This document shows, piece after piece, positions 1-64,000 of a DNA stretch of 64,000 bases (position 1 is the stretch's first letter; each line of letters begins with the position of its first letter). The stretch covers positions 9,173,000 to 9,236,999 of the forward strand of contig OZ005691.1 of assembly GCA_963930775.1 (NCBI GenBank). The letters are read 5' to 3'. A model generated the notes under the pieces. The model ran no database searches, was not told where the DNA came from, and saw nothing but the letters and a program-made list of their open reading frames with translations. The DNA is from Cliona cf. orientalis (taxonomy: Eukaryota; Porifera; Demospongiae; Clionaida; Clionaidae). A program made the position numbers and the translations under genes.

Positions 1-62
1 CTAGCTTAGCCTAGTGATTTTTGGAAAACTGAATGCCTTATAGCTACGTAGTATGATTATTA

Positions 63-122
63 CAATGCAGACTGAAAGGGCATACGCATGCACACGTAGC
101 GATGCCCTTTCAGTCTGCATTG
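63..122. repeat. Perfect 21-bp inverted repeat (hairpin)
   Basis: The arms 63-83 and 102-122 are exact reverse complements, separated by 18 nt. The arm contains ACTGAAAGGGCAT. It is one of several isolated long-stem hairpins in the window. It could be a small foldback element or a hairpin-RNA locus; the sequence alone does not decide. Confidence 0.85.
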
Positions 123-819
123 CATAGCTAATCCTGTAAACAGTAGCTATAATTATTATTATTATCGAAAGCTTGTAGTACCGATATACGTAGTGATTAT
201 TATTATAATACACATGATCAGATGATAGGAAGTGGCTCTGTAGCACGCCTGTGCCATGAATCGGATGATTTTCATCTTAAGCTTCTACTATTAGAAGTGA
301 GTATAGAATTAATAATTATTATTGTCATTATCTTAACATTGTCAATGATCGCCAGGCGTACTATAATGCATACGCTAGTATAGCCAATAAAATTTAATTT
401 ACTTTACGCACGACAATGATATTGAAAGGTGGCACACAATCATCTGCAGTGTCGGTGATAAGAATAAGAACTGATAGGACATACCTGTGGCTATAGCCTA
501 TACCTTTAGCTTTGGGTACGTGACATTATAGCTACTCCTCTGGAATGTGAAAGTTGCCACGTGCACGAATGTGTCTGACTCCAGGATGTGTGCATGGTCA
601 TGTGCATGATGTGCATGCATGTAGATTAATTCTATTATTGTGGCTGCTATTCTCAGACCCTCAGTCTCTAACTGCATATACATGATAATCATACTGAAAG
701 CAGATTAGAGGTCATGCATGTGTGTATGCATGTGGAGTAGCTATCCAGCACTGTATACGTGACATTATTATCATCGTGGTAGTTATCTGAGTGGCTAGGC
801 TAGTCATCTGACTTTAGGT

Positions 820-1260
820 CTGGGCCAAATATTTGCCCATTATTCAAATAATTTTTCTTCACATATCTACCCCATTATTCAAGAGAAAGTTGTCTATAAT
901 TCTTTAAAAAAGCTGACAAAATGCAAATGAAACATGATTATGACCAGAATGTACATGTACATTTTGGCCAACAAACGCTGGATTACATGCAAATTCTCTC
1001 TTTCTTGCAAGTTCTGAGGCTAAAGGAACTTTTAGTACTCCCAAAAGTGCATGATCGACCATTAGTTGTCTGAGCTGTTTGCTCAAGTGCTTCCTTCATT
1101 TGACCACATGCAGACTCAAGTCACATAACACAAACTTTTCTATTTACACATTGTGTATGTACACTACTTCCTTGAGCAGTTGAAAAGAACACATGCATTA
1201 TTCAACTTCTTCAAGACGCTGCCTATTATTCAAAAAATTATTCACGAATATTTGGCCCAG
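820..1260. mobile_element. Probable MITE / foldback element
   Basis: The ends are inverted: CTGGGCCAAATATT at 820 and its complement ending at 1260. Inside, both ends carry TTATTCAAA-type motifs in opposite orientation. No open frame of note lies inside and no clear target-site duplication is visible. A non-autonomous DNA element of about 440 bp is the simplest reading. Confidence 0.5.
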
Positions 1261-1688
1261 GTCTACATCTGATCCATGGATTATGATATGTAAAGGGTAC
1301 GTATTTCTATAACAGTTACTCTTGTCAGCAGCTCTTGTTATTATTATTATCATCAGGTAGCTACAAAGTTTAAAATATTATGATAGCTATAGTTTCAATT
1401 AGCTACAGTTTTTATGCATGAAATTTAGCTACTTTACGCTGTCAGACTTTAATGGTCACACTCTATATCGTCAATCATGATACGCAAAATTTATGATTGT
1501 GTGCATGAGATTATTACGAGAATTGATATAATAATGTGATTGGATCCCATAAATTTAAAGTATTACACTACTTCTGAATCATGGGTATACACCCGATACC
1601 ATCAATTCAAACATTTAAGTCATGACTAGCTATAGCTAATTGCAAAAATAATTACACCTAGCTTAATGACCTAATTTTAAGTAGTCTA

Positions 1689-2780
1689 TTAGAGTTCGTC
1701 TTTAACTGGTTGAATAATTGTATCAGCGAAGAGGATCCTGTTTGGATGCTGAGCTGGGAATGCATTCATAGGAGGGTAGCCTTTCACAAAGTATTTCTCA
1801 GGGCTAATGTTGTCTTCAGCGAGACAGAGGTTGTGCAGTGAGTCATACACCTTGTGAAACCTGAGAAGAAAATTAATGTACATCATTAATTAGCAGCCAT
1901 TAGTATTAAAGTTACTTTAATTATTTTCTTGAACAATACCAGTCTATAGTCTAAGAATGTGGAGTAGCTATTATTATAGCAAACTACCTCTTAAGCTATG
2001 CTGAGTTCCATTTCAATTGATCAGATTTAAAAATTACACTTACCAATAGAACATATCTTCTACAACCTCAAGGGAAAACCTCTTTGTTTCTTCCGAAATT
2101 TCATAGCTGTTAAGTGAAGGAGTCGATTGTTCGCCCTCCTTGAACCAACCAGTGACGGTATGGTTGGTCTCAAAGTCAACGTGCGTCTGTCCAAAGTACT
2201 TCAAACCAGGAAAACCACCTTCTCCATTGAATAATTTGCTGTAAGTTATCTCAAAAATGTCCTTTAGTCCTGCTTCAACAGCCTCAAAGGTTGCCAGGGC
2301 AACCATAGGATCATTGCTTTTCTTAGCTCCGGAGCCCCAAGCGTAAATGAGCATTCGCACTGCCTTGCTGTCGTCTCCCCAAAGATGTCGAAGAATAGCT
2401 CCATAAGACCCAAAGCGATTGGGTGTGTATCCCAGCACTGTCTCCACGTCGTGAAGAAAGAGGTTGTAGTGGAAGTTATCTTCATCGATGAACACGTTCA
2501 CTCTGCGTTCCAGGTCGGTCTGGGGATTTGGAATGCGAATCCAGCTGTCTAGCACGTCAGCTGCTGCTAAAGCAAAATACGACCAATACGGTACAAACTG
2601 GATGCGTTTCGAAGCTGGGATGGAGTCATCCGCGAGATACTTAAAGAAATTGTGCTGCGATAGATTTATTTGCATTTCTTCGATGACATCCATCACTTCC
2701 TGGAAGGTGTGCTGCCCCGACGCACAACAGAGGCTAGCGCCTGCTACAAGCAGAACGACGAAGGATGATCTTAGTTGCAT
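1689..2780 (-). CDS. Gene A: ER-retained HO-like domain protein, KDEL terminus
   Basis: Two exons, complement(1689..1860, 2044..2780), give 302 residues; the intron is phase 2, inside a Trp codon. A hydrophobic signal peptide covers about residues 1-22. The core is predicted all-helical, with likely metal ligands in three patches: Glu100/His104 (EDNFH), Glu166/Glu169 (FEAVE) and His200/Glu204/His207 (HVDFETNH). Aromatic-rich motifs YFALAAADVLDSW and RHLWGDD are shared by all four paralogs. A separate second exon encodes a Pro-rich tail (YPPMNAFPAQHPNR) ending in KDEL, the ER-retrieval signal. The layout resembles bacterial HO-like, possibly diiron, oxidoreductases, but that is recalled family resemblance, not a search. 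N-glycosylation sequons occur at N39 and N206. No substrate can be assigned. The gene model is very secure; the fold assignment is moderate. Confidence 0.85.
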
Positions 2781-2857
2781 ACTGTAATTTCTCTTAGTTT
2801 GCAGATATGGAGCAGACGATCGTGATGTTTAATGTGGATGTCAAAGGTATTGCGCCT

Positions 2858-2865
2858 CTTTTATA
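2858..2865 (-). promoter_or_regulatory. TATA box of gene A
   Basis: TATAAAAG on the minus strand lies 78 bp upstream of the gene A start codon, in a GC-richer patch. Genes C and D have similar TATA boxes 90-110 bp upstream, so this looks like a shared core promoter. Confidence 0.6.
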
Positions 2866-4328
2866 CGCGCTGCGATTGCATGCGTACACGATAACTTGGC
2901 AGCCACGCCCATCGACTGCGGTTGCTTTCTACACGTACGCTTACCTGCGGGTAAAGATCGACGAAGTTGATGGTCCATCAACATCAAGTCATCTTAAGCA
3001 CGTGGGCGCCAGACCAACAGTGATCTACGATGAGATCATACAAGTGAGTCCCAGACCCTTCCTCTTGTGCAAAGGGGAGGAAAGGTCAGGGCTATGACAT
3101 GCTATGATGACTCGCTTACCATCACTGAACTGAGCATGTTCGGGGGGGGGGGGGGACCTCAAGGAGGGGCGGTGATACATTACTTAGCGTGGCGATCGAG
3201 CTAGAGGTAGTCTACAACTAGAAGGATGCCAACTCAGCACTGAAAGCTCATTTGGGGGTGGGGGAGGGCCCGTGGTCGTGCCTACTCCAGATGCACTCTG
3301 AAGCCATCTCCAATTACAAACAGGAAATGAAGTAATTGTGGCCTTAGTAATCCTCCTAGCCAGATTAGGCCCAGCAAACTCAGCCAGCAGCTGCCTGCTA
3401 TTACTGCATAATATAAAGCAGTGAAAAATTTTAAATTGAACACCGTGCTGGCTTTAATACTGATTGCTGGTCTGGATAGGATGTTTCCGGCCTTAAGGCT
3501 TGGACCGTGGCAGTTCGAATTTCAAAGGAGCCCAAGTCACCATGCTGTAGCGGCCCTGAACAGTGTCATGGAGCACATGCATGTTCAATGCGTGTAATAA
3601 TGCAATGATCAGAGACTATCCCATATTCTGTACACGTACATATTGGATCATTTCATTATATGTATGTAAGTAACATCCTTAAGTTATGCAATGTTACGTA
3701 ATCATTAAATGCTTTAAAGTGGCATTACTTGAAAATGAAAACCTATGACAAACTTTAAACTATTTCTAGAATCATTAATATTTTCATATTCACCTGTATC
3801 TGTGCCAAATTTCACGATTCGATACCTTATGATTTGATACCTTTACTGCTTCAGAAAAGAAAATTTATAGCTACTAGGGATGTAAATAGCTACATCTGCG
3901 TATGGAAATTTATATAGAACATTTCACTCAATGGACCTATTTCACAAAGCTCCATGGTATCATTAATTTTGCTAGGTAAATTTTGAAGACCATTATATAA
4001 CGTTCAAGTTCCTATTTAGTACACATGCCCATGCACACACTTTGTATTAGTATGCATGGATCATTATTATGGTACATGAAGGATGTAATAGTCTTATGGG
4101 AAGCCTGACGGCGGTCTTTGGCAATACAATTAATACATACCAGTTTTTTTTAATCTCCAAATGATATACAGAGTGCGATACCATCCACCTAAGGGCCCAT
4201 TAAATTGAAATCGATACAAGGAGCAATGAAGTGAGTCTGCTAACTCATACAATGGATCCAAGTCCTTGTTCAGTAACTATGATTTAGTTGGTCAGATAAT
4301 AGTGGCTATGAATTAATTTGAACCTAGC
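2866..4328. other. Intergenic between gene A and MFSD12-like gene 1
   Basis: This stretch separates the 5' side of gene A from the 3' end of the first transporter. It contains G-rich runs (about 3141-3153 and 3250-3270) and AT-rich filler. A 96-codon open frame at 2807-3097 overlaps the gene A promoter and has no support as a gene. No other gene was recognised. Confidence 0.5.
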
Positions 4329-6577
4329 CTATGGTAAGTTCATGTATGACGTAGATAAAAATTTGGATGGTTCATATTCAAAGTTATGGTCCTCCTCTCT
4401 CAGCTTCGGAAACACCGAGTCCTTTTCATCTTCACTGTCACATAGGTTAGCCTCATGGTTACCTGTTCATATAAAACCATAAATGCAGTAATCAATTTTG
4501 AAACGGTTTTTACTAAACAAAATTTTCGCCAAGCCTAACACTACCTTCTTATTTGGTGTAATAATTTCGCCTATGTGGTAAGTATCACCATAATATTATC
4601 TCAGTTAGTTCCTATATTCGGTAATTACGGGACAAAGAATCAAAATTAAATTTACCAATGAGAGCAGGAGGTGAAATTGGCAAAATTTTAATTTTCGGCC
4701 GTACGGTATTATATATTATGGTTAGTTGATGCTATGGAGAATAGATTATGCGTTGTCAGTCGTGCATAATTACAATACTGAATCTCTACTATCAACAACC
4801 AGTGTGTGATGGATTAATCATACACATTATTGTTACAGTAGTACATTCTATGATCATTGGATGCGCTAAAGTACTGTATTGTAATTTATGCTATACCATG
4901 CAAGGGCTTAAAATGTAGCTAGACAGCGCTATCGCTAGCTGTTAGCTAACTGTTAATTGCTAAAATCGCCCATGATGCCAAATTCGTGAGATATGTTGGA
5001 TGTATGCTATCCAGAACACTTCAGTAGTTACACTGGCAAAGCATAGTTATGGTATAGCTTTTTGAGTGTAAATTGTATTCCCACTTCTGTTTTAGGAGCC
5101 ATCAATGCATGCTATTGTTAAAAGCAATCTCATTCTATAGTATGACAATATATGATCATACCAGCTTGAATGGTTCCAACGTCGGGTGGAAACACCTGTA
5201 CACTTCCCACTATGGCAGCTGTCTTCTCCTTTCTTTCTTTCCACCATTCCCAGCCATCCAGTACGGATATGATGGCTATTGCACCAAGGCCTAGCAGAGT
5301 GGCTGCAAATGGTGTGTACACCATTGCCTCTCGATAGTACAGGGATGAAGCAGGGCTGCATGTTTAGAAATCAATCGTAATTACTAGATGTGGTTAGCTA
5401 ATTTAAGAGTAAGCCCCTGGGCACGAATCATGATTATCTAGCCCAGAAGATACAACAAAGCTTGCCTTTTGAATGAGTGCATATGGGCACTAGTTAATAG
5501 ACTCACACCCTTTGGATGTTATTTGGACATGAGAACCAAGACTTAGTGATATTGTGTTCAGCATCACCTCATGCATCAGAATATTATTAAATATGATGGC
5601 ATTTAGTGTATGAGTATGTAATATATCAAAGTGCATGCATGTGCTAGATAGCGGTAAAGGATTAATGATCAACCCAGCCGGAACGTACGATGCATGAGCT
5701 GTTAGCTGATCATACATTCATTGATCACGACTCTATAGAATTCTGCATGGGGTAACACACAATGTCGTGACTGTGATCATTCAGTATGACCATTGTCTGA
5801 CCTAGCTATACATGAGATAAATCTCATTGATTGTGCATTGTTTATGCCAGTATTCAGGCTTTGACTTACCCTTATAATACTCATGCCTGCAATTAAGCCA
5901 CCTGTGAAAATTTGGCTATAGTAGTTGCATCCATGGATCAGCTGTGTATGCACTTGTGGCACAGTTGTCATTATGACATTGTGCCTTTGTCTGGCAAAGT
6001 GTGAATGTCTACTTATGTTATGAATGAATTGTCGTGAGTCCCAAGTGGGTAGTGCATGGCACTCCTACGTTCTAAGTTGTATAGTAGCAACTAATAAGTA
6101 GCTATTAATTTTGGCATTGACTGTTGTAGTAGACCCTGGCTGGCTTCATTTATAGCTGATCTTCATGGCACGCATAATAGTATGCATCATAAAAAAATGT
6201 TTGGACAAGCTTCACTGCTGATTTTAATGTGATCAGCAGCATGCATGTATGTATGCATCATAAAAAAATGTTTGGATAAGCTTCACTGCTGATTTAATGT
6301 GATCAGGAGCATGTATATTTGTATGGAAGGAATAGCAACATGATTAATGAAAGAATTAGGAGCAGTCTCCATATATACCTTGAATCAGGTGGAGAAAGCT
6401 GCTGAATGATTTCGTTAACAGCACCGTTAGAGAAACGATCAGCAAACATCACCCAGCCATAAACAAATGCAGCACTTCCCTGCAAAATTTTAATTATGCT
6501 ATTAAAATTTCATCTTACATGGTTTATTATTTGCTTTAACGGAGCTATAATCCACTGAAGAAAGGAGAGGGGGGGGG

Positions 6578-6615
<38 letters not shown>

Positions 6616-9110
6616 ACGAAGTATCATCTAATACATACACTATGCTTTCCAATCAGTAGTGCAATCATTGAGAGGGAAATGACCATGAGTATTGCACCTC
6701 CAAGTCCCAACAGGATGATAGCAACATAAACATTGTCTCTACTCCAGTTGAAATTAGAATTAGGGTCATCGGTGGGTTGCTTCAGATAGAGCCATACCCT
6801 GCATAAAATATGTGTACTAACAGGAGAACAATCAAACTAATCCTACTGTTACTATAGTAGTGTTATTTGGTGCGTGAGTAAGTAATAAGTACTTAAAGCT
6901 ACTATAAAAATCACAGTGCAATATACGCTGTCAGCACAGCCTACAATGTCATAATCTCGCGTGACTACGGACTTGCAGAAAGCCCAAGATGCGGACGCAC
7001 ATTGCACTTCTCAGATTCCGCATTAGATTGCACCTAGCGCCCTTGGTTGGTTTGATAGCTTTTTTATCAGTAAGGTATTGCATGGGTAATAAAATTAATA
7101 GACTATTCAAGTAAGTGTTGGAGCTCTAATTTTTTTTTATCAATCTACAATGTTTTACAATCATCAAAACTTACAGAGCTCCCCACACGACCACTGTTCC
7201 CAAAATGTACATGATCTGCAATCATAAAGTAATGAAATCATTATTCATCCACCAGATCCACTCTAATAAGAGTAGCTACTAGTATCTGGCCAGCAAGTTA
7301 GAATAACACAATGTCATGTTTGTAGTTATAGTCCTGGCATTTTATTTATTATTCCTGTGATTCAGAATCATTAATTTTATGCATGAATAGCTAATAATTA
7401 ATAATGTATTTACTTTTACTCCTAGCTTCTTGTTTAGAAGTTTCACAAATACTGTCATGACGACACTGCTTACGTATAAGACAAGGGGACCAATTGCAAT
7501 ACTGGGCTAGAATTGCAAGAAGAGTGACAGATTATTAAATACTGTACAGTTAAAATTAATTACTTATTCTGACCTCATTCATTTTGAGTGTATTAAGGAA
7601 ATAGAGTGGGAAATACTGCTGAGTCAGCACTGTGATGATCTTTGCGGCCACAAAAATGCAGATAACCTAAGTGGACGCACGTGCACAATAGCATAAAGAA
7701 TAAGGTCTTCATTTGCTTATTGTATAATTATCTCACAGAACCAAAAACAGCTTCAGTTAGCTAACTGGCCATGGCACGCTAGGTACTCTGGCATCAGCAT
7801 GATAATTGAAAATTAAAATACTATCAGCTAATCAATTATTCCTAAGCTCTAATCAAAATTAGGGTTAATTTCTAGCTATCTCTCTAAGATTCCTTACCAA
7901 ATAAAATCTTGGATTCATAAACCATTTGTACCATTTGAGCTTCAGGAGTGCCTTGGCAGGCTTTTCGCGGATGAAGATTTGAAAAGGCAAAGCTAATAAG
8001 AATCCCAGGACAGTTACAATCAGTGCCATCATCTGTATTACAAAATTAGTAGCTATATAAACTTTGATGCCATAATAATTGATGCATTCATTTATTTACC
8101 CAAAATACACGTTGATCTGTAGGATCGAGGTTATCCATATTCAAGCTGCGATTGACTTTTACCAACAAGATCCAGAACAACACAAACACGAACAAACTGC
8201 CAGCCACTTGAAATCCATACCTACGTATGATTTGATGCACATCATCATCATTAGAGTGATTTTTAATACCACCTCCATATCTATGCATGCACGTATGCAC
8301 AGTTGGATAGGTCCAATTAACTGGACTCATAATATTATTGATATACTATAGCTAGCAAAAATACCATGACTTTTCAGCTGCCAACATGTAGCTATGATAC
8401 TGTAGCCAGTACTAGCTACTCGAATCAAGCTAAGTTTCATAATAATCACAATATCTACTCAGATCCACCACATAAGCCAACTATAGTAATAAAAGCACGT
8501 ACCATAGCTAGGTGCCTAATAATCAGTATGTTCAAGTTGACAGACTACTAGCTAAACCTCTGAATTTCAATGACGTTGTACTGAGTTTACTACTGCAGAT
8601 ATCGAGTCTTGCACTCCTTCAGTTGTGTACATACCTGATTGAACTAAGCTCCACTTTCACATTCTTGTCCGATGTTAGCTCTGGTACCATAGCCAGCTGG
8701 GCAACTTGCGTAGCTGCCCAGCCAAACTGGAACACAATTGCAAAGCTGGAATAGTACAGAACCTTGTAACTGTCTGGCACTCCTGCACAGCCAAAGCACT
8801 CGTGCCACACGAAGAAAAACGAGCAAACAAATGCAATTATCCCAATCAAATGAAAGATTTTTCTTCGGCCGTACTTGCATTCACATTGGTCCGACCACAT
8901 TCCAATTAACGGTGTAAATAGCGCACCGGTAACGTGTGCTATGATGAAGATGTGTCCAACACTCTCATGTGGAATCCGCAGCACTTGCTTAAAGAATGCA
9001 ATCCCGTACGGGAACCACATGCCCCCTCCAGCAAGGACATTCAGCATGTGGCCAGTACCGAATGCAAATCGTTGCAAAAGAGGAAGCTTATCTTCAGTTG
9101 ATTTCTTCAT
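4329..9110 (-). CDS. MFSD12-like transporter, copy 1
   Basis: Ten exons, complement(4329..4462, 5162..5355, 6379..6479, 6639..6798, 7175..7215, 7414..7506, 7574..7666, 7898..8032, 8100..8220, 8635..9110), encode 515 residues (human MFSD12 has about 480). It is a 12-segment major-facilitator protein. Family landmarks are the N-terminal RFAFGTGHMLN, the loop Asp motif GMWSDQCECKYGRRK, FQFGWAATQ, PELTSDKNVKVEL and, late in the protein, GSAAFVYGWVMFADRFSNG. MFSD12 in vertebrates is a lysosomal/melanosomal protein needed for cysteine import; substrate here is inferred. The N terminus carries DKLPLL, an acidic-dileucine-type lysosomal sorting signal. I end exon 9 at GTATGA and add exon 10, an acidic 45-codon tail, because copy 2 supports the same splice in the same phase; reading through would stop at 5130. 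Confidence 0.87.
6182..6311. repeat. Two-copy tandem repeat in transporter intron
   Basis: A unit of about 72 bp is present twice, sharing a core with ATGTTTGG and AAGCTTCACTGCTGA and differing at only a few positions. It lies between exons 9 and 8 of MFSD12-like copy 1. It is a local duplication with no visible function. Confidence 0.8.
6569..6613. repeat. Poly-G run and (GA)n microsatellite
   Basis: A run of about 12 G is followed by about 16 GA repeats, inside the intron between exons 8 and 7 of MFSD12-like copy 1. Confidence 0.9.
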
Positions 9111-9539
9111 CGTTTTAGCTAACTCTTTAGCATGTGGTACCTATCTAGTAGGTTTACAAATGCTACAAAGCTAGCTGGTGTAGGTGGTCACTTAGTTTAT
9201 TCTCTGCATGCATAGGCTTGGCAGAGTGCTGTTTATGCACGTGCCATGATGTTACATACAGCCTGCGGTCTATTGTGTCTGAATCAATCATGCATGTGAT
9301 GTCACCCTATGCAACAATCATTCAGATCAATCCATGCAAACATGCACGGCCATGCATGATATTGTATTAGCTTGATCTGCAATGTGGGAGTATAGGTTTA
9401 TGCAATGCGACTAGCTTCACATCACGCGTGATGTGTCATGAAGACTTGTGTGTATTATTAAAACAATGACGTTATGCACGAACTATTATATTATATGGCA
9501 TTGTGGGTATTATTATGCTGCTGCTATAGCTAATAATGA

Positions 9540-11050
9540 GCATCACACAAAGGCATGTGTATCTAATAATAGGTGAGGTTTGCACTTGTGCAATATTTAT
9601 GTCACAATAATAATATTACACGCTGTCAAGGTGATGCTCTAGCTATATTATGTATGCATGCATATTATCATGGCAATGATTTTCTTTACTTTTGCACCTA
9701 AGGACTCTATTGGAAATACTGAGACAGGACTAGCTGCGTGTAATGTGGATTTATCTTATTCATGTATTGTGGTGTGGCCTATTACATTAATTTTTGTTAA
9801 CACAAGCTTATAGTCAAGATATTAATCATTATCATAATGGTAATCTGAGATGACCATGAGCATAGCGCCTCCGAATCCTAATAGGATTATATATAATATG
9901 GCAATGTAATTTATTATTAAAATACTATCCCTACTCCAGTTAAAGGAGCTGCTGGTGTCATTGGTCGGATGTTTCAGCAACAGCCATACCCTGCATGTGT
10001 GTAAGTGCTTCGTTATGATTAATAGCTAAGTATGCCAAAATATTATGGCTCACTTACAGCACATATCTTTTGCTGGCATTAATGTCATCCCACAATACAT
10101 TCATTGTTTATGTCTGAGAAGGTTTTACGTGAGGTTAAAGTCCATCTGTATGAGCAGTGTGTTATTGCAGTATTATCAGCCCACATATGATTAGATCATG
10201 GCAGAAGTCATATAAAATCTCCCCATGATTAACCCAAGGGAGAAGTCACGTAAAATCTTCCCATGATAGAATCATGGCAATTTTCTTACTGTAGGACCCT
10301 CTGGCATCTTCAATCCTTATAGTCTGCCACTAACACAACATGGCTTCAGTGCTTATATATATGGAAGGGGGTGGCACTATTAATCATTGATTGTAGAACT
10401 ATGATTAACCCTTGCACTTTCAATGATGTCACGGCAATTAACCCAGTGCACTTCCTGCCTGGTCACACATGTGTAGAGGCTTGAGGTAGCAACCTTAAAA
10501 TAATATTAATAGGCAATACAGTGTATGCAGCTACACAGGTGGCTAGTAGTCATACCTATAATATTATACATGATATTTGCTACAACAACGATTTTTGGCA
10601 TTATGGCTAGTTACTATAGCTTCTAATTAAATGATCAACATGCATAAAAATGTATGCAGTCACCCTGCATGCATGACTGATCAGTATTTCTTTGATTTGG
10701 GGGTAGTGGTGAGCCTGGGAATATCAGTGAGTCAACTTTAAACCATCTTCATAGCTACATGTCGAGAAAAGGAAGTCACTGACTCTGCATGATTCAGAAT
10801 TGCAATCTGAAATCTGAAAGTGACAATCATCATAATAGGTAGCTATATTATCATTATGAGGTACACAGCCTGCACTGAGATCTGATAGAGTGAAGTATCT
10901 ATCCATCATGAGAGTGCATGAAAGTGCAACAAGTTCATAACTTAGCTGACTCATCTAATCACTGACAGGTGAACTGTGCTCTTTCAACTGTAGCTGCTAT
11001 AGTTGCTAACTGATAACCATCACCGCCAAATTGTTGAACTTGAGGGATAG
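9540..11050. repeat. Diverged duplicate of the MFSD12 copy-2 region
   Basis: Bases 9540-9830 align with 16185-16505, 9838-10010 with 17510-17655, and 10299-11040 with 19019-19790. All are in the same order and orientation, and most of the intervening transporter gene is missing on the left. Shared landmarks include AATAATAGGTGAGG, ACACGCTGTCAAGGTGATGC and CTTCCTGCCTGGTCACACA. This is a former tandem transporter unit that lost its coding interior. Confidence 0.8.
9838..10306 (-). pseudogene. Remnant of a third MFSD12-like gene
   Basis: Bases 9845-9990 match exon 7 of copy 2 (17510-17640) closely, including the acceptor side CCATACCCTGCATGTGTG, but carry an AT-rich insertion of about 30 bp that breaks the exon. 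Bases 10299-10306 keep the start-codon context of exon 1 (ATGCCAGAG on the minus strand), after which the coding sequence is gone. Exons 2-6 and 8-10 are absent. It cannot encode a transporter. It shows that at least three transporter units once stood in this array. Confidence 0.75.
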
Positions 11051-11084
11051 CACTATCCTGTAATAGCTACTGATTCTATAAGTA

Positions 11085-11305
11085 GGGATGACCCGAATAT
11101 GCCATATTATTATATATGTAATACATTACAAAAATATTAATTACTCAGAGCAACTTGAATTAAAAGATTTTTAACTTTCATTTTCTTGATCTACACTGCC
11201 AGATTATCTATCTATCAAGCCCATGGAAACAATCAGGTGTATACCTGAATAAGCTGTGTAGAGAAATCACAAAAAGTGCTAAAATCTCATGTTTACATAA
11301 TGACG
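11085..11305. repeat. Direct repeat, left copy, flanking the secreted-protein gene
   Basis: Starting at TATAAGTAGGGATGACCCG, this stretch is a close copy of 15942-16147, through GAAATCACAA and GTGCTAAAATCTCA. The left copy is about 170 bp upstream of the secreted-protein start codon and the right copy about 40 bp after its stop. Confidence 0.8.
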
Positions 11306-11478
11306 TCATAAATTCAATTATGCATGAACCCAGTACCTTGCACCTAAATAATGAATAATGAGTTCTGTACTGATATAATATAGTCACTTCCAGCATGCGG
11401 GCGGATGATGAGAAACAACGAATTATCTGGCCTAACCATCTCTGTGTGTAGCTGCTACTACTACTACCTACCTACAAG

Positions 11479-14400
11479 ATGAAGCAGCTTGGAATTGTTC
11501 TCGCTCTACTCATCTTTGGTAAGTAATAACTCAGTAAACATGCTGTGAATTATGAGCACAGTACAATTTCAAAACTTTCCGCCGCTCCGCGGGTCCAGGC
11601 TGGCAGTGGAGAGTCAACTGTTGCCAACTTAAAATTTGTGGTCAGGCTTCAATAATACCTATAGCTAGCTAGTACAAATTCCCTTAGTGCAGTAGTTGAT
11701 AGAGATATTTGACAGAGAAGAAAGATTCATGAATGGTATCACTTAACTTGATTCAAGTCTAAATACTAATAAAGCTATAGGAATTTCCTGACACACTTGC
11801 TATCGTAGTATTTGCAAGCTACATGTACATTGCATGTGTAGCTAGCTAGCTTAGCCTTATTCTCAGAGTCCCCGATCTTTAATTAAATGTATCAGTATTA
11901 GCTATGTTAACTTGACTTTAAAACCTGGGAATGTGATTAGGCTAACTCTTGTTATGAAAAGGAGCCTGGTCTCTAGGTTATCATACTTAGGATAGTGCTA
12001 TTCCTTTATTTGAATATACTTCCCATTAGCCGAGCTATGAATGGACAAAAACAGCTAGTAAGCCCTGGCTGTATAATACTATTAACCATAATCAGAAATC
12101 CCAATGAGAGCTACCAGAGAAATCTGAAGCCATTTATTGTCATGCAAGTAAATTTAATATTATCATGGAACGTTATCTGTCTATTCATGCTTTTGTACCA
12201 CACACACAGACCTTATGATAAATTTTTTGTATGGCCATGTAGTCAAAATATCTGATCAAAATGAAATTTGACCGGACATTTATACCAATGCAAATGCCCG
12301 GACACCAATGTACAGTAATTATTTCGTATTCTTTTCACCCAACTACATGTCCAATACATCAATGCTATAGCAGGGTATGTTGTTTAATACTACAGTGCAT
12401 GCATAGAATAATAGCAGATGTGAGTCATTGTGGTCAGTGTAGTTGGTGGGTGCTAGGCCCACCCTATAAGCCAGCCTCCAAAACCATAGTTGACACAGTG
12501 ACAGCTACTACAGGGCAGCCTAAGCTAGTAAACAGGATGCTAGTCAGACATTAGTGCTTGAACTGCCCTATTGAACCCTGCATTGATTTAAGGGAAGAAG
12601 TGTCCGGATAATCAAGTGAATGGCAGGACATACTGGCTATTCGTGCGGAAAATGTCCGATGTCCGACCGTTATCATAAGGTCTGCACACACACATAGTTA
12701 CATATTATAATAATTATTATTATTATTATGTACACACACAGCCTGTTGGTTCGGTCAGAGCGGTGCACAATGTATGTGTAATGACACAGCTTGCGTGAAT
12801 CAGGTGGTTAATGAGAATCCCAACACTCAGATGTGCTGTGAATGGGTCCCCCAACCGTCTGACACTGATCCTGAGTCCCTCAATGATCCCAGGGGTACTC
12901 CACTCGGCTTCGCACTGCTCGAATACCGTGGTACCGACTCTAATCTACCCGATCTCTGTGTCCGAGTGAACTTCCCTTCACCACTGAGGAATATTCAATA
13001 CGTTGTTGCTGCCGTAAGTCCATGCATTATATGTTATATTATTAATAGGAGAGTTCCTATGCAACTTATACACGTACAAATGAGCCTGCATGCACACGGA
13101 CCCCTATAGTAGTTCTCAAGGCTAGGTACCTAAGTAACTTCAAGTACCTTTTGCTGGGATTATAATGGGTTTGCTTGAGCTGGCAGTGGGATGGTTGCCC
13201 TTACGTTTGGGATTGATTGCAAAGATAGGCCTACTAAACTTTTTGTGTATTAACTTTACTCGTGAAAATCAATTTCAGGCGCCTAAAATAATCTTTGCTA
13301 CATCTGGTGGGCAGTAGTAGTACATGTACATGTATTATGTACTCGAGTGATTAGCAGTGGTAATGCCTTTTGGAGCTGATTCTTGTACATGCATGCAACT
13401 AGTTATCCACATTCATTTTTCTATCTTTTCATTGGCAGGTGCAATCAGATTCAACCATATGGTAGGTTGCTCCATAAGACACTAACTTGTAGTACATGTA
13501 TTAATTATATATGTATATAATGTACATGTACATGTATGTGCATGTACACTAGCTAAATTTTCAAACACCAGGACAGCTTGAAGTGTTTTGATTAATTGGG
13601 GAAGTATCCTCATTGGGTAGGGGGGTATATACGCTAACATACACAATGCATAATAATATAGAAGAAATCATACCGTATGGCGGGTAATTTTCATGGGGTG
13701 CTAATTTTCGTTATTTTCGTGGTTGACTTGGCAGTCACGAAATTTTCCCACCCACAAAAATTAATGCCTGGGGTGATATGGTACTATGCGAGTTCATGAT
13801 GATGGGTGTGGCCCCAAACATCGTGGCAGCACGGCTAACACTTTCCAGTATAGCAATCAACAGTAGCCACTGTCATATCTAGCTGATAGATATTCTTCTA
13901 TCTCATGTTATTAATTTTGTCCAACTCTCTGTATGTATGGCTTAGTAACAAAGAAGATCGCGAGCGCGTGTATCGATTACATCATTGTTTGTGCAGCAGT
14001 GCCACGCCCCTGGACTGGTTGCTGTCACGAAATTTAAAACCTAATTTTGAGGGCCTTTTTCAAATTGGACTTTCCACGAAAATTAGACCCCACGAAAATT
14101 ACCTGCCATACGGTATGCACTCCCTCCAGAACTGCTTAAAGCTGACCTGATACTTGTGCAATTCTTTTGTCGTTGCAGTATACAGAGACGAAATCCAGGG
14201 CCAGATGATGAGCGGACATGTGGATCAGTAAGTCTTATCTTATGCCTGATATTACGAAATAATCAATAGAAGGAGCTCATAACTATGGTGGCCGAGAGGG
14301 TTGCATTGTGTGTCATATATGCATCCTTGGCTAACGGTGCAGATGAGCAGCAGAGACAGTCACTAGCTATAGTTATATTCATTGTCCGCGTTACAGCCGA

Positions 14401-15903
14401 AACTTTGTAGTACGCATGCGTAATATTTAGAATAACGCACAATAAATAATAATTATTATTTATTTACTAAAACGTGCAGAAGCATAGAAATTGCGCACTC
14501 TAGTTCATTTGTATTGCCAGTATAATATTAATATTCCTAAATTGCAATTAAGTTTAGTAGAAAAAGAGATGAACCTTCATTTAATAATATAGAGAAGCGG
14601 TCATCCCGCCTATAAGCGTCTTTTGCGCAGCCACGCCCACATATATTTGTAGCCTCGAACTAGGCTCCTCCACCTCTACGCTTCTAGCGGCCTTATGATC
14701 TAGGCCTTTATTTAAGTGATAACCACTTACTTGGCTCTCAAATGTGAAGGCTTAATTTGGGAGACCACTGCCAACCCCCAAGACATATTATGCGCACGAC
14801 GCTCTGTTTACTGTACTGACATTTGCAAACCGCTGTACGCTTCGGGAGATAAACGCACATCGAGAGCTTGAACCATACCTCTGATAAGGCCAATGTGGAA
14901 AAGTACGGAGCGGGAAACGAACGACCGGAAAATGCATGTCGGACGAGGAAGAGTTTCATGCGTCGGGCCCGAAATGCACGTTGGGAGAGGGGTTCACGCG
15001 TCGGGATAGGAGTTCACGCGTCAGGAAACACACATTGGGCCCAGGGGATCAATGTGACAGTGTACCATGGATAGTGTCCGTCTTGGCCACCATAGTTTGC
15101 GTGTCGGGAAAACGAGCATCGGGAGAGGTGTTCACGCATCGGGGTCGATGTGTACCACGGATAGTGTCCTTCTCGGCCACCATACATAACATAATATATG
15201 TATAGTTTGAGCCTGAGATAAGGTGTACTATCCAGGGGCCCTTTTATGTGACACTAGCTACATATGGTTTACATTTATATCAACCGCTCTTAGTGTACAC
15301 CATAAATTTGGCATTCTATTTCAGGGTGGAGTATTCTACTGTGAGTCGTTCACCACTGGCAGTAGCATTGAGCTTAACTTCTTCTGCAATGACGCAGGAA
15401 GCTGTCCTGTTGCAGATTCAGTGTTCTATCTCAGGCCAAATGTGACTACACTGGGTAAGTTGGTTCTATAGTGGTAATCAAGGCTTCTCGGGTAGCTCCA
15501 CTTTAATTTTGAATCACTCATTGTCCCCAGGCTTCAGAAGTTGCCTATCTGGCCTGGGGATAAGGCTATTAATAATTGCTGGTCAAGCTGCTGACTATAT
15601 TATATTATATTTCTACCTGCAGATATTGATGATGAGTTTTTCTGTGATGGTATCAATAGAACTCTTCCCAACAGTTTATTGCTCTCAGGGATAGACAATC
15701 CCACCGTCGAACCTAATCCCATGCAACCCCAAAATGGTGGCGATGGTGGCGCCAGCCCTGGTCACTTCTCAGAGTCTCCTCCAACCAGCACTTCTGCTGG
15801 CAACACTGCTACTAGCTACACTGCTACTAGCTGCACTCCTCCTCCGCTAGCTATAATATTATTATTATCATACATTATTATAGTTAGTGTGATGAAAATA
15901 TGA
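11479..15903 (+). CDS. Small secreted or GPI-anchored Cys-rich protein, unknown function
   Basis: Six exons, join(11479..11518, 12742..13013, 13439..13461, 14179..14227, 15325..15454, 15623..15903), give exactly 264 codons plus stop, with canonical GT-AG borders throughout. Exon 1 encodes a signal peptide (MKQLGIVLALLIFG). The mature part has 13 cysteines, starting CWFGQSGAQCMC, and sequons such as NVT and NRT. A low-complexity Gly/Ser/Thr/Pro stretch with a TATSYTATSC repeat precedes a C-terminal hydrophobic segment (LAIILLLSYIIIVSV) and MKI, which suits a GPI signal or single membrane anchor. I do not recognise the domain. It is the only plus-strand gene in the left array and sits between the transporter remnant and transporter copy 2, flanked by direct repeats. 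The model is strong on splice phase; function is open. Confidence 0.75.
13671..14115. mobile_element. Foldback MITE with TACCGTA termini, in intron 3
   Basis: The element begins TACCGTATGGCGGGTAATTT and ends with the imperfect complement CCATACGGTA. Further inverted matches lie inside (CACGAAA and GAAAATTA blocks). It is about 445 bp and sits inside an intron of the secreted-protein gene. The termini resemble those of the other TACCGTA foldback families in the window. Confidence 0.75.
14930..15190. repeat. GC-rich direct repeats in intron 4
   Basis: Within an AT-rich setting, this GC-richer patch repeats TTCACGCGTC-like units, and the block at 15060-15093 (GGATAGTGTCC...GGCCACCATA) recurs at 15151-15184. 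No stop-free exon fits the flanking phase. It is probably part of an unrecognised mobile element. Confidence 0.6.
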
Positions 15904-15941
15904 ACCATGCTTAACTGAACTGTATTAAGTTTCTGTAGACT

Positions 15942-16147
15942 CTATAAGTAGGGATGACCCGAATATGCCATGTCATACACTACAAAAATATTAATAACTC
16001 AGAGCAACTTAAATTATAAGACTTTTAACAGTTTCATTTTCTTGATCTACACCAGATTATCTATCTATTAAGCCCCAAAACATCCATGGAAGCAATCTGA
16101 ACAAGCTGTGAATGTAAAGAAATCACAAGAAGTGCTAAAATCTCAAT
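15942..16147. repeat. Direct repeat, right copy, flanking the secreted-protein gene
   Basis: This is the partner of 11085-11305. In both copies the minus strand reads a short frame containing EILAL and VISLHS, but no splice or start evidence makes it a gene. Confidence 0.8.
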
Positions 16148-16545
16148 CTTTGTTTTTCCAGGGCTAACTCTAGATAGTATTGATGTCTCATCATCACACA
16201 ATGGCATGACATTGTGCATGTATCTAATAATAGGTGAGGTTTGCACTTGTGCAATAATATTATGTCACAATAATTTTACACGCTGTCAAGGTGATGCTGT
16301 AGCTATAATATTATTATTATTATGTATGTGTATTATCACGGCAATAATTTTCTTTACTTTTGCACCTAAGGAATCTATAGGAAACACTGAGACAGGACTA
16401 GCTGCATGTAAAGTGATTTAAGTATCTACAATTATTTATTATGGTGTGGCCTATTACATATAATTATTCATTGTTAACACAAGCTTCAGTCAAGATAATG
16501 TATTAATTATTTAATATGACAATCTAGAGTTAATAGGACACTGTG

Positions 16546-19026
16546 CTATGTTGACAAAGTGAATTCGAGTTCACGCTCAAGGGTATCCACAACTCCCTTT
16601 GAAAGCAGTGAGTCTTCTCTACTTTCATCACCAAACTTCACCACGCCTGTATCGGCACCTATGAACATTTACTTTATAATTGTTTGGATGGATCGGAGCA
16701 AGATTCTAAAGAGCTACCATTCATAATATTATTATGCGACAAACTTGGGCATATGCATTCTCAAATGTCTATAAGTCAGTGACATAATATTATCATAATG
16801 AGGCTGTCTTCATTCTGCTTCACGGAAGAAAATCTATGTACAATGTGCAGTGTACAATGACATACTAGTTTGAATGTTTCCAACATTGGACGCAGCAGCT
16901 ATCTTCTTCTCCTTTCTTTCTTTCCACCACTTCCGGCCATCCAGTACGGATATGATAGCTATTGCACCAAGGCCTAGTCCAGTGGCTGCAAATGGTGTGT
17001 ATACCATTGCCTCTCGATAGTACATCGCCAATGAATCTGGGCTGTGAGTGTAAATTATTATTGGCATGGATCTGATTATTAGGTACTTACTTAGAATCTG
17101 CTGGAGCAAACTGCTGGATTATTTCATTAATAGCACCATTGGAGAAACGATCAGCAAACATCACCCAGCCATAAACAAATGCAGCACTTCCCTGATGTAT
17201 AGTAACAATTAACATACACTATTATTATTATACCAATAGTAAGTCAGCAGTGAAAGATCAAAGTAATGGTGGAGGATATCATCTTGGAAAATTCTTTTCA
17301 GGGATTTACTTGTTTAGGGCATTAATTAGGTATTGATATCTTGGTCCTTTATAGTTCTGGAGGTACCACTGTATATCATTAGTTATTTATGGTCAAAGAG
17401 AAACTTAGAGTGCATTAGAGAGCCCAAGAGATTCAGAGCTAGCTATAGGAGTGGAGGTATCAGCCTTTGAGCAAGCTCACACTGTATTTTCCAACCAATA
17501 GTGCAATCATTGAGAGTGAGATGACCATGAGCGTAGCACCCCCGAATCCTAGTAAGATTATGGCGATGTAAATACTATCCCTACTCCAGTTAAAGGAGTT
17601 GCTGGTGTCATTGGTGGGATGTTTCAGCAACAGCCATACCCTGCATGTGTGTAAGCAAAAAAGCTGATAATAAACAAGTATAATAGCTAGCAGTTTTTAA
17701 TTTGCTTACAGGGATCCCCATACGACCACAGTACCTGAGATGTACATAATCTACAACATCAATAATAATGCATGGTTGTACCATGAACGAAAATGCGTAA
17801 CCTTAATATGTACCTTTATTCCTAGCTTCTTATTCAGAAATTTCACAAATATAGTCATAACAACACTGCTGATGTACAAGATGAGAGGACCAATGGCAAT
17901 GCTGGTCTAGACATGAAATAAGTTTCATGAGAACCCAATATTAAGATTAGATTACAAACGCCTATTATTTTGCTAACCTCGTTCATTTTGAGCGTGTTTA
18001 GGAAATATAATGGGAAATACTGCTGAGTTAGGATTGTGATGATCTTTGAGGCCACAAACACACAAATTACCTACGAAATGCATCACAATAATAGCTATTA
18101 TTGATAATTATCGTAGATACCGTTACCAAATAAAACCTTGGATTCATAAACCACTTGTACCACTTGAGTTTTTCAAGACTCTTAGAGGGCTTTTCACGGA
18201 TGAAAATTTGAAACGGTAGAGCAAATACAAATCCCAGTACAGTCACAATTAATGCCATTATCTAAATATTATGTGGATATGATTAATAATAGCAAAACGC
18301 ATCAATCACCTGTTCAACTTACCCAAAATACACGTTCGTCTGAGGGATCCAAGTTGGCTGTATTCACACTGCGATTAACTTTTGCCAACAGGATCCAGAA
18401 TATCACAAACACAAGCAAGTTTCCTCCTACTTGAAACCCATATCTACAGTCATAAAGAGTATGGTCATCTCTCTCCGCCATATACATGATAGCGCATGCG
18501 CACGAAATTACGACGACCCTTACCTATACGCGCGTGCGGTTAAATACCTGATTGAGTTCAGCTCCACTTTCACGTTCTTATCCGATGTTAATTCAGGTAC
18601 CAGAGCCAGCTGGGCGATTTGCGTGGCCGCCCAGCCAAACTGAAACACAATCGCGAAACTAGAATAGTACAGAACCTTGTAGCTGTCAGGCACTCCTGCA
18701 CAGCCGAAGCACTCGTGCCACACGAAGAAAAACGAGCAAACAAACGCTATCAGGCCCATCAAATGGAATATTTTCCTTCGGCCGTACCTGCAAACGCACT
18801 GGTCCGACCACATTCCAACGAACGGCATAAACACAGCGCCTGCCACTTGCGCTATGATGAAAAGATGGCCGACGCTGGCGTGAGGGATTAGCAAAACTTG
18901 CTTGAAGAAAGCGATGCCGTAGGGAAACCACATGCCTGCTACGGCGACGACATTTAGCATGTGGCCAGTACCGAACGCGAACCGCTGCAGGAGAGGAAGC
19001 TTTCCCTCAGGTGAGTTCTCTGGCAT
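16546..19026 (-). CDS. MFSD12-like transporter, copy 2
   Basis: Ten exons, complement(16546..16658, 16866..17041, 17091..17191, 17481..17640, 17710..17750, 17814..17906, 17978..18070, 18127..18261, 18323..18443, 18548..19026), encode 503 residues. Exon lengths 2-8 (121, 135, 93, 93, 41, 160, 101) equal those of copy 1, so the two arose by whole-gene duplication. The start is the ATG at 19026 (MPENSPEGKLPLL). The MFS loop motif appears as GMWSDQCVCRYGRRK, with FQFGWAATQIAQ and PELTSDKNVKVEL after it. Introns are shorter than in copy 1. Exon 9 ends at GTATGT and exon 10 encodes an acidic tail (FGDESREDSLLSKG) that has diverged from the copy 1 tail. Copy 2 lacks the DxxxLL spacing seen in copy 1. 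Its predicted role is a lysosome-type solute (possibly cysteine) carrier. Confidence 0.87.
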
Positions 19027-20598
19027 CTTCAATCCTTTTGCTTAATCTTGAATCAGTAGCTGCAAACGCAACGTGGCGTCAGTGCTTATGGAAGGGGGTG
19101 GCACCATTATTATAATAATCATTATTGTTGAACTATTAACCCTTGCACTTTCAATGATGTACCCGCGGCAACCCAGTGCACTTCCTGCCTGGTCACACAT
19201 GTGCAGAAGCTTAAGGCAGCAACCTTAAAATATTCAATTATGATTATTAATAGACATACAGTCTGCTCAGTATGTATGTACACAGGTGGCTGATATTTTG
19301 TAGCTACAACAATTGGCTATTATGGCTAGTAAGCTAGTTCTGGACTAGCTACTAATTAATCAACATGCATCAAAATGTGTGCAGTCACCCTGCCTGCATG
19401 ACAGATCAATATTATTTTCTTTGCATGATTTGACGATACCGGTGAGGGGGATATCAGTGAGTCAACTTTGAACCATCTGCCTAGAATTGTCCAGAAAAGG
19501 AAGTTACTGGCTCTGATTCAGAATTGCAATCTAAATCTGAAAGTGACAATTATCATAATACTATTATTATTATTATTATTATTATTATTATCATTATGAG
19601 GTATAGCCTGCAGACTATGATCTGATAGAGTAAAGATCTATCCAACATGAAAGTGCAACAAGTTCACAACTTAGCTAACTCATCTAATCAGGTGACTGTG
19701 TTCCCAAGTTAGAACTGTAGCTGCTAATCCCTAACTGATAACCATCACGCCCAACTGTTGAACTTGAGGGACTATCCTGTTGCTCACAACAATAATAATA
19801 TTGTTATTTTAATGTTACAGTGCACATTAGCACAATGTCATAATAATTATTATTTTAATAATAATATTTATAATATTATTCATGCTGGAGGTGAGTAGTG
19901 GCCGGTACCTTCCTTTTTAGTTCATACGTTTATTTTGTATGAGAACTATAGCAATTCAATGACAGCTAGCTAGTTGTTCCAGCTAGTGGACTAAGGGCAC
20001 AGTTACTGTATTGATATTATTTTATTGCTGGTGTACCAGTGCATGGTCCATAATAATTACAAGACTTAGCTAGTAGCTAAGGCCAGGTTGTTTAGTATCA
20101 TAATGTTTGAACTTAGTGCACTTGAACCCACTCAGCTTGCTCCTTCCTTAACGATATTCATGCGTGCTAACATGCAGAGGTTATCAGGAGCAGAGGCCAC
20201 AATGTCCATGATGTAATCATGAAACGTCTAGCTAATAATGATATCAGAAACTGCTAACCAGACCCAGTGCATGAATAATTATTATGGAGACTAGCTAGCT
20301 TCCTCCTATTGACTTGTTGTGGTATTCATAGATTGCACTACAGATCTGACCTTGCTTTGAAAAATAATTTTTAGGCTGGCATGTAGGTGCGATAGTGACA
20401 GCTATTAGTGATACCATTGACGATGTCAATAGCTTCCTGCACATCATCATAATTAGTGTAGATAAAATTAATAATTAACATCATAATAAATAGACCAACT
20501 CTACAATAATAATAATATCAGGTATATATCACACAAAATAATTATTAATACTAATTTCAAACTGTTGTAATTAAATCTGTTCAACCATTATAACTAAA
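19027..20598. other. Intergenic between MFSD12-like copy 2 and gene B
   Basis: The part to about 19800 is the transporter 5' flank that is duplicated at 10299-11040. It includes an (ATT)n microsatellite near 19560-19595. The remainder is AT-rich, with TA-rich hairpins. No gene was recognised. Confidence 0.55.
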
Positions 20599-21628
20599 CT
20601 ACAGTTCATCTTTGAAGTTAAGATTGTCCGTGTACAGAACTCGGTTTGGATGCTCAGCTGGAAAAGCATTCATTGGAGGGTAGCCTTCAACAATGTATTT
20701 TTCAGGGTAGATACTGTTTTCAGTGAGACACAAGTTGTAGAGAGAATCGTAGACTTTATGAAACCTGGAGATATCAATCATAACATCAGCATAGTACAAA
20801 ATTAATAAAACAGTGTATCTCAATTTAAATTAAGCTGGGAATCAATATGGCATGCAGTTGATAATATAGGATTTACCAATAGAACATGTCCTCAACCACT
20901 TCCAAACTTAACTTCTTCGTTTCTTTGCTTATCTCATAATTTGCTAGAGGTCGGAAGGGCTCATCTCCCTCTTTGAACCAGCTGGTGACAGTGTGGTTCA
21001 CTTCAAATTCAACATGTGTTTGTCCAAAATATTTTAAGTCTGGATATCCATCTTTCCCGTTAAATATCTTGTCATAGGTCACTTCAAAAAGGTCTTTTAG
21101 TCCTGCTTCAACAGCCTCAAAGCTTGCTAGGGCAACCATAGGATCCTTACTCTTCTTAACTCCAGAGCCCCAAGCGTAAATGAGCATCCGCACTGCCTTG
21201 CTGTCGTCTCCCCAAAGATGTCGCAGAATAGCTCCATAAGACCCAAAGCGACTGGGTGTGTATCCCAGCACTGTCTCCACGTCGTGAAGAAAGAGGTTGT
21301 AGTGGAAGTTATCTTCATCGATGAAGACATTCACTCTTCGTTCCTGATCGGTTTGGGGATTTGGGATACGTATCCAGCTGTCTAGCACGTCAGCTGCTGC
21401 TAAAGCAAAGTAAGTCCAGTAAGGTGCAAACTGGATGCGCTTTGAAGCTGGAATTGACTCGTCAGCAAGGAATTTGAAGAGGTCATGGTGAGAAAGTTCC
21501 AGTCGCTTTTCTTCTATGACCTCAATCACTTCTTGAAAGCGATACAACTGTCCAGAGCTACCCTTGAAGTTGAAGGTGGTGGCAATGAACAGAATCGAAA
21601 TGCACGTTATGGAGCCAGAGAGCTGCAT
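20599..21628 (-). CDS. Gene B: ER-retained HO-like domain protein, KDEL terminus
   Basis: Exons complement(20599..20764, 20877..21628) give 305 residues, with the same phase-2 intron in a Trp codon as its paralogs. Signal peptide MQLSGSITCISILFIATT precedes the same helical domain: EDNFHYNLFLHD, RHLWGDDSKAVRM, FEAVEAGLKDLFE and YFGQTHVEFEVNHT, so all candidate metal ligands of gene A are kept. The tail reads YPPMNAFPAEHPNRV and ends FKDEL. The middle of the gene is nearly identical to gene A in nucleotides while both ends differ, suggesting gene conversion. The probable TATA box is distant (21849-21856). Predicted soluble ER-lumen enzyme of unknown substrate. Confidence 0.85.
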
Positions 21629-21848
21629 TTTGGTGTGGATATTATGATGCAGAATCCAAGCTTGAATGCGCTATTATGCCCGAGCCCATCGAGATCCACC
21701 CACTCTCTGCACGTTTGCGCATGCGCATTAATAAAATTTGTCAACGGGAAGTAAAGCGTGGTGAAAGTTCAAAACGGTTGCAAACCTCTTCACGACCTAC
21801 AGTGCACTTTATTATAGCTAAATGGCTTTATTATTTTATAGCCATGTG

Positions 21849-21856
21849 CTTTTATA
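21849..21856 (-). promoter_or_regulatory. Possible TATA box of gene B
   Basis: TATAAAAG on the minus strand, the same octamer as gene A. It lies about 220 bp upstream of the start codon, so it would imply a longer 5' UTR than in the paralogs. Confidence 0.35.
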
Positions 21857-22011
21857 AGAGCAGGTGTGTTGCACTTCCATCTCAACATGTTCTTCCCCGT
21901 GCATTAATAGAGCTGTCTTGTCGTAGACATAGCTAAACTTTTCTAGTTTTCAGCTGTCTCAAATTAAAATTTGCCAGAGCAAACCACTCACTATAAGGAC
22001 AACTAGTGCTC

Positions 22012-22058
22012 ACTGCGTTGAAGGGCTCATACGTATACTATGAGCCCTTCAACGCAGT
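22012..22058. repeat. Perfect 20-bp inverted repeat (hairpin)
   Basis: Arms 22012-22031 and 22039-22058 are exact reverse complements around a 7-nt centre. The arm contains GTTGAAGGGCTCATA. It lies alone upstream of gene B. Confidence 0.85.
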
Positions 22059-22094
22059 CATAGGATAAAGAGGAGTGGCTAGGCTCGAGACCAC

Positions 22095-22600
22095 TAGCCT
22101 CGTACCCAGGCTCTAGGGGGAGGGGAAAGGAGAGCCTGGTATCAGTTGCATGCGCATGCGCTTAATTTCCCCAGATTCTGGGGAAAATCGGATATTTTCC
22201 GTATACTATCCGTGTACTTGACCTTTAACCCAGGCAAGGGTTCAGCAGAACTACGAGAAGGACCTAACAACGAAGGTATTTCAGGCAACGAGTGGGCTGT
22301 GTTTGTGCTACAATGGCTTACTGAGCGTTCTTGGCCTCATTCGATGTTTTTCACTGCTCGAAGGAGTAGGAGGTAAGCATTGATCTTGATAGATAGATGC
22401 CCAATGAGGCTTGCTTGAATTCGTAAAACTACTCTGGACAACGCCATTGAATAAAATAGCTTCGCTGTCGAGATACAGCGCTCTTCAATTGTTGATTACG
22501 TAACTTTTGTTTTAGTCACGTGGCTTTAATTAAGCGCATGCGCACGCAACTGATACCAGGCTCTCCTTTCCCCTCCCCCTAGAGCCTGGGTACGAGGCTA
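22095..22600. mobile_element. Foldback transposon with 9-bp target duplication (Mutator-like)
   Basis: Terminal inverted repeats of about 70 bp (22095-22168 and 22527-22600) begin TAGCCTCGTACCCAGGCTCT. The 9-mer CGAGACCAC flanks it on both sides (22086-22094 and 22601-22609), a perfect 9-bp target-site duplication, as made by Mutator-like transposases. The interior of about 360 bp has no transposase, so this is a non-autonomous element. The end sequence resembles the element at 53308-53620. Confidence 0.85.
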
Positions 22601-23556
22601 CGAGACCACGTGCTGAACTGCAAACTTGAGATCCACCCACAATTCTGCAAATTTGCGCGCATGCGCGATACGCGTCATCTGATAATGTGTGACCACATTC
22701 ATATTGAAACTAGCTATAGGTGCATGTCCTCTGTTGTTAACAAAGCAGGTTGCAGTTTATTTGTCAATTCCTCTATTATGTCAACTCTACTAGCAACAGT
22801 TGCTACAGAGGGTCAGTCGCCAAGCCAAGGGTATCTTTGATAAATCTCCCTTTTACTCTCATCATCACGTCATCATTAATTTTAATAATTTTTATGTTGT
22901 CACTCGTATTGTATAGCTGCTCAAGAAACAATAGTACTACATATAGCTATTAAACATCTACGTCATTCTGATTTACGTACAGAATTTATAGACCTATATA
23001 TAGAATACATAGAGAAGGCAGGGATTTTTAAATAATACAGTGTCATCCCCCCCCCCCCACCACACACACACACTATAGGTACACATGCATGATTATACTC
23101 ATCGTCATCGAAAAATTAATGTCCAATAAAAAAATATTTGATTCAAATTCAGATGGACAGATTTACAATAATCATCATTACTTTCATAGCATCAACGAAT
23201 TATATTTTATAGAATAATAATAATATGGTTATGGCCAAAAAATAGCAATAAACTGTAGCATAATAATGAGGTTAATATGAAATAAAACTGATTGGGGGGA
23301 TATAGCTGTGCTCTGATAGATTTAATAACCAATAATAGTAATTCACTTATCTTGTATGCTAAGCATAAAACAAAAACAATTTTTAATTAAGGCATATCGT
23401 AATCTATACCTAGTGTTTGCTGATACTTAATAGTAATAGTTATGTTGGTATAAGCAATAATTTGTCGTCATAAGAATGGAAGGTCAAATGTGTATATATA
23501 TCATGCATCAGTTCCGTTATTAGTGTGTATCATAATTATTATTCGTATATACTATA

Positions 23557-25101
23557 TCATAGCTCGTCTCTGAATCCGAATGTGTCGCTGTCAAACAAGA
23601 CTCTGTTTGGATGTTGAGCTGGGAAGGCATTCATTGGTGGGTAGTCGTTGACAACATACTTTTCCGGATAAATGCTGTCGTCAGCAAGACAGAGATTGTA
23701 GAGTGAATCATACACTTTGTGAAACCTGTGAAATGTAACAATACTCCATATATAAACAAAGATTCTGCAAAAGGATGGACTTCTATAATATTATAGGTTG
23801 GCACGTGTTCAGCTAATAGTGCGCATTATGTACGCATATTGTTATTTTCTCTACATTATATTCTTGATTGGATACAGCTGTATCATTATGGTATAAAAAC
23901 ATTTGCAAAGCTTACTCAATTTGGCTTGAATTACTCAGGTTAATCCAACCATGTGATCCAGACAACGCAATAAGAATCGAGTAAACACGTGCTCTTAATT
24001 TGGTATGAATTACATTAGCACTTGACCTTAATTATTCTCTCATTAGTACTAATTTGGAGCTCACTATAATACTCTACTGTATCATTGCATGGATGGGATG
24101 TTGTCCTTAATCCATTTTTACACAAATCCTCTGCCTAAATGCAGTTAATTTGGCACCTCACACTGCAATATTCACACCATATTTCTCCTGTAATTGGCAG
24201 CTTTGTCTACACTCCTACTTAATGCTCCATGGCAAGCATCCAGACATACGACTTTAATTGTCATGCCCACGGATTAACCCCATGTCCATATTTGACCATA
24301 GTTCCAGGTTTGTTAGAGAAAAGTAAATAATTGCATAATAGCTACTTACCAGAAAAACAAGTCATCCACGACTTCTAGTGACAGCTTCTTTGCTTCTTTG
24401 GAGATTTCATAGCTTGCAAGTGGTCGGTGAGGCTCGTCTCCCTCCTTGAACCAACTGGTCAGGGTGTGGTTTCTCTCAAAATCAATGTGGGTTTGTCCAA
24501 AATATTTCAAGGCTGGAAGTCCATTTTCTCCTCTGAATACAAACTCATTGGCACTCTCGAAAAGGTGCTTAAGGCCTGCTTCTACTGCTTCAAAGCTGGC
24601 CAGGACTACCATGGGATCTTTCGTTCTGCTTGCTACGGAGCCCCACGTGTAAACGAGCATGCGCACTGCTCGGCTGTCGTCGCCCCACAGGTGGCGCATG
24701 ATGGCTGAGTACGATCCAAATCGACTGGTTGTGTATCCTAGCACTTCTTCCATATCGTAAAGGAACAGATTGTAGTGGAAGTTGTCCTCGTCTATGAAAG
24801 TATTCACTCGACGTTCCAATTCGGTTTGAGGATTCGGAATGCGAAACCAACTATCGAGCAAATCTGCACCAGCAATGGCGAAGTATCCGAAGTACGGCAC
24901 GAACTGCATGCGTTTATTTGCTGGAACCGATGTGTCGGAGATGTATCGGAAGAGATCGTGTTGCGATAGTACCACTCTCTTGTCTTCGATGTAATCGATA
25001 ACTTCCTGAAAGTTGTGCGTGGACGTTGCCGCCGAGTAACGGCTGACTGCTGCGGCTACCAGCAGAGAGAGAAGGGCGCATAATATTCTTGTCTGCTGCA
25101 T
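23557..25101 (-). CDS. Gene C: ER-retained HO-like domain protein, RDEL terminus
   Basis: Exons complement(23557..23725, 24350..25101) give 306 residues; the intron (624 bp) is phase 2 in a Trp codon. The true ATG is at 25101 (MQQTRILCALLSLLVAAAV, a signal peptide). The core keeps EDNFHYNLFLYD, RHLWGDDSRAVRM, FEAVEAGLKHLFE and YFGQTHIDFERNHT, so the predicted ligand set is intact. It is more diverged than A and B (two FFW at exon end instead of FYW, YDMEEVLGY). The C terminus is FRDEL; RDEL is an accepted variant of the ER-retrieval signal. It lies tandem to gene B, 2 kb away. Confidence 0.85.
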
Positions 25102-25187
25102 CGTTGAATGACGGTTGTTATTGAACAATGGTTGCTAACAGTTATTCGTTGAAATGTTTTTTCTGCTTTGGCGCTGTGAAATACGCC

Positions 25188-25197
25188 TATTTATACT
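25188..25197 (-). promoter_or_regulatory. TATA box of gene C
   Basis: GTATAAATAG on the minus strand, about 90 bp upstream of the gene C ATG. Confidence 0.6.
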
Positions 25198-26870
25198 ATG
25201 TATCCGATGCGCAGCCCCACCCACTTATCTCCACCACCCACGTGTACGTGCTATGAAACAATACAAGTTGATTGCAAGACTTAGCTTCCGTTGTATATAA
25301 TTGGATTATGCAACCGCGTCAGCTGCTGAATTGGCTAATGTTACATCACCCACTAGTCTTGTATTATTAGCTATAGCTCCCCTAAGCTGCCAAATGAAGG
25401 CCAGTCTCATGATCGTGTGCATTGTATCTATAGTATAAATCTTTTATTGCTTCAAATTGGTGACTCCCTGCGACCGCACAGTCACTGGTATTTGTTGTGG
25501 AAAGTGCATGCAGTGAGTGACAAGCTAATAACAAGTGGTAATCTCATGTGGTGAACAGTAAACTTAGAGTAGTGTGTCTCGCATCTACATCATGTTTTCT
25601 AGTATACGAATATACAATGTCATGTGCATGTAGCTAGCTACGTAACTACACAGTCAGAGTATAAAATTATTATAACACAGATGGAAGTGCATATTGATAC
25701 TGAAGCTAAGTGGGCTGCTGTAACAGTGTAGTAGCTAGATACAAAGGATAAGTGTATATGCGCACGCAAAATCTTTTCCCTGGATAAAAATAATGCCCGT
25801 GAGTTCTTGCCGCGAGTGATGCAACGTACGTAACAGCTCACCATAATTATTATTATTATTACGTAGGTGTCTATGGAGTACCCGCGGGGACAAAAAGAAC
25901 AGTGTTTATGCTTGTGTATGCAAAATTGTTTGTACACTATCGCATTAACCATATTAAGGCTAAAGGCGTTAACCAAATAGCTGCTGTTTTTCCACTCTGA
26001 TGCCACTTTGTGTTCCCCTCACAGCTCCAAATACGCCCTTCAGCCTTAAAAGCACTTTCTCCTTTGTTGTACAACACAGACTCAAGATATTAAAAGGGCG
26101 TGAGCATTATTAATTGTGTTACGGGATTTATCAACCAGACGCCTAGTAATCCATAACTTTAGCAGTTGAAAGGAGCACCAAATTTGGTCTTGTCGCCGTA
26201 ATTTTGATTCCTCGCAAAGTTAAATAAATCCTCCTATCTTGGTTGTCTCTAGAATCCCAGGCATTTGTTTGGCTCCGTACACAAACAGTGATAGGTCTTC
26301 ACACAATGAGATTATGGTGAGCATCATATGAGCAGAATTCATGTATAGTGGGCGAAACCCAGTCACAACCTCCCCCAGACAAACTTCTGCGTACACCTTA
26401 CAAAAATAGTTTGGATAGTCTGAAAAAAATATTTCAGATAACCAGGTGGCGCCACACCATGGAGTAGCTATAGCTAGCGCCAGAGCTTCAAAGTTGACCA
26501 GCCCATTCCATTGATGACTTTTCTTTAGATAGAAGAATTGCCACATGGCAGAGTACAAACATGGGTATGAAACAGCAGTGCAAATTAACCGCATCACAGC
26601 ACATATATAATGGGTGATGTTTATCTTAGCGGTTAAATGTATTGCACAAGACTGTTAACACTCATGCATATGCACTGCACGACAGCGTGCTAAAAATAGC
26701 GTAAATATTGACAAGCTCAATAGAGCGGTTCTAAATTACTCTCAGGGAAGCAGTATACTTCCATAATAATAATATTATGTGCGTGGGTAAGGCTTTGGAA
26801 TTTAAGCAATGTCCATAATAGGCAGTACAGTATGCATGCATGAGGATACCAGACTGGATTCACATCATTT

Positions 26871-26951
26871 ATAGATCAGCACTTTCCAACCTAGCTGGTC
26901 CATAATAATAATAATATACTGGACCAGTTAGGTTGGAAAGTGCTGATCTAT
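26871..26951. repeat. 32-bp inverted repeat (hairpin), one mismatch
   Basis: Arms 26871-26902 and 26920-26951 pair over 32 bp with a single mismatch around a 17-nt AT-rich loop. The arm contains GATCAGCACTTTCCAACCTA. It is comparable in form to a pre-miRNA-like or foldback hairpin. Confidence 0.85.
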
Positions 26952-27405
26952 TAATATAAACATCTCATGCATTTCCTACAAATCGCCTTAGCTGTTATCA
27001 CTCCCACAATAATGCTAGTTCTATACATACAGCTGAGTGTAGAAGGAAATATATTTTTATAGACTGTCCCATTACAGCCAAAATCTAGTGTGCTACAACA
27101 GCAATTGTGTATTATCGAAAGTGATTTGTGGTGATGTGTCACTAGTTCCACTTCAATTTTACTATACTTCCTAACTGATTGATATGGCTATCTTCAGTGT
27201 ATGCACTTTATAATGCTTCCTTTATACTACAATGATGAAAATTAATTATGAGATCACAGCAATAGTAATGTAGTACTAGTGAGTAGCTACATACACCAGA
27301 TTAAATTTTGTAGTTCACTATATATGAGTCTTAGAAATGGCTATTAATCTATAGAATCGACAAGTCTTAGTACTAGAGCTGGAGCCACCTTTTTCTCTAC
27401 TCTCA

Positions 27406-27406
<1 letters not shown>

Positions 27407-27483
<77 letters not shown>
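27407..27483. repeat. (CT)n microsatellite
   Basis: An uninterrupted CT dinucleotide run of about 37 units. Confidence 0.95.
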
Positions 27484-27485
<2 letters not shown>

Positions 27486-28652
27486 CCGCTTGCATTCGCC
27501 AAGATTGTTATTAAACAGTATGATAACTAGCTATTAAGTTAAAACACCGCTAACACTATTTTAACATCAATATTATGTATGCATTGCAGATTCCAAGGGG
27601 GTATTTTATTAACACTGATAATTATTATTGCACTACGTAGCAGAGAGATTGAGAAACACAAGTTGCTTGCTTAGCATCGATAAGACGATAATTGAATCAT
27701 GGATTATGGTGGACAAATTTAGAATAGGGATATTTTTTTAAAGAATCTGATACTATTTATAGTACCCTTGTTGCCAACACCATGGTCCATGGCAGCCATA
27801 TACAGTTAATGATTGAGTACCGTCGCGGCTATGTTTGGCCCGCTACATACAATAAACAGGAACCAATAGCCCTCTCGACCATGGGACCATTCTTTCAGCA
27901 AGGTCTTCTAGCCAAAAGAAGAAGGGGGAATTGAGCCAGAGCTGTGGCAACCCCCCACAGAACTCCCCAGCCTTACATGACTTTCAAAGGAAATAAACAT
28001 GGAGTGAAGGTCATCATGTTCAGAAGCTTAGTCCATTTTATGCTACATTGTTGATTTTTTTAGTCCCAAGTAGCTCACAAAAATTATAACAGTCATGGTA
28101 ACCTACTCAGTACTGAGCTTCTTGTCGAGATCTTCGACTTCTATGCACGCACGGAGGGGGTAGCATAGGGCCGGGGGCGGGGCAAGTAGCGGAATTTTTT
28201 CAAGTATTGCGCATGCGCTTGCGTAAGGTTACGTATGTCCCACCTCCTCACGTCACGCTGTTATTTGGCTTTTGATTGCTGCTGTGTACCACTAAAAAAA
28301 AACCACCAAAAATCTAGCAATAGCTAGTGGTTAATGGTAGCCTTATCTCCTTCTTTAATAATACTGATACTTTGTAAACACCAGCTCCATGGAAATAATT
28401 AATGGGCTACATTATCAAAGCATAGAATACCTATGATCATGATCAAAATCAGCTGCAGTATAGCTAGCTAATCAGTCCAATATTTTTGTCTAACTGTTGA
28501 TACTTATTAGCGACATCTGGCCAATAGTAATATTCATAAAAATGATTATTGTGAATAAGATGGGGTGTATTATAAAAAATAATAGAGAATGAAGTGTGAA
28601 TAAAATCTGAATACAAATCTGAATAAAATTAATTATTATTACATAGTCCGTT

Positions 28653-29731
28653 TTACAGTTCATCTTTGGCAGTATCAAACTGCAATACTCTGTTTGGATG
28701 TTGAGCTGGGAACGCATTCATTGGAGGGTAGTCGTTCACAATGTACTTTTCAGGACAAATGCTGTCTTCAGCAAGGCAGAGGTTGTAGAGGGAGTCATAG
28801 ACTTTATCAAACCTATAAATAGTAGGAATGAAAAAAAAATAATAATCACGGCTAGTAACATTACAAGGCAGTAAATGAGGATAATATTAGCTAGGCCCAT
28901 GATGGAGCTTTCTTTATACAGCTACACCAGGACGATTAAACACTTTAAATTGGATGCAATAATTAAGGTAGATACTATCTGATACTTTAAAATTTCATAC
29001 CAGTAAAAGAGATCTTCCACTACTTGCATAGAAAGTCTCAGGGTTTCTTCGCTGGCATCATAGCTACCAAGAGATTGGAAGTCATCATCCCCTTCCTTAA
29101 ACCATCCAGTCACCGTGTGACTCATCTCAAAATCAATGTGCATCTGTCCGAAATATTGCAGACCTGGAAATCCATCCTCCCTCTTGGAGATATTCTCGTA
29201 AATGGACTCGAACAGGTATTTGAGTCCGGCTTCTACAGCCTCAAAGCTTGCCAGCGTCAGTAGAGGGTCATCGTTCTTCTTGGCCCCAGCACCCCATGCG
29301 TAAACGAGCATGCGCACTGCCTTGCTGTCGTCTCCCCAGAGGTGTCGCAAAACGCCCGTGTAGGAGCCGAAATCACTGGTCGTGTATCCTAGCTCGTTCT
29401 CGACGTCGTGAAGAAAGAGGTTGTAGTGAAAATTGTCTTCGTCAATGAAGACGTTCACTCTCCGTTCCAGATCGGTTTGGGGATTGGGAATTCGGAACCA
29501 GGAATCTAGGAGATCGGAACCGACCATGGAAAAGTACGTCCAATATGGCATGAATTGCATCCTTTTCTTCGCGGGCACAGAGTCGTTGGAAAGAAACTTG
29601 AAAAGTTCGTGATCCGCTAGCTTTGCGCTTTTCTCCTCAATGGCGTCCATTACTATATGAAAGTTGCCGGCCGATGCGCAGTAAATGCTACTGCTGGCGA
29701 TGAATAGCAAAATGATTGCGAGTGATCCCAT
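28653..29731 (-). CDS. Gene D: ER-retained HO-like domain protein, KDEL terminus
   Basis: Exons complement(28653..28812, 29001..29731) give 296 residues; the intron is phase 2 in a Trp codon. If the intron were read through, the frame would end at 28922 with an unrelated tail, so splicing to the KDEL exon is preferred. Signal peptide MGSLAIILLFIASSSIYC. The core retains EDNFHYNLFLHD, RHLWGDDSKAVRM, FEAVEAGLKYLFE and YFGQMHIDFEMSHT: the His/Glu/His set is kept but the Asn-based sequon seen in A-C is replaced by SHT. The tail has YPPMNAFPAQHPNRV and ends AKDEL. It is the member nearest to HELLS, which starts its 3' end 620 bp away. Confidence 0.85.
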
Positions 29732-29830
29732 AATTATTGCGAAGAGAGTGAGTGAACTTTAACCCGAGAGTGAATTAACTTGAACTATCGATGCGAAAGT
29801 GAATGCTTATCACCGTGCAAGAAGCTAGGA

Positions 29831-29840
29831 ATATTTATAG
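29831..29840 (-). promoter_or_regulatory. TATA box of gene D
   Basis: CTATAAATAT on the minus strand about 100 bp upstream of the gene D ATG, matching gene C in sequence and spacing. Confidence 0.6.
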
Positions 29841-30354
29841 CCTGCCTCTGACCAACGATGCATTGTTCTATAGCGGAAGAGCATGCAGCCATTTAGAATC
29901 AAAATCTTAGGAAATTGACTTTGCAACAAAACTCATATATACAATGCGTGATGTTATTAGCTGTGTAAAATGATCTTCAAGCCATATGAACCACTTCCTT
30001 GCAACAGTTACTGAATCTTGCATGGACAAATATACCCTCAAGAATGCATGCCATGATAGTTAGCCACACGTATCTACACTCTTCTGAGCTTTTCGAGCCT
30101 GCACGAAGATGCTTTTTCTTATGCAATATTGAAAAGAAATCAATGGTGTGTATAATGTAATTTATTATGAGGATAGCTATATAATGTACATAATAGTATG
30201 AACAGTTGATTATTAATGGGATCATGCCAACTGACAGTTGAGCTGTGATTTACAACAGTAAAGAATGGATCACAGGATTAAATGAGCTAATCATCGTGTG
30301 GAGAATGAAATTAATCTTAATACCTATGTTCGTCCGTATATACAGTCATTTTTT
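29841..30354. other. Intergenic between gene D and the HELLS 3' end
   Basis: AT-rich DNA of about 500 bp holding the upstream region of gene D and the 3' flank of HELLS. No gene was recognised. Confidence 0.5.
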
Positions 30355-33300
30355 TTATGCTTCGTTCATAATCAAGGCATTGGGAATGTCAAGTTCATAA
30401 TTAGACGGTTCTGACTCATCATTATTGCCCTCCAAGATAGCAGGATGATCGCAATCGTTGTCCATTGTTTCAGGGTTGCTAGCCACTTGCCTTGCCATGC
30501 AAACAGTAGCCTTAGCAGTAGCGCCATTATTTTCAGAGGAATATGCAGCGTCTGGCTGTGTGTCCAAACCACCCACATCGTTAATGTAATCAGACTCAAT
30601 TACCGGTGTCTCTGTGGATCCACAATTCTCTACGTCAGCTGGAGCTAAGTCTTCCCTTGCTGTTTCAAGTTTGCTGGAATTTGGCAGTTGCTTGACATTA
30701 GAGCAAGCATCACCATCAACAGTAGCTGGTGGGATTTCGTCTGTTTTGGTATCTTCCTCGAAGATAGTGTTAGAGTTAAAATTTTCAGCCTGGCTGCATC
30801 CATTTATGGTAGGAGTACTGGGCTGCAAGTTGCTTGATTCTGTTTGAATGTTACTCGAACTCTGAATATTTGACTCCCCTTGATTAGCACCCTCTTCAGC
30901 GTTTGATTCCTCATGATCACCGATAACACCACTTGATTCGTTTTGATCTCGACCATCAGTGCTCGACGTAACTTGATCGCTACTTCCTCCTGAGCTAGCA
31001 TCCATTTCTGCTACTCCATCCTTTAAATCGCCATCCACGACTGTAGGACCCCCACTGCTAGTCACAGCCATACCGTTAGTATCCTCTCCTTCTTTCCCCT
31101 CAGCATTTAAGTCACCATCATTTTCTCCGATAATGTGCCACGTATCAGTCGTTGGTGCAGAATCATCCCCATCCCTTATAATGTTGCCTTTAGTGTCTCT
31201 CTCTTCAATCACTCTAAATAAGCTTTGATCTCCAGGTGCCGATGATCGACTAGATTTCATCGATGTCGATTCGCTTTTGATTTTCTTTTCTTGGGTGGTC
31301 AGGGTGCGATCGAGGAGTGCTTCTAATTGTTCGTCTGACATGACGGCATCTTGGCTGTCCACTACTTTGTGATGATCGACAGAGTGTAAGAGTTCAACAA
31401 GGTCGTCCAAGGAAAGATCAATTTCGTTGGCCTTGCCTTTGAATTTTCCTGTAAAGGGAACAGCACATGATATAATAATACTATTAAACCTTCTCATCAT
31501 ATTACCACTATAGCTGAAGATAACATGCATTTTATTCGTGTACGAGTACAAATTTTAGCAGGTTTAGGATTCAAAATAATGCATTATTGCTAATATTAGC
31601 AGGTAAAATGAATTATATATTTTTAGTGAAAATAGGGCAAATTAAATTCCTCATTTTGATAAATCTAGTACCCGCAAACAAAAATAGATCACTTGGTGTC
31701 GTGTATAATTACAGATGCCCAGCCTGAATTTTATCGATTTGTATATACACATCCTTCTGAGCTAAATATATCAGAGTCATGTCAGCAAATTTACTCCTTG
31801 AAAGATTTCGCTAACCAATAATTTTACATGACATTGTGGTAATTACTTTCAAGTGTGTTCAAACAATGCACATTGTTTCCACACATCATACAGTCAGCTG
31901 ACAGTACTGTTGTGGGTGTCTCAGAGATACGGAATTTAAATTTAATTTAGCAAGTACTGTCTTAAGTGTTGCAACTGCATGATCATTAATTAATACTTAT
32001 CGTAATATTATTGCTACATTCCTTGGTTGTCAGGATTAAATAATTAGCGGTGTGTTATTTGCATACACTCTCAGTTATTAATTCATAATAATGTGAATGT
32101 ATAATATTATGTAGAGGGTATCAAATTATGTCGGAAATCAGGCCTACCTTATAAAACAATAATTGTGACCCCATCCAGAATGCATTATTAATTTATGAAA
32201 GGATAAAGGCAATGTTGTAAGCTTAGGGTATTCAGAAAATCAGAGTGGTTCTAAACAGCCTACCATATAGCCGGAAATATTGGCAGGAATTAAATTTGGC
32301 GGTTGAGCCCCAAATCGCTATTACAAGAATATTGGCAGATTTAAACCAAACCGCCAAATTTAATTCCCCGCCAAAATTTCCAGCTATACGATATAATGAT
32401 ATCAAGGTTCTTGGTTGGGTAATACCGTATAGCCGGAAAATTTGGCGGGGAATTAAATTTGGCGGTTTGGCGGTCTATTATTACAACCGCCAAATTAAAA
32501 TCCGCCAAAATTTCCTACTCGCATATATATGTATGGCGATCCCGTACCGAACCGCCAAATTTAAATCCGCCAATATTCTTTCAATAGCGATTTTGGGCTC
32601 AACCGCCAAATTTAATGCCCGCCAATATTTCCGGCTATACGGTAGATACTAATTTGCATAGCAAGTACACTCGTTCTTGTTACATTACCACTATAGCTCA
32701 CTGCTAGTCACATATTATTCTGCCAGTGTTGGTGTAACAAGAACGAACGTACTTGCTATGTGAATTAGTAGCCTACAATGAGTTCACTAAACAGTGCATC
32801 TCTTCTTACCCTTGTGTATGACCATCTTCTCCAGTCTTCTCTTTGAAGCAGCTCTCTCCACAATCCTCTGGTCAATGGTGTTTGCCGTCACAAATCGATA
32901 GACCATCACCGGCTTAGTCTGACCAATGCGGTGACAGCGGTCCTGGGCCTGAAGGTCACACTGTGGATTCTAACGGGTGTGCATGAGGGGGGGGGGGGGA
33001 GGAGGGAGAAAGAATTGACTCTGAAATGCTATAGTTCATGTACATACAGAGAATTGACAGTATTAAATATGCATAATCCCCTGTAATTTTCATTAGCATG
33101 GTTTCTATTCATAATTCCTTTGTTGCCAACTTTTGATCCTGAACTCGTAAGAATGATGAGCCATGCATGACATGGTGCTCTGGGAATTGCATGGGCGATA
33201 TTAAACTTAGTGGCAAGAAAATTGTTTGAAGACTATAGGTACATAGTAATATTATTATTGAAGTATAGCCAGGCGCCTTTCACTGTAAGGTTTACACACG

Positions 33301-36300
33301 AAATGACAAACAATTCTCTCTCCTCTCCTTACCCAGTCTGAGTCATAGATAATGACAGTGTCAGCATTAGTGAGGTTGATTCCCAGTCCGCCAGCTCTGG
33401 TACTGAGCAGAAAGATATGGCAGTCTGGGCTCTCTCGAAACATGGTCATCTGCCTCTCTCTCTCAGCAAAGCCCATAGTGCCGTCAAGCCGTGAACAGAC
33501 AAGGCCACGCATTTCAAGGTAGTCTTCAAGAATATCCAGCATGCTAGTGAACTGGGAGAATATCAGAGTCTATGTGTGAGGAGAAATGTGTGTGTATGTG
33601 TAGGAAGAGAGAGTGTTAATATGATAGACTACTGCATGAGTACTATGTGTACTATGCTTGGCAAAGCTTAATTGGTCTAAACAATAATTTTGACATCATT
33701 AAGATGATTTTCATAAGTACATGATACCACGTCCACTTCAAACATTAACTTTTGTTTACCAATGGATCTTGGAAGTACAAAAGTCCCGAAGTGGAAGCTA
33801 CCACTACACAAAAGGGGGATCTTCACACAGCTCCTTCCATTATACTAGTGGGGGTTACATGTGACTACTACAATGTATTACTAGAAACAGGATATCCACT
33901 CCAACGCATCCTGTCTCCCTTGTAACCTAGCATCAGGAACTTAGCCACAAATAATGAAATCATCCAGAGAACCTACTGGAAGAGGCACGTACTAAGGGAA
34001 GAGCTCTCGAGGGTGATATGGATCAACTTTTATGTGTTTAGTGGTAGAAGGGTACAGTCATGTGACTGGCTTCTATGTGGCTTTCCACAGAGCCACATCA
34101 AAGTCGACAGGGATTTTCGAGTGCTATGTGCAGTCCTCATCTTTCCGTTCATAGGAGTCTTCATAACCATAGTTAATAATTATTAATAAGACTAAAATGT
34201 AAACATTATGTAACGTGTGTATTCGAATATTCGAATACGTGTGCACTTTTTAGATTTGACACTTATGTGGGATTTAGAAGTTTATACGTACACAAGGTTA
34301 CAAACCAACGGATATGACATTATCATTACAGCACCAAAATTAGTGTCCATGCTTTGGACAAAATTATATCATTTGGTTGCACATTCCATAAACACCATTG
34401 AACAAAAATAGAAAGCACTACTATATTATAACACCTCTCTGGGGGAACTCCTGTGGTAGAAGCATTTCCAAGTATTAACCACTACTTCCTGTAAGTGTGT
34501 ACTGACAGTGTGCTTTGCTGCTCAGTTGTCCAACGGTATGGTAAATACATATGTGGCAGTCCATGTAGAAAATGAACGTTATTCCTATCACATTTCGTCC
34601 ACTATCTATACTTTACATGATTGTAACTCGGCTGTGGAATCTCTCAGAAAGCTCAAATTTAGGCTTTAGTAACTTCAATCTATCTGCTAGGGGTGAGCCA
34701 ACTTCTGGCTTCAACTGTCAAAGCATAATATTAGGACAGCTAATTGAATTAAGCTAATTAAAATATGCCTTATTCAGTTAAGGTATGTCACAAAGGCTTT
34801 CAGTGCCCTCCCCTACTACTCTTTTTTTGACTATTAAAGACCTTTTTATGGGCATAGTATGCACAGAGGAGCATGTCAGTGGTTTGTGGGTACTGAGAGT
34901 GCCTCTCTGTGTTGGTCAGAGCAGCTGTCTGTGGTCAATTAAGACAACTATTATGTGGGTGTGCACATGTGTGTGTGTGTACGTGTGCAAAGTACATGTA
35001 GTGTGGTCCTGTACATATAGGTTTCCTCTCTCATCATTCAAGGTGGAACATGGTACAGTAGGTCGCGAAATTTTCACTATTTCAGTGAATTTCTTGATTG
35101 GGTGTTCGTCATATTGATAGCTATGAGCTAGATCGTGTTACACCAGTCTTGGCATTAATGAAAAATTAACTTTTTTGTCGATGACCTTTTCTGACGAAAA
35201 TTAAACATTTTGTGCAACATACGTCGACCTATTTTGGTCGCTAAAGTCTGGCGACACAATATAGACAATGCGAAAAATATTTTACCGGCAAAAATATCCC
35301 GATCTAGGATATAATCTGAGAATGCTTATTGTTAGCCATCCATAGTGCCAATAAAGCAAGAAGCTAAGTTAGAGTTTTACAACTGTTACAGCTATTTGCC
35401 TTGGAGCTTTCATACTACCATGGATCCTATTGGCCGAAATTTACAAGTAACTAAGTAAGACAATAGAGTAGGGAAGATGAACTGGAAACGGGTGGACGAT
35501 GTTCAGTTTGGTTGAGCATGACCATCTAATACTTTTAGAAAAGTGCACCATTACATTCTATGTCACAATTCGGATTATACCGGCCATTAATGCCTTATAG
35601 ATTAATTACTAAAATTTTTTGTAAAAACTACGAATAAATTTTTGTATAGAAAAACATATTGAAATATAAAGGTTGTGGCTTTACGGCTTATGGTGAAAGT
35701 AAACACAACCGATACAACCCCTAATTATCTTGCCATTACATTATCCTTGTGTTACTGAATGTTCTATGGAGAGTTTCGGCCAGAAAAAAGCCATAAGTAA
35801 CTCATAAAAACTACAAAAGAATGTATTAAAAATCCCTATACAACAGAATTGAACCAAACTGAACATGTGCCACACTTTTCCTATATATAATATATGAACG
35901 TTTCCAGTCCCTTTCCCCTTTCTACTGTCTATGGTAAGACCTACAAGTAACTAAGCTACATAGTTACCTTCAATTGACCAATCAGATTACAGGAAAGTGG
36001 CAGTAAAATTCTAATTAATCTGACTTTACTATACCTTGTGTCCCCTTTGTAAGAGAGCTGGTAGCATGCGGTCCAGTAGCAGGACCTTCCCACAGCTGCT
36101 CACAATCTGATCATCGATGAGGAAATCTCCATCCGGAGTGAGAGGGAACTCCAACAGGTAGGGATGGTTGCAGCATTTACGAAGCATCGTGAATACTGAC
36201 GTCATCTTGATGTCTTTCACTGAGAGTACGACCCTGTGATAAAGAGAAATAATTAGAGCTTAGAAAATATAGAGCTAGTTGACCGGGATTGCGTATCCAC

Positions 36301-39300
36301 TTGTTATGTACTTTGTGATTAGCCATGGCTACGTATGCGGGAGTGACTCAGTAATATCTTTAGGAAATGGCTACAATATTTATACAGGTCAAAAGGAAGG
36401 AGTGGCAGACTACAGCTAAACTAAACTAGTTATTATACTATATACAAATGAAATATATTTTTCAGAGCGACAATTTTCTCATATAATCTGTGTCATTACA
36501 TGAGGGCATGGATATGCATCTCGGATGCGCCCTGTTGCTATGAACGCACGGCGCGGGCGGAGAGAAAGTCCACACTACAAGGCTCAGGATTGGTCAGAAC
36601 TGTAGGACCATGTGCACAAGTAGAGTGCCTCGGGCCATAGCTAGTCGCCATTGCACACGTACACTTCGAAGTTGCTATGAGGGATGTGGCCTCTACAACT
36701 GCTTCCATCTGTGCATGCGCATGGTACTAATGGGCACTCTGCCCTTGCAGGCAGGATACTGTTTGTGCATGAACTACGTCACTGTTAATAGATGATCATG
36801 CATACCAACCACATTATCCCATGATGATTGTGACATTAAACATACTCATGTAGGGGAGGAGAATATATAATCTATGGTCAAATGCAGAGTATAGAGTACC
36901 GCACCAACTGAAAATTTAATTTCAAACAGAGATTGAGTGGATGTGATTTGATTGCCATAGGAGAAGCTGATTGAATACACATGGTATACACACACTGAAA
37001 ATTCTTTATAATATCTTTGCCTCTTATTATCGCATTGTCCATGATGGCACTGATCCCATAAAATTTCTGGGGTGCCATCACTACTAGCCATGTACAGTGC
37101 CCAGTAAACTTTTTGAATCAATCCCTTGAGCGTGTATGCAAGCCAAAAGCCAACAAAATCCTATGTCAGATGTGCTAAGAGCAAGTCAGGTTTCAAGAAG
37201 CCAGATAAGAACAAACCCGTGTGTGAGCAACGTGGGGACATAAAACAGGATTTGAGTGTTTGAAAGTGAAGGTTGCTGGCCTGACAATCCATAAAATTAA
37301 TTTAGAACATGATGCTGGTCTAATAACTATGTATCCACGCATAATGAATAAAGTTATACGTAGGATGTTCAGTTGCTTCAAGATGAACGGCAAGTTATGG
37401 GAATGTTTTATTCTTTGAAATACCTATAGTGTCTGTCCCTTTTTGTTCTCTCTAGCGATCAATTGTTGAACAAATTTGAGCTTTTGTTCACCTAGCTAGT
37501 CCAGCTGGCTCTGTCTCCCTCCAGGGTGGTGGAGTCCTCTTGCTATATAAAGGACCACCAAAGAGCTTACCACCATCAGTTTCTCCTACGGCAATCGAAA
37601 CACATATCCACTCTCTGTTTGAAATTAAATTTCAGTTGGTGCGGTGCTCTATGATGAAGATTCTCTGCATTGGACTAGTCATTGTCGGTGTACTGGTGGC
37701 CTCCTCTCTGGCCATGCCCAGGATACCCCTTCATGCCAGAAAGCAGTATGCCAAATTTGTTGAATATGAGAACCAGGAGAAGGAGACTATTGGCCAGGCC
37801 CGTGCCTTTGGCGGCTTCAATGCTTGTGAGTAATATCTGCATTGTAATGCCAAGTGGACTCGACTATACCGTATAGCCGGAAATATTGGTGGGAATTAAA
37901 TTTGGCGGTTGAGCCCAAAATCGCTATTGCAAGAATATTAGCAGATTTAAATTTGGCGTTGTGGTACAGGATCGCCATACGTATATATTCGAGTAGGAAA
38001 TTTTGGCGGATTTTAATTTGGCGGTTGTAACATTGACCACCAAACCGCCAAATTTCCGGCTATACAGTATACTGTCCTACAGATGCTGCACAACCTCGTG
38101 AATCCCCCTGCTATCCATCACCCGAATGTTCTGGTCCCTACATGTCGATGCCTCCTAGTGATTGCTGTTATCGTGGACATGGTCTATCCTTCAAAATTCA
38201 AGGGGATCAGACGTGCCTAAGATGGTATTATATTATTATTTATCCTGTATTGTCTAGTAATTGGATGCACACACATTTTGCACTGTGCAGTCCATGAAGT
38301 TGAAGTCCTGTACTGACGGAATGGTAGAAGAACTTTTTTTTTTAATTTTTATTATGAGCACGATTTTTTTTTTTAATTTGGAGTGGTGATTGTTAGTTAT
38401 TCTCTTATTCTATGAACGTGCGTGATCGCTACCAGCTCGGAGAAAATAAGGCATGTACCATTATTACAAACTATGGCAGGTGTCGAGATTAAGGTCAAAC
38501 TCTGACCACGGGAGCGTAATTGAGGCTTCCTTGGTACAATTCAGTTAACCATGGACACTCGACCTACAGCTGTTTAGAATTGGGTGCTGAGCAATAATAT
38601 TTCAGTGTTACAAGGTTGAATAAGGGCCATACTGGTCTTGCTTGTATAGTGATAAATCAATGAATTTCTGAAGTTCAAAAATACAATATACTGTGACATT
38701 TGTCAGCAAAATGATAAGATGCCTATTGATGAAAATCATTCCCTTGAAAATTTCCCGCTGCTATAGAGTAGTACTGACTAGTATTTATCTCACAGAACTT
38801 ACTTTTTGTCCTTCTCCTCCTTCTTCTTGGTTGGTACGAACTCCTCCAGATCAGCCTCTCCACTCAGGATCTGCTCAAACTGCGAGTCACTCAGCTGAGA
38901 GTAGCTACACAAAACAGTAGATATACAGTAGTAAGTTCATAAAGAAAATTACACACACATAAATTTAATACAATGACCAGTACATCTATGCCATTGTGAT
39001 TACCATCCCACCCACCTGCAAAATTAATATTGCAGATAGATACAGGCATACTGTAGACCGGAACATTAATTTTCTTTGTTAGTGCAAACCACAAACATTA
39101 ATTATTTTTATGGCAAGGGTTGATTCCCAACAGGAAGCATTATAGCATGAAATTTAATAATATTTGCAACCTGTTACTATTTTTACTTTTATGAAACAAA
39201 CTCTTGAGTAGCTAGTATTGATTTTTCTCGAGTAACACTCACTGGGCTTTAGCCTTCCGCTGTCTGCTCACTCTCCTCTCTTCCAGCGTATCATCACAGC

Positions 39301-42300
39301 ACTCCATCTCTCCCTCTCCCTCCACCCCTCCTCCCTCTCCAGAGCGACACAAGTTCTCCTTCCCTTTCTTCTTCATCTCGGCCATCTTTTTCTTTTCTTC
39401 TTTCTCCATCATCTCAAAGATAGTGTTGTTGAGAAGGCTCTTGTAGTACTTCTCCTGGTAGGGGGTGAGCGGGGCATACACTAGAACCTCTTTCTTGGGA
39501 GGGAGGGAAAATTCAACATCAGTCTTGAGACGACGCAGGAGGAAGGGAGTTAAAATCTAAAAAAGAAAATGGAAAGACATCATCTATGTGTATTATATAT
39601 GGGTAAAGCATTAGTCTTCCACAAAGTGTGGAGGCCTGGAATTTATACCGTATAGCCTGAAAATTGGGCAGGAAATTAAATTTGGTGGTTTGGTGATCTA
39701 TATTATTACAACTGTCAAATTAAAGTCTGCTAATATTCTGCAATAACAATTTTGGGCTCAACCGCCAAATTTAATTCCCGCTAATATTTCTGGCTATACG
39801 GTATTCACTAACTACTAAGACTGATCCCAACCATTATACATATATACATGAGATAATTCTTTTTAAAAGGCCTATTGATGGGAGGGGACCAATAATCTCA
39901 AAAGCTCATTGAGCTTTCGACGATATTATTACCTATTTTTTTCTAATCTTACAAACCTGGTGCAGTGTCTTAAGCACATTCTGCTCCCTCTCTTGTGCAA
40001 TAATCCTCTCCTTAGCAAAGTCATCTCCACTTGTGTCAAAATCAAACCATGACTGAAAACTAAAAAAGCGTGTGTGTTGCAAATAACGATGTAAATGCAA
40101 TAGTCACGTGCATACATAAGCCCATAATTTACATCAGCATAGATCTACATATTATGTAAAAGTTTTGCATATACCGTAGCGTCCCGGGCAAGCGCCCACT
40201 CCCGGGTAAGCGCCCATGTACCTCATGTCAAGGGGTCAATGTAACAGTTTCTATACAAACATATGGAAATTATGTCCTGGGTAAGCACCCATGCGGGCCA
40301 AAATCGCAAGATATGTTTAAGCACCCATGGGCGCTTACCCGGGACACTACAGTATATATACGCTTCTTGTGAGTATACATTAGTTAACACTATCCTAACT
40401 GTTGAGTATCCATATATTATATACATGTACAATTATTTTTAAAACTGCATATACACACATATTTCTGCATTGGTCTCCCTGATACAATCATCACTCTTCC
40501 ATGTATACATTGCATATTTTCCCACATAAACTACTTCCATGGAAGACTGTAACTAACACGGATCACTCAACCGAATCTACTAAAATTAATATTCCTAAGA
40601 CGATGTGCTACATGTATACAGTGCAGTGTCTCATAAAAAGCCTGCGGGAAGATTAAAGTGTCCTGATTAAAGGAGATTATCTCAGCTCCACGATAATTAA
40701 ATTCAGTTCAAAGAGTAGCTTGAGGATCCCAGACTAAACAAACTTAATATCTAGGGCCAACCATTATAATAATGTATTTGCAAACACATAATTGATATTT
40801 CCACGGGCTTATAGACTCCTAAAGAAGAAGAGGGCACATACATAAATAGGCACCTGACAAAATTCATATTACGTAAGCTGAAAATAGTAGAAATCCTCAA
40901 TATGGCATGGTGAAATCCAGACAGCAGCTGTTACTACATATAAACAATTGATATTGCAATGACCAAAACACAGCCTTTTGGACATCACACTGTTCCAAGT
41001 CCCTCTTTGTAAGAGCAGGTCACGCACGAGCAGACTCATGTACAAGGAAATTTCCTCACAATAGGCACTCCATCAAATTGTTTGCTAACACAATTACAGG
41101 TGTACAAACATAACAATAATATTATGTGCACTGCAATAGTGCTAGTGGGTAAAAACGTGTTAGCATTTTGTCTTGATATGGTTCGGCTGGTCGGCTTCAG
41201 GTGCCTTGCTGCTTGCTTACAAGCGCCGGTGCCGGCTAGGTAAGCTATAATAGTACATGAAGACAGACTTGTGGAGCCTGGCGTACTTCATGTATGTCCG
41301 TGAAACTACCGTATAGCCGGAAATATTTGGCGGGGAATTAAATTTGGCGGTTTGGCGGTCTACATCACAACCGCCAAATTAAAATCCACCAAAATTTCCT
41401 ACTCGCATATACATGTAAGGCGATCCCGTATGGAACCGCCAAATTTAAATCCGCTAATATTCTTGCAATAGCAATTTTGGGCTCAACTGCCAAATTTAAT
41501 TCCCGCCAATATTTCCGGCTATACAGTATCTTTCAATTTACACTTGCACACTCCCCCCCCCCCCCCCCCCCCCATCAATGATAACCAATCCTAGTACACT
41601 AGGGAAAATAGGTATAATAATTTCAAAGGCAAAATTCAGACATTTGAGATAGGGTTCACTCTGGGAAAAATTCAGGGGGCATGCACTGGATCCCCCCCCC
41701 CCCCAAATATTGTCAAACATCATAATAATAAGTCTCTCAAGAAAGTATTAATTCAAATGATCTTTGGAGCTGCAAGAAGCAGTCTCAGGGGGCACCAATC
41801 GAAAAAAAAAAATTCCTAAGGGGGAGCAGGCCCCCCAACCCCCCCCAACTCTCCCTCATAGTCACATGTATTGTGGTCAAGACCGTCATTTTAGAACATA
41901 CACAACATGCATACTTTCACGCGCACACACATGTAGCAGACAGTCAAGAGACACAGTGGTCGGCTCCTAAAGTCTGCTGCCCATCTATGTACACGTATAC
42001 ACCCAGCGTAGGCGCATAGATTATCATTAATATTCATGATCAAACACAGGAGTCGAAGCTTGGCTAGCGTGGACATGGATTAATTAGTGTTGTCAAAACA
42101 GTAATTGATCCGTGAATAAACAGTGCCATAGATAGTGAACCCACTGCACTACCAGATATATTTAGCCAGCTCATGCATGTTGTGTGTTAGCCAGAGGGTT
42201 CCTGAAGCCTACAAAATGCTCCAGCTTTATCCCAAGGATCTACAGACTAGTATCGATTTCAAGAGCAAGTCATAAATGGGCACTCAGTCCGGAGATTAGA

Positions 42301-45300
42301 AAGCAAAGTGGAAGATATGGTAGGCTAATTAATATTAGCTATAATAGTGTGTAGGGGATTAATCCCTGGTAACAAATGTATGACAAGAGCTCATATAAGA
42401 TCATCCCCGTACATGTAAGTGATAACACTTCCTTTCCTTGCGTCAAAACACTGTAGAGTCCCAAAAAAATAGCGCAGAAACAATCAACAAAAACACCTGA
42501 TCCTTTGATTAAAATACCAAGCATAGTTCTACATAAGTCATGTGCACAGAAGTGTGCACATACAGTGGAACTCCCTCTATTCCAGACACCCTTGGGACAG
42601 CTTAAACTAAAGATGTCCTAAATTTGTGCTTCTTCGTACGTGTACGTAGCTGGTGCTATGCACAGTGTCCTGACTAAGGGAAATGTCCTCATCTTAAAAT
42701 TAGAAATGTTGTTATAGAGGGGTTACACCTATTACAGTTTCCCAAAGATCTTACTGACAACTACTTATCTCAAACGCAGGTTGCAAATTCAAAGGGAAAA
42801 TGCTTATAGAATGACAGATAGACAGACAGACAGACTTTCTTTAATTGAAATTCCATGCATTGCCCCAACTCCATATCATTTTTAGGAAAGGATTAACACT
42901 TCCATTTTTGCTAACAAAATGCATTCCCCAAATTACATCAGCTGTTGAACTATACTTCCAAACATAGCATGGTACAAGTTGACAAGAATAAAGTCCAACA
43001 GCTCAGATGACATAATCCCATGACTACATTAGGCTAGGAGGAAGGAGATGCTAGATCCTCTGCCCGCCTCATTTTGCCCCCACCCCCCCTCCCACATTTT
43101 GTCTCCCAACTTCATGAAGGCCCGACTTATATTGGCTATTTCATACACACACAAGCTTAACTTATTTATAAATTACATTGTAGGAGGAGGGGGAGAAAGC
43201 TTGTACATTGCAATTAAACGTTGCTCTATTTTCGTTTATGAACACTTGACCATAAAATCCCCAGTAGCTGCATAGTGTAATGGTGCGTGTTGTAAAAAAT
43301 TTCAATTAAACATTCGTTTATAAGCCAACCTACCGACCCTATCCGCCAGGCAGAGAGACACAGAATATTAAATTTAAGTGGCCTAATTAATATCGTAACT
43401 TGTCATAATTGGCATGGGAAATATGTTCAACCAATACTTAATTAGGTATAGCCCTTACCTAATTTAATTATCTTAATAAAATTACAACCGATTCTAGTCG
43501 TTATTTTTGTAGCCACCACTGTGCTCATGTGAGCAACACAGCTATGAGTGCATTGCATAAGCAACTACATGTCATTCACGTAGTTCGAAGCCACCAACAC
43601 TTCTATGCAAATTTGTCTCACATTACTAACAATTATCTCATGAATATTTCATTGAATTGAATTCCATCGACGCTGTATTGCACACAGCAGGGTTTATAAT
43701 CACAACTTGAATTGCGTCTTGGACGCCGAGCTCTAACTTAATTAATCCGTCATAATATTTACCGAATTTATACCAATTTGATGACAACTGTTTAGCAAAC
43801 TTTGTAGTAATATTGAGCCAGGTCCACTCTAGTATGAGAAACCTCTCCCCCTCTTCATTACCTAAACACCATTAATAGCAGTATGATACTTCAAGAAAGG
43901 TGGCGCTATTCTCGGTCCATATTGGGTTGATGCTGGAGACAGACAGATGTCTGAAGCAGCCAAATTAAATTTCTCTTCTTAATGAGATGCTAAATACAGT
44001 CCATCAAGTTGAAATATTATGTACTCAATACTCTAAAGCGCATATGTTTACACCCACATACATGCACACACACACATAAACATGAGCGTGCACTGGTACA
44101 AAAACATGTGCGTACACGCCCACTCATGGATAATTATGCATAAACATATGTATAAGCTATTGCCTACAGTACCGTGTGAAATTTCCAAGATATGCGCAAG
44201 TATATAACATTAAGTACAGCATGGATACAGTTAACAATGGTATAAATATCGTTGATGGGTTGTTCATAGTGTGACTGACTACTAATGTAGTTATAATGGG
44301 AGGGGTGTACTCTTAATTATGCTTGCAGACAACAGCTCAGCACACAAAACAACTCAACATCCCATCGTTAGAGTAGGCATGAGTTTTTAAACCGTAAAAT
44401 ACCTAATTACTTTATTTCATGGAGCTCACACAAGATTAGTGACCAATTTTATACACTGAGGGAGAAGAGTGGGGGGGGGGGGGGGGTGATATATATATAT
44501 CGGGTACCAGGACTTAGAATGGGTTTCCCAGATACCCACGCACATGCCAGTAAACAAATGAGACTACAGCGCCAGAATTCTACTTAATTAAAGCACAATA
44601 CCAATTCTTGTTAATTTGCTTAGTGAGCTACGTAGGTACTACTCTGTATGTTTGACAACAAAATTAACGAGGGATAGCAGAGCATACGACAAAACAAAAA
44701 ACGATCAACATACATCTTTGTATTTATTTATATTATGTGACAAGGCATCTTTAAGCGTCGACTCCCCATATTTTCATATTATATAGTTTTATGAGTATCA
44801 TACGTGCATACTTGTGTCTAGAGTTCGGCCTGTGATGCTCGATGGTTCACATAATTCATAGTACGGGCATGTAGTTAGTAGTATTAATTAAGTAAGTAGT
44901 GCGCTTATGACCTCTAGGTATTTATACCGTAAAACGTTTAATTAAGGCGACACCCTAAATAACCGCCACCCAACCCACTAAAGTAAATTTTTACCCCTAT
45001 TATAGCACAACGCTCACGAATTAAAATAATTTTGATATCTAGTCAGTAAATAGAGGCAACCAGTACAAAAGAAGCATACAATAAAAAGGGTTGGGGTGGG
45101 GGGGGGGGGATTGCCCCTCCCCCCAACCTAATTATAAGGGGGCAAATATTCAACAAGGGGGAGGATTGCCCTTCCCCCACACAGCCCTGAAGATACACAA
45201 ACTAAATTTTCATGTGAGAAATGTGTACTAACATACCTATTGAGATCATCGAAGATATCCGGGAGGAGAAAGTTGAGTAGTGACCACAGTTCCGCTAGGT

Positions 45301-48300
45301 TGTTTTGCAGCGGCGTACCAGTAAGCAGGAGCCGATTAGCCGCGTCGTAACTCTTCAGAGCTCTAATGTGGACAAAACATAGACCATTCATACAAAGGAA
45401 AATCAAAAAATGTAGGAAAAACTGTATCACATAGCATATGACTGTAGACATGCATGGAAACATTACATGTAGATACTGAATGGAAACAGGATGGAGAGGG
45501 AAAGAATTCCATATAAATAATACCGTAGAAACTGGTTGTTAAGCGCTGCTCGCTGTTAAGCGCATACTTTTTATTAAGCGCATAGTTTTGTGCGAGCTTT
45601 GCCGCTCTTTGTTAGGCGCATATGCCCAGTAAGCCACCTGAACGACGAGCGATCTGTTACACGAGCCCAGAAAGAAGGCTAGAAGTAGGCTGGAGAAGAA
45701 AACGTCGAAAATATGCTCCCTGGTCGCTTCTTGGCCACCGTTGTAGGCCTTTCTACCCTCGATACGTTCTTTACGCATGCCCCACCTACCGTGTTTTAGC
45801 ACTTTTAATTAAGCGCATGCTTCCTGTTAAGCGCATACTTTTTGTTAAGCGCATATTTTCTTGCTGCCGCGTGTTATAAGCGCATGCGCTTAACAACCAG
45901 TTTCTACGGTAATTATAGTTTGAATTTGAACATATCCGATAGACAGATGTGTGTAAGGCTATAACTGTTTATTCTACAATGCCATTAAGGTATCTTGAAA
46001 CTTAAACAGCACGATGTTCTACGAAATCCCTTCCATTCAGTAGACATTGTATGCGCTCAATTAAGCAAGCACCCTGCAAAAGGCAGCGCCGCTTGGGTGC
46101 AATAACCTTGAGAACCAAACGGTACATGCGTACATATATGGCACATCTATAATTAAATAATTATATAGAGAGCATAGTCCATGATTTAAATGCATCCAAT
46201 AAGCACCTGACGGTGTCAGAGTGCGTAACAGAACTCAAACAAACCAAAATTATGTCCGATACCATATTATATGCAACAAATATTTACTACCACTGTGTAT
46301 ATGTGTGTGTACCCACATACGGGAGACACTATTAATACATCTGACAGGTGTCCAACTGAATTAAGGTCAATAGGGCAATCTCATGTGACTTGGCAGATAG
46401 GCCTATGATAGTTTACCACACACACCTCTAAAGATTGCAGCGATGGAGATTGGTTTAGATTACAGGGGCATATTTGAGGATACCTATGGGCACTCCAACA
46501 CTGCTTGAATAGAACGTGCGTGCCTTAAGAAGACTTACACATCCATAATTCCATTCATCATGGTTGCTAAAGCTTGCATAAATATTATCCTTATTCAATA
46601 AATAAGGTAGTTAGGTACAAATACCCCTTGTCTGATGGGTGCCTCTTAGGCTCTACAATCAAGGCTTCACATTTACATTTTTGAGGAGATTGTAGCAGCT
46701 TTGATTGAAATGACTCCCACCATTAAAGTATTCATAGGGGGACGTTCATGATTTAGTAATTACATCAAATATCAGAGGGGGCACCCACTATTAGGTAGGT
46801 CAGGATGGGGAAGCTGAGTCCAAAGGCATCTATGGATAGAAGCCATCATTCTAAAGTGCATTGGACAGTGCTGATGTATGTTTGTATTTCCTTTGATGTA
46901 GTTATTTTTTACCACTCATGTCTACGTTTGCCATCAAAATGATATTAATGATATGCAATGTTTAGGTTAGGGTTAGGGTTTGGGTAGGGTAACAATAGGT
47001 TTGGCTATTATTCGGGTTAGGGAACAATGGTGAACAATCCTTTGATGGCAAACTTGGACATGGCTCCTTAATTTAGCACTTCTTCCCACGAATAAAAGGT
47101 ACGACTGATACAAGTGCCAGTGTTCTCCCCTAGCATATACTTAAAGCATGTCGATCCACTTATGCCTTCGACGTAGCAATTTCTTTTTGGTGTGGGAATG
47201 GCGCGAGTTTAAAGTACTTCAACATGATCGGGGAAAAACATTTGACGTGGTCAAATATCCTTCAACCATAACTTACCAATAACCATCCTCAGGTACCAAC
47301 AACTATGCAAACTTTTTAGTTTGTTACAAAATATCTGGCCTAAGTATTGGGTATACCATAGGTCGGGTTTTAATTGCAAGTATGTATTAATTGCGAATTG
47401 CAAGTTTTTCTACGTTTCGCAATTAATAGATTCGCAAACATAAACATGTACGTATACTACAATACGGTACGGGGTTGTCCATCGCAATTATTTGATTCGC
47501 AATTTGGCCTGACTTGACTAGAATGCAATCATTAAACTATGCAATTAAAACCCGTCCTACGGTATAAAAGGAGTTCACCATCTTCGAAAACTCCTAAAGG
47601 AAATCACAATAGGGAAAGTCTGTGTCATATTTGAGCCACACATAAGGTATGGTATTGCTTTGTGAAAATATTATACCATGCTTAACCATCTATAGAAAGG
47701 CACTTTTGGAAAGAAAGAACGAGGGAGGATTATCATATGGAACAAAATCACATACCACGTCAACGTGAAATATATCTGACGTGGTATGTGATTTTGTTCC
47801 ATATGACAATCCTCCCTCATGCTTTCTTTCCAAAAGTGCCTTTCTATAAATGGTTAAGCATAGAAAAATATTTCACGTTTTCACATAAGTATGCATTTAC
47901 ATGTACATGTACTGAATTATTCCTGCATGGATGGGCAGCTCAAGTCAAAAGTGGAGAGAGGGGATGCCAAATTCACCAAAAAGGGGAAAGGTTCCAGAGT
48001 CCCAATTAAGTTACTTCCAAGGTCATGTCCTTAGGTTAACAAATAAGGATGTGTTTAAATTTTTGGGATGTGTGTGATCACAATGCAATACCAAAGTACA
48101 AGTTTACATCATACATACTTGACAGTACAATCCAGGCAGTCACATTTGGGATGTAGTACAATATATATATGGAAGTTGTATGGTGCAATGAGGCGTGGGA
48201 AATGTAATTTAAATTAGCTTTACAACAGAGCATGCAGAACGAAAAAAGGAAATGATGGCTATGGGAAGGCATATGGACATATGGACCCTGGGTACTATTA

Positions 48301-51300
48301 AGGACACTAATCGAATTTAGAAGGATCACATGAAATTCCTGCTAAATTACATTACAAGCTAGGTAAGCAGATCAACCGTCCATGTCCAATGGGTCCATAA
48401 AAGTTCACACGTTGTCAAACTTGTGGAAATGGGATGTGAATTTCTTAGAAAATTTGGCCCTGACATTTGGGAAGGAGAGAGAGAGAGAGAGAGGAGAGGA
48501 GAGAGAGAGGAGAGGTGTGGTTTCCACTTAAAAGAGCTAAGATTAATGATCTCATTTTAATTCTCTAGTGACCAGAATAAGAAGGTTAATATTCTGCAAT
48601 GCGTACTGGATATAATATAGCTATTACCCAACCAAGAATCTCAACATGAACATACAGGGTGGTAAAATTAATATTCTTGAGATTTAAAATTTGTGAGCTC
48701 ATTATATTCAGTAGACATAGCAAGTGCGCTCATTCTTTCTCTAGGGACCAACATATACAGAATAAGAAGGATAATATTCTGCAATGCGTACCAAACTTGG
48801 GGAAATGGGATGTGAATTTCTTGGCCCTAACATTTGGGAAGGAGAGGTGTGGTTTCTGCTTAATAGATCTAAGATTCATGATCTCGCTAGATTCAGTGCA
48901 CATAGCAAGTGTGCTCATTCTTCTCTAGAGACCGACACTTGCAGGATAATATTCTGCAATGTGTACCAAATTTGGGGAAATGGGATGTGAATTTCTTGGA
49001 AAATTTGACCCTAACATTTGGGAAGGAGAGAGAGAGAGGAGAGGTGTGGTTTCTGCTTAAAAGATCTAAGGTTAATGATCTCAATAGATTCGGTACACAT
49101 AGTAGCAAGTGTGCTCATTCTTTCTCTAGAAACCAATACTTGCAGAATAAGAAGGATAGTATTCTGCAATGCGTACTAGATATTATAGCTATTACCCAAC
49201 CAATAAGGATGAACATACAGGGTAGTAAATATTCTTAAAATCTAAGATTCATGATTTCATTAGATGCAGTACACATAGCAGGTGTGCTCATTCTTTCTCT
49301 AGAGACGGACACTAGTAGAATAAGAAGGTTAATATTCTGCAATGTGTACTAGAACTATTACCCAACCAAGAATCTCAACATTTCTCATTAGATTCAATAA
49401 CTGGAGTTCTCTAGAGCACATACACCACGCGCTGTATCTGACGGTAGCGGCAACCCGCATGTGTCAGTGGACAATCTTTACCTATATACATTAACTTATG
49501 CCATGAGCAGAAAGTATATGGTAGGCCCAATCAACAGGTTCACCAGTAAACTCACTATTTCGTGGGCCATGCCACACGATTCAAAGCATACCAAAACACT
49601 ACTCTTGTGCCAATTTTGATAGATTTATTTTGCTTACGAGTCGCTCGGAAGCATAGATCTCAAGATCTGGCCAATTCCATGCCAATAAAAAATGAAGCAA
49701 ATAAATTGCATGCTCGTGGGGTAATAATTACATGTACATATGTTGACTATAAAAGTTCACACGAGTAAAAGTATAGACAGAAGTAAATTTGGTGTCATAG
49801 GTGCACAATTATTAAATTCTGCATACAGAGCGCATGTGAAAAGATGAAGAGTGAAGATGTACAACATGAACATACAGTTGCTAAATCTCAAGTTCTTAGC
49901 CACAACGGTCGAGTTAACATGTGAATAAGGACCACAAATATTTCAATCTAACCTGTCTGTATGGTAGAACGTTGGGCCAAGCATTGCACAAATGTTGTAG
50001 ACACGAGTGTAATGCATTACCTTGACAACAAGTACACGGCTTGTTGTCAAGACAGAATTCTTGTGCAATGCTTACTGTCTGTTCAAAGGTCTGGTACCAA
50101 GTGCTGATCACCTCTACTGTTGAAAGCACTCAATAGACAAAAGAGACTATGGTAGCTTCTTCCTATAACTCTACTGACTCATCACTGGATAAACCATCAC
50201 TTTCTCACCTATCGTATCTAAACCTGTGCAAATTCTTGTGGTTCTCGACTGTACACACTGCTGCTCAAGGTTATTTGCTTAGCTTGCAAATTGGCACACT
50301 ATTTACGTTTATGTACAAAAGTTATTGTTCCTTCATAATGAATCCAATTTATTGAATCCCACAATGCATAAATACAGTGGTATGGTAAGAGTCTGATGCT
50401 ACATCCCCACTTGGCTGAAGCCCTTCTTCCCTCTCCCTCCCCTCCTACAATGGATCAAATAGCTGTGGTATCATTAAATATATAAATGCAGTTGAGCATT
50501 ACATAATTATAGTTACGTAGTTTCCTAGCATGCTGGTTAATGTCCCCCTCTCTCCTCTCTCCCTCTCTCTCCTGTTTATGAACCACTGTAGGAGGGGAGG
50601 GGAAGGAGAGGGAAGGAGGGTTTCTGGCAAATGGGGATGTAGCATCAGACTATTACCAAACAAGACAGAGAGGAGAAATGGGAACACTAATCACAGCAGT
50701 CCTGTCAACAATATACATAGTTTTGGTTTCTATCACAGACGGTACGATCATTGCTCAATGCTATAAATAATAACTGACCTTCACACTAAACCCGTCATCC
50801 TTTCAACTGATACACCAATAACTTAACTCCAAATATACAGATTACTATTAGGTAACGTTTACAATACTGACCACAAATTTGCAAACATTACAGGATTAAC
50901 ACGATGGCAATTTTTTTTTAAACAAGCATCATCATGGTACTCTAGATTCTATAAGGAGAGGATGAGCAAGCCAATGTCATATTTTGACTTCATGACATTG
51001 CAGAGATTGGTACAGATGGGGAGGGCCCAGGGTTTCTCCCAGGGAGGATGACCCCAGACCCCCCTCATTAGGGCATGCTATTGCACACCATGAGAGTACA
51101 CATAATCTTATTAGCTAATAGATGCAAGCCAAAAAAATAATAACGATCTTAACTTTCGCACAATTTCCGGTAAAGGTCGTCACACTCTACTTTAATTTAA
51201 GATACATTATGAAAAGTCCTAGAATGCACACTAATTAGATATTGCATTTTTATTAGATACTTACTCAGTTTCTAGAAAAGGGAATGATATTTAACTACGA

Positions 51301-54300
51301 TACTTACTTGATAAGCTTGCAGTTGAGATTCTTGATTCGATGTCCTTCGTCCACCACCAGAAATTTCCAGCTTCTGTTCATGAGGTACTGCTGGTCCCTC
51401 ATGCATATCTCATAGGAGGTCACCACCACAGGAAGAACCACTTCACCAGACTGCTGCCCGCCAGTGGATCCTTTAGGAATAGAGTAGACATACCTTCATT
51501 ACTAGGTTAATTCAAAATTACATAAAATTTCAGGTACTGAATATAATTGGATCTCATTAAAAGATTCAAGGGCCAAACAGTAGTGCGTATTACATTTAGT
51601 GCTAAAATATTTAATTAAGTAATAGAGTATAGGTTAATTACTACGCTAATTATGTTTTAATTTCGATACCCAATAAAATACTTGTTCCTAATTAAAAGAA
51701 TCAAGGGTCAACAGTATTGACATCAAACTATATGCACGTTAATGTTACTTATAAGCAGTGTAACCTTTCTTTTTCTTCTTGTTTAAAGAGGCTCCCCTGA
51801 ATATGGTCCTGCGTAGATGCATGCGCTCATCTTGGGTACCGTGGTAGAGGACAACTGGAATCTAACAGGTGGACAAAAAAAGAGAAAAAAAATTATCATC
51901 ATTTTTTCATACAGAGGCGGTGGAGCGCTCTGGATCTTCCCACCTCCAGCCCATATTTTCCCCCTTCAGAATCTTGGACCCTGTAATAATATTATATTTT
52001 GTATTAGCTTTCCCTCCCCAAAATTTTTGGGGTTCCCACGCTTGCAACCCTAACGACTTAGGTCCTATACGACTCATTGATCGCTGGGATAAAATGGGAG
52101 GGAAGGGAGAAGAGGAGTAGGACAAGTTTAGCAAACTCTGGCTCCCCCTACGCCCCAAAGATCGACAGATAATTACTACTTACGAACAACTGAAGCCCGA
52201 GTGGATAACGGGGGAGTGCTATAAGACATACCATATTATCATGGTGACAGACCATCGAGATTAAAACTCCACGAATTTACGCTAGAAATGTTCAGGGCTG
52301 GCTGACTGAGATTGGTGATCAATGGGATGGATTGATGGCTATATATCCCGAAATGCGTGGGGTCATTTTTGCGGGCAGTAAGAATTTAAGGTGCGGCATT
52401 ATCTCAAGGAAAAACCAATCTTGTAGCATCCCAGTGTGATGATAGCAAGGAGAAAGGGTCTTAGATAATTAAATTTTCACGGTACAAACCCTCTACATTT
52501 GCATAAAATGGAACAGTAGAAGGCCAAGCCACTGATTTGATTTTCTTATCAAATAGATTTACAGTAATAAATTCAGTTAGTGTGAGTAAACTTTAAGTAT
52601 TTCCATAGCCAAACCACCAAAGAAGCGTATCTATCTATCTATGTTCTATCAGAACACATGTGCAGAAGTTACTCTGGTATGCAGCTCTTGTATCACGAAT
52701 TTTATCATTTAATTTTGCACCAAATAGATTTATGATGATAAATCCAATAATTGTAGGCAAACTACGGATTTCCATAGCCAAACCACTATCAAAACGCATG
52801 TGCAGACGCTACTACTCTGGTATGCAGCTCTTACGAAACAGACTTTTTCATGTACCTAACAGATTACCATAGCCAAACCACTATCAACATTCTTTCAAAA
52901 CGCATGTGCAGACGCTACTCTGGTATGCACTTTCTTGTGCCACAGATTTTATCTGTTTTAGTATGCCAGAAACAACAGAGCCCAGACTACCAAAGAGCAT
53001 AATTGGGATAAGTCAGGAAATGGGTTGTTTTGAAGCAGGCTAAGGAATTGGCATCTAGACAAATCAGAAATCTTACCGTTTTCGGTTGATGTAATTTACT
53101 AGGGAAACAAAACAACCAAATCTAACACCAGAAGCACTTGATTAAAGAGAGTATGTTTTGTAGCCAAACCACATTCCACTTCAAAAGCATGAATTATACA
53201 CCTAACAATAATTATGACAAAAGTTTGCATGATCTTGCGTGCTTATTTTATCTATTCTATGAACTATCCCAGGATTTTCTCTGAAGCCCATATATACTAC
53301 AAGATGGTAGTCTCGTGCCCAGCCCCTCCTACGCAAAAAGGGAGAAAGGGTCTGGTGAAAAGGGTCGCACTACCGTGTCCCTCTGGGATGCAATAATTGG
53401 CGTTTTGGTGTGCGTTAAATAAGAAACAAACCATACCGTGCGCGCGCATAGCTATATATATAGCTATAGATCGGGCGCATGCGTGCAATAGATGATTACA
53501 TTCCAATAGTCATGTGACTATGCTACTGCAATCTGATTGGCCATGTACAATTTTCAACGTGGGGACACGGCAGTACAAATTTTTCTCCCTTTTTGCGTAG
53601 GAGGGGCTGGGCACGAGACTAACGAGATGGTGTGTCGTTGAGAGATGCAATAAAATTGGTATTTTTTTAGCCGTTATCAATACCATGACTGACAGAGAAT
53701 GTTATTCTTGAAAGGAAATTACCGTATATTTGCTGATGTAAACACTACCAAATATACATCAGTGGTAGCTTCAGTTTTAACTAGTTTAGCTAGCAGATTT
53801 TTTTAATTACTCAATTCAAAGTGGAGGCACACATAAATAACATAATATTATTATTTCTTCGGCACCTCTAATTTGTCGACATCATTAAATTTACCGAATG
53901 ATACTAAATAATTTTCAATTTTTGGCAAAGGTTGTTAGTGATGCCAACATGCCACATACAGACACACAATGCGTACACAACTGAAATTTTGAATACGTAT
54001 TTACTGGGCAAGGCCATAGAATAACCACTATGTTTTGTGCCAAAGAAATACAATGTTTATGCAATGTCAGGGTTTCCAGTGCTTATGAAATGCTTTATAC
54101 TGCCAATCAGTGCTGATATTGAAAGCAGGATAGAGAGGAAACAATGTCAAATTTGGCCAGAGGCTAGTATAGCCAAAGTAAAGGTTACACTTGAATAGAT
54201 ACTTTTGCTGACGTGTAGCGAACTTCTGATAGGGTTTTTCTATAAACTTTCCCAAGGGGGGGGGGGGGGGGGGGGGGAAGCAAATAAAAGGTACACACTC

Positions 54301-57300
54301 TAGACCTCACAAACATATCAGTGTGGAATTACTTTGGAAAATCATGGATGTCAGCCAATAATTACGTGCACTACATCAACCTCAAAGGGGGGAGAGGGGG
54401 GTTCCCCCTATTGGCCCAATGTAGAAAAAAAAAACTCTAGCTGAACGTGCATTGAATCTTGCAAGTGTTCACACATAACACATACTTACAGTTGGTGTGA
54501 ACTTCTTGAACTCGGCTACCCAGTTTGGGACGGTGGATAGAGGAGCAGCGACGAGGAATGGACCTTTGACCCCCATCTCTATCATGTGGGCTATCACTGC
54601 TATGCACTGGATGGTCTTGCCCAGACCCATCTCGTCTCCTAGGATACCATTCACACCATTCTCATAGAGTACCTACGTAGATTAGAGACATGTACATCAT
54701 AACAACTAAGAAGTTGATTATCTCTTTCTAAGTATACATACACACTGTCACATGCAATATCATAATTCGCATAAAATTTTGTGATAGACGCAATTTTGTG
54801 ATAGAAATTTTCGTGTAGCAACTTTTTCGTCAGTATCAAACGCCATATTTTCATTGTATAAGTGAGTAACTTTTCATCACTTTGCACAAAGCGGAAATTT
54901 CTCAACAAATTTGCAAACTAGTTTTCACAAACAACTCAAGTCTGTTCGTTTCTTCGTTTGCAAGCACAAAATAGTCAGATCAGGAGATCTGTGTCGAAAA
55001 TGTTCTGTTTCTAGGCGCAGGACAATATTGTCCTCCATAATGAAAATTTAGGTAAAGGGTCGTCAAGTTCAGACCCCATTTCTAGTGTAACACCTGGCCC
55101 AATCATATAGAGCCTGTGGTAGTGACGACCCCGTTCCAATCAGCTTTAGCTCACCTTGACCCACTCCATGCCATCAATCTGGTAGGACCTCATGATGCCT
55201 CCTGTGAACAGCTTGGGCTGCTGGGCAGGTATTAACTGACCCTTGAAGTATCCTGCAAGGCAATAACAAGAGAATTAAGCTAAGCACTCTCTAGAGCACA
55301 CATGCACCTATGCACTACATCTATTAAAAAATTTTTATGCTGATAAATGATGCCAACAGATGGATATGATCAATCAGACAATAGACTAACATCATTAATT
55401 TTTGTCCCTTTCACATGTGTGTGAATAGAAGTGACGACCCTGTACCAAGTGGTGGTACTAGGTAATGGTCATCACACTTTATAAGCTTGGTAGAATCATT
55501 GTCATAAAGCAGGAAGCTTGAGGGTTCTGAGGTATTCTTTGCCCTTTCTCAAATTTGCTCACAAACAACATGATCAATCAGACAATAGACTTAACAAAAC
55601 TAATGTTTTGTTCCTTCCACATAACATGTGAAAGATATCTGGAAGTGATGGCACTAGGTATTGGTCATCACACTTTATAAGCTCAGGGTAGAATCATTGT
55701 CATAAAGCAGACCGCTTGAATGTATATGTACTAAGGCCAAAAGGTTCTGAAGTCTTCTTTATCATACATCCATGGACCCATAGACTTACTCTGTTCAGCT
55801 ATCTCCTCTGCAGCCTCCTTCCTGGCTTTCTTCCTCCTCCTCCCACTGCCACCACTGCTAACCCCACCACTGCCAGTCTTATTCTGCTGCTCCTCTGCCT
55901 GTTGAGCTTTAGCAGTCCCACCATCACCACCTGCCTCACCACCAGACTCCAACTTTCTCTTTTTCAATTGACCCTGGAAAGGATGGAATGGGAAATAGAC
56001 AGTCTTGTCCGCAGAAATCACCCCCAAAAGGAGGAAAGGGTATGGTACACATCGAGCGCTTTTTTGGGCACACAGGATGCAGCTTGTCATGTGACTGTCA
56101 TGACAATGCATCATTTTGGCATAACAACACATTAACTACTCTCACGAGCAGCAGAGTAGGTTGGACACGATCACGTGCGCACAAAAAGTGGGTGTGTTGC
56201 CCATATACAATACTGTACAAATTATAAGTCACGATCTAAAGCCTTGAAGAAAGTTTTAAATGTGAAAAATGTGAAAGCAAGTTGAAATCCATGAGAAAAT
56301 AAGATCCAGCGCCATACCCCGCCCGTCCACCCCTCATACTTCTTGCAAATCGAGAAAACTCATTTCTCAGAATGGCAACAACAAAAACGGTATTTATCGA
56401 TCGCAGTCGGCTTCCTTCGATGTTACAACATTAGATCTACACGATTCATCCCCGCTCCAGCTTTAGATTTGGCCATAGTTCACAAACGCAAACATTTTAG
56501 CCGCCAGCTGCAGTCGCAATTGGCATTCTTTTGAACGCGTGGCAGCATAATTGCATACCAAGGTCATGAGACTATAGCGTAAATGCGCGTCATGTCCAAC
56601 CTCCTCTGCACGAGCAGCAATAGCTGGCTATAGTACAGTATCACATGATAATCACATGTAAGCCACATGGCACAAATGCACATCAGCAAGCCCAAGAAAT
56701 TGCTTGTGTGTACCAGACCCTTTCCTCCTTTTTTGGGGTGGGGTCTGGGGACCAGACTGTACTAGGGAGTAGACAGATAGCCTAGATCATCTTATCACTT
56801 ACAAATCTAAAGTGCTGAATAGACACCAGAGGCTAAAGGAGCAATTATTGCAAAATACCAACCCACTAAATGCATCACCAATAGTTGTAAAAAGCTAGCC
56901 AGCAAATTCTTGCAACCACCTCCCTTGCACCCTTAGCCATGCATGTCAACCTATATATATACCTGGCTGTCAACAAAGTCTGATATCTTGAATGCACTCG
57001 CACTCTCCTCTGCCTTTCTCTTTCTCCCTCTCTTCTTCCCACCACGACCGGATGGTGGCTGACCTCTGACTTCCGGGGACTTCAGTGATGCTCCGGAACG
57101 AGTTGACCGGCCTTCTGTCTGGCCTTCATCAGCCTAAAGAAACACAAAATATACCCGGTAATATCATATGTACCTTAGAATCCCTCTCCCCATTTGCACA
57201 TGGCAAAAGTGGGGAGGGGGCTCATATGTGGGATCCTAACATTTTTCGTGTGACGACCATTACCGACTGCCGAATGCCCCGTGGGCACGCGATCTCTGTA

Positions 57301-59152
57301 CTTTCTCTGGCTGTTTGGTGGGCAAAACTCGAGAAAAACGATAAAGAAAGGCATAATATGACACAAATAGCTAGTTCGTTAGTTTTAGCTACTGTTCTTA
57401 TAGTCTGTAATGTCTGCATTTTGCAGTCAGAGGGGGGGGGGGAGGGGCGGCTTATATGCAAGATAAAACTACCTATGCAGAAACTTGAGCTAAAAATGCA
57501 GGGGGGCTTATGCGCAAGGGGGGGGGCGTAATCATGGGATTCTATGGTATTTGGTAAAGTATGTCAGCACGTAATTACGAGTACATGTAGCTCAAACTAC
57601 TAATGAAACTACAACCAGTACACCATACCACTGTAGCATTAAATTTTGTATAGCCTCATCCCCAACTATCCGATTTTTGTATGCATTGAAAAGGATAAGG
57701 AACCTGGGACGATGCTAGCGTTTGTACTACCATATAGCCTGAAATATTGGCAAAAATTAAATTTGGTGGCTGAGCCCAAAATCACTATTGCAAGAATATT
57801 AGCGGATTTAAATTTGGCGGTTCGGTACAGGATCGCCATACGTAAATATGCGAGTAGGAAATTTGGCAGATATAATATAGACCACCAGCCGCCAACTTTA
57901 ATTCCTCACCAAATTATCTGGCTATACGGTAATTACCAAGGAAGTGCTGCACTAAGGCAGTACTTTGTTTACAGCAGCTAAACAAACACTTTCACATGAA
58001 TGCCATCCCAATATCAGATGCTGGCAACCACGTGTACGTACATTACACACCCACTAACATTTTGAACAAACACTCAAAACACTCTCATGTACAACTAAAC
58101 ATTTTCTCAACCTTTTCTTTGGTAGGCTTGTTGGTGTTCTTCTTCTGTCGTTTCTCCTCTTCTTTCTTCTCCTTGTCTCTCTGGTCTTCCATCTGCTTCA
58201 GCATGAATCTCGAGTAGATTGTGGAGCGTTCAAGAAGGTGCTGTAGCCTCAGGTAGCGCTGGTGCTCTACCATACCTCTCAGCTCTGTCACCTGAGAGAT
58301 TGAGAGGGGGAGGGGAGAAAGAGAGAGAGTGGATAGAAGCCAGGATTTACCTACACCATAATAATTATGGTGGGAAATTTTCACAGATTTAAATACTTTG
58401 TGGTTTAATTTTTGTAGATGCACGCGATGATGCCCATTAGATGGTACAATCAAGCTAATTCCGTGGGTTAATTTTCACTGTTAGTCAATTATCTGTGAAA
58501 ATTAGACCCCTCAAAATTTTCAGCTATACAGTATACATAAATGGAGACCTTCACATTCGTTCATGTGTTGATACATGGAAAAGGGGTGTGAGTTTGAAAG
58601 GATAATTCACACATGGATGTGAAATTTCACAGAAGAGTGGGAAAAGGTGTCAGGCAGTGAGAGAGAAGGTAAGAGAAAGGATGACGATATGTGAGGAATG
58701 TGTCAGAGGATGGATGAGAAAGAGAGAGGTAGGGAGATGGAGAGAGAAAGAAAGAGAGAGAGAACTACCTTTTCCCTCTCCATACTGTTCTCCCTGGACT
58801 CAGCATCGTGCAGTCTCTGCTCCTCCTTCAGCATAGCATCTGTCACCACCGCTTCACTTACACTCACACTGTCACTAGACTCATCCCCTTCAACCGAGCC
58901 ACTTCTTCCCGCCTTTTCACAACTTCCAGAGCTCCCAGCTTCTTCACACGCGCTACTAGAAGCCTCTCCGTTCTCAGAAGAACAGCTTGAGGAGGTAGAC
59001 GGCTCGGAGGTAGCTTTGCCGTTCATGGGTAGAGCTGACGGTCCTAGCTCCATAGGCGTCGGTCCTTCGTTTGTAGAGGTGCTGGCTCCCTCGGGAAGAG
59101 AAGGAGAAGGGTTTCTTGACGCGGTACTAGTTTCACCCTCGCAAACTTCCAT
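30355..59152 (-). CDS. HELLS: HELLS/LSH, SNF2-family chromatin remodelling ATPase
   Basis: Sixteen exons: complement(30355..31448, 32810..32969, 33333..33569, 36035..36233, 38803..38904, 39243..39556, 39957..40059, 45237..45362, 51308..51470, 51765..51861, 54490..54672, 55155..55252, 55790..55973, 56963..57133, 58112..58291, 58769..59152). Phases agree and sum to 1264 residues. HELLS remodels nucleosomes in the nucleus and supports DNA methylation. The N terminus has the coiled-coil [12 protein letters not shown] typical of HELLS; Walker A DEMGLGKT is at 352-359, DEGH at 473-476, [19 protein letters not shown] next, [26 protein letters not shown] and motif [13 protein letters not shown] at 854-864. 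All catalytic motifs are intact. The last exon continues about 300 residues beyond the usual end as an acidic Ser/Asp/Asn-rich tail. Human HELLS has 838. An extra upstream exon (59314..59331, MADILK) is possible, since the ATG at 59150-59152 directly follows an acceptor-like TTTTCTAG. Confidence 0.93.
32261..32644. mobile_element. Two adjacent TACCGTATAGCCGG foldback MITEs
   Basis: One copy at 32261-32392 and a longer one at 32423-32644. Each starts TACC(A/G)TATAGCCGGAAA and ends with its complement, and each is nearly palindromic overall, built of blocks such as GGCGGTTTGGCGG and CCGCCAAATTTAA. They lie 3' of HELLS exon 15, in the intron before the last exon. Confidence 0.85.
36873..36965 (-). 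repeat. Inverted partial copy of the nested peptide gene 5' region
   Basis: On the minus strand this matches about 37577-37690, sharing TTTGAAATTAAATTT, CAGTTGGTGCGGT and CTCTGCATT. It lacks the block that holds the start codons of the peptide gene. It is a truncated inverted duplicate about 0.7 kb upstream. Confidence 0.8.
37544..37552 (+). promoter_or_regulatory. TATA box of the nested peptide gene
   Basis: TATATAAAG lies about 100 bp before the start codon, in a GC-richer promoter patch inside a HELLS intron. Confidence 0.65.
37651..38297 (+). CDS. Small secreted six-cysteine peptide, nested in a HELLS intron
   Basis: Exons join(37651..37825, 38083..38224, 38291..38297) encode 107 residues, antisense to HELLS, wholly inside the intron between HELLS exons at 36035-36233 and 38803-38904. 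Two ATGs lie in a row (37651 and 37654). A signal peptide ([20 protein letters not shown]) is followed by a charged, Cys-free stretch, then a C-terminal domain with the pattern C-x5-C-x11-CC-x15-C-x2-C, three possible disulfides, ending Cys-Pro. The last intron is 66 nt, a multiple of three; if retained, the same stop is reached with 22 extra residues and an odd cysteine count. I do not recognise the family; a secreted peptide of unknown role. It has its own TATA box. The first intron holds a MITE. Confidence 0.72.
37867..38069. mobile_element. TACCGTATAGCCGG foldback MITE in the peptide gene intron
   Basis: Begins TACCGTATAGCCGGAAATAT and ends CCGGCTATACAGTA, with near-palindromic GGCGGTT and CCGCCAAA blocks. 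It occupies most of intron 1 of the nested peptide gene, ending 13 bp before the next exon. Confidence 0.85.
39646..39803. mobile_element. TACCGTATAGCC foldback MITE, diverged copy
   Basis: Starts TACCGTATAGCCTGAAAATT and ends GGCTATACGGTA. It is shorter and more diverged than the other copies. It lies between the HELLS exons at 39243-39556 and 39957-40059. Confidence 0.8.
40172..40354. mobile_element. Foldback MITE, CCCGGGTAAGCGCC family
   Basis: Begins TACCGTAGCGTCCCGGGCAA and ends with the imperfect complement CCCGGGACACTACAGTA. Internal GCGCCCA blocks are inverted. About 180 bp, in a HELLS intron. The terminal TACCGTA is shared with the other families, the interior is not. Confidence 0.8.
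41307..41528. mobile_element. TACCGTATAGCCGG foldback MITE
   Basis: Full-length copy of about 220 bp, closely matching the one at 32423-32644. Followed 24 bp later by a run of about 21 C (41553-41573). In the HELLS intron 40060-45236. Confidence 0.85.
45521..45911. mobile_element. Foldback MITE, GTTAAGCGCAT family
   Basis: Begins TACCGTAGAAACTGGTTGTT and ends AACAACCAGTTTCTACGGTA, a perfect 20-bp terminal inverted repeat. Internal TTAAGCGCATA units repeat on both arms. About 390 bp, inside HELLS. Confidence 0.9.
46964..47030. repeat. Short interstitial telomere-like repeats
   Basis: TTAGGGTTAGGGTTTGGG and a second TTAGGG close by. These are animal telomere-type hexamers, only about four units, in a HELLS intron. 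Confidence 0.6.
47354..47564. mobile_element. Foldback MITE, TACCATAGGTCGGG family
   Basis: Starts TACCATAGGTCGGGTTTTAA and ends TTAAAACCCGTCCTACGGTA, an inverted repeat with a few mismatches. The interior repeats AATTGCGAA units. About 210 bp in the large HELLS intron. Confidence 0.85.
47661..47876. repeat. Long hairpin with arms of about 100 bp
   Basis: Arms about 47661-47761 and 47778-47876 pair with few mismatches across a 16-nt loop. The innermost part, CATACCACGTCA against TGACGTGGTATG, is perfect. It is far longer than the other simple hairpins. A transcript would form extended double-stranded RNA. Confidence 0.85.
48415..49390. repeat. Nested tandem duplications in a HELLS intron
   Basis: Blocks recur three or four times. 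GAAATGGGATGTGAATTTCT is at about 48427, 48801 and 48976. TAATATTCTGCAATG-type blocks are near 48590, 48772, 48945, 49158 and 49332. AGTGTGCTCATTCTT-like blocks are near 48720, 48905, 49108 and 49285. Short open frames here repeat only because the DNA repeats. Confidence 0.8.
52598..52950. repeat. Three-copy tandem repeat, about 90-170 bp spacing
   Basis: CCATAGCCAAACCAC...CATGTGCAGA...TACTCTGGTATGCA occurs at about 52600, 52770 and 52865. A partial fourth AGCCAAACCAC lies near 53160. Intronic in HELLS. Confidence 0.75.
53308..53620. mobile_element. Foldback transposon, Mutator-like ends
   Basis: The 40-bp terminal inverted repeats start TAGTCTCGTGCCCAGCCCCT and are almost perfect. The flanks ACAAGATGG (left, 53299-53307) and ACGAGATGG (right, 53621-53629) form a 9-bp target duplication with one difference. 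The ends resemble those of 22095-22600. About 313 bp, no transposase. Confidence 0.85.
54256..54277. repeat. Poly-G run
   Basis: About 22 consecutive G in a HELLS intron. Confidence 0.9.
55368..55763. repeat. Two-copy tandem repeat, about 204-bp period
   Basis: GATCAATCAGACAATAGACT, CATCACACTTTATAAGCT and AGAATCATTGTCATAAAGCA each occur twice, about 200 bp apart, in the HELLS intron between 55252 and 55790. Confidence 0.8.
55999..56760. mobile_element. Foldback element next to a HELLS exon
   Basis: Inverted ends of about 54 bp (ACAGTCTTGTCCGCAG at left, complement of ACAGTCTGGTCCCCAG at right) continue through GGAGGAAAGGGT. They resemble the TAGTCTCGTGCCCAG ends of the 53308 element. No clear target duplication remains. 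The left end begins 26 bp from the exon boundary at 55973. Confidence 0.7.
57171..57549. mobile_element. Probable foldback MITE, TACCTTAGAATCCC ends
   Basis: Starts TACCTTAGAATCCC and ends GGGATTCTATGGTA. Inside are inverted CTTATATGCA and GCATATAAG-like and G-rich blocks. About 380 bp, 38 bp upstream of a HELLS exon. Confidence 0.65.
57728..57931. mobile_element. TACCGTATAGCC foldback MITE, diverged copy
   Basis: Starts TACCATATAGCCTGAAATAT and ends TATCTGGCTATACGGTA. This is the sixth recognisable copy of this family in the window. Confidence 0.8.
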
Positions 59153-59681
59153 CTAGAAAAGAAAGGAGATACTCATGCTAAAACAGTGGCCTCACTTTTA
59201 GCTAACTGGTTTTCAGGCCCTTGGTAGGAAGCTTGTAGCGAGGTTCAGGCATGAGCCTGAAGCTAAAAAGCTGGAAAAAAATTAACAGGTAGCTACAAGG
59301 GAGCATTTCAAACCTTCAAAATGTCGGCCATGTGGCTCTCTTTGACTCGACTAGGGACTTGTTGAGAGGTGAACGGCAGATCTTCTTTCCAACTCACAAA
59401 ACCAGCTGAAATGACGAAACCTTACAAAATCTGCCCGCCTAAATGCCCTCCAAAACGTGCCAAGTACGCATGCGCAGTAGTGCCACCGCCCTCCACACAA
59501 CAAGGGGGGTCGGGGGGTTGACCTTGAATGATTAAGCAGTAACTATTGTTAGTATAGTTGGCACAGTATCGACACAACCCAGAGCTACGTCGTATCAGCA
59601 AAGAACTTTTGATCTCTCGTACAATTAAGCAAGGTAGTCAGTGCTCATTTGCAGGTTGCAGCCAGTACTTTTACCTGAGAG
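59153..59681. promoter_or_regulatory. Divergent promoter region of HELLS and the Rab-like gene
   Basis: The two genes are head to head, about 530 bp apart at their start codons. CGCATGCGCA at 59467-59476 fits the NRF1 palindrome common in animal housekeeping promoters. A possible 18-nt first HELLS exon (MADILK, 59314..59331, weak donor GTTTGA) lies here. Confidence 0.5.
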
Positions 59682-62598
59682 ATGGCGAGCGAAAACAAGA
59701 TAGTATTGATAGGCGATCCCGAAGTGGGCAAAACCTCCATATTCACTCGCTTCAAGAGCGGGCAGTGGACAGAAAACGTCGAATCGCAGACTCGCAAGGA
59801 AGCAGATTGCGAGAAGAAAGTCATAGTGGACGGAAAAGAAGTTGTGGTAAGTGTACAAGCTGATCATGTACGTTTACTAGCGTGTTATTATCGTCTTAGA
59901 AGGGCGTGGTGGAAGTTGGTATTCTGTCACGCATCATTGGTATGGAGTGCATTCCTTGAAGCTTTCACACCCATAAATGCACTATCAACTATTAAAATTT
60001 AATGACTGGCGTATGTGTGTGTGTGTAAATTTTGTGATGTGGATTGGTGTACATGGTGTGTATGTGTGCGTGTGTACATACGTGTGTACAAACGTGTGCA
60101 TTTGTATACATCACTCGGTTATGAGATTAATTTAGATGATAATGGGGCTGCCTAACGATGAATGGACAAACATGACATTAACCACGTGCCTCGTGCACCC
60201 CAAATAGTGTGTGTGTCTGTACGTGTTTACATGTACATGTACAAAATTAATACATAATACCAGGGTAGCGATTACAGTTACGTGTAATATCTATGTGTGC
60301 ACATGTACTGTGTAATAATGAGTAAATGTACGCAAGTGTATAATTATCTACATGTATGTACGGGTACATTGTTACTTGAGTTCCTATTCATGTACATGTA
60401 TACTATTTTATGCTGGTTGTTAGGCACAGGCCACCAAGTACATACAATGTAGTTTTATGCATGTATACCTCGACCTCTCCCTGTTAGATGCATACACCTA
60501 GTAAACATTGTAAGAGTAAACAAGTGATCGTGATGCAGAGACTGTGGAGGTTAGTAAATATTGGGAGACGAGACTTTGAACATGTATCCTCTGGTAGCTC
60601 TTTGGGCTGTAAGTGGTGATGAATAAAGGGTACAGAGCGGGGTGAGATCTGGCATGTAGATCAGCGATCACTCTCTCTCTCCCTGTTGCCCCTCCCCCCC
60701 CCCCCCCCCCCCTCGCTCTCTCTCTCTCTCTGTCTGTCTCTCTCTCTCTCTCTCTCTGCATCCCTACTCTCTTATCTATGGAGCCATCAGTTGAACTTCC
60801 TTGTGTCGTGAACTAGCTAGTATCACACAGGAAGTAAAATGTATGCACCTATAATTATATGACATCATTACGATGTCGTGAATACCTGAGCCTCCCTGTC
60901 TAGTTCAAAAGCTAGTGCTGGAGAGCTTTGAATATCAGATGTTTGCGTTCGCTATGATGTTGACCATGGCAGTAATAAGCATCTTACCTTTGTTATGAAA
61001 ACGCTGCTGCAAAAGCTGTCAACTGTGGCTAATACAAACTGTAATGATAATATACTATTACAGAATTTATCCTATGGTATGTGTGAGACTGATGCATGTT
61101 CTAATGTTGGTCAGCTATATCTCCTGGTGTGAGCAGGAAAGAGGAAGAGGAGGGAGGGAGGGAGGGAGGGAGTGGGCGGTAGCATAAGCCCTTGGCGGTA
61201 GAGAGAGTATTATGTACAATGTACATGTATAATAATATTATGCTTCAATGTATATGCTTCAATGTATCATTTTGGGAAAGGCACATGTACATGTACTATA
61301 ACCACAGTACCTATTCTTATGGAACGCATGATCCAAGGCTGACCTCAGTGTGTGTAACCAGCTCAGCATTTTTTAATCAATAAGTTAATACAGACGTCTG
61401 ATCAGTTATTAGCATTGGGGAGGGGGAGCCTAGGTAACAGGTCAGCACCTGTACTGTGTCACTAACCATTTCCTACTACTATTGAAACCCTTCACTGATC
61501 AACATCCTACTGTGTGTGTAAATTATGAGACTACTTGTTTATTTATGGAGCTAGTGTTTCACTATCGAGTACCTGGCTACACTGTAGTAATAGGTATCCC
61601 CCTAATTAAATTATTAATTTGACTCTATCAACTTACATAAGGATTATAAATTTTTATTGGTGCAAAATTCCACACCCATGTCTCAGTGATTATTATAATA
61701 TTGACAAAACTTCACCTACTGGGGGAATCACTATAATTCGTGTTTCAACTTTATCTTATTTGTACTAGTTAAGTATAGTTATATTATGGGATTTTTACGG
61801 AGACACATACAATGTACATCCGTATGTAAAGTGTGTGGTGTGTGTGTTTGGGGTGGATGGGGAGGGGTGTGCCCACCTCTACCGTGACACTGTAGTACAT
61901 GTACTGTGCATGCCATGAGAAGCCACAATCATGTTGCCGTGGAGCAATAGATGAATCTCATTTTCTGACAATAATATTCATTTCTGTGGTATTACTATCT
62001 CCCTTTCGTATTGTGCATCTCCTTTAACCCTTTAGTTTGCTCCTCCTAGAACTCTGTAATAACAAATTTATTAACACAAGATATTGTACATGATTGAGAC
62101 ACTATAATATTAATTTTTTTCTTTTCACATCATATTATATAGCTCAACCTGTATGATACGGCCGGTATGGAGCGCTATGAGGGCACCGTCCCTCCAAGCT
62201 ACTTCCGACAAGCCAAGGCAGTCATCTTTGTCTACTCCATCACAAATTCCGAGTCGATTGACAACATCATGCATTGGTCCGATAGTGTGAGCCCCCAGAG
62301 ACTTCAGTTTGTCGGCACAAATATAGAAATTTTACGTCTTTTGGTGGGAAATAAGTCAGATCTTGACGACGATCGTCAGGTATCGACAAAGAGAGGCAAA
62401 GACACGGCTGAAAACTTGGAGATTGCACCTGGGAACTTTTTCGAGATTTCAGCAAAGTCTGGAGATGGATTTAACGAACTGTTTGAAACTATCGCTCGCA
62501 AGTTTGTCCGTTCCGGAAACACTAGTGCTGCTAGAGAGACGAAAAGGACTTTTCCCGAAGATAAACCAGGCGGTGGAAAGTGCCGGTGTGGATCATGA
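59682..62598 (+). CDS. Rab-like small GTPase with altered catalytic residues
   Basis: Two exons, join(59682..59846, 62143..62598), give 206 residues, the usual Rab size; the intron is 2.3 kb and phase 0. All G motifs are present: P-loop GDPEVGKTS at 11-19, DTAGMER at 60-66, NKSD at 125-128, ISAKSG at 157-162. Two oddities stand out. The catalytic Gln of DTAGQE is Met (M64), and the P-loop has Pro-Glu where most Rabs have Ser-Gly. Both should slow GTP hydrolysis (known from Ras Q61 and G12/G13 changes). The C terminus ends KCRCGS, a Cys-x-Cys two residues short of the end, not a standard CC/CXC terminus. Membrane-traffic role is inferred from the family; I cannot name the subfamily. Confidence 0.85.
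59847..62142. other. Intron of the Rab-like gene
   Basis: Contains TG-rich stretches (about 60010-60110), a poly-C run (60694-60712) followed by CT repeats, and a GGGA microsatellite near 61145-61170. No gene or foldback element was recognised. Confidence 0.6.
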
Positions 62599-62990
62599 AG
62601 TGAAAGAATTTTGATAACATTACTGTACATGTACATTAATTTTATTATACATTAAGCTAGTCTGCCTATTTTGTGCTATTGTTTATTAATTTTGTCAGTC
62701 TCCAACCAGTCTTTTGTTGATACAATAATATGACAAAGTTGTTTCTGGAACACTTGCAATAATAATAATGACATTGTATAATATTATTGGTATCAGATTT
62801 AGAATCTGATACGAGTGTGAGATTATAATAATAATATACTTGGGTACAATTTAATAGTACAAAGAAAGAATTCGAAAGGCATAATATTATAATAATAATA
62901 TTATTATTATAATATTATGGGTGCACAGGTGCATGGATAGGGTACAAATGAACCCACATGCACCCTCCTGGCAACACCATTAGCTGCTAG
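62599..62990. other. Tail-to-tail intergenic with AT-rich palindrome
   Basis: Separates the 3' ends of the Rab-like and membrane-protein genes. A perfect 38-bp AT palindrome lies at 62881-62918, made of AATATTATAAT blocks. A hairpin made of CAGATT and AATCTG is near 62793-62808. Confidence 0.6.
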
Positions 62991-64000
62991 CTAGTAAGTT
63001 GGTTGATCTTCTTGTCCATCATACAGTTCAGGGTGCATAATTCGATGAGGAAGCTGATCTTCATCGTGATTATTCTCATTGTTTCCCTTTTCTTCATCTT
63101 GAGCTCTGTCATCCCTAATATGTCCATTGCAACAAGCAAGTAGTGATTGTCTAACTTGTGGCAGCTTCTGTTTTACTGAGGTAAATATCATTTTGAGTGG
63201 CTTCTTCGTTAGTTTGTAAACGACAAAGCTAAACAGCCCAAGTGCTGGGATAAGACTCAGTATTTCTATGAAAAGTCTGAGGTAAGGAATGGCATCAACG
63301 TTTCTATCTATGGCAGCAGATAAGAGAGCTAAGGTCGCAAAGATGAGAGAATCAATCACCGACATGTACCTCTTCTTGTACGGTTGAATGTTTGCAATGA
63401 AAAGACTACATATGCTGGTGAGTACAGTAAGATGAAAGAATGAAGCAACATTTATTGAAAATATAATGTAGCCAATAAGTAAAACAAAGAAGTACAATGA
63501 TGCCAAGCTTCTCATGTCTCTTCCACCATCAAGACCATCTCGGTAGCAACAATAGAATTTCTCTACAAAGATATTCGAAGGACCTTTTGATCGCTTTGGA
63601 AGGCATTTAAAGAGTATACTTCTAAATTTTTGAAATGGATAAAAGGCAAGAAGGAGCACAGGTGGTAGGAGAAGAAATATAAATATTGCAATAGAGAAAA
63701 CTGCAAATGGCAGGTGTTCTTTGGTGACAAAATTAACACTTGCACCTGTGAAAGAATGAAAAGCAACAGTCAGTGAGAGGTCAGTGAGGTTTAGATTATG
63801 CACTCCCTGTGGATGTAGTGGTATGAGCAGCACTAAACTCAGTTTTGAGAAAGAAATAAGGAAGAAAGTGGCAAAAGCGTCTATAACTGTCCTACCCGAG
63901 TTCCATTTCACACTGGTGTGCTTAAAGATCACACTATTCAGTAATTGCCATGGCACAGTTACCACCTTGTAATCTCTCGCATAGAGTTCGATGCATAGCC
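62991..64000 (-). CDS. C-terminal part of a multipass membrane protein (cut by window edge)
   Basis: The frame is open to the right edge with no stop, so the N-terminal part is outside. The visible 336 residues hold at least six hydrophobic segments, among them AFATFFLISFSKLSLVLLI, AVFSIAIFIFLLLPPVLLLA and FFVLLIGYIIFSINVASFF. A loop FYCCYRDGLDGGRDMRSLAS lies between segments 2 and 3, and a charged tail (about 70 residues, ending EDQPTY) follows the last one. The Cys-Tyr-x-Asp-Gly loop and INAFATF-like segment recall the membrane portion of large surface proteins I know mainly from sponges and cnidarians. That is recall, not a search. No signal for function. Confidence 0.75.
   Translation of the reverse strand, partial: LCIELYARDYKVVTVPWQLLNSVIFKHTSVKWNSGRTVIDAFATFFLISFSKLSLVLLIPLHPQGVHNLNLTDLSLTVAFHSFTGASVNFVTKEHLPFAVFSIAIFIFLLLPPVLLLAFYPFQKFRSILFKCLPKRSKGPSNIFVEKFYCCYRDGLDGGRDMRSLASLYFFVLLIGYIIFSINVASFFHLTVLTSICSLFIANIQPYKKRYMSVIDSLIFATLALLSAAIDRNVDAIPYLRLFIEILSLIPALGLFSFVVYKLTKKPLKMIFTSVKQKLPQVRQSLLACCNGHIRDDRAQDEEKGNNENNHDEDQLPHRIMHPELYDGQEDQPTY

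What the first reader, a model, noticed from the sequence alone, without database searches (positions are those of the whole stretch)
1689..29731. Tandem family of ER-retained HO-like (possible diiron) proteins with KDEL/RDEL ends
Four paralogs in 28 kb all pair a signal peptide with a single helical domain and end in KDEL or RDEL, carried on a separate short exon. Seen: invariant EDNFH, FEAVE and H-x3-E-x2-H patches, placed like the metal ligands of HO-like oxidases. Known: KDEL/RDEL retrieve soluble proteins to the ER. Inference: an animal, lineage-specific ER-lumen enzyme family, possibly of bacterial origin with the KDEL exon added later. I know of no described animal family of this kind.
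Basis: partly seen in the sequence, partly recalled or inferred. Interest (0 to 1): 0.78.

Follow-up and report, generated by a model that had tools for sequence, protein, structure and literature searches.

The report
Animal ER enzymes resembling cyanobacterial AetD
Four neighbouring animal-type genes encode proteins predicted to stay in the cell's secretory compartment, and these are relatives of AetD, a cyanobacterial iron enzyme that rebuilds the amino acid tryptophan, which suggests an animal uses this bacterial-style chemistry, perhaps to make defensive compounds.

Summary
Observation confirmed. Four two-exon minus-strand genes (A-D) at exactly 1689-29731 encode 296-306 aa proteins with a hydrophobic, signal-peptide-like start and a KDEL/KDEL/RDEL/KDEL end. 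A and C match no Pfam or NCBIfam model above cut-off. The only relative of A in the PDB is AetD (E 5.6e-12), the cyanobacterial diiron enzyme that turns 5,7-dibromo-tryptophan into an indole nitrile. A profile of 58 bacterial relatives finds all four at E 4e-37 to 4e-35; the best of 1000 shuffles reaches E 1.5. All six iron ligands and the substrate-carboxylate tyrosine of AetD are kept in 4 of 4 copies. An AlphaFold model made with bacterial relatives folds like AetD; without them it fails. Pocket residues are changed (F48 to Ala/Gly, H72 to Phe), and the four form a separate long-branched lineage, so substrate and product probably differ from AetD's. The xDEL exon also carries the end of the last helix. 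Best reading: a new ER-lumen animal subfamily of AetD-like diiron oxygenases acting on an amino-acid-like substrate. Activity, location, species (sponge suspected) and gene transfer are untested.

The parts
2044..2780 (-). Gene A exon 1: signal-peptide-like N-terminus and most of the HO-like domain
   Evidence: E 5.6e-12 to AetD
1689..1860 (-). Gene A exon 2: end of last helix, tail with YPPMNAFPAQHPNR, KDEL (1692-1703), stop
20877..21628 (-). Gene B exon 1
20599..20764 (-). Gene B exon 2 ending KDEL (20602-20613)
24350..25101 (-). Gene C exon 1; AlphaFold model with bacterial relatives pLDDT 88.7, pTM 0.82
23557..23725 (-). Gene C exon 2 ending RDEL (23560-23571)
29001..29731 (-). Gene D exon 1
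28653..28812 (-). Gene D exon 2 ending KDEL (28656-28667)
24775..24789 (-). EDNFH of gene C: D and H at the positions of AetD Fe ligands D76 and H79
24580..24594 (-). FEAVE of gene C: last E at the position of AetD Fe2 ligand E140
24466..24489 (-). H-x3-E-x2-H of gene C: positions of AetD H172, E176, H179

Best explanation
The four genes encode a new animal subfamily of AetD-like, heme-oxygenase-like dimetal oxygenases (HDOs) that enter the ER, lose a signal peptide and are retrieved to the ER lumen by KDEL/RDEL. Shown by computation: kinship to AetD and its mainly cyanobacterial family, the fold (when modelled with those relatives), all six 3-His/3-carboxylate ligands, the carboxylate-binding Tyr, and no seventh Glu ligand. 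Inferred: two Fe(II) bind; a substrate's amino-acid head group (amine and carboxylate) binds Fe1 and triggers O2 activation to a peroxo-diiron species, as in AetD; this species then oxidises or cleaves the side chain. The substrate is most likely an aromatic amino acid or a derivative, but in a pocket rebuilt relative to AetD, so the product need not be a nitrile. Likely role: a tailoring step in secondary (alkaloid) metabolism carried out in the secretory pathway, expanded by tandem duplication.
For: Only PDB relative of A at E up to 10 is AetD, E 5.6e-12. A profile of 58 bacterial members without window sequences finds 4 of 4 window proteins at E 4.1e-37 to 3.5e-35; with default filters 0 of 1000 shuffles and 0 of 4 reversed sequences are reported at E up to 100, and with filters off the best shuffle has E 1.5. 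Six Fe ligands and Y167 kept in 4 of 4; in the 58 bacterial members H79, E140, H172, H179 are 58/58, E176 57/58, D76 53/58 (5 Glu), Y167 55/58. Ligand and Tyr roles from PMC11611611 and PMC10654658. Model pLDDT 88.7, pTM 0.82; Foldseek ranks AetD chains 1-21, E 1.6e-7 to 5.4e-6, TM (query) 0.68-0.74, next TenA-like 3OQL and UndA at E 0.02-0.03. Pfam's Haem_oxygenas_2 matches 8 of the 45 alignment members, best E 1.3e-4, though not gene C. Purifying selection on both exons. Some bacterial relatives sit beside flavin halogenase-like, FMO-like and O-methyltransferase genes. Secretory-pathway alkaloid chemistry has a precedent in sponges: OroF, an FMO brominase with an ER signal peptide, related to ERFAD (PMC12833800).
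Against: AlphaFold on the four window sequences alone fails (pLDDT 40.6, pTM 0.29), so the confident fold rests on the bacterial alignment; ligand geometry in the model was not measured. The 58 bacterial members were gathered with searches that used window sequences, so that profile is not wholly independent (the AetD match is). Residues near the substrate in AetD differ: F48 is Ala/Gly in 4 of 4 window copies while 56/58 bacterial members have Phe; H72 is Phe (56/58 His); A142 is Gly (50/58 Thr; this column shifts with the alignment, compare). The four lie outside the clade of 59 bacterial sequences (58 family members plus AetD; support 88/87) on a stem of 2.6 changes per site. No biosynthetic partner gene was recognised in the 10 window ORFs scanned; 4 of 10 had a domain hit: MFS twice, SNF2, Ras. 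No RNA, protein, metal or activity data. The ER location rests on motifs; no signal-peptide program was available (one search is a hydropathy check).
Confidence: 0.6

Rival explanations
1. A true animal nitrile (or skatole) synthase: it performs the AetD or SktA reaction on tryptophan or bromotryptophan in the ER to make indole alkaloids.
For: AetD is the only solved relative; ligands and Y167 kept, F44 clamp kept in 4 of 4, position 214 is Phe as stated for SktA. AetD also accepts 5-Br-Trp and Trp, and PDB entries with Phe and Tyr bound exist. Sponges are known for bromoindoles (listing and abstract starts only).
Against: F48, H72 and the 139 position differ (142 too, alignment permitting); Phe at 214 is simply the family norm (55/58), so it does not point to SktA; window proteins lie outside the bacterial clade that holds AetD.
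Confidence: 0.13
2. An ER protein- or peptide-modifying oxygenase, functionally like the ER prolyl and lysyl hydroxylases (recalled), acting on a chain terminus or side chain.
For: Predicted soluble ER residence with KDEL/RDEL; iron oxygenases of the ER lumen with such roles are established (recalled knowledge).
Against: The AetD site holds a free amino acid through both amine and carboxylate on Fe1, and the Tyr that binds the carboxylate is kept; four diverged tandem copies look more like secondary metabolism.
Confidence: 0.15
3. A metal-binding or structural ER protein that has lost catalysis.
For: Pocket residues changed.
Against: All six ligands and the substrate Tyr are invariant in 4 of 4 copies at 65-76% identity with dN/dS about 0.1; by contrast the second HO-like half of the two plasmid proteins examined has lost ligands.
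Confidence: 0.06
4. Vertical inheritance: an old eukaryotic HDO family rather than a gene moved from bacteria.
For: Very long stem with no close bacterial relative found.
Against: Relatives found are bacterial, mainly cyanobacterial: 47 of 55 loci by record title (the search patterns came from two window, one Cupriavidus and one Calothrix sequence, which favours such hits). Eukaryote genomes could not be searched here, so this is a gap, not a test.
Confidence: 0.25

Closest known systems
AetD (Aetokthonos hydrillicola nitrile synthase; PDB 8TWN/8TWT/8TWW, 8JI2-8JI7, 8ZVG/8ZVH)
   Same: Significant sequence match over residues 20-250 of A, same predicted fold, six identical Fe ligands, Tyr167, Phe44; N70, E75, D86, R114 also shared and kept in 98-100% of the 58 bacterial members
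   Different: 20-22% structure-aligned identity; I41, F48, H72, M139 and S214 replaced (A142 too in the alignment); signal-peptide-like start, intron and ER-retrieval tail added; window proteins fall outside the bacterial clade that holds AetD
SktA (5-bromo-Trp to 5-bromoskatole), known here only from passages of the review PMC13108848
   Same: Review predicts the same ligand set as AetD; Phe at 214
   Different: T139/T142 in SktA versus Val/Gly here; its sequence was not compared
UndA, CADD, TenA-like 3OQL (HO-like fold)
   Same: Weaker fold similarity, TM 0.41-0.64
   Different: No sequence match in the PDB search with A at E up to 10
Two-domain 'hypothetical proteins' of Escherichia and Piscirickettsia plasmids (two records examined)
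   Same: First half has all six ligands and matches the AetD-family profile
   Different: Second HO-like half has lost ligands; no KDEL end
OroF (sponge FMO brominase, ERFAD-related; PMC12833800)
   Same: Enzyme with an ER signal peptide in an animal alkaloid pathway
   Different: Unrelated flavoprotein; lacks the KEEL/KDEL end and is ascribed to duplication of an animal ERFAD-like gene

Membership tests
Heme-oxygenase-like dimetal oxidases (HDO superfamily) | HO-like helical bundle | tested here: met
   AF2 with 41 bacterial rows pLDDT 88.7; Foldseek AetD E 1.6e-7; but the window-only alignment gives no usable model
Heme-oxygenase-like dimetal oxidases (HDO superfamily) | 3-His/3-carboxylate ligands on three core helices (DxxH; E; HxxxExxH) | tested here: met
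   4 of 4 copies by alignment; geometry not measured
Heme-oxygenase-like dimetal oxidases (HDO superfamily) | Bound dimetal cofactor and O2 activation | not testable with these tools
   needs protein
SznF-type 3H/4C HDO | Seventh ligand, Glu, on auxiliary helix 2 (position of AetD F48) | tested here: not met
   Ala or Gly in 4 of 4
AetD nitrile synthase | Sequence homology above chance | tested here: met
AetD nitrile synthase | Substrate-pocket residues (I41, F44, F48, M139, A142, I146, Y167, S214) | tested here: not met
   F44 and Y167 kept in 4 of 4; I146 is Ile or Leu; the other five replaced in the alignment
AetD nitrile synthase | Falls inside the bacterial clade that holds AetD | tested here: not met
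   the 59 bacterial rows exclude the window rows, 88/87, in 89% of 200 bootstrap trees; long branches, so not final
AetD nitrile synthase | Makes a nitrile from tryptophan | not testable with these tools
   assay needed
KDEL-type soluble ER residents | C-terminal K/RDEL and no later membrane helix | tested here: met
   xDEL in 4 of 4; after residue 35 no 19-residue window above a mean hydropathy of 1.05
KDEL-type soluble ER residents | N-terminal signal peptide | tested here: inconclusive
   hydrophobic start, best 9-residue mean 2.8-3.5 in 4 of 4; no dedicated predictor
KDEL-type soluble ER residents | Observed ER location | not testable with these tools
   imaging needed

The most novel reading that the evidence does not exclude
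An animal, probably a sponge, runs AetD-type diiron chemistry (oxidative rearrangement or C-C cleavage of tryptophan or another aromatic amino acid) inside its own ER with a tandem, diversified gene family acquired from bacteria, so that alkaloids of the nitrile, carbaldehyde or skatole type often credited to symbionts are made by the host.
Probability: 0.2. Interest if true: 0.88.

Novelty: new variant of a known kind. Interest (0 to 1): 0.72.

Why it matters
A word search of the main text of the HDO review of March 2026 (PMC13108848) finds none of eukaryot-, animal, sponge, metazoa- or plant. If confirmed, this would be an AetD-like HDO in an animal and one placed in the ER lumen. It would give the sponge natural-product field a host enzyme class to test in the long-running question of who makes sponge alkaloids, host or symbiont, and would add to the recent evidence that a sponge alkaloid step uses an enzyme of the secretory pathway (PMC12833800).

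Tried and rejected
Single-sequence scans of genome contigs and viral contigs found no relative; an alignment with plasmid relatives was needed, and viral contigs stayed empty with it, as did phages with A. No Rfam match at gathering scores and no tRNA in the window. A weak RAG2_PHD hit of A (E 0.077, below cut-off) and a PRK07143 hit of C (E 0.027, below cut-off) were rejected as chance. Position 214 Phe was first taken as a sign of SktA-like function; it is the family norm (55/58) and was dropped as evidence. The shared neighbourhood with large sensor kinases (40 of 55 loci) was not used for function: clustering was single-linkage, such kinases are common in cyanobacteria (recalled), and no background was measured. 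Finding the donor by tree failed because of the long stem. The window-only AlphaFold control failed. The Ras-like ORF found no PDB match at E up to 1e-20. Identifying the species was not possible.

The 58 include an identical pair (L012, L065). In A1, A3 and A4 the row of gene D (P0003) is exon 1 read on into the intron, about 25 extra residues; trees and profiles used the spliced protein.
Full report
WHAT IS THERE. The window is eukaryotic: genes have GT-AG introns, and a neighbouring exon (45131-45538, minus) has lymphoid-specific helicase (HELLS) as its best PDB match (E 8.7e-17) ahead of plant DDM1 (E 1.4e-12). I could not name the species; no genome is held for it. Genes A-D lie at 2780-1689, 21628-20599, 25101-23557 and 29731-28653, all minus strand, two exons each, 302, 305, 306 and 296 residues. 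They are 65-76% identical to one another. The single intron interrupts the same Trp codon in all four, so I infer duplication of one spliced gene. No fifth copy was found in the window. An MFS (MFS_2) gene was duplicated with them: ORFs at 8619-9140 and 18520-19041.

IS IT REAL. dN/dS is 0.07-0.12 in 4 of 6 pairs (dS 1.3-3.0; 2 of 6 saturated). Exon 2 by itself shows pN/pS 0.18-0.21 in 6 of 6 pairs, while 0 of 6 intron pairs align at E 1e-3. The xDEL exon is thus under protein-level selection in the predicted frame. All four starts are hydrophobic (best 9-residue mean 2.8-3.5) and no later stretch looks like a membrane helix. Beyond the presumed signal peptide the proteins hold one (A, B, C) or two (D) cysteines.

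WHAT IT IS. Pfam and NCBIfam give nothing above cut-off for A and C. Of the 45 members of alignment A3, 8 match Pfam's Haem_oxygenas_2 (best E 1.3e-4), gene C not among them. phmmer with A against all PDB chains gives only AetD at E up to 10: 5.6e-12, 6.7e-11 and 7.8e-11 for its three constructs. Tblastn with A finds relatives on 309 of 72,556 plasmid records at E up to 1 (248 Escherichia, 36 Piscirickettsia, 19 Salmonella) and 0 of 50,697 phage records. An alignment-led scan of GTDB species genomes gave 158 pattern matches, of which 55 loci encode a relative; 47 of 55 are cyanobacterial by record title, the other 8 being Cupriavidus (4), Burkholderia, Ralstonia, one Xanthomonadaceae and one Desertimonas. 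The two patterns came from two window, one Cupriavidus and one Calothrix sequence, so this count leans towards such groups. Whole-genome searches with A3 hit 22 of 291 genomes in the phylum of a cyanobacterial seed (seed included), 3 of 274 in the class of the Burkholderia seed (seed included), and only the seed itself in 296 genomes of the phylum of the Desertimonas seed and in 299 of the phylum of the Xanthomonadaceae seed. The A3 profile finds AetD at 2.3e-76, and the bacterial-only profile at 9.7e-78, so AetD belongs to this bacterial family. As a control, the profile of 58 bacterial proteins without any window sequence finds the four window proteins at E 4.1e-37 to 3.5e-35. With default filters 0 of 1000 shuffled and 0 of 4 reversed versions are reported at E up to 100; with filters off the best shuffle reaches E 1.5 (list printed in part). 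The 58 were gathered by searches that used window sequences, so the AetD match is the cleaner evidence.

ACTIVE SITE. Using AetD numbering (offset 21 in PDB 8TWN, counted from the alignment), the published ligands D76, H79, E140, H172, E176 and H179 and the carboxylate-binding Y167 (PMC11611611, passages; PMC10654658, passages and section 7) are present in 4 of 4 window proteins. The indole clamp F44 is kept; I146 is Ile or Leu. Position 48, the place of the seventh carboxylate ligand in SznF and Phe in AetD, is Ala or Gly: not a ligand, so the open Fe1 site of substrate-triggered HDOs is preserved, but the Phe that stacks on AetD's substrate is gone. H72 is Phe, M139 is Val, I41 is Trp or Phe, S214 is Phe (the family norm, 55/58), and A142 is Gly in the alignment though a gap falls there. 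Of the 58 bacterial members 56 keep F48 and 56 keep H72, and none has Ala or Gly at 48. I infer the same oxygen chemistry on a different or differently placed substrate.

FOLD. AlphaFold2 on gene C exon 1 with 3 paralogs and 41 bacterial rows: pLDDT 88.7, pTM 0.82. Foldseek against the PDB: AetD chains hold ranks 1-21 (E 1.6e-7 to 5.4e-6, TM 0.68-0.74 by query length); TenA-like 3OQL, UndA and CADD follow at E 0.02-0.06. With the four window sequences alone the model is unusable (pLDDT 40.6, pTM 0.29), so the fold is supported through homology, not independently. Ligand geometry in the model was not measured. The second aligner library was unavailable. Exon 2 could not be included in the model.

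EXON 2. The bacterial profile aligns gene B from residue 32 to 263, and exon 1 ends at 251. Exon 2 therefore completes the last helix, then adds a tail of about 40-44 residues (with YPPMNAFPAQHPNR or near, then xDEL) without a clear bacterial counterpart among the rows printed. The idea of a separate KDEL exon grafted on a finished bacterial domain is too simple.

ORIGIN. In a 67-row maximum-likelihood tree the four window proteins are one clade (100/99) on a stem of 2.6 changes per site, outside the 59 bacterial rows that include AetD (88/87), when rooted on two divergent proteins from the class of the Burkholderia seed (quick tree). The program warns that long branches meet and that AetD's own branch is long. 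Donor, direction and date are open. The bacterial relatives make bacterial-to-animal transfer the simpler story, but eukaryotes were not searchable.

BACTERIAL CONTEXT. Among 272 ORFs within 4 kb of the 55 loci, recurrent families by single-linkage blastp are large STPK-AAA-GAF-histidine kinases and other kinases (40 loci), O-methyltransferases (9), Pyr_redox_3 flavoenzymes (7, and fused to the HDO in L050), a housekeeping NAD(P)H-quinone oxidoreductase subunit (6), a second AetD-like gene (6), a CmlS-like/Trp_halogenase-like FAD enzyme (5) and FMO-like enzymes (5) (families named from one to three representatives each). GST-like genes adjoin L005 and L031. This suits specialised metabolism, in line with AetD, but does not identify a substrate, and no background rate was measured.

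MECHANISM PROPOSED. Translated into the ER, signal removed, retrieved by the KDEL receptor (established knowledge of KDEL). Two Fe(II) load, substrate amine and carboxylate bind Fe1 next to Tyr167's equivalent, O2 binds to give a peroxo-diiron species, and the substrate side chain is oxidised or cleaved. Shown: kinship, ligands, Tyr, motif ends, selection. Inferred: metal, substrate class, reaction, location.

LITERATURE. Papers opened: PMC11611611 (passages), PMC10654658 (passages and section 7), PMC13108848 (passages), PMC12833800 (outline with abstract, passages, sections 8 and 13); others only as search listings. Searches combining AetD, HO-like, diiron, sponge, metazoan, eukaryotic, sponge genome and biosynthetic terms showed no report of an animal AetD-like enzyme in the rows listed (some searches listed 20 of 6,042, 12 of 218 and 12 of 50). 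Only open-licence PMC papers are held, so this is not proof of absence. The sponge oro paper notes that OroF has an ER signal peptide, is related to the ER flavoprotein ERFAD and lacks the KEEL/KDEL end, a precedent for secretory-pathway alkaloid enzymes in sponges; it also states that the oro enzymes are of animal, not transferred, origin.

VERDICT. New variant of a known kind; function open but directly testable.

Noticed in passing
L003:6019-7521; L002:4983-6551: About 500-residue two-domain HO-like 'hypothetical proteins' on an Escherichia albertii and a Piscirickettsia salmonis plasmid; in both the first half has all six diiron ligands and the second half has lost some. Escherichia, Salmonella, Shigella and Piscirickettsia make up 304 of the 309 plasmid records hit, but only these two proteins were examined; the E. 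albertii one has no Pfam match at E 1e-5.
   Followed up: partly
L050:7998-10667: Acaryochloris protein of 890 aa fusing an AetD-like domain to a Pyr_redox_3 flavoenzyme of the kind found beside the gene in 7 other loci.
   Followed up: partly
L028:8774-14278 and similar: Cyanobacterial AetD-like genes often lie near 1,600-2,000 residue kinase-AAA-GAF-histidine kinase sensors; 40 of 55 loci have some member of that single-linkage cluster within 4 kb, no background measured.
   Followed up: no
window 8619-9140 and 18520-19041, minus: An MFS_2 transporter gene duplicated along with the HO-like genes, with further matching blocks between about 5-11 kb and 16-20 kb.
   Followed up: partly
window 24466-24489 and the same place in A and B: The last metal-ligand His of HxxxExxH lies inside an N-H-T glycosylation sequon in genes A, B and C but not D.
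   Followed up: no
L007, L011, L019, L020, L026, L048: Tandem pairs of diverged AetD-like genes in cyanobacteria.
   Followed up: no
window 32423-32645, 37866-38055, 41304-41529, 57727-57937: A dispersed repeat of about 200 bases, 79-93% identical between copies, in both orientations.
   Followed up: no
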